A stretch of DNA of 37,871 bases from Boothiomyces macroporosus (lineage: Eukaryota > Chytridiomycota > Chytridiomycetes > Rhizophydiales > Terramycetaceae). This document shows, piece after piece, positions 1 through 37,871 of the stretch. The translations under genes and the position numbers were made by a program. The DNA lies in contig JADGKB010000120.1 of NCBI GenBank assembly GCA_027604185.1, forward strand, positions 1 through 37,871, written 5' to 3'. A model generated the notes under the pieces. It ran no database searches, was not told the origin of the DNA, and saw only the letters and a program-made list of their open reading frames with translations. The stretch's first letter is position 1; every line of letters begins with the position of its first letter.

Positions 1-1
1 A

Positions 2-304
2 ACACCGCCAACAAATATACCACGACCAGATAAACTGCCAACCTATCCAAAATACAATGATTTCCACTTTACTAGGCTAGGAGTACGTGTTCCAGCGATT
101 GTGATTTCGCCATATACTCCAAAGAATATGGTGTTCAAGAGTGGATACAAGAACAGGCATTTCGAGCACAGCAGTATTCCTGGCACGATGAAGAGAATAT
201 TTGGGTTAGATGGGTGGTTGTCAAAGAGAGATGAATGGGCTGTTTCCTTCCACCCTATTTTTGGCTTACAAGAAAAGCGAACTGATTGTCCAATGGAGCT
301 ATAA
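2..304 (+). CDS. Phosphoesterase (phospholipase C / acid phosphatase superfamily), C-terminal part
   Basis: The frame is open from the left edge to a TAA at 302-304, so only the last 100 residues of a larger protein are present. The reading LGVRVPAIVISPYTP followed by FEHSSIPGTMKRIFGLDGW is the typical C-terminal block of the phosphoesterase family that includes non-haemolytic phospholipase C and fungal acid phosphatases. In that family the 'R-x-P-x-x-x-I-S-P' segment and a following 'H-x-S' segment lie near the metal site. The substrate cannot be told from this piece. No intron is needed in the visible part. The next gene is convergent, with its stop at 479. Family assignment is from motif memory. 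Confidence 0.7.
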   Translation, partial: TPPTNIPRPDKLPTYPKYNDFHFTRLGVRVPAIVISPYTPKNMVFKSGYKNRHFEHSSIPGTMKRIFGLDGWLSKRDEWAVSFHPIFGLQEKRTDCPMEL

Positions 305-478
305 ACATTTCCTTTTTATTATATTGCTTTTGATAATTCACGTTTTAAACATTCAAGTGGATAAATTGAAGCCAGAATGTCACAATCACATAGATAAAAC
401 ACCATTCAGGATTCTGATTGAGAATTGTCAAGTTTTTGAATTCTCAGTGACAGACAGAGCTTACATCAATGGACATCT

Positions 479-1525
479 TCAAAAGTCACATAATTTGCAA
501 AGATAAAATTCTTCCATTCCATTCTTCTCGAACCAATCCAAAATCTCTACATTCATTCCAATTGTGCCGCCAGAGACTTTTTGATAATCCCAGGGACAGT
601 TATTTTCCTTAAGCCAATTTAAATTTTGAACGTTTCCGTGTACAGCTGCCTTGTAATATGTGTTATCGCTCCAAGGACAGCCATTCTCTAACAACCATTT
701 CATATTATCCAAGTTGCCGTTTTCAGCTGCGATTTCAAATGTGTTTGGAGACCATTCACATTCATTTTGTAATAACAGTTTCATAATCTCCAAGTTTCTA
801 TTATTTGCAGCGCAAGCAAATGTACGTTCATCCCAAGGACAACCATTCTCTAATAGCCATTTCACATTCTCCAAGCTCCCGTTTCTTACTGCAGTGTAAA
901 GGGACTTGCAATCCCAGGGACATCCGTTTTCCTTTAACCATTTCATATTCTCCAAGCTCCCATGTTCTGTTGCAGAATGAAATGTTCTTTCATTCCAAGG
1001 ACATCTATTTTCCTTTAACCATTTCATATTCTCCAAGTTTCCACTCCAGCTTGCATTCATAAAGGTGTCTTTACTCCAGCGACATCTATTTTGCTTTAAC
1101 CATTGCATATTTTGCAGGTTTCCGTGTCTCGCTGCCAGATGAAAGGTATATTTATCCCAGGGACATCCATTTTCCTTTAACCATTTCATATTCTCCAAGC
1201 TCCCTTGTTCTGTTGCAGAATGAAACGTTCTTTCATCCCAAGGACATCCATTTTGCTTTAACCATTTCATACTATCCAAGTTTCCACTCCAGCTTGCATT
1301 CATAAAGGTATCTTTATTCAGTAACCTTCCTTTTCCGAATAACCACTTCATGTTCTCCAAGTTTCCCTGCTCTGCTGCTTCGTTGATTTTAAAATACTCG
1401 GTTCTGCTCTTTACGTAATTGCTTTGCAGTTCCCTGGTATTTACCAGAGTATCCTCATCGCATAGTAACCAAATTCTATCCCAAATTTCTGTAGGCAGTG
1501 TAGTGGTTTGGGATTGCATAAGCAT
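479..1525 (-). CDS. F-box-like protein with 27-residue ankyrin-type repeats
   Basis: About 348 aa from the ATG at 1525 (346 from 1519). The frame stays open to 1606, but the extra N-terminal codons read, in another frame, the tail of a decayed ankyrin repeat, so I prefer 1525 or 1519. The N-terminus (LPTEIWDRIWLLCDEDTL) looks like a short F-box-type helix pair. It is followed by roughly ten tandem units of 27 residues around MKWLKENGCPWD and TFHSATEQGSLEN. Such Trp- and Cys-rich repeats are known in expanded ankyrin families of chytrids, algae and giant viruses, where they bind proteins, often as ubiquitin-ligase adaptors. No intron. A related broken copy lies directly upstream. The partner is unknown. 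Confidence 0.75.
   Translation of the reverse strand: MLMQSQTTTLPTEIWDRIWLLCDEDTLVNTRELQSNYVKSRTEYFKINEAAEQGNLENMKWLFGKGRLLNKDTFMNASWSGNLDSMKWLKQNGCPWDERTFHSATEQGSLENMKWLKENGCPWDKYTFHLAARHGNLQNMQWLKQNRCRWSKDTFMNASWSGNLENMKWLKENRCPWNERTFHSATEHGSLENMKWLKENGCPWDCKSLYTAVRNGSLENVKWLLENGCPWDERTFACAANNRNLEIMKLLLQNECEWSPNTFEIAAENGNLDNMKWLLENGCPWSDNTYYKAAVHGNVQNLNWLKENNCPWDYQKVSGGTIGMNVEILDWFEKNGMEEFYLCKLCDF
955..1318 (-). repeat. Internal 243-nt duplication inside the ankyrin gene
   Basis: The stretch beginning at 973 recurs from 1216, an offset of 243 nt or exactly three 27-residue units. I count about seven differences in roughly 100 aligned bases. It encodes the ASWSGNL...ERTFHSATE...GSLENMKWLKENGCPWD block twice. 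This indicates a recent in-frame duplication of three repeat units. Confidence 0.8.
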
Positions 1526-1559
1526 TTTTTGGAAGGAATGAACGTCACAAGATGCCAGT

Positions 1560-1881
1560 GTCGGATATCCAACATCGAAAAGTAAAAGAATCAAAAGGAC
1601 AACCATTCTCCAACAACCATTTCATTATTACCAAGTTTCCTATTCGGCTGCGGTGGAAAATGTAATGCAATACAAGTTCTATTTGGATTATGCAACTTCA
1701 GCAGTCACTTCAGGTTCTTCAAGTTTCCGGCTCGCACTGCACCTTCGAAAGTAAAACAGTTAGTTATTTCTTTTACATATTCACTCTGTAATTTTCTAGT
1801 CCTTGTGATAGTATCCTCTTCGCATAGTAACCAAATTGTATTCCAGATTTCAACTGGCAAAGTAAAGTTATTTCCATCCAT
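1560..1881 (-). pseudogene. Broken paralogue of the adjacent ankyrin-repeat gene
   Basis: From an ATG at 1881 (frame open to 1941) the reading LPVEIWNTIWLLCEEDTI closely matches the N-terminus of the neighbouring ankyrin gene. After one partial repeat (GNLKNLK) the frame ends at a TGA where the repeat consensus has TGG (Trp). Beyond it, repeat-like sequence resumes in another frame (IGNLVIMKWLLENGCPFD). The copy therefore carries a premature stop and at least one frameshift, and it ends where the next copy starts. I found no 19-23 nt intron that removes both lesions. Best read as a decayed 5' fragment from tandem duplication. Its remains now form the upstream region of the intact copy. Confidence 0.7.
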
Positions 1882-2231
1882 TGGTGTGGGAAAGAAAAGT
1901 TGACATTTTCGGTAGCATGAAACCATTCCGACTTGATACATAAAATTAATTCACTCCCCTAAGAATAATATAATTTTAATTATTCCTTACACATGAACCC
2001 GTGCTAATAGCTCCACGGAATCCATTCGAATGGAACGGATATCAACACACTCTAATTTCGAAAGATTACAGATTAACTGGCTGATAAACGAGAGCGTAAG
2101 AGGCTTTTATTAGGAGGTATGAATTACTGTACAAAATGAGATTAATTTACATGAGGCAAAAAGAATGGGGATATGGTACATGAGATGAAATGCTAAAAGG
2201 TTTTGATAATTGAGGTCCTTGGATTATGGAT

Positions 2232-2900
2232 TTAGAGGCTGTTTGATAAAAATTCATCGATCGGGTCAACTGAATACTTTGGATTGTACTTTAAAGTGTC
2301 CAGAAAAGTGTCAATACTTTGGATATTAATTGGCTCGATAGAAGTTGCTAATAACACATCCGGCGATACTTTACTCTCCATTACAGAAAATGTGGAGTTG
2401 GGAGAGTCCATTGGGAGTGATAGTTGTGTTAATGTTGGAGAACTGTTGCATGGTGACAGCAGTTCAGGGATTATATCAGCTGTGATTTGAGTGTATTGGA
2501 AAACATCTGGTAATTTCAGCGCACTTTCAATTGAAAGAGGATTGAATTCCGAGATTATTGATCCAGAAGCAATCATGTCATCCAGTGATTTGGATATTGA
2601 TAATTGAGACTTTAAAGAAGTATCAGAATTGCTTTTTTTGACTCCTTTCGATTTCCATGGTTGCCAATCGTAATCAGGAAAAGCTTCTTTGAATTGATTA
2701 TGGGCTGCAAGTGATAATCGAGCGAAATGCGATTTGACAGCGATTGGCTCTTTTGCCCAGCATTCACCTGCGATTTTTGAAATTTCATGGCTCTTTACAG
2801 TCCCATACAATGCTTGTATACGATCTTTCATTAATCTGCGATATAAAAAGAAAGAATTCTGTGGTTTTTTTAAAGTATTATCCTTGGATCTTTTTGGCAT
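2232..2900 (-). CDS. HMG-box transcription factor (fungal MATA_HMG-like)
   Basis: 222 aa, no intron. Residues about 9-80 form one HMG box beginning LKKPQNSFFLYRRLMKDRI and including the KSHEISKIAGECWAKEP helix and an FKEAFPDYDWQP end. The P-Q-N-S-F-x-L-Y-R opening is the fungal mating-type/Sox-like form rather than the HMGB form, so sequence-specific DNA binding is expected. The remaining 140 residues are Ser/Pro/Leu-rich and probably disordered, possibly an activation region. Such proteins include sex-locus regulators of Mucoromycota, but chytrid-grade fungi carry many HMG genes, and the neighbours here (ankyrin genes, an F-box/LRR gene) are not the known sex-locus flanks. A mating role cannot be claimed. 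Confidence 0.85.
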   Translation of the reverse strand: MPKRSKDNTLKKPQNSFFLYRRLMKDRIQALYGTVKSHEISKIAGECWAKEPIAVKSHFARLSLAAHNQFKEAFPDYDWQPWKSKGVKKSNSDTSLKSQLSISKSLDDMIASGSIISEFNPLSIESALKLPDVFQYTQITADIIPELLSPCNSSPTLTQLSLPMDSPNSTFSVMESKVSPDVLLATSIEPINIQSIDTFLDTLKYNPKYSVDPIDEFLSNSL

Positions 2901-2924
2901 TTAGTTTTTTTGTCTGCAGTTTGC

Positions 2925-2930
2925 TTTATA
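2925..2930 (-). promoter_or_regulatory. TATA box of the HMG gene
   Basis: TATAAA on the minus strand, 25-30 nt before the ATG at 2900, which implies an extremely short 5' leader. The rest of the gap up to 3326 holds only unsupported short ORFs. Confidence 0.5.
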
Positions 2931-3326
2931 CTCGTAGGGATCAAGTCCCAGCTTGCGGCGATTCTTTCAAGCACAGGAATGCGGAGAACAAAGATAAAAT
3001 CTGGGCGTAGAGCAGCCATATAAATAGAAACTCCTCGGTCGATAATATATAGAGGTGAGATTCTCAATATGGAAATGATTTTAGTCAAGCATCATCAATC
3101 TTCTACAATTTTGCCATTTTCAAGCTATTCGGAACGATGTTTTGCCGACCAAACGCCGACGCGGGCTCATTTGTGCTTTACAACTGAGGGGTTGAACTTT
3201 CAAGATTCGTGTAACCTCTTTGTGAGTCTACTGTTGAAAGCCAGGTTTGACAGGGTTCGTCAGCCAACTCAAATCACGTCGTTAAGTTTGGAAATTTGCG
3301 GCTTTTAAAAATACACAGTAACTATA

Positions 3327-4943
3327 TTAAAATACCAAAGTCTTGTTTGTATACCTCCATTTGTAACATTTCAATACATCAGAGTCCAACTGCTCATAGT
3401 TGTGTGATACATCCAAGTATCGTAGATTACTGGATGCAAACAAGCGCAATAGATTGGCCATTTCCATCTTTGGGATTCGCGTGTGGTGCAAAACCAACTT
3501 TTGCAATCGAGATTTTGGGATTGTTTCCAGTAGGTATCTGATTCCTATCAGAGTGATGGGACAATGGGCTAGATTTAACGCTTCAACGTTGGAATTTTGC
3601 AAGTAATCTATTAAATCCTGAAAACTTTCATCGTTAAGACCAGTGGCGTGTTCCAGAGAAAGACATTTCAAACTAGCAGGCAAGCTTGAGAAAAGCATAT
3701 GATATTCTTTAGTGGAGAGGTAGAGCTTGGAAAAGCTCAGCACATTCAATTTAGCACATGGTAGAATCGCTTGTAAAGCTGCAATAAAAGGAAGGTCGAT
3801 TCTGCAAAACTTTGAAAATGTCAAATCCACCACTTTAGATTTGATTAAACTGGACAGAAATGATGGTAGGGCATCTTGCGACAGTGATACGGATAATTGG
3901 GTCAGTTGAGATTTTGCAAGATTAGTTATTAAAGGGCTGTCTGGTCTAGCAATGCCTCCAAATCTTAGATCATACTCTATTTTCTCCAGCTTGCATTTTG
4001 ATAATTGTTCAAATAGTAGATTGTAATCATCATTTAAAAGACTATTGTACATTACTGAAAGCTCAGTAAGCTTTGAATTTGGAAGTGCATTGCAAATAAA
4101 CGCCATTCCTTCAGTAGCGATTCTATTTCCATTTAGTATCAGCTTATTTAACGAAAGGCCCGTATTGATTGCGTTTGCAAGCGCAGCAGCTCCAATTCCA
4201 GTAATTTTGTTGTAGGACAAGTTTAACATACTTATTCGAGTATAAGGTAATCTCGCCGCTAGTAGAGTAATAAAAGAGTCATCCAGATCACACATGGAAA
4301 GCGAAAGTTTTGCAATGTTCGTATTACTTATCCTTTGTGATAGCAGCGTTGCAGATGCACTAGATGGAGTTACATGAATATGCAATTCCTCCAATTTATT
4401 CAGTCGATGTAGTCCATTTGTCAACAAATCTAGATCAGCATCCGTCAGCTTGTAAAGCGTTGTAATTTTAGACACTGTTTCAACTCGAGAAATATTGCAG
4501 AAACCATCCAAGTCTGAATCTTTCGATATTAGCAACTCCACTTGTTTCGCTATCGGTATCAAGTTATTGTAACAGAGAAAGTTGTTTAGGAATACAACAA
4601 GTTTTGGAAATATCAAGTTGGAAGGCTGGATTTGAAATTCATCAAACAAGTCCTGCATGGTTTCTGGGAAATGTAAACGGTTTTCATTTCGTCTTCTAAA
4701 GAACATTTGCAACTCTGATCGGTCAATCAAGTTTAGCTCTGGCCATATTGAATCTGGGTTTTTGAATTTCTTGAACAGCGCATTGAATGTGTGCAACCGC
4801 CTTCGTAACGACTTGTTGACTGCAGCTAATTTACACAGATCAGCGCTATCCAAATGGTAGATTATTCCATATTCTAAAATGTCGGGAGGCAATTTTTCAA
4901 GCATCAAAGAAAACAAAAAAGGGTGCATTTCAATTAAAAGCAT
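3327..4943 (-). CDS. F-box / leucine-rich-repeat protein
   Basis: 538 aa from the ATG at 4943; ATGs at 4928 and 4904 are also possible. An F-box-like segment (LPPDILEYGIIYHLDSADLCKLAAVNKSLRR) lies at about residues 18-48. The rest is a chain of ribonuclease-inhibitor-type leucine-rich repeats such as ISMLNLSYNKITGIGAAALA and LTELSVMYNSLLNDD. By analogy with F-box/LRR proteins it is probably a substrate adaptor of an SCF ubiquitin ligase, but the substrate is unknown. No intron. Its ATG sits 9 nt after the stop of the upstream NACHT-WD40 gene on the same strand, so its promoter must lie inside that gene or the two share a transcript. Confidence 0.75.
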   Translation of the reverse strand: MLLIEMHPFLFSLMLEKLPPDILEYGIIYHLDSADLCKLAAVNKSLRRRLHTFNALFKKFKNPDSIWPELNLIDRSELQMFFRRRNENRLHFPETMQDLFDEFQIQPSNLIFPKLVVFLNNFLCYNNLIPIAKQVELLISKDSDLDGFCNISRVETVSKITTLYKLTDADLDLLTNGLHRLNKLEELHIHVTPSSASATLLSQRISNTNIAKLSLSMCDLDDSFITLLAARLPYTRISMLNLSYNKITGIGAAALANAINTGLSLNKLILNGNRIATEGMAFICNALPNSKLTELSVMYNSLLNDDYNLLFEQLSKCKLEKIEYDLRFGGIARPDSPLITNLAKSQLTQLSVSLSQDALPSFLSSLIKSKVVDLTFSKFCRIDLPFIAALQAILPCAKLNVLSFSKLYLSTKEYHMLFSSLPASLKCLSLEHATGLNDESFQDLIDYLQNSNVEALNLAHCPITLIGIRYLLETIPKSRLQKLVLHHTRIPKMEMANLLRLFASSNLRYLDVSHNYEQLDSDVLKCYKWRYTNKTLVF

Positions 4944-4949
4944 TTTATT
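4944..4949 (-). terminator. AATAAA poly(A) signal wedged between stop and next ATG
   Basis: On the minus strand the NACHT gene ends TAG (4955-4953), then ATC, then AATAAA (4949-4944), and the ATG of the F-box/LRR gene starts at 4943. The signal for the first gene directly abuts the start codon of the second. Confidence 0.5.
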
Positions 4950-4952
4950 GAT

Positions 4953-7900
4953 CTAACAACAACGAGATGATTTATCTGCCTTCTTTGGCGCTGGAGGGTT
5001 TGCAGGCTTGGCATCTGTGGTTGGCATTTGAATTGGTGCAGGCTGTTGGACTGTCACAGCCTTTTCAGGAGCTGTTATCGTAGCCTCTTTTGTAATATCT
5101 GGAACAGTTTCTGTAGACTGTGCTACAGGAGTAGTTTCAGGGGTTACTGGCTGTTCTGGGGCAGGAATAACTTCCTCTGGAACCTCTTCAGTTGGAGAGG
5201 CTACAACATCCACTCCAATCACAGTTCCATCGTCAGATAGTACTGCCTTTTCCAGCTCTTCTTCGGCGGTATCCACCATGCCCATTGTAACTACTTCAGA
5301 ATCCTGTCTTTTTGTCACAACTTCAACCTTGATAAGGTTTTGCATGGTGACATTCTTTGAGAATGTCTGCTTTCTTACAGCTACTTCTCCGGTACTGTCT
5401 TCTGGGGATTTTGCTGGGAGCGCGTCTTTTGTTACAGAAGCTGGAACAAACTCTGCGCTTGGAGGGACATCAGCAGATTTGATCAATGGCTGAGGGGCAA
5501 ATGCACCGTCTGCTTTAGCCCATACGTTTTCTTTTTCCAATGGAATAGTGAAAGCATAAATTTCATCACCAAATAGAATAATCATTCTGGAATCATCCTT
5601 CACATAAGAGTAGATTGAGCTGAAATCAGATGATACTACATGAGGAAGAGAGAAGATTGGTTTCGGAGTGTACTTTTCAAAATCAAACAAGTAAATTCCT
5701 CTAGAAGAATTGTCATAGCGAATACCAGGGCCGCTAAGGATAGGAACTCCATATGTGCTGTGATATTGCTGGACGATATTTCCCGATTCCAAATCCCAAA
5801 TATTAATGTTGCTTTTTTCGCCAAAGCAGAGAAGTTTCTTTCCATCAGCACTAAATGTAACTGAAGTGACTGGGAACCCATTTTCCAATTCCTTTACAAT
5901 ATCAACCTTTTCGTTTGCTTTTCTTACAACAGCATAGCCATTTGATGTTGAAAGTGCAAATAGTTTTTGATCATGACTGAATGTGCCTCCAGTAATAGAT
6001 GAAGAAAGGTTAGGAATAGTGACTCCATTACCGTTAACATCATTCCAATAGATTGAGTTTCCTTGATCGTCGGATATAATGAGTCCTGACCCATCAAAGG
6101 TAATTGCAACATCGGTGATGGCTGATGCGACCCCTTCAAATGTATGGAGCTTTTCACCTTTGGTGCTCCACAAAGTAGCAGTTTTGTCACCATCGTTTGC
6201 TGTAATTACAAAGTTTCCGTCGCCAGAAAGGCAGAAATGACGGGCTTTTCCAGCGGTTTTGTTCTCTACTACTAAAGATCCGTCTTTCCTGAAAATCTTG
6301 AACCCATCTCCAGTGAGACCAACTATCACACTTCCATCATTTGACACCATGACATCATCTGGCTCAAAATTATTGGCCATTTCAGTAACTTGGAGAGTTT
6401 GAGTATCCAAAATCTTTCCGTTTGTGGATAAAATGATTGATCCATTTTCTGCAATGTGTGAATTTTCATCATTTGTTAATTTGTCAATGGCAGCGTAATC
6501 TGTATCTTTGGTGGCTTCCCAAACACCAGAAATTCCAGAGTTGGAACTAGTAATCAGAATCTGGGCCATACTGTTGTTGTCGATATGAGTGATTTGTGAA
6601 GAGTCTAGTCTTGATGTTCTCAAGCATTTGTGGTTTGGATTGTCAGTCCTAAGGGTTGAAATATCCCATATTTTAGATATGTTTGCAGAAGAAGTAGACA
6701 TTATAGTTTTTGAAAGAGATCCCAAAGAGATAGCAATTACAGGCTCTGTATGACCGACCAATTTCATGATCTTGGAAGTGTCAAGCAAGTCTGCCACCAC
6801 CACTAACTTGTCATCACTACATGAAGCTATTAAATCATTGTCAGATATATGGATTTCGTTAATCTTTGCAGAGTGGCTATTAAAAGTAACGGACCATTGT
6901 CCTTCCTTGATGTTCCATCCTTTTACTTGACCATTTTCAAATCCACAGTACACTACTCGGGCAAAGTTGTCGATAGCAACAGTGGTGATTTTGCATTCAA
7001 GATCCTTTGGCAGAGCAATTTCTGCAGTGGGATTAAGAATGTCCCAAATGTACAGTTTACCTCCAGCAACTACGGCTACCTTTCTTCCAATTTCAGCAAA
7101 CGCAACACTTTCAACTGCATCTTCATGTTCCCAGTTGAACAGTTCGGAATTGCTGTTCAAAGCCCAAATTCTAACAGTTTTGTCTTCACTACCAGTAATT
7201 AAAATAGAGCGCAGGTGTGAAATAGCCAAAGTAGTGATTGGAGCAGTGTGACCAACAAATGCAGGAGTGTGTTTTCTTGATAGGGTAAACATGACACCAG
7301 CATTGTTCTTTTCGGTTGCATATGCAACATATTCACATTTTGGAGACACTGCAGCCTTTGTAATCTTTTCTTTTGCGTGGACGGATGCCATCAAGGTTGG
7401 CCACTTGTTGAGGGTCGATAAATGGATTTTGTAACCAGGTTCGATAAATTCAGAAAATCTGGAAGCAATCTTGCTTTCAGTTGGTGCAAACAGCAACAAG
7501 GATCTGTAGAGTTCGTATGGTTTTCCAATCAATAATCTAGAGCCACCATATAAGAAACTTCTAATTTCCTTGCAATAGTCGTAAATGGTATTGAAATCGT
7601 CACTGCTGACACCACTGTTTGTTGTTTCAAAAACACTACGGTTAATCAATATGCCTACTTTGACACTTGTACAACAGCATGTACGATATTGTGGACCTGG
7701 CCAAGCAAAGTCATAACATCTAACCAGTAGAGGACAGTTGCAGGTCTCTTTCCAGTTTTCGTATCAACAGGTGGTTCAAAGAACTGGGCCAACGCATGGG
7801 AAACTTCCATTGTGATTTCTCCAAACATCAAGTGTTCATCCCAATATAAACAGCAGTATCTCAAAATAGGAGAGATTTTCTTCTTTGATTCTGCAATATT

Positions 7901-9785
7901 AGTATTATTCAGAGAATATGGAGTAGTTAGTTCAGACTTCATTGTTTGAATACAGAATTTGGCCAGCTTGGTATGTGTGTTTTTGATCATTGTAGAGTAA
8001 TTTTCGCCAAAATAAGTTGGGAGATAATCCAACAGCATTGGATGGAAGATGGAAATATATCCAGCTTCAGTGATTCTAAAGCAAGAATTCAGCTTTACCA
8101 TAGTTTTTGGTAAATTGGCCAAAACAATTTTGGAGCCACTGTCCTTCATAATCTTGCCCAGCATTTCAACCGTGATTGTTTCTTGAATAACCAATAGAAT
8201 GAAAAAGATCTCTTCCCAAAATTTGGATGTAGCTTTGCAGGTATCCATAGTGTGTTTGAAGAGGCCATCCAAACTACTGTCCCAGTCAAATTCATCACAG
8301 AAATCTAAAAAGTTCTTTTTCACATCCTCTGGAGGATCTTCAGCCTGATCCTTGAATTTTTCAACTATAGTCTTACACAAAAGTCTGCAGTGAATGAACA
8401 AGCCTCCACACTTGGAAGAAACGGTTGAAACCATGGTGCCTTGAAGGCCACCTTCCTCGGTAAATCTAGCCAACTTGTGTTTGATGTAGATCATAATGTC
8501 TTCTTGGCAATGTGATGCGTCATAAATGTGCTTCTCGAAAGATTCTTCTTGGTTGGAAAGGAAATCCTCAACGTGAGGAAGAGAAGTGCGACTGGTGATC
8601 AATAGCTTTACATTTGAGGCAAAGCTGAAGTGAGATTCAAAAAGAGTGAGAATTTCAGGAGTATTGGTAGTGTCCTCTTCATCGAAAAATGATCCAATTG
8701 CATCGATTGCGATTAGAGTAGGGTGGTTGATGGCTGCTAAAGGTTCAACAATTAAATTTGTAAAGGCACTAGCGACATTTTGAGACTTTACTGGGTCGAT
8801 AAAGAACTCTGGATCAATAGCAAGTGCAAAGTCGACATCTTCTCTAGATAGCTGGTATGATAATGAGTAAATAGCAGCTAAAAGATTCTGGTTCATTGCA
8901 TTTGCAACAAAAACTGCGACATTTGGCTTTGATGAATGGGCTTTAAGACTATCAACAGCGTGTACAAATGCTACAGATTTACCGCAACCAGCAGGAGCTT
9001 GAATCCATAACCCGGATTTGCCGCTTTCGAACCAGTCGGTAATTTTTTGAGTCATTCCTGCTAAAGTTCCTTTGACATATTCGGCTCTTAGAGTGTTTTG
9101 TGCGTTTTCATTGGTAATAGGGTCTTTCTTTGTGTATTTGGCTAAAATTTCACTCTTTTTGGTCGCCCCGTTTGTGTTTGCAATAGTATCAATTTGACCT
9201 GTCAAATTGTCTAATTTCTGATTTGCCTGTGCTGTGTTTTGTGCAATTTCAACAGTCAGTTCGTGGTCAAGAGTGCCCCTCCAAGTTTGGAACAACTTTT
9301 GCAAACTTTCGTATTCCGTCAAGACAGTTTTAACTATGAAAAAGTTGTTGCCCTTCTTCTTTTCTTCAAGAAGTGCCCATTTTTCTTGAATTTCTTTTAG
9401 AGAGGCCAAAAACTCGTCAATCACTTTTTTAAGGTGATCAGAAACCTTGTTGGACGTGATACGGCTGCATTCTTCGATCGCATTGTCAAACATTGATTTT
9501 GTACCCACCAACACTTCTTCTGCTTGCTAAAGTTAAAAAGAATGCTACGTTTTTCTCCAAGTAGGAATCGATGGCAGTAGTTCCAATCGATAATACCATC
9601 GCAACACCAGTTCCGAAAGGCGGAGGAATGAATGCTTTGGCGAATTTCTTTCCGAGTGACATACACTGTTTTGTAAGCGCGAGTGCATCTGGCTTTCCTC
9701 CTGTATTGAGTGCATTCGCAACAGAGTCAGATATCCCCAAAATATCTGCTTTGTTTGCTGTCGCAAAAGTCTTTATTTCATTCAT
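4953..9785 (-). CDS. NACHT-WD40 NLR-like protein with C-terminal Cys-Cys
   Basis: Three consecutive ORFs join into one protein of 1595 aa when introns 9527-9548 (22 nt) and 7636-7658 (23 nt) are removed; both show TTAAC before AG and the joined length is an exact multiple of three. Residues 1-79 include a Gly-rich hydrophobic stretch (about 52-71). About 80-200 is helical. The NACHT NTPase follows, with Walker A APAGCGKS at 256-263, Walker B TLIAIDAIGSFFDE near 349 and sensor LITSRT at 388-393. From about 790 a dozen or more WD40 units suggest two propellers. A Pro/Thr/Val/Glu-rich tail ends KSSRCC. The plan matches fungal NLR immune or incompatibility receptors: sensor repeats, NTPase switch and N-terminal effector. 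The N-terminal domain is not recognised. A TATA-like box lies at 9817-9825. Confidence 0.85.
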
Positions 9786-10174
9786 ATTCTATTAAGGTAC
9801 TTGCAAAGCTTTGCTGCTTTTTATAGATTTTTTCCAAGTGCCTCACGCTGGTGCGGGATCCTGGCTGGTTGTTTACTCTAATATTGATCTCAGACCGTCT
9901 CGGCGATTTGAATTAGCAGCCCCCCATAGCACTATTTTCATACCCAAGATCTGTCGTACATGTCGGTGGTTCTTTCCAGCTCTAAGTTTTAATTCGGGAT
10001 TTCGTGTTTGACTGGTGCCACCAGCCAAAAAAAGTCAAAGAAAACCAAGTGGCAAGTCGGTCAAGATCAACATTAAGCTGCATTAAAACTCAATTATTTG
10101 ATATTGCTAAGCATGAAATAAATAAAATAATTCTTTTTTGCGTTTTTTGCCAAATATTTAAGGTGCAGTACTTT
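9786..10174. promoter_or_regulatory. Upstream region of the NACHT gene
   Basis: On the minus strand a TATAAAAAG stands at 9825-9817, 32-40 nt before the NACHT ATG. The rest contains only a short unsupported ORF (9811-10011) and AT-rich sequence after the fumarate reductase stop. Confidence 0.45.
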
Positions 10175-11587
10175 CTATGATGAAACTCGGCAATTTCCTT
10201 GCCTCAGTTCAGAAGCATCAAAGAGATTTTCCGAGGCCACATTCTGTGCTGCAAGGCGACCAAACACCACACACTCCAAAAGGGAATTCCCAGCAAGTCT
10301 GTTACCTCCATGTACACCAGCACTAACTTCACCAGCAGCATACAAACCTGTGATAACTCCACCATTATTTGATAAGACTTGAGCCTTTTCATTGATGGCA
10401 ATCCCGCCCATCGTGTAATGTATCGCAGGCGTTACTTTTGCAACCCACAAATCGCCATCAAAGCCCAAATCTTTCAAGTACCCTGGTTCAGAGTGCAAGG
10501 CTAAAACTGCGGTTTTAAAATCCAATCTCTGGATCAACTTTTTGAATTCATAGAACCCAATCGATTTCATTCCATATTTTTCAACCATATCTTTGGTTAA
10601 TACAAGATAGACATATGGGTATTCAAGAGATTCTACTTGATCAACAATTGCTTCAGTGACTTTATCTCTTGTTGTTAATTCATCTACGAATCTTTTCCCG
10701 GTTAAAGGTGAAATAAGTATACCGCCTGCTGCTCTAAGCGCTTCTGGCGCGAGAATTTTGATAGGATTTGTTGTATCATTTGGGTCAACAAATCCCGTAG
10801 GATGTACCTGTACGTGTTCCAGGTCTAAAATTTTAGCGTTTATATTAGAGGCCCAAGATAGTGCATCCCCCGTAGAAGTGCACCCATTGGTGGTTGGCAT
10901 TTGTTTTCCAATTCTTTCATACAGTTTATGTACTTTGCTTAACTGTGTACTTTCTTGGACTCTTTCTCCAAGTATATCTTTAACATTAAACGCATATCCA
11001 CCAGTAGCGAGAATAACTGCTTGTGCTGGTATACTTCCATTGAAATCGGCAGACTCTATTTCAATACCTTTGACTTTATCATTTTCAATCTCGATATTCG
11101 TGCACCTTGTATTGTACAGTACTTTGACGTTCTGGGCACTGTTTAATTTTGCAGATATTCTAGATATCAGCTCATATCCAATATTTCCTTTCGCGTTTAC
11201 TGGCGAGTGTGTACGCGGTTGCGAATGCCCACCACATTGAACTATTTTTGACAAATCAAGCTGGGTTTCCGCTTCAATCCAGTGAAAAGCATCTGTTGAC
11301 TGTTCTACCAGTGTTTCAACTAGTTTTTGCTGGCAGTATCCCCTTCCTGATAAAATTGTGTCATTAAAAAACGCACTTGGACTGTCGAAGATAGAGCATG
11401 TTTCTTGATGCACCGTATTCACACTGTTTATTCCGGATGAAGCTTTCTGAGAGTTGCCTCCAAGCTTTGGCTGTTTTTCCACAATGATTATTGAGAGGGA
11501 AGGGAGTAGGATTGACAGGTACCTAGCTGTGGATAATCCAGCCAACCCTCCACCAACTACAACTACTTGCGATAGCTGACTAAACAT
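10175..11587 (-). CDS. Soluble fumarate reductase (Frd1/Osm1 type)
   Basis: 470 aa, no intron. Members of this family reduce fumarate to succinate with FAD and help reoxidise reduced flavins or NADH when oxygen is low. An FAD Rossmann motif VVVVGGGLAGLSTA lies at 8-21, with ATGGYAFN at about 194-201. Catalytic-region motifs are visible: HPTG 262-265, GKRFVDELTTRD 297-308 with the likely proton-donor Arg, HYTMGGI at 390-396 and HGGNRLAGNSLLE from 426. The fused cytochrome b5 or FMN-binding domains of some homologues are absent. Length matches yeast Frd1 (about 470 aa). There is no clear presequence, so a cytosolic location is likely. The gene is flanked by accessory-type genes and has no visible operon partner. 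Confidence 0.85.
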   Translation of the reverse strand: MFSQLSQVVVVGGGLAGLSTARYLSILLPSLSIIIVEKQPKLGGNSQKASSGINSVNTVHQETCSIFDSPSAFFNDTILSGRGYCQQKLVETLVEQSTDAFHWIEAETQLDLSKIVQCGGHSQPRTHSPVNAKGNIGYELISRISAKLNSAQNVKVLYNTRCTNIEIENDKVKGIEIESADFNGSIPAQAVILATGGYAFNVKDILGERVQESTQLSKVHKLYERIGKQMPTTNGCTSTGDALSWASNINAKILDLEHVQVHPTGFVDPNDTTNPIKILAPEALRAAGGILISPLTGKRFVDELTTRDKVTEAIVDQVESLEYPYVYLVLTKDMVEKYGMKSIGFYEFKKLIQRLDFKTAVLALHSEPGYLKDLGFDGDLWVAKVTPAIHYTMGGIAINEKAQVLSNNGGVITGLYAAGEVSAGVHGGNRLAGNSLLECVVFGRLAAQNVASENLFDASELRQGNCRVSS

Positions 11588-11985
11588 TGGAAAGTGCGCT
11601 TTGACACGATTGCATTAATATTGTGATTTGCAACCATTAGTAATTATTACTAACCTAACCGTTCATTTAACCCTTTTGGATAGTCGTACAACTACAAGTT
11701 TTTACTCATTAGAATATGCTATCGGCCGTGAAGTTATGGATATCCGCCGAGAAATGTTCTTTGTCAGGGTAAACTTTTTGCCAAGACGTAATTAGTTTTG
11801 GCATAGCGTCACTCAGAAATTCTAATTCGATTCAAAAGGCAAATCCGAAAGTTTTGAAATAGACGATTTGACTGAATAGGTTTGTGCATTAAAAAACCGT
11901 TTATCATGTGTCACTGTGTTGATAATCATCGCGCAATTTGATTGGTCGTCCTGTCTATTTATACTCTGCGAAAAGTTTTTCCACC
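11588..11985 (+). promoter_or_regulatory. Divergent intergenic region with TATA-like box
   Basis: This lies between the fumarate reductase start (minus) and the ankyrin gene start (plus). TATTTATA at 11956-11963 is 23-30 nt before the ankyrin ATG. No gene or RNA is recognisable in the remainder. Confidence 0.45.
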
Positions 11986-13206
11986 ATGTTCTCTGCAATT
12001 CCCGTCGAGCTGGAGATTGTATCTTGCCATTTGACGCTCTACGACTACCACCAACTAAGATTCGCATTTCAAAACGGTCTTCCCACATATCCTAAACTGA
12101 CATTTAATGCGTATAAAGAGTCGACACAGTGGTATGCAGGTTTGCTGCCCCACAAAAGCGACGGTGAAGATCCAGACGAAGAATATGAAATTCGAAACGA
12201 TCTAGATGTATCCGAATATATCTCGCTGACTCCGGAAAGCTTAAATGATTCGGTGTTCTATTTCATCTGTATACATAGTCACGTAAAGCAGTTTAGCAAA
12301 ATCAAACTACATAGGATAGATCAATCTACCATCAAGGAGATGCTACTATTGAAGCCGCACATTCAAATTCTATCGAAACTGATACAGAATATCAACTTTT
12401 CCAAATTAGCACTTCAAGAGCTCTGTCAAATATGGCTACATGCAGCAGAATGTGGATCACTAGAGTCAATAAAACTAATTCTAAAAGATCAAAGAGTGGG
12501 AGCGGACTATCAAGACAATTATGCCTTTAGATGTTGTTTAAAAAAAGGATACTATGATATGGCAAAGTACTTGCTGAATGAAGTACAGATTAATCCAACT
12601 TTTTCTGAAAACTATCCGATTAGAATAGCGTCGCAGAACGGACACTTGAATATTGTTAAACTACTACTACAAGATACGCGTGTCGATCCCTCTGCCTTAC
12701 ATAACCAAGCGCTTCAAATTGCTGCCAAAAATGGATATGCAGAGATTGTGGCTCTGCTGTTGAAACACCCATCTGTAAATCCTAGTCAGTTCCAAAACCA
12801 ATTGATAGTAGCGTCTTGTGCAAGGCAGAATGCCAAAGTAGTTCAAACGCTCATCCTTGACCCTAGAGTAGATCCAACTGCTAGTTCAAATCAAGCGATT
12901 AGAAATTCAGCCTATTGGGGACATGCAGAAGTAGTAAAGTGTCTGATGAAAGATAAACGGGTAGATCCTAGTGCTAGGGATAACTTTGCCCTCTTTTGGG
13001 CTTCAAAGAACGGTCATTTGGAAGTAGTAAAGTTACTACTACGAGATCAAAGGGTCCATAGTGGTATTTTTATGGCACTTCATGAAGCTCGTACCAATGG
13101 ACATATTGAAGTAGCTCAAGTCCTAGACTCTGCAGAAAGAGTTTATAGCCGCAGAATGGGAGTTTTCGAGAATTTAAAGATTGCCCTGTATCAACTGTTC
13201 AAATAA
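11986..13206 (+). CDS. Ankyrin-repeat protein with F-box-like N-terminus
   Basis: 406 aa from the ATG at 11986, which lies in a good CCACCATG context; the frame is open upstream only through a non-ATG codon. The N-terminus (FSAIPVELEIVSCHLTLYDYHQLRF) resembles a degenerate F-box. From about residue 140 there are seven or eight ankyrin repeats of 33-34 residues of the form GHLEVVKLLLRDQRVDPSARDNF. These DPS-type ankyrins are an expanded family in chytrid-grade fungi. No intron. The stop TAA lies inside an AATAAA (13202-13207). The target is unknown; an adaptor role in ubiquitin ligation is only a guess. It is a different repeat class from the gene at 479-1525. Confidence 0.8.
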   Translation: MFSAIPVELEIVSCHLTLYDYHQLRFAFQNGLPTYPKLTFNAYKESTQWYAGLLPHKSDGEDPDEEYEIRNDLDVSEYISLTPESLNDSVFYFICIHSHVKQFSKIKLHRIDQSTIKEMLLLKPHIQILSKLIQNINFSKLALQELCQIWLHAAECGSLESIKLILKDQRVGADYQDNYAFRCCLKKGYYDMAKYLLNEVQINPTFSENYPIRIASQNGHLNIVKLLLQDTRVDPSALHNQALQIAAKNGYAEIVALLLKHPSVNPSQFQNQLIVASCARQNAKVVQTLILDPRVDPTASSNQAIRNSAYWGHAEVVKCLMKDKRVDPSARDNFALFWASKNGHLEVVKLLLRDQRVHSGIFMALHEARTNGHIEVAQVLDSAERVYSRRMGVFENLKIALYQLFK

Positions 13207-13308
13207 ATGTATATTTTAGCTTTTGCTGTTTAAGATAACTGTCAATTTATTCTACTATAGTCTCTACTAATGTACTCCTTAAAGATAGTGCAAGTCAAAT
13301 CTATTTAT

Positions 13309-13923
13309 TTACAATTCTTTATACAATTTACTAATCAGCTTTGGAAATATCAACCCGTTCTTGGTCTTGGCCAAGACTTGCTTTAGTTTACAACTGAAAA
13401 TCTCCAACTTTTTGGTTCCCAAGGCTTGCTTTCTGGTCATTACTTCCACCACGGTGTTTTGCGGACAGAGGAACCCATAAGAATGGCCATCAGATTCTTT
13501 AAATATAAAAAATTCTGGACCTTGTTCATCAGCTAAAGTATGTGGCTGCAGTGCAATTGATTTCTCCTTGTTTCTACTCCAAATACTAAGCTTTTCTTCC
13601 GAGTTGTTTTTCACCAATATTTTCGATTCGGTAGATGGCTTTAATACCACGTTCTTTGGTTTGTGGATTACCGGTTTTGAAAAATAGATATGAGAGCCAG
13701 GAGCCGTATATACACCAAAGAAACCGTTTGCTCCTAGATTCTGTTTCTGCCACTCCCTCTTAAACAGAATAACAAAGTCCCAGGCTTTTGCCGGCCAGTC
13801 GTGGGTTGAACCAGGTTTAACCGTAACCCAGTCTCTATGCGAAGCTGTAGATACTCTAATTTCCTGTATACTGTTATTTGTAAAGTATATTTTGTTTCCG
13901 TGCTGGTTATAAAAAATGTCCAT
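13309..13923 (-). CDS. Unknown protein with two similar beta-rich domains
   Basis: 204 aa from the ATG at 13923. The frame is open further, but TATTTAAA (13961-13954) lies 31-38 nt upstream, favouring this start. I do not recognise the family. The protein looks internally duplicated: KIYFTNNSIQEIRVSTAS followed by VKPGSTHDW recurs as KILVKNNSEEKLSIWSRN followed by LQPHTLADEQ, each then giving an F-(V/F)-I strand, a Gly-Phe turn and a terminal hydrophobic strand. This suggests two beta-sandwich modules of about 85-95 residues. There is no signal peptide, membrane segment or intron. A soluble binding protein is the most that can be inferred. Confidence 0.6.
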   Translation of the reverse strand: MDIFYNQHGNKIYFTNNSIQEIRVSTASHRDWVTVKPGSTHDWPAKAWDFVILFKREWQKQNLGANGFFGVYTAPGSHIYFSKPVIHKPKNVVLKPSTESKILVKNNSEEKLSIWSRNKEKSIALQPHTLADEQGPEFFIFKESDGHSYGFLCPQNTVVEVMTRKQALGTKKLEIFSCKLKQVLAKTKNGLIFPKLISKLYKEL

Positions 13924-13953
13924 ATATTTTAATTCCGTTTCCAAAATGAAAAG

Positions 13954-13961
13954 TTTAAATA
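13954..13961 (-). promoter_or_regulatory. TATA-like box (TATTTAAA)
   Basis: It lies 31-38 nt before the ATG at 13923. The remainder of the 13924-14273 gap shows no other feature. Confidence 0.45.
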
Positions 13962-14273
13962 GGTGCAGCGGAGTTTCTCGAATGCGCCACACAAATGGTT
14001 TCAGCACAGAATATAAAGCAAATTGGCCGAATATCACAAAAATGAGTCTTACAGATCCAAGAGCAACAGGAAATCATTCGGAAATGCTTTAATCTTGATA
14101 TGCCGGTACTTTCCTGGCAGACTGTCGATTTTCAAGATTTGAATGATTCATTTTCGAGATTTTGAATGATTCATCATGTCATTTGCAAAAGACACTACAT
14201 AATTAATAGATGTGAGTCATCGTCTAGTGCAATATGTAATTCGAGCAAAGGTTTCAATCTTGGTGAATTGTAT

Positions 14274-15552
14274 TTATTTTTTGCCAGATGCAATACGCCC
14301 TTCCATAATGGTCAACACTCGTTCAAAAACCACAATCCCCTTTTTGATTTCTTCTTCAGTCATGATCAATGGCGGCACCAATCTGATGGTATTATTACCG
14401 GCTGATACCACCAAAACTCCTCGTTCCAAACATAAATCAACAAACATGGATGTTGGGACGTTTTCACGGAGTGTAAATCCAACCATCAATCCTTTTCCTC
14501 TAACAGATTGGATCAATGGAGACACTTTGGCCAAATTAGCACATTCTTGATATAGGAATTCCCCAATTTTTGACACGTTGGAAAGGAAATTAGGGTCAGA
14601 TATCCTTTTCCAGACATGCTGACCAACTCTAGTGGCCAATGGAGATCCACCAAATGTGGTACCGTGATCCCCAGGAGAAATAGTCTTTGCGACTCTATTT
14701 CCCACTACGACCGCTCCCAGTGGTAATCCATTCGCCATAGGTTTAGCCATGGTTAATAAATCAGGCTCGACATTGTAATTCTGGAATCCGAATAGCTTAC
14801 CGGTTCTACCCATTCCACACTACCATTAATTAAACAAACCTGAATCTCATCAAAGATAAGCAAAGCTCCAGTCTCATCGCATCTTTCCCTAAGAGCAGTC
14901 ATGAATTCATCAGTGGCAATATTGATCCCGCCTTCTCCTTGAATAGGCTCAACAATCACTGCACACACATCTTTATCTATCTCACTCAGTGAATCTACGT
15001 TATTGAAATCCAAAGTGTAAAATCCTTGCATCAACGGGAAAAATGGTGTCTGATACTTTTTGTTTGGAGTGGCAGATAACGCTGCCAGTGTTCTTCCATG
15101 GAACGCATTCTTGAATGATACAATTTTAAATCTGGTTGGCTCGTTTGGATACACTGTACGCGCATACTTTCTAGCGAATTTGAAGGCGCCTGGATTAATT
15201 AACGAATACCTTCATTCGCTTCGGTCCCAGAATTACAGAAAAATACTTGCGAGTCATTCAAACTAGTTCCTTGCAAACTATCAACCATCATTTCCGCCAA
15301 TCCTTCGGCATATTCGTTGTGGTAAAGATTTGACAAATGAATCAGTTTCTTTGCTTGATCATGAATAATTTCTGCAATTTGCAAATCACCATGGCCCAGA
15401 GCGTTAACTGCGATTCCCGCCGTGAAATCCAGGAATTTCTTTTCGTTTTTATCAACAAGATAGCACCCTTGCCCATGCGTAAATACATTTGCAGGTCTTC
15501 CGTAGAGCGGTAGTAGCTTTGTGGAATATTTCCTTACTGTTCGCTTGAGCAT
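14274..15552 (-). CDS. ARG8: Acetylornithine aminotransferase, mitochondrial
   Basis: 412 aa from the ATG at 15552; ATGs at 15570 and 15591 are alternatives. Introns are 15190-15209 and 14820-14839, both 20 nt with TTAAT before AG. The enzyme makes N-acetylornithine from N-acetylglutamate semialdehyde with PLP in arginine synthesis. The N-terminus MLKRTVRKYSTKLL is a plausible mitochondrial presequence. Visible class-III aminotransferase blocks are FLDFTAGIAVNALGHG, FFCNSGTEANEG, FHGRTLAALSAT, the Asp of LIFDEIQ, TMAKPMANGLPLGA with the PLP lysine, and GTTFGGSPLA. The second intron falls directly after DEIQ, before CGMGRTG. Acetylornithine rather than ornithine specificity is inferred. It shares a short promoter with ERV41, and its stop lies inside AATAAA (14278-14273). 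Confidence 0.9.
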
Positions 15553-15646
15553 TTTTCGCAAAAAGATCATCACAAGTAATTTGTGGCTCATGAATTGTGG
15601 CGGGTGTGTGAAATTATTTTTTTGCGGCTGGAAAGTTTGCTTTGTG
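15553..15646. promoter_or_regulatory. Compact divergent promoter of ARG8 and ERV41
   Basis: At most 94 bp separate the likely starts of the two divergent genes (fewer if ARG8 starts at 15570 or 15591), so both promoters and both 5' leaders must overlap here. No TATA box is evident. Confidence 0.5.
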
Positions 15647-16736
15647 ATGTACAAACGGAAATCGTTCTTGGTTGGATTCGACGCCTTTCCAAAGATTGAT
15701 AAAGAATTAACAAAATCAACAGAGTCAGGAGGCTTGGTGTCAATTATTATACTTGCAGTTCTTACCTTTCTCTTGTGGTAATTCGTAATAACGCAGCTCT
15801 GAAGTTTACAGGTGGAGGAGTCTCCAATACAATTACGAATTTCTTGTTGATCAATCTCGTCAATTGCTATTAGATGTGAATTTGGATGTAACTGTGGCTA
15901 TGGAATGCAAATGTAATTCAGCGTTAATCAAGATTTAAGAATTGATATTCTGGATGTAGCCCAAACTGCTTTGGCCGTTGGACGTCAGGTAAAGATGACG
16001 CCGGTTTCGTACAACGATCTTGGAACAACGGATTTATCACACCAACTTGATTCCCACAATGTTAACAGAGTTGGATCCCCACACAGACCTGCTAAAGATA
16101 CATGGAGAAACCCTCACCAATCATCTAGCGGTAAATTGATATTTATATTAGGTCCACTGAATGGGTGTCGTTTTCAGGGCTCATTTTCAATTGCAAAGGT
16201 GGAAGGAATGTTCCACATCACAGCTCTGGGCCATGGTTATATGGGTGCACATACGCCTCATGAAGGTAACTGTCATTAATCGTAGCAATGAACTTTACAC
16301 ATCGTGTAGATAAGCTATCTTTCGGAAGACACTATCCTGGTTTAGTCAATCCATTAGATCATACTCACTTATCCGCAGCTACTAACTTTGATAATTTTCA
16401 ATACTATTTAGGAATTGTGCCAACTATATACGTAGATAAGACAGTGACATTCTTTGGGGGTGTACTAGTAACCAATCAGTATGCCGTAACAGAGTTCTCC
16501 CATATAGTAGATCCAAATAAGCCGGATGCACTGCCTGGAATATTCATCAAATATAATCTAGAGCCAATATCAGTGAGAGTGACGCAACAGCATACTGGGC
16601 TGATACAGTTTATCACTAGAACTTGCGGAATCATTGGGGGTAATTAGATTTAATCATAGGGGTGTTTGTTTGCGCTGGGGTTGTACTTCGATTGTACCAT
16701 CGCATCGTTGGATTTATATCTCGTGTCAATAAATGA
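15647..16736 (+). CDS. ERV41: ER-Golgi vesicle protein ERV41 / ERGIC2
   Basis: 329 aa after removing five introns: 15778-15796 (19 nt), 15913-15932 (20), 16131-16151 (21), 16266-16285 (20) and 16640-16659 (20). The 16131 intron is in frame without a stop; I call it because it has GT-AG form and its removal leaves the GPLNGC motif aligned. ERV41 with ERV46 forms a COPII-vesicle receptor cycling between ER and Golgi. The order is FDAFPKIDKE, a first membrane segment (VSIIILAVLTFLL), a luminal domain with NGCRFQGS and FHITALGHGY, FTHRVDKLSFG, LPGIFIKYNLEPI, then a second membrane segment starting CGIIGGVFVCAGVV. AATAAA (16728-16733) encodes the last two residues just before the TGA. Confidence 0.9.
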
Positions 16737-16760
16737 TATCACATTCATATATATTATCAA

Positions 16761-17465
16761 TTAATTACATCCAATTCTGTCAGTACCAATCGCAATATCG
16801 TCAATCATTACAGTAAATTTGCCCGAGTTTGGCTGGAATACTTGCCATCCAAATTGAATAGCATTAGCTTTTGGCAAGATGAAAGGTGCATCCTTGTTTC
16901 CACTATGAATGCTATGTTTAGTTTTCGAAGCTGTCAAAGACGGTTGATCCTCACCGTCAAAGAAAGTATTAATGAAATTCCCAGAAGCGCTGACTTGGAA
17001 TTCAATACATCTGGTCGAAAGAGTAGCAGGAACATTCGGATCAAAGTCTGTCCAGTCGCCAGTGGGCCCAGCGTCAGCACCAATACCAAACGAATTCTGG
17101 TTGTTTACCAGTTGACCACCAACTGGTCTGACCAAGTCTGGAGCACCTTTCCCAGTGAATTGTACATTAATCCAATGCGCAAAATTCGGATCATTCGGGA
17201 AATTAGTCTGTATTCTAAATCTACCAAAGAAATCACCATTTTCAGGACTAAAATCGTTTGGAGCGAGAAAAGCAGCACCATTCGATTCAATGTCCAGCTT
17301 CATTGCTTTGTTTCCATTAGCAGAGCTTATCAACGACGCTTTCGCTGTTCCTGAAGTTTTAATCTTGAATGACTGGCTGTCCAGTGACTCTAGACTATCA
17401 AAATTCTCTTCAAAGATGAGTTGGGCAGAAACAATGGAGCACAGTAATACCAGGATTGAATACAT
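16761..17465 (-). CDS. Secreted protein, concanavalin-A-like fold suspected
   Basis: 234 aa, no intron. MYSILVLLCSIVSAQ is a clear signal peptide, with cleavage near residue 14. The mature protein has no membrane segment and is rich in beta-type sequence, for example FFGRFRIQTNFPNDPNFAHWINVQFTGKG and FTVMIDDIAIGTDRIGCN. Two Cys, one in RCIEFQ and one near the C-terminus, could form a disulfide. The N-terminal EENFDSLESLD and the closing 'V-x-I-D-D-I' strand are typical of jelly-roll lectin/glucanase-like or Cip1-like carbohydrate-active proteins, but I see no decisive catalytic motif. TATAAA lies at 17495-17490, 25-30 nt before the ATG. An extracellular polysaccharide-binding or lyase-like role is an inference. 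Confidence 0.6.
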   Translation of the reverse strand: MYSILVLLCSIVSAQLIFEENFDSLESLDSQSFKIKTSGTAKASLISSANGNKAMKLDIESNGAAFLAPNDFSPENGDFFGRFRIQTNFPNDPNFAHWINVQFTGKGAPDLVRPVGGQLVNNQNSFGIGADAGPTGDWTDFDPNVPATLSTRCIEFQVSASGNFINTFFDGEDQPSLTASKTKHSIHSGNKDAPFILPKANAIQFGWQVFQPNSGKFTVMIDDIAIGTDRIGCN

Positions 17466-17489
17466 GGGAATCCCTTTTCTGTTTGCTGA

Positions 17490-17495
17490 TTTATA
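17490..17495 (-). promoter_or_regulatory. TATA box of the secreted protein gene
   Basis: TATAAA on the minus strand, 25-30 nt before the ATG at 17465. The 17466-17702 spacer is divergent with the phosphatase gene. Confidence 0.5.
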
Positions 17496-17702
17496 TCTTT
17501 AAAGACCCATGTTTCATCAATTCAGGTTCCCGACAAATGGGCCTTTGACCCAACTATGACAAATCCTTGGCTCAACACCATACCAACTCAGGAACCATTG
17601 TGGCATAGGCTATCTATCAAAGCGATACAGCAATTTCGCATTGTGGCATTGGTTTGTTTATCTTGGCCCATTTAGAATTTTTTCTCGAGTGCATCTCGCT
17701 AG

Positions 17703-18344
17703 ATGAATACTTATGATGAAGACCAGGAAGAGTTATCACCATGCGAAAATTTCAATCTAATTACTCCCGGAGTCTATCGATCAGCATTTCCAAAGAAAAA
17801 GAACTTTTCATTCCTAAAGAAACTGAAACTGAAATCAATTCTTACGCTGATACTGGAAGATTACCCGGATCAAAACAAAGTGTTTTTAAAGGAGAATAAT
17901 ATCAAGTTATTTCAATTTGGAGTTGCGGGGAACAAGGAACCGTTTGTAGATATTCCAGAGGATAAAATCAGCAAGGCGCTAACAGTCATTTTAGGTACCT
18001 TATCCTAATGTAGATGTTCGCAACCATCCAATACTCATACACTGTAACAAGGGAAAGGTATCCGTTACTAATATCAGCACCGCACCGGATGCTTAGTGGG
18101 ATGCCTTAGAAAAGTACAGCATTGGAGCTATGTATCGATATTTGAAGAATATAGAATGTTTTCACACCCAAAATCTAGATCAATGGACCAGCAGTTTATT
18201 GAGCTATTCGATACTACCCAAGTACGCGCCAATCCGACATACTTACCAGACTGGATGGAAATTGAAAACGATGTGTTTCTACCAGCCAGAGATGAAGATA
18301 TCAAGGAGCACATTATAATTGATTCTAATGAAAACGACGAATAA
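17703..18344 (+). CDS. Siw14/Oca1-type dual-specificity (inositol pyrophosphate) phosphatase
   Basis: 200 aa after removing introns 17995-18013 (19 nt) and 18058-18077 (20 nt), both with CTAAT. The family signature is strong: ENFNLITPGVYRSAFPKKKNFSFL, GVAGNKEPFVDIPE, then the active-site loop HCNKGKHRTG with Cys108 and Arg114, followed by PKSRSMDQQFIELFD. The loop is split by the second intron between K112 and H113. Yeast Siw14 hydrolyses the 5-beta phosphate of inositol pyrophosphates; Oca1 relatives act in oxidant-induced arrest. The intact CX5R loop argues for an active enzyme. The stop lies inside AATAAA (18340-18345), and IFT80 starts 27 nt further on. Confidence 0.88.
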
Positions 18345-18371
18345 AAATGTAAATTTATTTTTCGCGTTTTG

Positions 18372-20853
18372 ATGAAGCTTAAACTCACTAAAACAGAAAC
18401 GAATAAACGTAACAGCTTCTAATATAGATTCCGATGTTGTGTCTTGCGTAGGATGGACCAGTAATAATGAATTATACTCCATTTCAGATGACAAGAAGAT
18501 CAACAGATGGTCTGGCGATGGAGACCTCCTTGGATTAGTAACAAAGTTCGACCCTTCCAGTAAAGCAAACGAAAGTGCCAATGTATGCGCTACTCAATTA
18601 CAATGGCTACCTTCAGCTCCAGGAAAAGGACAGACTATCGCGGATATGTTTGTAGTCGGAGGAACTGATGGTAAGATTACCTAACAAAGGCAAATTCTAC
18701 ATGTGTTCAAAGATGGGCAAGATTGATAAAGTGGTTGAGGCTCATAAAGGAGCAATCTTGTCTCTTAGTTGGAACTATGAAGGCAGTGCGTTGGTAACTG
18801 GAGGGGAGGATGGACACATCAAGATTTGGTCTCGAAGTGGCATGCTGAGATCCACATTGGCCAAAACCAGTTTTCCAATTTACGGGATTGTATGGTCAAG
18901 TGATAACGAACAATGTCTTTACACCAATGGAAAGAACTTGGTAATTAAATCTCTCCAACCGGCAAACAAACCAAACCAGGCAAATGGTATTAACGATAGT
19001 GGAAAGCTCATGAAGGCTTAGTACTGCAAGTAGATTGGAATTTGGTAAACAACCTTATAGTTTCCTGTGGAGAAGACAAGAAATACAAAGTGTGGGATAC
19101 GTATGGTCGCAAAATCTTTTCTAGCTCTCCATTTGAGCATCCTGTCACTTCTATTGCTTGGTGCCCAAGTGGAGACATGTTTGCCATAGGATCATTCAAC
19201 ATTGTGGGGGTGTGCGATAAACTAGGAGTAATCACTCCATTAATGATAGTGGTGCTATGATTTGGAATCAGTAGAGTCAGGCTCAATCTTTAATATCGCA
19301 TGGACCCCAGATGGAACCCAAATTGGATGTGCAGGAGGAAACGGTGCTGTCTTGTTTGGACATTTGATTAATAGAAGATACGACTGGAAACAGTACCAAG
19401 TTACGATTTTGGATGACCACAAGTTGACTTTGCATGATACTATACAAGGATCCACTGAAAATATGGAGTTTAGAGATAGAGTCATCAAAGTATGTATTGG
19501 ATTCGGTTACTTAGTTGTTGCAACTTCATTCCAATGTTACATCTACAACCAAAAGAACTGGAATACACCGGTTATTATCGATATGTCAAATAACGGAAGA
19601 GTGACGTGTATTCAACAATCTTCAGATTATTTTGTTCTGGTTGATTCGTTTGTAGGAATTCAGATATATACTTATGACGGTAGACTGATTAGTCAGCCCA
19701 AATATGCTGGAATGAGAGGAGAATTTATGACTCTCCAAACAATCTCCTTATCCAATGATGTGTTGGCAGTAAAGGATCATAATGACGAGAAAAGTTGGAG
19801 TTAGTTAACGTTAGATATATATTTGTTTGATGTTGCATCGGGAAGATTGATTGGGGATGGTCCAATTAAGCACACTATGGATGTCATTGAAATTGCCATC
19901 AACAAAGCGAACTCTGGTGCAGGAAGACAGTTGGTCGTTGTGGACAAGAATAGAGACATGTACATCACCAAAGTCATGAAGCCGCTCTTTCAAAAGCTTG
20001 GAACCATGGTGGAAACATTTATGTGGAACGATGAAACAGATTTACTTATTGCAATAATGGATGGCAAATTGACGTTGTGGTACTACCCCAACGCAATATT
20101 TGTCGATGATGACATTGCACCATTAGCAAGGCAGGAAAAGGATGGAAGGTAATTTAAATTTAAAGAAGCGCCTACGGAAAGAATGCCCAATTTGTTTCAT
20201 TCATTGGATCGAACTGTACTCTGAGACGGGCTGATGGGGCTCTGTTGGCAGTTAGTGGTGTTACACCATTCGCCGGCATATTACAAGAATTTGCAAAAAA
20301 GAAACAGTGGGAAGAAGCAATTAAACTCTGCAGACACGTCAAGTTGAAGGAGTTGTGGGCTTCGTTAGCAGCCATGGCTCTTAACCACCAAGACCTCAAT
20401 ACAGCAGAAGTAGCCTACGCAGCCATTGATGAAGTAGCATCCATTAATATTAGATTCACAAAGTAAAGTATGTGTGCTATATTCGTGATATTCCTTCTGC
20501 TGAAGGAAGGGCAGCTGAATTAGCCATGCTGAGAAAGCAGCCAAAAGAGGCTGAGGGTATTCTTTTATCAGCCAATTTAATTTACCGATGTATACGCATG
20601 TGGATTGATCTTTACAATTGGGACAGGTGAATTCTCTACTAACTTTAGAGCACTGGAGCTTGCTGTCAAGTACAAAACCCATGTGGACACTGTGCTGCAC
20701 TTTAGATCAAGATATTTAAAGGCTTTGGGAAGACTAGAGGAAAACAAAAAGTTTTTGCAGTATTCTCAATCAGTTGCAGTGGAATGGCCAAAAATTAAAG
20801 CAAAAATCGCGATGGAAATGGAGTCAGAGAGATCGGGGGTGAAGGCAAGATAA
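18372..20853 (+). CDS. IFT80: Intraflagellar transport protein 80 (IFT-B)
   Basis: 772 aa after removing eight introns: 18409-18427 (19 nt), 18671-18689 (19), 18980-18999 (20, GC-AG), 19228-19249 (22), 19794-19814 (21), 20149-20168 (20), 20434-20453 (20) and 20637-20658 (22). Animal IFT80 is about 777 aa, and the assembled protein aligns along its whole length from memory: VSCVGWT at the N-terminus, [94 protein letters not shown] and [11 protein letters not shown]. There are two N-terminal WD40 propellers, then a helical TPR-like part. IFT80 is a core IFT-B subunit moving cargo along the axoneme, so the organism builds flagella. AATAAA follows 12 nt after the stop. Confidence 0.96.
18980..18999 (+). 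other. 20-nt GC-AG intron in IFT80
   Basis: The intron opens with GC and ends TTAACGATAG. Removing it joins KPNQ to WKAHEGL, which matches the conserved Q-W-K-A-H of IFT80. The GT inside it would give only a 13-nt intron and the wrong frame. Confidence 0.85.
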
Positions 20854-20959
20854 TCGGCTGTTTAATAAAAAGTAAATATTCCTAGACCATTCGATTTCTA
20901 ATTGGCCTAATAGTAAAGAGGTTAATACGTCACTATCACGCTTCAACTTTTTTAAAGTG

Positions 20960-23172
20960 ATGAATTCAAGAAAATTAATTGAACATACCAGAGATGCCTT
21001 ATTTCAGTACGAAGCCCATCGCCTGGGGCTGGTTGACGAAAACTTGGAAATTGTTTCTGAGCGAGATAAAGATTTGTCAATTCAAATTATTGTCGAGGAG
21101 GAAGATATTCTTGAAAAGTACCTGTCAAAGCATAAAGTATAAACGCAATCTCATTCTAGATTGAAGGCGAAAATGATGTTTTGTTCATAAAGGAGACTTA
21201 CTTTGGATGTGTTCGAAACGCCAAATTACTGGACGTAATAGTTTATTAACGAGGCAACTTTGATTGAATTCTACAAAGATACGGAAGGCAAATTTCTGAG
21301 AAAGGAATACTATTTATTCGCAGGTTTGTTTTGAATAATGAAGTGCTTTGCTATCTGGCAATATCGCGTTTAGAAGAAATTGGATTTGCAACTTTCAGTC
21401 GATTCATTCAATGCTTTGATCCGCGTCATATGTCATGTCTAATGCGATTCTTATTTGACCCAACGATTTTAAATGAAAGGTTGAAGCCAATCTGGTGTGC
21501 CATTCTGGATGATCAGTTTGTCAAGGAAAAGATAATAGAGCCCCTCATCCAGCATTTCTCAATGGCACAACAACTCAGTCATGACTTGAGAAAAATAGTG
21601 ATACACGGAGAAACTTTTGAAACCCCAAAGAAGTTTACAGGTACTTGGAACTAACAAAGAACCACAACCATTCCTTTTGACAGACCCCAAACCGCGCAAG
21701 CTGCCTCTGCCAACAGATAAAATTCCAAGAACGATAAAGGTACACACTAAGTAATCTTGCCATTGGAAATTCCTAAATCGCATTTCGCACAACCTGCGGA
21801 AAAGTACAGATTAGAAAAGAGTAAATCTGACAACAAACAGAGGGCTATGGTATAAATGGACTAATCAGAAACTATTCAATCATGCACAAAAGAACCAATT
21901 TGATGTGGCGAAACCAGCACCTACTAGGGTAGATCAAGTAATTGAAATCTAACCAGATACGTGAAAAGTTGGCACAGGAGTCAATTGAAAAGTATGAAAA
22001 GACCAGAGCCAGAAATGCGAATAATACACAAAGACATTTAAATCAATCAATTCCAGTCAAACTAACAACTGCAGCAATCTTGAGAGAAGAAGTTTTGCTC
22101 CGAAAGAAGATGAAACAGCAAGAAATTGCGTTAGCAGAGGCTGAGATGGGATTAAGAGACGTTGCGGAGTATGAGCATTGGAAAGAGGAGCTAAAACATA
22201 AAGAAGAGGAAGAGTTACTCATGCACCAAGAAAAGAAAAGATTGGAAATTCAACTACTACACGAAGAAGCGGTGCTGGCAAGAATAGAAAAACTGAAGCA
22301 AAACAAGGATAAGGCAGCATCGGTTATACAGGCAAAGGAAGAAATTAAGGCTTTGAATCAAGAGTTAAAGAAAGAACTAGAGGAAGAGAATCGAAAGAAA
22401 ATTGATGAAGTGAAGCAGATCAAGGAGGCTGCAATCAAAGCCAAACAAATCAGCTCAAAGGAAAAGTTGAAGAAAGGTAGGCTTCAAGTAATGGTTAGCT
22501 GCCCAACTTTCCAAAGAAAAGAAACAACTGCAGGAAGATGCGCAGCGAAGGGCAAATGAAGAAAGAGCTAGAAAGAGTCAGCTAATTCAACAGATTAGGA
22601 TGCTGGAAAAGAAAGGAAACACCTTTTCCAGAGAAGTGGATTTATCAGAGACTTCGGGCTATGGATTGCTGGGCGAAATGTCAATTGTAGAAGTATAGTA
22701 GTATTAATTCAGTTACAAGAGCGTGTAGCTCAAGCCAAGGTGAAAGAAAGAGCAATGGCAGATCAAAAAAGAAGGGAAATTGCAGAAACAAAGATGAAGA
22801 AGGCAAAGGAACTCAATGAAAAACTAATGATCCTCAACCAAGAGCGTCAAAGTAGAAAGGACAACAGAATTCAAAAGTCAATGCCAGACAGAGCGAATAC
22901 TGTGCTATCAATGCAATCAGAAAGGACGGAAATTAAAGAAATTCTCATGGACAACAATTCAGATTTGCGCGAGCTGCAAAAGCAACTATTGGAAAAGAGA
23001 TCAAGTACTTTTGACTAATACAGTGCGTATATCCCAGCAATTGAAAAGCTCTAAAAGCAGATCTGGCGCTAGTTCGCGCTTGGTGTCTGCTGGATTAGGC
23101 TTAGCTGATGAGATTGAAATCGCAGAAAGACATTATCAAGAAAAGAGAGAGGCTCAAATTTCAGCAAAATAA
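20960..23172 (+). CDS. CFAP99: CFAP99-like cilia and flagella associated protein
   Basis: 670 aa after removing ten introns: 21137-21159 (23 nt), 21235-21253 (19), 21324-21343 (20), 21641-21659 (19), 21740-21759 (20, GT-TG), 21850-21868 (19), 21938-21956 (19), 22477-22498 (22), 22693-22712 (20), 23005-23023 (19). The N-terminal half is helical with LCYLAISRLEEIGF and WCAILDDQFVKEKIIEPL. Then comes the hallmark linker EPQPFLLTDPKPRKLPLP, TTAAILREE, and a long Glu/Lys/Gln coiled coil containing GEMSIVELQERV. This arrangement is recalled from CFAP99, an axonemal protein conserved in flagellates. The gene lies 106 nt after IFT80, which fits a shared flagellar role. AATAAA (23168-23173) overlaps the stop. 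The orthology call should be tested by search. Confidence 0.82.
21740..21759 (+). other. Candidate 20-nt GT-TG intron in the CFAP99-like gene
   Basis: Starts GTACAC, has TAAT near the end and finishes CTTG instead of CTAG. Only removal of a length of 3n+2 here restores the frame, and this segment is 20 nt, joining IPRTIK to PLEIPKSHF. A non-canonical 3' site, a read error or a true frameshift are all possible. Confidence 0.55.
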
Positions 23173-23220
23173 ACGTGAGTATTTTTGGTTTTTCTTATCG
23201 ATGACGGTTAAATTAGGGGT

Positions 23221-24355
23221 ATGTGGCAAGTGCAATTTTTACAAATGCTCGCTGGTGAACCGAAATCTGAACTTCACCAACGAAACAAGAGAAAGGAAAT
23301 CACGGAGGATGAAGACTATCTTGAAAACGAGGCGGAGATTGCCGAAGCAAAACCGCCTCAAAAGGACAGCCCGGCAAAGATCTGGAGCTACACTCCATTC
23401 CGACAAGCTGCATTCTTGGCCCATCTTTTCTTTGCTCCAAAGTTCTTTGTACACAGAGTGACCGGGCTGATCTACTTGTTGCAATACGCTGCCGCTTTCG
23501 CATTGTATTTCTATGATTATGACATGTTCCGTGCATCCCCTCTGGTATGGTCGCTCCCTCTCACTGGAGTAATTCAAAGCATCACTGCAATCTATACTTT
23601 TACATTCTTGCCAAAGAAGACCAAAGATCCAGGATATTTCTCAGACAAATACACCATGAACTATCCGTTTATTGTTGAAAACTCGTTCTTTGCTCTCATC
23701 TTACTCTGGCAATGGGTGTACTATGACGACTTTTTTTACGAAATGTTCAAGGAGACTGTTGTGTTTGAATGGGCATTTGTGTTTTTCCCATATGTTATGC
23801 GTCAAGCTTGGCCACAAACTAGATTCCGCGACAGTTTGGAAAGCACCAACGGAAAGACCCAAAAGAACCGATTCTTTTACCAAATAGCAATTATGGTTAC
23901 AAAGGCTTTCTACATTTGGGCAAAGCATTACATTGGTAAAACAAGTCTGATATCTAGGCTATTTCCTCAACTACGCGAGATATTTGAATCGAATTTCTCC
24001 TGAACAAACCAAGCACATCTACTTGATGGAAATTTCCAGTGCGTTCGCCACAACTATTGCAGTATTCTTGCATACTTTGAAATTTAGAAAGATGATTGGC
24101 CCTCGCCTCTCATTCTTCATCTACGCTTTCGCTTACTTGTCTACATTCTATTCCTACTACTTTATTTTTGACGTTTTCCCAAAGAACCTTGATTTGACTT
24201 TACTTTGTTTGGGTGGAGTAGCTATCAATTTTGCTTCAAGGAAATGGCACGTACTTTACCAGGTTATGGTCTTTTCTATTATAGTATCATCGCGATACAA
24301 TATTGCTCCAGAAGCATTAAAGGGCTTTTTACCTTTGCCAGTTGGAAACCAATAA
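23221..24355 (+). CDS. Multi-pass membrane protein of unknown family
   Basis: 370 aa from 23221 after removing intron 23936-23957 (22 nt, CTGAT before AG); the Met at 23245 is an alternative start. I do not recognise the family. The first 60 residues are charged and hydrophilic (KRKEITEDEDYLENEAEIAEA), then about eight hydrophobic segments follow, including VTGLIYLLQYAAAFALYFY, FIVENSFFALILLWQWVYY, TVVFEWAFVFFPYVMRQAW and LTLLCLGGVAINFASRK. Aromatic residues are abundant. The joined reading HYIGYFLNYARYLNRISPEQ supports the splice. It lies 48 nt after the CFAP99-like gene on the same strand, so a link to flagellar or zoospore membranes is possible but unproven. AATAAA (24351-24356) overlaps the stop. 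Confidence 0.75.
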
Positions 24356-24486
24356 ATTAGTAGCTGCGACGTTGAATTTGCACTAAATAACTTTTTGAAT
24401 CTATTTCGTCCTCATCTCTGAATTTGACAGAAGCAGAAAAACTGACGTCAACGTATTCGCGATGCAATTCTTCCAATTATAATAAT

Positions 24487-24749
24487 ATGCCAACGACAGG
24501 AGATAAAAAGGAGGAGAACATATATCACAATTTTGCGTCGTTTTTGTCAAGATTGTTTGCGATAGAGAAACCGGGGAGATTAAAGAAAAGAAAAGATATT
24601 AGGAATACAGTAATTGGACAACCGCTGACAGAAACTTTTCAGGTATTCAGTTACTAATGAAGCACACTGCTCACGGAGGGAAAGGAGAAGCTGATCCAAA
24701 ACTAATTCCAATTCAACAAGCCCAAGAAATAATAATCAATAAAAACTAA
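24487..24749 (+). CDS. Small CRIB-motif (Cdc42/Rac-binding) protein
   Basis: 80 aa after removing intron 24643-24662 (20 nt, CTAAT then GAAG). Before splicing, the CRIB motif is cut by a stop. After splicing the protein reads LKKRKDIRNTVIGQPLTETFQ followed by HTAHGGKGEADPKLIPIQQ. This matches the basic stretch plus I-G-x-P-x-x-F-x-H-T-A-H core of p21-binding (CRIB) proteins and resembles the small animal CDC42SE/SPEC proteins, which bind GTP-loaded Cdc42. One extra residue sits between the Pro and Phe of the motif. There is no kinase or other domain. A role in actin or zoospore polarity signalling is inferred. AATAAA at 24738-24743 encodes the final Asn-Lys. The EF3 gene ends 30 nt further on in the opposite orientation. 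Confidence 0.75.
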
Positions 24750-24779
24750 GTATTCTGCAATATTCAAATGTATTAAGAT

Positions 24780-27700
24780 TTAATCAGATTCAGTGTCAGG
24801 TTCTTTTTCACCTCCTTCAGACAGCCATTTCAAATGGCGCGCGCGACGACGTACTTCCCTTGCTTTCATTTCGTTTCTGCTCAACTTTTTCTTCTTTCCA
24901 GATGATTTACTGACTGCTTTTGCAATTTTTTCAGTAGAATCTTCAAAGTTATCTTCAGCAACGGCAACGTGGCCTTTCTTTGTAAGTCTACCAGCTTCTA
25001 CATGCCATAATTCTGGACATAAAGCTTCAACAAATTCAGTATTATGAGAAATCATAATAACCGCTCCTCCCCATTCTCTAATGGCAACAGCTAGACCACC
25101 AAGAGCCTCTCTATCTAGATAGTTGGTTGGCTCATCGAGCACCAACATGTGAGGGTTATTCCACATTGCTGCAGCCAAGACAACTTTGACTTTTTGACCG
25201 CCAGATAAACCAGAAATAGGGTTATTGTCTGCAATATCACCAGGAAGACCAACTTCCTCAATGTGCTGTCTGATGACGGATGGTACGAGTTCTCTGTATC
25301 CTTGGCCTTCTCTGGATGCCTCAGCATCGTCGAATGCTTGTACCAATTTGTGGAAGCCCCATTCCAAAAGTTGCTCTCTGGCAATCCATTTGTTAAATCT
25401 GTGCGGAAGACCAACCCACTTTACTTCATATTGGAAAGATTTCTTCAACTTTTGTCTACCCAACAGTAGTTCAACCTTTAGTTTTTGGCCCATAAATTCA
25501 ACAACTGTCTCCATTTGTGCAATGTCTTCGTCGGTTAGCTTACGCGTAGCCTTTTCCAAGACTTCGCGATCTTGACCTCCCTGGTATCTCCATTGAATGT
25601 ATTGGTTAGGAGTCTTTTCTAAATGTTGCTCCAAATGATGGAAAGCGTGTTGAGCAACATAGCCAATTCTGATATTTGGATGCTTCCAGACTGTTCCTTC
25701 TTGAGGAATCAATTCCCCAGTCAACAATTTGATCATGGTAGATTTACCAGCACCGTTTGCTCCAACTACACCAACCCTGGATGACAAGGATAACTGAACT
25801 GAAACATCGTACATGGATGGCTTTGGAGCTCCAGGGTATGTGTATGTAGCATTCGACATTTTTAAAATTGCTTTGGTGTTACTTCTAATACCCAAAAGTA
25901 CAGAAGGAGGTGGGAAACTGAATTTAACCGAGGTAGCAGCCAGTGTATAGTAAGACTTTGCTTCTGGTCTACGTTCAACGAATCTATTTTTAGTTACAAT
26001 ATTACTTGGACAGGTTGCCCTTGTAGTATACCAATTTTTTCTTTTCATAATGAACAATATAAGTGCAGACATCGTCCAAGAACCCAGAATCGTGGGAAAC
26101 AATCAAAGAGGTAATTTCCGGGTGAGTAACCAAGTATTTTACCAACCAAGCAACATTTTCAACATCCAAGTGGTTAGTTGGTTCATCCAAAAGCAAGATA
26201 TCAGCCTTGAGTAGCATTGCTCTTGCTAGTTCAAGCTTCATTTTCCATCCACCGGAAAGCGCGCCAACAGGCTGAGCTTGTCTGTCCTCATTGAATCCTA
26301 CTTCAAACAGTGCGGCTTTAACATCGTCCTTTGAGAGCTGGGTTAGTCCAGGATCTGCAGCCAAAAAGTCTACTACAGAGAGATTTCCTTCTTCACCTTG
26401 GAGATTGTGTTCAACAAAAGCAGTTCGAAGAATATCTTGCGATGGGAACCCATCAACCTTTCCTTTGGAAATGGCTCTCATAAGAGTAGACTTTCCTGCA
26501 CCATTGTGGCCACAGAGCCCGTATCTTTGACCTTTGCGCAATATAAGACGAGTGTTATTGAGTAACATCATACCACCGTAAGCTAAACTAAATTCACAGT
26601 CGCAAAGTAAAGCCCCTTCGCTATCGTCACCTTCATCACCAACTTTTTGTGATTCCTGCAATTAATTTAATATTACTCTATAAAGGGCGTGGTAGTGCTT
26701 CAACAAATACGAGGCAAGGGACTTGGCCTCAGGCTCTAGAATAGCTGAAGACAAGTATGGTACAATTGCTTCATTCCAAACTTGTTCCTTGAATATTTCT
26801 CTTTTGATCAATTCAGAGCAAACTCCAGCAACATAATCAACAGATGGCTGAAAGAATGAGACCAAGAATATTGTTGATTTTTTAAAGAACTTTTGCATTT
26901 CCTGGTATAATTCTTCTGCTGAAACTACGAATTTATCGGACTTGCAATCTTCACCACCGGCAGCAGTGACCAAAGTTCGTCTAGCAGCAGTGGCCAAAGC
27001 TCTAATTTCTGGAATGGCTGCGGTTTCAATAATCCTGTCTAGTCCAGGGAGTAATTGAGGCATAAACTGACCAGCATCGGGTGGATTTCGAACCAGTTTG
27101 AACAAGTTGTCAGCAATAACCACAGTTGGACGAACAACGGCTGCAGAACGGTCATTTAGCGCTCTGACAAGCAGTGGAACCATAAGTGCCAAGGCAGGAC
27201 CAGTAACTTCTGCGACAAAAGTAGTTGCAGATATGGTTTGAACAGTTTTAGTGACATGATCAGGATGAGCCATGCAGTCGACCAACAATTTGGTGTGCGG
27301 TTCAATATCTGGGTTTCCAACTACCTTGCACAATTTGGTCATAACATCTATTGCTTGTTTGCTAACCTTTCATTAGTTATAATTACCTCTTGTTTAGTAT
27401 CGTGCATGCAGTTAGTAACTACTGGAATGATTTCTGGAAGACAATCTCCAATTTGCTCTGGAGCTTTAATTGCAAGCTCATTCAAGAATTCAAGCGCAGC
27501 AATTTTGCTTTGCCATTTTCCAGTTGTTCCGTCTAATAAATAAGGTAAGGCAATGTGAGTGGCATTGATGTCTACTGCAGCCATAATGTTTGTAACAGCA
27601 AGGTGTGCGGCTTCTCTTACAGGCAATCCTTTGTCTGATTCCAAGTCCAAAATCGTAGGAATACATGGTAATAAATAAGGGACAGCAGGACCTCCAACAA

Positions 27701-27944
27701 TTTTAGCAATTCCAGCAATTCCTAAAAGCCCGCTTTCTCTTTCAGTTCCAGACTTTTTATTAGTAGCGTATTCCATCAGTCTATCAATAATTTGGTCTGT
27801 ATTTAAAACCAGCAATCCTTTTTCCTTGACAAAATTTCCCAATTCGTCAGAAACAGCTAAGCAGTCTCCGGAGCTTTCACTAGTGATCAATTGGTTTAGC
27901 AGCGCATCGGTTGTTATTGGTTCACCCATTTTAGTTGGAGACAT
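24780..27944 (-). CDS. TEF3: Translation elongation factor 3 (ABC-F ATPase)
   Basis: 1033 aa after removing introns 27367-27386 (20 nt), 26656-26676 (21) and 25984-26005 (22); yeast eEF3 is 1044 aa. EF3 binds fungal ribosomes and uses ATP to release deacylated tRNA from the E site. Order: N-terminal HEAT repeats (about 1-320) and four-helix linker; ABC1 with GHNGAGKS 465-472, LSGGWK 549-554 and LLLDEPTNHLD 570-580; ABC2 with GANGAGKS 707-714, an inserted chromodomain-like segment about 814-861 (FQYEVKWVGLPHRFNKWI), SGGQKVK 893-899 and LVLDEPTNYLD 913-923; then a basic C-tail (SGKKKKLSRNEMKARE). All ATPase motifs are intact. EF3 is typical of fungi, though related proteins occur in some algae and protists. 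Confidence 0.96.
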
Positions 27945-28475
27945 GAAATATAAAAAGAAAAAATTTCATTGAAACAGCCTGTTTCAAGCCAAAAAATTTT
28001 CACGTTTTTCGAGTGGTCTTATCGCACAAGATAACAGAATTCTGAGCATCAATTCACTTATTAAAAGTTGGGTAAATCAGATATGTCCAATCTGCCGGGG
28101 GCGATTTTGATACTCGAGTTGAAATAAGTCGCTAATTTGAGGTAATGGATATTCAGTAACCAGTCTCATCATTATTATGGTAAATCTTTCTGTTACCATA
28201 TCGCGAGGTATAGAGATGAATTGGCTCTGACAACAGATTATCTGACATCCTCTATGGATTTGGAGTCGCGGGATTATCGGTATGCAGGTAGCTGTAATAT
28301 CCGTCTGTTTTCTTGGTATTCAAACGGAGCAACTTCTCACCGACACGACATATCGCATAGCACATTGCTTCCCACTGATTCCGTGTGTTTTTCTTTTCTC
28401 TTCCTTTTTGTTCTGAGTACCTTTCTGGCACTTTTCTTAAAACAAGTGAAAAATGAAAATTTTTAACTCTGAAAA
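27945..28475. promoter_or_regulatory. Divergent promoter region of EF3 and the zinc transporter
   Basis: 531 bp between two divergent starts. It contains AT-rich stretches and one unsupported plus-strand ORF (28221-28466). No TATA box stands close to either ATG, and no RNA gene is seen. Confidence 0.4.
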
Positions 28476-29801
28476 ATGGAAAAGAAACAAATCAAATTAA
28501 TAACGATGATGTGCCTTTCGTCCCTATTTTTTCTTGCAGAATTGATAGGCGGTTACTCTTCTGGCTCTATATCGCTTATTGCGGACTCGTTTCACATGCT
28601 TTCAGATGTTGCCGCTCTATTTATTGCGTTCTATGCGTCCAAGGTAATATTAACTAACAAGCAGTTGGCAAAATCCAAAGACGTGGGACCAGAATATTCA
28701 TATGGATTAAAGAGGGCTGAAGTAGTGGGGGCTTTAATCAACGGTGTATCTTTGTTGGCTCTGTCTTTTACTCTGATTATTGAAGCAATACAGAGATACT
28801 TTAATCCAGAACGTAAATAATCGCTCACGATAGATATCCAGAATCCTTGGGCCGTGTTGTATGTTGCAGCCGCGGGTTTATGTATGAATATTGTGGGGAT
28901 GTTTCTATTCCACGGACATGGACATGGGCACTCTCATTCCCATGCTCACGACGCCCATGAACAAGTTACTCCTCTAGTTCCAAACGAGAACGTAATTATA
29001 GAAATGCAAGAAGCTGGCGAAAACCCAATACAGCTTCGCGAAAATGTAATTAGAGTTGCCCAATTACTACACGAAAGAGAAACTAGTCAATCTGACATTT
29101 CGAGAGGTGTAGAAGATAGACACGCTCGGGGAACAACCAGTGATTCGTTAAGCAGAAAAAGTGATAAATGTTCGCAGGATCTCAAGCACGAAGATGAGCA
29201 TATTCATGAAGATCAGACTGAAGTAAATCAGGGCCATAATCACTCCGAAGATGGACATTCTCACCGTGGACATTCGCACGACCATGGTCATGGCCACTCT
29301 CATGATATGAATATGCACGGTGTGTTTCTACATATTCTTGGAGACATGCTGACCTCTTTAGGTGTAATTGCAGCTGTTTTAATCATCATTTTTGTGGACC
29401 ATCCATGGACTATTTATGTGGATCCAACAATGTCATTGCTAATTACATTTGTAATTATCAATTCTACAATACCGCTAGTTAGATCAGCGTGCTATATTTT
29501 GGTTCAAGGGACACCTCACACGGTTTCAATTGACGCTTTACGCAGAGATATATTGACTGTGGACGGAGTCGTAAGCATTCATGAACTTCATGTTTGGCAA
29601 CTATCAGACACACAAACTATAGCTTCTGTTCACGTTGTGGTACCTAGACCTGATGAAACATCACCTAGCACGATATTAATGGAAGAACGTTACATGCTTT
29701 TAGCTGCTACAATCAAAAGCAAACTGCACCATCATGGTATCCACTCAACCACTGTACAACCGGAATTTCAATACTCGAGTGAAACAGTATTTGATTTTTA
29801 A
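28476..29801 (+). CDS. Cation diffusion facilitator zinc transporter (Zrc1/ZnT-like)
   Basis: 434 aa after removing intron 28813-28833 (21 nt; CTCAC near its end). It moves Zn2+ out of the cytosol by proton exchange, probably into the vacuole or another organelle. Six membrane segments are expected. TM2 carries the metal site ADSFHMLSDV (His40, Asp44) and TM5 carries FLHILGDMLTSLGV (His279, Asp283). The HxxxD pair in both helices is the zinc-type arrangement. Between TM4 and TM5 is a long loop with two His clusters, HGHGHGHSHSHAHD and HGHGHSHD, typical of zinc-sensing loops. The cytosolic C-terminal domain has SIHELHVWQLSD. The splice joins FNPE to HIQNPW, as in the family. Confidence 0.93.
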
Positions 29802-30513
29802 CATAGACTACTTGCATGCTTAGGTGTACAACAAAAGATTGTGAAGAAAAGACATGCTGTCCTCCTAATTAATATAATATTCAACGTAAAACTACGGTTT
29901 ACGCATATCATAAAGGTGGCTAAAGAGTATAGAATGTCTTTAGAAGTATGTGGTATGCAAAAGCAATTGGAACGAGATGAAAAGAGTCCGGTTTTATAGC
30001 TAGTGACCTTTCCCTTGTTGGACATTACTAGATTGTTCTTTTTTTTACATTTCTTTTATTGCTGAGGTGTCATGTTGGTCGCTCATCATTGGGACCAACA
30101 TTCAAAATTAATCTGTGGGAAGCCATTCTGATTTGCAAGTAAAAGGATACCAATCACATTTCAAAGCTTCGGATACTCTTATTGAATGATATGCTTGTTT
30201 GGGGTTCTTGATCAATGACGTTGACAGTCTGGGACATTGCGATTAATTAGGCTTTAATTGGGCTTGGGTGGCAGAAATATTCACAATGCAAAAGTGCAAA
30301 AGAAAACATTTTAGCTTAATGGTGAAATTTCACACGTTACTAGCGGCGTTGATGAAGCTTCGTTTGGTGCTGACTCCCATCAATTTTCTTTTTTATCATC
30401 TCTTTCTCTGATATTTCGGGTCACGACCTGTTTCACTGTCAATAGTACCCACACTTACAAGCCCAAAGATCAGCAAATATAAAAGCACGTAGATTGATAC
30501 CATCATTATCAAA
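29802..30513 (+). promoter_or_regulatory. Long intergenic region with TATA box for the secreted Lys-rich protein
   Basis: TATAAAA at 30478-30484 lies 30-36 nt before the ATG at 30514. The rest of the 712 bp shows no convincing ORF, tRNA or repeat. It is long for this window, which suggests a regulated promoter. Confidence 0.5.
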
Positions 30514-31329
30514 ATGCTTACTGCTACTATTCTATTTATTGCTGCTTCCCAAGTTTACGCTCAAAGCTGCAATGCAACCCCTCTTGAAGTAATTACTCAA
30601 GGAAGAGAAAACAGATTTGGTTTAAATGGACAACAAGTCGCGTTGAACCCTGCTATTCCTATTCAACGTATTTGCCAAAAGGTTGATCCATCGTGTGCTC
30701 AAAAATGTCAGCAAGCTACAGATGCAGCAGTTGCAACTGGAGTTAAAGGGTTCCAAGATACTGATCCTGCAAAATTAGCAGCCATGCAAAAACTTGCTGC
30801 TGACTTTAATGCTGCGCTTGGAGCTGGTGCAGGAGCTGCAAATGGAAATGCAAATGCTGGTAAAGCTGCTGCCAAGAAGGGTAAAAAGAACAAGAACAAA
30901 AAGAAGGCAAACAAGGCAAAGAAGGCAAAGAAGGGAAAGAAGGGAAAGAAGGGAAAGAAGGGAAACAAGAAGGTTGGTAAAGTAAATGCTTCAAATGGTG
31001 CTAAAGCAACTGGAAATAACAATTCTCAAGCAGCTGCAGGAAATAACAATGCTCAAGCAGCAGCTGGTGGCAAGTTTGGTTCGTGTGGTGCTCCAGAAAT
31101 CAAATTCGGATTAGGCTTTGATGGGAGAAAGGAAAACTCTTTCCAATCATTTGGCGAATTTGCACACGGCTCTGCTCTCAACTTTAAAGTAATTGGAGAC
31201 TTTGTTTGCGGCAAGTTGAAGGATCAATGTAAAGCCCCAGCAGCTGCCAACTGTAATCAAGCAGTTTCTGCTGGTGTAGCTGCAGGTAAATCGCAAGCTG
31301 CAATCGACGCTTTCTTGGGCGCATTGTAA
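30514..31329 (+). CDS. Secreted Ala/Lys-rich protein with two Cys-containing halves
   Basis: 271 aa, no intron. MLTATILFIAASQVYAQ is a signal peptide. Residues about 18-110 hold five Cys (SCNATPLE, RICQKVDPSCAQKCQQA). A strongly basic low-complexity linker (about 118-155) follows with repeated GKK units, then two NNNxQAAAG units. The C-terminal third has four Cys and reads FGLGFDGRKENSFQSFGEF, GSALNFKVIGDFVCGKLKDQC. The FG-x-x-GR-x-E-N and C-x(3-5)-C-x-A spacing occurs in both halves, suggesting a duplicated domain. I recall comparable FGLxGRKExSFQ domains in secreted fungal proteins of unknown function. A wall-associated or effector-like role is possible but not shown. A TATA box is present and AATAAA follows about 10 nt after the stop. 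Confidence 0.75.
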   Translation: MLTATILFIAASQVYAQSCNATPLEVITQGRENRFGLNGQQVALNPAIPIQRICQKVDPSCAQKCQQATDAAVATGVKGFQDTDPAKLAAMQKLAADFNAALGAGAGAANGNANAGKAAAKKGKKNKNKKKANKAKKAKKGKKGKKGKKGNKKVGKVNASNGAKATGNNNSQAAAGNNNAQAAAGGKFGSCGAPEIKFGLGFDGRKENSFQSFGEFAHGSALNFKVIGDFVCGKLKDQCKAPAAANCNQAVSAGVAAGKSQAAIDAFLGAL

Positions 31330-31412
31330 TTATGTATTTAATAAAAAGATTGCTCATATAATATCCTTCGGAATAACCGGCCGAGAAAGTTTGCTCTTGA
31401 ATCTCATACAAA

Positions 31413-31880
31413 ATGGAACATGAGCATGCCATTAAACAAATAGAACAAGCCTTGGAAAATATAGGAGGATTTGCAAAGCTGGTTGGAGGACTTCAAGTAG
31501 TTAGAATAGAAGAGGAAAGCAAAAAAGTTCACTTTACTTTTGTAGTGGAAGAAAAGCACACCAATACCTTTGGTTTCTTGCATGGTGGAGTTATTGCTTA
31601 CTTGATTGACGTCTGCGGTACCATGCTGATAATTTAGGATCACTAGCGATTACAATTCATGGATCAGCGTTAGGGGTTTCAACGGATATTTCAGTCTCAT
31701 ATCTCAAAGGAACCAGAGTCGGACAAACCGTAAAGTAAGCACAGCTAATGTAGTATTGAAGCAGAAGCTCCAAAAGTCGGGGGTTCTTTGGCATTTTCAA
31801 CAGTTAGACTTTGGGTTGATGGCGAAGTTATCGCTTACGGAAATCACACTAAATTTGTCGCGCAGAAATCTAAATTGTAA
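31413..31880 (+). CDS. Hotdog-fold acyl-CoA thioesterase (ACOT13-like)
   Basis: 142 aa after removing introns 31618-31637 (20 nt) and 31735-31753 (19 nt); human ACOT13 is 140 aa. The family hydrolyses medium- and long-chain acyl-CoA, often at mitochondria. The order fits a single hotdog domain: FAKLVGGLQVVRIEEE, FTFVVEEKHTNTFGFLHGGVIAYLIDVCG with the conserved HGG and catalytic-type Asp, then TIHGSALGVSTDISVSYLKGTRVGQTV, EAEAPKVGGSLAFSTVRLW and DGEVIAYGNHTKFV. Both introns interrupt essential strands, so the unspliced message would be truncated. AATAAA (31879-31884) overlaps the stop. Confidence 0.9.
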
Positions 31881-32702
31881 TAAATTACTATTGAAAGCTT
31901 CACTATGGCTCAGTTGAAACTACCAATGACTAGTCCGCCTTCCCTGTTTCATTTTCACAGGATCGCTAAAAGTGATTGGTTCGATTGGCGTGTAATGAAA
32001 GCATTAAATTCATCATTCCGAGTAATAATTGTCATTGCTCAACTTTGACCCTCCCATCCTTTCCCACTTGACTCAAGACAGGGGCATTGCATAGACAATG
32101 TTAGGCAAAATTCAAGCTAACCTCCTGTAAAACAATGGTGGGATTTTATCGTTGGCAATCTTTGAGCAATCGCTCAGTATTATTTACGGTGAGAGTTAGG
32201 ATTAAATTTTCTAAACTACCATTTGTAACTTGGTCACCAACATGTACTGATAGTTAAATTATTTAACCAGTCAGGTTGATAAATTCTGGAAATGAGGCTT
32301 CACTTTATCCGCCAAGCCCAAAGGTAATGCTGACTCATCATTTGCACACATAGTTGAAAATGAAACCATTAGTTTCCGAAGCTATTGAGATTAAATTTAT
32401 AGATCTGGCTTGAACAGGCGCACCATCCGAAATTTAATTTTGGTTGGTGAAACTCGTCAAAGGAATGGAAAAGGCAGGTGAATCATCCACACCCATGTGT
32501 ACACAGACTACGGAATTGCGAAAGCGATCTGGAAGTAGGCTAATGATAACAGCACAAGAGGCGATAACAAAGCCCCAATGTTCACAAAAGTCCGATGTGT
32601 GGCTACCTTGAGAAACTTTTAAAACTTGCAGTTTCAAAAAGTCAAACCAAGTGGCTTAACCCGACTTAAAGGCTGAGAAAGATTTAACAAATTTAAAACC
32701 AA
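31881..32702. other. Intergenic region without recognisable gene
   Basis: 822 bp of AT-rich sequence. One minus-strand ORF (32434-32637) has no recognisable domain. I tried tiny-intron joining here and found nothing convincing. It probably holds the promoter of the Ser-rich protein gene. Confidence 0.4.
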
Positions 32703-33785
32703 ATGGACGATGAAAGAAGAATGCAGACGGAAGACAAACGAATGTCGTTTTTAGGAAGAAACAAATCGTATGTTGAACTGCCCAGAAAATGCCAAGACAG
32801 TCCAGTTGAAGTGCAGTGGATCCCTTATTCAGTTGAACCAAGCTGGAGGGAAAAGCGACCACTGTTTGTAGTGAATACTGACCCAGAGGAATGTATACCA
32901 CTTTTGAAGTCATTTTCCTTTGAAGATTTGAACACAAGGGCTTTGCCTGATTTGCAGTTTATTAATGAAGATGACACAACAAAAGCAGACACTGAAAGCG
33001 CTGAATCAATGTTAATAAGTACAAATGTAAGCTCTATACAGGCACAGGAAATTTTGAAATCATATTCAATATCCTCTGCTCTCTCTCCATATCAGCTATC
33101 TTCCCCACCTTTGTCTGCCTATTCACACCCATCTCCAGTATCCTCAATTCAGCTAGATTCTGAATTTGTAGTGCGAAAGGAATCTTTGAAACATGATGAA
33201 GTTACATTAGCGGAAGCGGAAAAAGTGGAAGAATTCTTGCAAATAACAAGATCTTTATCAAATGAACCTATTCAGCGAAAACAGAGTCCCATATCTCGCT
33301 CTCGAACATTGGGGATACCAAAGAAACAGCGGTCTGGATCGGTGGACTGTCCCGAATTCTTGACACAAAAAAGAAACAGTTCATACTTGTCATTGTTATC
33401 GCTTGGATCAAGCAAGTCGCATAAAGAAGTCAAACCGTTTGATCCTGTTGTATCAGCTTACAAGAATTTCCATAAGCAGGACTCACCAAAGAAATCTGAA
33501 CCTAGCAGAATGAAAACATTAATCAACAAGACAAGGTCGAGCATAGATATCTCTTTTATGCGGCCTAGTTCACCCGATCCAAAACCTCGTAAATTCGGTG
33601 AAGAACAACCACCTCCTTGTGCACCACCAGAAGAACACAAGTCCTTTTGGAATATGGCACCAAAGCATAAGAGCAAGCTAGATCGTGTGCGATCATTTGT
33701 AAATGTCCATAGAGTAGTCCGCGCGTTTAGCAGAAAGAACAGTATTCCTGAAAACGAAGATGTGAAAAAAGTGTTGTTTTACTAA
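32703..33785 (+). CDS. Ser-rich, probably disordered protein of unknown function
   Basis: 360 aa, no intron. I do not recognise it. The composition is Ser/Pro/Lys-rich with many potential basophilic phosphorylation sites, such as RSLSNEPIQRKQSPISRSRTL, RSGSVDCPEF and RKNSIPEN. The N-terminal 110 residues are more acidic and include PLFVVNTDPEECIPLLKSFSFED. No transmembrane segment, signal peptide or catalytic motif is seen. The C-terminus is basic (KHKSKLDRVRSFVNVHRVVRAFSRKN) and could form an amphipathic membrane- or protein-binding helix. A regulatory scaffold under kinase control is a guess. Its 3' neighbour is convergent. Confidence 0.6.
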   Translation: MDDERRMQTEDKRMSFLGRNKSYVELPRKCQDSPVEVQWIPYSVEPSWREKRPLFVVNTDPEECIPLLKSFSFEDLNTRALPDLQFINEDDTTKADTESAESMLISTNVSSIQAQEILKSYSISSALSPYQLSSPPLSAYSHPSPVSSIQLDSEFVVRKESLKHDEVTLAEAEKVEEFLQITRSLSNEPIQRKQSPISRSRTLGIPKKQRSGSVDCPEFLTQKRNSSYLSLLSLGSSKSHKEVKPFDPVVSAYKNFHKQDSPKKSEPSRMKTLINKTRSSIDISFMRPSSPDPKPRKFGEEQPPPCAPPEEHKSFWNMAPKHKSKLDRVRSFVNVHRVVRAFSRKNSIPENEDVKKVLFY

Positions 33786-34006
33786 TATAATATAATTGAA
33801 CTGCACAAGCTTGATTTAGATTATTCTCTATTTATTGAGTAGCAACAAGTTTATAAATGCGGAATTACAAGATTGATACCGTTTCGTTTGTAGTGCGCAT
33901 AATCTCAGTTGGACAATTGAAACACCAACATATAAGCATAGTCCAAGTGTTGAGTCACTGTAAAGCAAGATACTTGGGCCAAAGTCTGGATTACATACGC
34001 CAGATG

Positions 34007-34927
34007 TTATAAATTCGTAATTTTAATGGTTGTAGTATAATGAGCATTGGCCTTTGATCCACCACTTTTTTCTGAGCTTTGTATAAGCATATTGGGTGGA
34101 TCCGAGTAGTCTTCGTGTATGGTGGGCAGCACAGTTTCTTTAGTCGCCTTAAAATTGAAATCAAGCATTAGTATCCTAATTTGGACTATTGACGCTGCCA
34201 TGGTTTTCAATGCTGCACCCAAGATCGGCTCTACCAGAAATCCAAATGCAAACATGACGTAACACGTTGTATCAATAATCAAGATTCCTATTGTGCCAAA
34301 GCGAAGTAGATTTAAATTATCATTGGATATTTTTAGTTTTCTAAACTGGTCATCCGTGCTATTTCGCTTGGCAGTCCCTTCTTTTCCCTGTAGATACCTT
34401 CGAAGCATATGTAGCAGATAAAAGCTCTGCCACAAGTCGTAGATTACCAGAGATATATCGTACGGTAGTACAATCAAATCTGAAACTAATCTGAATAAAT
34501 CGGTTTGGGGAGAGTTTATCGAGTACAAAATCAAATAAATGATTAGCGGGATTTGGCAGAAAGCATACCACCAAATAAATATCTTTCGAATGAGTGCGAT
34601 TCTTGATGGCGGAGTGTTGGATATGATGATTATTTTTTGGAAATATTGCATCTCTGCTGCAAGACATAGTATTGCGCCAGTAAATAAAAAGAAATTCCCT
34701 ATTGATGCTAGGTATATATTCGCTGGGGAATCTGTATATTCATAAGTTATCCACAAGATCTGTCGTATGAGAAAAGCCCCAAGGATTCCATTGAGACCGG
34801 GATAATATTTCTCTTTGTATCGAATCAAACTATACAATTTCCACACCGTCAAGCTAACCAAACACACCAGTATGATTAATTCTATTGTAGTTACTACCGT
34901 CTGATATTCACCCGATATGCTTGGCAT
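34007..34927 (-). CDS. Seven-transmembrane-like protein
   Basis: 306 aa from the first ATG at 34927; the open frame upstream begins only with a non-ATG codon. No intron. Seven hydrophobic segments can be placed, among them VVTTIELIILVCLVSLTVW, IYLASIGNFFLFTGAILCLA, WYAFCQIPLIIYLILYSI, LIVLPYDISLVIYDLWQSFY and TIGILIIDTTCYVMFAFGFLV. A basic loop (RRYLQGKEGTAKRNSTDDQFRK) lies before the sixth. The C-terminus is cytosol-like and Ser-rich. The layout fits a receptor-like 7TM protein, but I see no class motif (no DRY, no retinal lysine), so G-protein coupling is not supported. It starts about 80 nt after the stop of the LEA-like gene on the same strand. Confidence 0.6.
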   Translation of the reverse strand: MPSISGEYQTVVTTIELIILVCLVSLTVWKLYSLIRYKEKYYPGLNGILGAFLIRQILWITYEYTDSPANIYLASIGNFFLFTGAILCLAAEMQYFQKIIIISNTPPSRIALIRKIFIWWYAFCQIPLIIYLILYSINSPQTDLFRLVSDLIVLPYDISLVIYDLWQSFYLLHMLRRYLQGKEGTAKRNSTDDQFRKLKISNDNLNLLRFGTIGILIIDTTCYVMFAFGFLVEPILGAALKTMAASIVQIRILMLDFNFKATKETVLPTIHEDYSDPPNMLIQSSEKSGGSKANAHYTTTIKITNL

Positions 34928-35009
34928 GTGAATGACAATTTCAAACAATAGAAAACTAGAAATCAAAATTACTTAAAAACTGCAGGTGTGATTATATTAC
35001 ACTTCTAAA

Positions 35010-35498
35010 TTATTGTTCCTTGGTTTCAGTAGCTGGAGCTTCTGGTTTCTTGAGTCCGACTAATCCCTTACCGGTTTCAATGGCAGAAGAAGCAGTGTTG
35101 ACAACAATATCTCTGGTTGCGCCAACGGTGGACTTGGTCAAGTCAACAGCAGAGTGGACAGTGTTGGAAGCAAAGGTGGCAGTAGCGGTGGTGGTATTGA
35201 CGACGGCAGTCTTGGTAGCATCGATTGTCTTTGCGGTGTAATCAACAGTGTTGTGAACAGTCTTTCCGGTGAAATCGATCGCCTTTTCAGCAGTATCGTG
35301 AGTGAATTCGGCTACTTTAAGAGCGGTCTTTGCAGAGTAAACTGCAGCATCTTTGGCGAGTTGAGGAACATATGGGTCGACTTTAGTGTAAACGGTTTGA
35401 CCAGTTTGAAGAGCGTATGAGGCAGCATCTTTAGCGACTTTAGGTACGTATGGGTCAACTTTTTCTTGAACAACTTTAGCGGTTTCTTGGAGAGTCAT
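35010..35498 (-). CDS. LEA-like / perilipin-like amphipathic repeat protein
   Basis: 162 aa, no intron. Almost the whole chain is Ala/Thr/Val/Lys/Asp-rich with an 11-residue periodicity (for example DFTGKTVHNTV, DYTAKTIDATK, DLTKSTVGATR), the pattern of group-3 LEA proteins and of lipid-droplet coat proteins. The N-terminal part duplicates a unit of about 26 residues: VDPYVPKVAKDAASYALQTG then VDPYVPQLAKDAAVYSAKTA. No signal peptide. Such proteins protect membranes under drying or coat lipid droplets; which applies here cannot be told. A TATA box at 35537-35530 lies 32-39 nt before the ATG, suggesting a strongly or conditionally expressed gene. Confidence 0.7.
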   Translation of the reverse strand: MTLQETAKVVQEKVDPYVPKVAKDAASYALQTGQTVYTKVDPYVPQLAKDAAVYSAKTALKVAEFTHDTAEKAIDFTGKTVHNTVDYTAKTIDATKTAVVNTTTATATFASNTVHSAVDLTKSTVGATRDIVVNTASSAIETGKGLVGLKKPEAPATETKEQ

Positions 35499-36497
35499 TA
35501 TTAGGATAATTGTAGCGAGAATTGCTTGGCTTTTATAGGTGGATTAAAAATTTCCCCGCGTCGCACAAACTAGGATGGAAACGCCTTTCATGTGATTAAT
35601 GCGTGAAAATAAGAAATTAATTTATTGCTAATGCGCATGACAAATCGGATAGAAACCAAAGAGAAAACAGGTGGAATTTCCATTGTGAAATTGGTTCTCT
35701 GAGCGATCTCTTTCCTTGTCTATCGGCGACTTGCAAGTATGAATTTTTCTTGCGGCAAAGGTACACTGACTGATTTTTGATTGACAAAAAATAATTAAAC
35801 GAATTGCATGTGATTACAAGTCGTCTGCAGTTTTGCGTTGCCATTCGGAAATTGAAATATAAACTTTCCAAATTAAATTACAGGCGCTTACTGAAATAAT
35901 TGAAATAAACTCTTGCGGCTTAATTAAAGATGGTCGCATGAACGGAAGGAACGTTTCAAAAGATGGCAAGTCTGTGCAACTAGTGAATAAGGATATAAAA
36001 AAAGTATCAATCAGCCTTGGTCAAAGAGATATTCTTTATAATTTTCCCGATCGCCTTCTCATGAAATGAACATTTACAGAATATAACCAGTCTGGTCTGG
36101 TTTCGCTCGTATATCTGGATAAGCACTGTTAGATTTGTTGCTATGTCTTTGCTGCGATATCTTTATTTGAATATCACTCTATGTACTGGACTAAATAAGC
36201 TCCTCAAAAGTCACCAGCGCAAATTATACGGCAGATACAGAACACGCCCTATTTCAAATCCAGGACCATCTTGCTTATATTTGAAACCAGTAGGTATGAA
36301 TTATCCAATCTATCTATTTGAACACGCTTGAGAACACGAAATATTCAGTTTTGATGATCAGCAAAGCAGAGGATATTTAATCTTCACGATAATTTGTTTT
36401 AGATATTTCAAAATCTAATCTGGTAGCATGTAAGGAATATAATTGTTCTATAGACAATGGAATAGAAAGAACGTCGGTTAGACACTTTTCTTTGACA
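35499..36497. promoter_or_regulatory. Divergent intergenic region, TATA box for the LEA-like gene
   Basis: TATAAAAG lies at 35537-35530 (minus). The rest of this roughly 1-kb gap holds two short ORFs (35617-35871 minus, 36143-36331 plus) without recognisable domains. I could not join either to a neighbour with a 19-23 nt intron. Confidence 0.45.
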
Positions 36498-37871
36498 ATG
36501 AAAAACTGGTCTCGTCAGTACAATATTAAAACTCCGATCTCATATGTCCACGAAGAAGATGATATCCCAAAGGCCATTAAATCAGCGATAAAAAATGGAA
36601 CGAGGGTTAGAGCGATGGGATCTTTGTACAACTTTGCCAACGTTGTGGAACCAATGAAGTCTGGGAAGGTTTTCGCGAAAGATCATTTATTGTCTCTAGA
36701 GCATTTTAATCAAGTTATTTCGTACGATGAAGAAACAGGGTATATTACCTGTCAAGCTGGTATGAAGCTAAAAGATCTAAACGCGCAATTGGAGCTGTAC
36801 GGAAGATTGTTACCAAATTATGGTAATGTAGACGGGCAAAAGCTTGGCGGATTGATATCTACCGGAACACATGGTAGATCTCTCAATCAAGGAAGCTTTT
36901 CTAGTATCATAAAATCAGTCCGATTTTACGATGGCTTGGGGAACAAAAGAACTCTAGATTTTGAAGCTACAGATCCAGAAAGTGTAGAGCTATGCGATGC
37001 CGTTGGATTGTCTGTTGGGATGCTCGGAATCATATCCGTCATTACTTTTAAAACTGTACCATTGTACTATCTCCGTATGATCAATTCACCACAGCAATTG
37101 GACTGGGTAATTGAAAATTGGCAAGAACTGAATGAAAAATCTGACTATGTGGAAATCTCCTATTTCCCTATACTTGACATGTGCATTGTTGGCCGAAGTG
37201 AAAAGCTTATTTTGGCAGAACACGAAAACGCACATTTGGACGCACCAGGACCATACAAAAGAAACTCTGAACGACCTCATTATCTCAAAGTTATGTTGGA
37301 AGCGATCGTCGGGTTGTGGTATGTCTCGACCTTCTTCTTTAAATTCAAGCTTTTCCGAAGCATGTACCATAAAGTGTATCAAAACGCACTCAACACTGCG
37401 CAGGCTGAAGAGTACATCTCAATGGTAAGCTGTCTGTAACCGTAGGCTGACGACGTGATTATTGAAAACGACAGCTTGGAGCTCAGACACATTGAAATGG
37501 ACATCTGCTTTGACTTTGAGCAAGGGCCAGAGTTCTTGAAGCGCATGCGACAGTACTTTAAAGAAAACCCTAAGCGGACTGTCAACCCAGTGGTGGACAT
37601 TCGGTGTTCGAAGGAAGAGCGCTTCCTTCTCTCTGGAGCACACAAGCGCCGAGCGTTCTGGGCAGACTTTCTGTGCATCAGATACGGATCCAAAAAGAAC
37701 TCTTCGTACCACCAGGAGATCCACAACCTGTTCAAGGACATGAAATTCAAGCGGCACTGGGGCAAGCACTCGTGTATGACGCCAGAAGAAGTGCAAGAAA
37801 TCTACGGCGAGAATCTCGAAAAGTTCTTGGCCATCAAGCAAGAACTGGATCCTAAAGGAACATTCAAGAAC
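36498..37871 (+). CDS. Sugar-1,4-lactone oxidase (D-arabinono/L-gulono-lactone oxidase family), 3' end missing
   Basis: The ATG at 36498 opens a frame running to the window edge after removal of intron 37425-37445 (21 nt, GTAAC then CGTAG). About 450 residues are present, and the visible end (HWGKH, then LDPKGTFKN) is close to the family C-terminus. These enzymes oxidise aldonolactones to erythro- or L-ascorbate, using FAD and O2. The FAD_binding_4 domain is seen as NYGNVDGQKLGGLISTGTHG and LSVGMLGIISVITFK; the ALO domain follows. In the G-S-G-H-S segment, where many relatives attach FAD to His, this protein reads GSLYNF, so covalent flavinylation at that site is unlikely. The last exon is visibly richer in G+C than the first. 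Confidence 0.85.

Follow-up and report, generated by a model that had tools for sequence, protein, structure and literature searches.

Boothiomyces macroporosus, in all likelihood, has genuine U2-type introns throughout its genome that are nearly all 19-23 nt long, are served by a major spliceosome with canonical U1, U2 and U6 pairing sequences and owe their length to two spacings. The observed basis comprises the sequence architecture of the introns, their genome-wide spread, the restoration of homologous proteins and the snRNA sequences.

Introns of 19-23 nt in the genes of the window

In the window, the whole 37,871-nt stretch of contig JADGKB010000120.1 that was analysed, 39 introns were re-derived in 11 genes. 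All are 19-23 nt long (10, 15, 6, 6 and 2 of 19, 20, 21, 22 and 23 nt), and 37 have GT-AG, one GC-AG and one GT-TG ends. An earlier note on this DNA had placed 38 introns (10, 15, 5, 6 and 2) in 12 genes; compared by counts, its set is borne out, with the totals changed to 39 introns and 11 genes, and its first and last boundaries (7636 and 37445) were recovered at the same positions. The ten complete genes give spliced proteins without internal stops, including products of 1595, 772 and 1033 aa, in agreement with its claim that removal restores frame and family length; the same genes left unspliced contain 2 to 45 frame-1 stops. TAAC or TAAT stands 3-6 nt ahead of the exon in 33 of the 39 introns, close to the 32 of 38 counted before. 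The observation of tiny introns throughout the genes is confirmed.

Except where indicated, the introns listed here were covered by the splice check of the ten genes. On the minus strand, the NACHT/WD40 gene (4953-9785) has introns of 23 nt (7636..7658) and 22 nt (9527..9548; spliced protein 1595 aa), the class-III aminotransferase gene (14274-15552) two of 20 nt (14820..14839 and 15190..15209), and the EF3/New1-type ABCF ATPase gene (24780-27944) introns of 22 nt (25984..26005), 21 nt (26656..26676) and 20 nt (27367..27386). The previous label EF3 calls for caution in the last gene, as among solved structures its product is closer to New1 than to EF3A (968 vs 789 bits).

The other introns lie on the plus strand. 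The ERGIC/COPII vesicle protein gene (15647-16736) contains introns of 19 nt (15778..15796), 20 nt (15913..15932, 16266..16285 and 16640..16659) and 21 nt (16131..16151), and the tyrosine phosphatase gene (17703-18344) introns of 19 nt (17995..18013) and 20 nt (18058..18077). In the IFT80 gene (18372-20853), a 19-nt (18409..18427), a 20-nt GC-AG (18980..18999), a 22-nt (19228..19249) and two 20-nt introns (20149..20168 and 20434..20453) were placed, and introns of 19 nt (18671..18689), 21 nt (19794..19814) and 22 nt (20627..20648) lie at sites where the public IFT80 model of Globomyces JEL0801 is broken. The coiled-coil gene (20960-23172) has introns of 23 nt (21137..21159), 19 nt (21235..21253, 21641..21659, 21938..21956 and 23005..23023), 20 nt (21324..21343 and 22693..22712) and 22 nt (22477..22498), together with a 20-nt GT-TG candidate (21740..21759) called from frame, without homology, and a 19-nt intron placed by eye (21850..21868); these two replace a 69-nt intron at 21751 and a 22-nt intron at 21821-21842 proposed by script. 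One 22-nt intron (23936..23957) lies in gene 23245-24355, whose product looks like a membrane protein and gave no Pfam match in a family search. The cation efflux (zinc transporter type) gene (28476-29872) contains introns of 21 nt (28644..28664 and 28813..28833) and 20 nt (29787..29806), the first being a weaker call because it is frame-preserving and stopless. Introns of 20 nt (31618..31637) and 19 nt (31735..31753) interrupt the thioesterase gene (31413-31880), and a 21-nt intron (37425..37445) comes from the gene model of a gene running from 36498 past the window end, presumably FAD-binding oxidase-like, which was outside the ten-gene check. Three further candidates were rejected: 31783-31803 is coding in thioesterases, and 10175-10197 and 31877-31896 are non-canonical.

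Spliced IFT80 (772 aa) aligns over residues 1-770 with the solved IFT80 8bd7. Alignments crossing junctions were likewise obtained for topoisomerase II with 9bq8, for a THYN1-like protein with 3eop and for Sec15 with relatives. One relative's public model includes a 9-residue peptide that is the read-through of a 20-nt intron; several relatives have no breaks at these sites, and the Terramyces EF3 model is complete at 1033 aa. Gaps were counted in 9 aligned proteins among the 120 IFT80 matches listed and in 9 among the 62 Sec15 matches. IFT80 match P0001 (775 aa, 73% identical, from a 2,498-nt contig of source 'lgn') may be the cDNA of a relative. Terramycetaceae and Rhizophydiales, to which homology assigns the DNA, with Boothiomyces JEL0838 as a close relative, are a flagellated group, as the description of a flagellated fungus had it; the presence of an IFT80 gene in the window is in keeping with this.

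Genome-wide spread and longer candidates

The 15.2-Mb assembly was sampled as the window plus 200 kb from 20 further contigs (238 kb). In both parts, GTA...TAAY...AG spacings are most frequent at 19-22 nt, and TAAY-type GT-AG spacings of this size number 39 vs about 10 expected in the window and 240 vs about 73 in the other contigs. Introns were predicted with a home-made gene model, which also produced some false introns that were removed afterwards. With a flat prior and GT and AG alone, 36 of 64 introns were 19-22 nt and 28 scattered elsewhere; when all lengths from 12 to 200 nt were weighted equally and motifs were learned without supervision, 210 of 387 were 19-23 nt and 177 fell at scattered other lengths. 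Under a learned length prior with a 17-nt minimum, 362 of 390 introns in the 238 kb were 19-23 nt, nearly all lengths thus lying within a few nt as in ultrashort-intron genomes. The 17-nt minimum of the later models excluded shorter predictions of the run with motif learning, namely 14 with lengths of 13-15 nt and a single 16-nt intron. A 15-nt class (23/402) was rejected: it grew by self-training, and removal of 15 nt keeps the frame.

Boundary identity was examined in a decoy test with the flat-prior model, whose coding model had been trained on genes pre-spliced with tiny introns: of 153 introns bounded by GT and AG, 88 were 19-22 nt long, whereas seven decoy pairs of boundaries put 2-10 of 111-126 in this range. 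When one-letter variants of the ends were allowed at equal cost, 453 of 485 introns (18-25 nt only) were GT-AG and 7 GC-AG. Among 450 introns of 19-23 nt that have GT/GC-AG ends and lie clear of the locus edges (the final set numbers 451), retention would cause a frameshift or add a stop for 419. The density is 2.2 introns per kb of coding sequence, or about 25,000 introns genome-wide if the sampled density holds.

The case in which most introns exceed 40 nt, named earlier as refuting, was tested, and most are not above 40 nt. That a sizeable minority is longer (about 40-200 nt) and was missed or under-counted, with the 20-nt class merely the most visible, is unlikely. It would account for a 46-nt candidate in Isy1, for adjacent twin introns totalling 40-41 nt and for the held-out loci, where a flat length prior gave 66 of 102 introns at 19-22 nt and 33 outside 18-25 nt; this set comprised 16 of 21 small loci (L013, L037, L039, L040 and L041, which overlap or repeat others, were omitted) scored with motif and coding models from the main set. 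Off-peak lengths are scattered, however, and the total model score over the 238 kb was 11263 without introns above 30 nt and 11247 with them, when 18 of 390 model introns belonged to this class. Motif spacings of 36-61 nt show a broad excess in unmasked sequence (590 vs 478), which shrinks to an excess of 9% after masking of the predicted tiny introns (477 vs 436), and masked sequence has no excess at 62-120 nt (488 vs 495 and 503 vs 514). After this masking, no longer class comparable to the 19-22 nt peak remains. IFT80 needs no longer intron, and a 373-aa piece of topoisomerase II needs only a twin. The statement that no longer intron was needed anywhere is therefore nearly right, since the score does not fall when introns above 30 nt are barred, but a few longer candidates exist.

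Tandem introns with a zero-length exon account for 3 of 345 internal exons; as 345 exons over a few hundred nt amount to an estimated one per length, no enrichment is claimed. Two other model introns were discarded: a 17-nt intron in Sec15, where a GT-TG 20-nt intron just upstream accounts for the frame, and a 30-nt intron in Yju2 that is coding by comparison with human YJU2.

Branch site, splicing machinery and a proposed two-spacing model

The donor consensus is GTAATT and the branch motif YTAAY. Among 359 introns with a branch motif, the putative branch A falls at nt 14 or 15 in 316 and is followed by 5 or 6 nt in 320; the count takes motifs that lie 4-7 nt from the end, and the search pattern itself fixes some letters. 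Of the 36 introns of 19-22 nt found without any motif, 23 also carry TAA(C/T) at a distance of 1-6 nt from the 3' end, vs 7.6% of all GT..AG pairs of the same length, a departure from the weak constraint and missing branch signature that PMC2483917 ascribes to ultrashort-intron genomes. In the final set 289 of 451 introns have TAAY at this same distance. A few introns may end in TG; besides 21740..21759 in the window, GT-TG candidates lie at 6932-6951 of sampled locus L032 and 7878-7898 of L026.

U1, U2 and U6 snRNAs were found with canonical pairing sequences, including GUAGUA in U2; the U1 score is 0.7 bits below the Rfam cut-off. Protein matches were obtained for Prp8, SF1, U2AF65, Yju2, Cwc25 and Isy1, that for U2AF65 falling below the family cut-off in an intron-blind search and matching exon by exon. 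The glycine plug of Cwc25 and the Yju2 N-terminus are conserved. The Isy1 N-terminus gave no alignment to human residues 1-23, its gene start being uncertain, and searches for U5 and RED gave no match here or in control genomes. With their ends, a U2-pairing branch motif, a major spliceosome and restored homologous proteins, the segments behave as U2-type spliceosomal introns, which supports the interpretation in the earlier note.

A separate specialised spliceosome, either derived or of the minor U12 type (RTATCCTT donors, U11/U12 snRNAs), is very improbable. The introns are smaller than those that human and yeast spliceosomes are known to handle, and the unaligned Isy1 N-terminus resembles that described for Stentor in the excerpt of PMC9505925. 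Against it stand the YTAAY motif and GT-AG ends, the pairing regions of U1, U2 and U6 and the conserved parts of Cwc25 and Yju2. We give even less credence to segments that are kept in mRNA and skipped by translational bypassing or frameshifting, or that are removed before transcription like ciliate IESs, which are TA-bounded DNA elements excised from the genome. Their size would suit bypassed or eliminated elements, but the genome has matching snRNAs, the branch motif is positioned for U2 pairing, and 39 of 39 window introns end in GT/GC-AG or GT-TG (37 in GT-AG). That the segments are errors of assembly or sequencing by which reading frames are disrupted, the other alternative named before, can be ruled out for practical purposes, because ends, branch motif and narrow length are common to 21 contigs where random errors would differ, the shared motif being a strong argument, and some relatives' models break at matching places.

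For U2-type introns of the major spliceosome, we infer that the segments are in fact spliced out, which A serves as the branch point, and how lariat loop and 3' reach are limited. Introns would be recognised as units (intron definition) through canonical U1, U2 and U6 pairing. Two nearly independent spacings would make up their length. The stretch that starts with the first G and ends with the branch A would take 14 or 15 nt and the remainder up to the 3' end 5 or 6 nt, and the sums are 19, 20 and 21 nt, with some of 22 and 23 nt. The limits may come from a smallest workable lariat loop of about 14 nt and from a 3' site that can be reached only over a short, fixed distance.

A broader proposal, on which we are evenly divided, is that ultrashort introns are common to several Rhizophydiales families (Terramycetaceae, Globomycetaceae and perhaps others), together with a spliceosome acting as a ruler, a 3' site picked by distance and vanishing exons. 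The ruler would measure 14-15 nt for the loop that closes at the branch A and another 5-6 nt up to the 3' end. A 3' site chosen by distance would allow TG to replace AG, and recognition of each 20-nt unit alone would let exons shrink to zero length, with twins end to end. Annotation would have obscured the shared trait in part, as gene finders lengthen tiny introns or read across them.

Comparison with known systems and significance

Encephalitozoon cuniculi is a fungal relative. As excerpts of PMC2483917 describe it, it shares the TAAY branch motif, but it is an intron-poor parasite whose 13 introns studied average 35.8 nt. The compact filamentous fungi Peltaster and Pneumocystis likewise combine genome compaction with shortened introns, although their medians of 45-50 nt are more than twice the chytrid length (excerpt of PMC7181583). 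Stentor coeruleus, in the excerpt of PMC9505925, resembles the chytrid in that its introns are of near-constant length across the genome, the pairing sequences of U1 and U2 are canonical and 5 nt follow the branch A. It differs in having introns of 15-16 nt with the branch A at nt 10-11 (19-23 nt and nt 14-15 in the chytrid), no strong branch consensus (YTAAY in the chytrid), introns in 18% of genes (2.2 per kb coding in the chytrid) and a Cwc25 without the glycine plug that the chytrid protein has. The Bigelowiella natans nucleomorph, a relict endosymbiont nucleus rather than a fungal one, is described in excerpts as having 18-19 nt introns at relatively high density (PMC12316389, PMC2483917), with no branch-point signature and 5' sites largely GT(A) (PMC2483917), in contrast to TAAY in 289/451 chytrid introns. 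Paramecium tetraurelia, like the chytrid, has no introns but ultrashort ones, at a relatively high density, but its introns are about 25 nt and lack a branch-point signature in the excerpts of PMC5014332 and PMC2483917.

Ultrashort introns are thus already known elsewhere; an intron-rich fungus with a strong branch site looks new against these excerpts, which describe few lineages with introns so small and, as far as we found, no intron-rich fungus among them. A 2008 comparison associated intron-rich genomes having the shortest introns with weak splice signals and no branch signature (excerpt of PMC2483917). The chytrid genome, whose strong branch site hardly varies in position, is a counter-example to that generalisation.

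Among the published gene sets of related chytrids, some are damaged, with parts of proteins missing and, in one, a translated intron. For Rhizophydium megarrhizum, completeness is 40.5% at the protein level vs 76.9% at the genome level, a gap that its authors ascribe to fragmented models (excerpt of PMC13391722); our guess is that tiny introns are the cause there too. At about 20 nt, these introns are near the smallest known, and ordinary-looking machinery apparently must remove them at a nearly fixed spacing. A largely canonical spliceosome working on them poses the question of the minimum spacing between 5' site, branch site and 3' site.

Introns of the window

The window comprises contig C120 of an assembly of 216 contigs and 15,203,306 bases. 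Its introns were re-derived from the sequence and compared only afterwards with the earlier note, which had claimed 38 introns in 12 genes, all of 19-23 nt. The lengths stood and the counts changed: the reviewed set holds 39 introns in 11 genes, every one in that range (10, 15, 6, 6 and 2 introns of 19, 20, 21, 22 and 23 nt, respectively). Thirty-seven have GT-AG ends, one is GC-AG (18980-18999) and one is GT-TG (21740-21759); a terminal TAAC/TAAT followed by 3-6 nt is present in 33 of the 39. The spliced products of ten genes are free of internal stops (1595, 412, 329, 200, 772, 670, 362, 1033, 444 and 142 aa), while the same genes unspliced contain 41, 24, 23, 3, 45, 39, 4, 22, 2 and 5 frame-1 stops, respectively; the eleventh intron-bearing gene is incomplete and extends past the window edge. 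These products include the lengths given in the earlier note for NACHT (1595 aa), IFT80 (772 aa) and EF3 (1033 aa).

Residues 1-770 of spliced IFT80 align with the solved IFT80 structure 8bd7. A Pfam scan of seven window proteins gave family matches for five, and none for the 660-aa coiled-coil protein or the 362-aa protein. Solved-structure matches of the EF3-like gene (24780-27944) score 968 bits for yeast New1 versus 789 bits for EF3A. Putative ankyrin-like repeat proteins lie at 479-1519 and 11986-13206, and a putative NACHT/WD40 protein, named NACHT in the earlier note, at 4953-9785.

A 19-23 nt length class across contigs

Spacing was counted without a gene model for GTA(A/G/T)...TAA(C/T)...first AG pairs, with expectations from first-order Markov resampled sequence. 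Pairs at 19, 20, 21 and 22 nt numbered 11, 16, 5 and 7 in the window (2.2 to 3.2 expected each) and 73, 83, 55 and 29 in 200 kb from 20 other contigs (16 to 20 expected), an excess that upholds the earlier claim of tiny introns throughout the genome. Spacings outside 19-22 nt showed milder, broad excesses only; in the window and loci these were 125 versus 81 expected at 12-18 nt, 590 versus 478 at 36-61 nt and 1206 versus 1067 at 62-120 nt. Masking predicted 18-25 nt introns shrank them to 104 versus 77, 477 versus 436 and 991 versus 1009, respectively, indicating that most of this excess stems from tiny-intron splice signals pairing with unrelated ones; 19-23 nt still gave 110 versus 90. After masking, the spacing counts for the window and loci revealed no second intron-length class of similar size.

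The same class emerged from a custom-written dynamic-programming gene finder, whose coding model was initially derived from 93 long open frames. With GT and AG alone as the splice signal and a length prior that was flat from 12 to 200 nt, 36 of 64 introns fell at 19-22 nt. GTA began 34 of these 36, and TAA(C/T) lay 1-6 nt before the end in 23; the second feature marks 448 of all 5925 GT..AG pairs with those lengths in the sequence analyzed. The 28 introns outside that range gave 10 and 8, respectively. A self-learned motif under the flat prior placed 210 of 387 introns at 19-23 nt, with the remainder scattered in length, and a learned length prior with GC donors and a 17-nt minimum placed 362 of 390 there, in 130 genes. 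In 16 held-out loci outside training, to which motif and coding model were carried over, 66/102 introns were 19-22 nt under the flat prior and 89/99 under the learned one. In a decoy control with no motif and the final coding model fixed (a model itself trained on spliced genes), seven decoy boundary pairs yielded 7/124, 4/126, 2/118, 10/112, 6/111, 5/112 and 4/114 introns at 19-22 nt, versus 88/153 for GT-AG under these settings.

The earlier note had also held that no longer intron was needed. When lengths up to 200 nt were allowed, 18 of 390 model introns exceeded 30 nt, but the total score was 11247 with them and 11263 once they were forbidden, which leaves longer introns without net support in the 238 kb. 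One gene model, at 6292-9104 of locus L017, required numerous odd introns and is possibly not a real gene.

Intron architecture and splicing machinery

Architecture was analyzed in 450 GT/GC-AG introns of 19-23 nt from the window, the 20 loci and the 16 small loci surrounding splicing genes. If kept, 342 would shift the frame and 419 would shift it or add a stop, leaving 31 that do neither. The commonest letters around the donor are AAG|GTAATT; only 17% have G at +5. Of 451 introns, 289 carry TAA(C/T) 1-6 nt from their end, and 359 of 450 carry the looser T(A/G)A(A/C/T), which was counted at 4-7 nt from the end only. In these 359, the first G lies 14, 15, 16 or 17 nt from the branch A in 170, 146, 34 and 9 introns, and 5, 6, 4 or 7 nucleotides follow the branch A in 173, 147, 22 and 17. 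A model with the two distances independent predicts 91/142/85/25/5 introns of 19/20/21/22/23 nt plus 10 of 18 nt; 103/149/76/25/6 were observed, the 18-mers having been filtered out beforehand. Introns below 19 nt are rare (three of 390 at a model minimum of 17 nt: two 18-mers and a 17-mer). In the flat-prior, learned-motif run, whose minimum was 12 nt, 18 of 387 were below 19 nt, ten of them 15-mers from a class that was rejected. From this fit and this rarity, we read the length limits as a probable minimum loop of about 14 nt, followed by a short, constant distance to the 3' end. Between the branch site and the 3' site there is hardly any room for a polypyrimidine tract; instead, T is common on the upstream side of the branch site. 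Coding sequence carries 2.22 introns per kb; by extrapolation, the genome would hold about 25,000 introns.

With one-letter variants at either end allowed at equal cost, 485 introns comprised 453 GT-AG, 7 GC-AG (for example window 18980-18999, L032 8927-8946 and L009 2936-2957), 6 GT-TG and twelve other classes of 1-3 each. Three GT-TG candidates have a TAAT branch and a 5-6 nt tail: window 21740-21759 (plus strand; frame restoration only), L032 6932-6951 in Sec15 (minus strand), whose join EYDVLFLDSACKKLQD is as in Terramyces, and L026 7878-7898 in a THYN1-like gene (minus strand), where the alignment is gap-free across the junction. At least two of the remaining three look poor. Three abutting intron pairs, separated by a zero-length exon and totaling 40-41 nt each, occur in topoisomerase II (L014, 21+19 nt, gap-free at the junction versus human TOP2B), in Sec15 (L032, sites at aa 105) and at L034 7737-8530 (minus strand).

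Of the homologues that the earlier note had singled out, U2, U6, SF1 and Prp8 were matched, and U2AF at a score under its cut-off. U2 includes GUGUAGUAUCUGUUCUU and U6 includes ACAGAGAAGAUUAGCAUGGC, both canonical, as is the U1 5' start, AUACUUACCUG (68.8 bits, slightly below the Rfam cut-off of 69.5). U2 snRNA has two genes of differing sequence on separate contigs (L002, L003). Family searches of the genome matched Prp8, SF1, Yju2, Cwc25 and Isy1; U2AF65 scored 230.7 bits when introns were ignored, short of its cut-off (310.3). Stentor is reported to depart from other eukaryotes in both the glycine plug of Cwc25 and the N-terminus of Isy1 (PMC9505925). In contrast, the chytrid Cwc25 holds MGGGDLNLKKSWHP and, started there, aligns with the human protein from residue 1. 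The Yju2 N-terminus is conserved. For Isy1 (L038 1225-2104), the alignment starts at residue 37, equivalent to human 24, leaving human 1-23 unaligned; its 5' gene model is doubtful, with two introns flanking a 1-nt exon and an uncertain start. The Isy1 gene also contains a candidate 46-nt intron. Cwc25 was found twice, on C49 and C100 (L036, L037), and the identical scores suggest uncollapsed haplotypes or duplication. As to mechanism, we infer from these sequences that the introns are recognised by intron definition, with the usual snRNP pairing taking place within very closely packed signals.

Traces in relatives and standing of the finding

The best named relatives of IFT80 are chytrids, e.g. 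Entophlyctis helioformis, Globomyces and Batrachochytrium. Boothiomyces and Terramyces are both Terramycetaceae genera; the L032 Sec15 is identical in 97%, 93% and 92% of aligned columns to those of Boothiomyces sp. JEL0838, Terramyces JEL0728 and Boothiomyces JEL0866, respectively, and the 1033-aa ABCF ATPase matches its Terramyces counterpart at 973 of 1033 positions. We asked how many edges of internal gaps of at least 3 aa in published proteins lie within 1.34 residues of intron sites here. For IFT80, Globomyces JEL0801 gave 3/8 (0.22 expected from random sites), Gorgonomyces and Spizellomyces 0/2 each, and the other six aligned relatives had no such gap. For Sec15, with 14 sites including 704.67, judged wrong afterwards, Boothiomyces JEL0838 gave 6/10 (0.46 expected), Terramyces 3/8, Boothiomyces JEL0866 2/4, Globomyces JEL0801 3/12, and Globomyces pollinis-pini and Gorgonomyces 0/2 each; Kappamyces (truncated proteins), Batrachochytrium and Entophlyctis had no such gaps. 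Moreover, MYPILILAF in JEL0838 Sec15 is an exact read-through of the 20-nt Sec15 intron 9 here. Together, these gap edges and the read-through indicate that relatives carry at least some such introns and that annotation is misled by them. At 1033 aa, however, the EF3-type protein of Terramyces is complete; provided that its introns are shared, some public models thus already cope with them.

Rhizophydium megarrhizum (15.3 Mb) is reported to have many contigs resembling Globomycetaceae, and a completeness of 76.9% at the genome level versus 40.5% at the protein level with AUGUSTUS (PMC13391722). Tiny introns could be the cause of this low protein-level completeness. Among the matches listed, mainly open-licence literature, no title or abstract start described chytrid introns near 20 nt; an earlier report may exist. 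The tiny introns of B. macroporosus are real and genome-wide. They are surprising for a fungus, and constitute a variant within a known kind of intron, not a separate kind.
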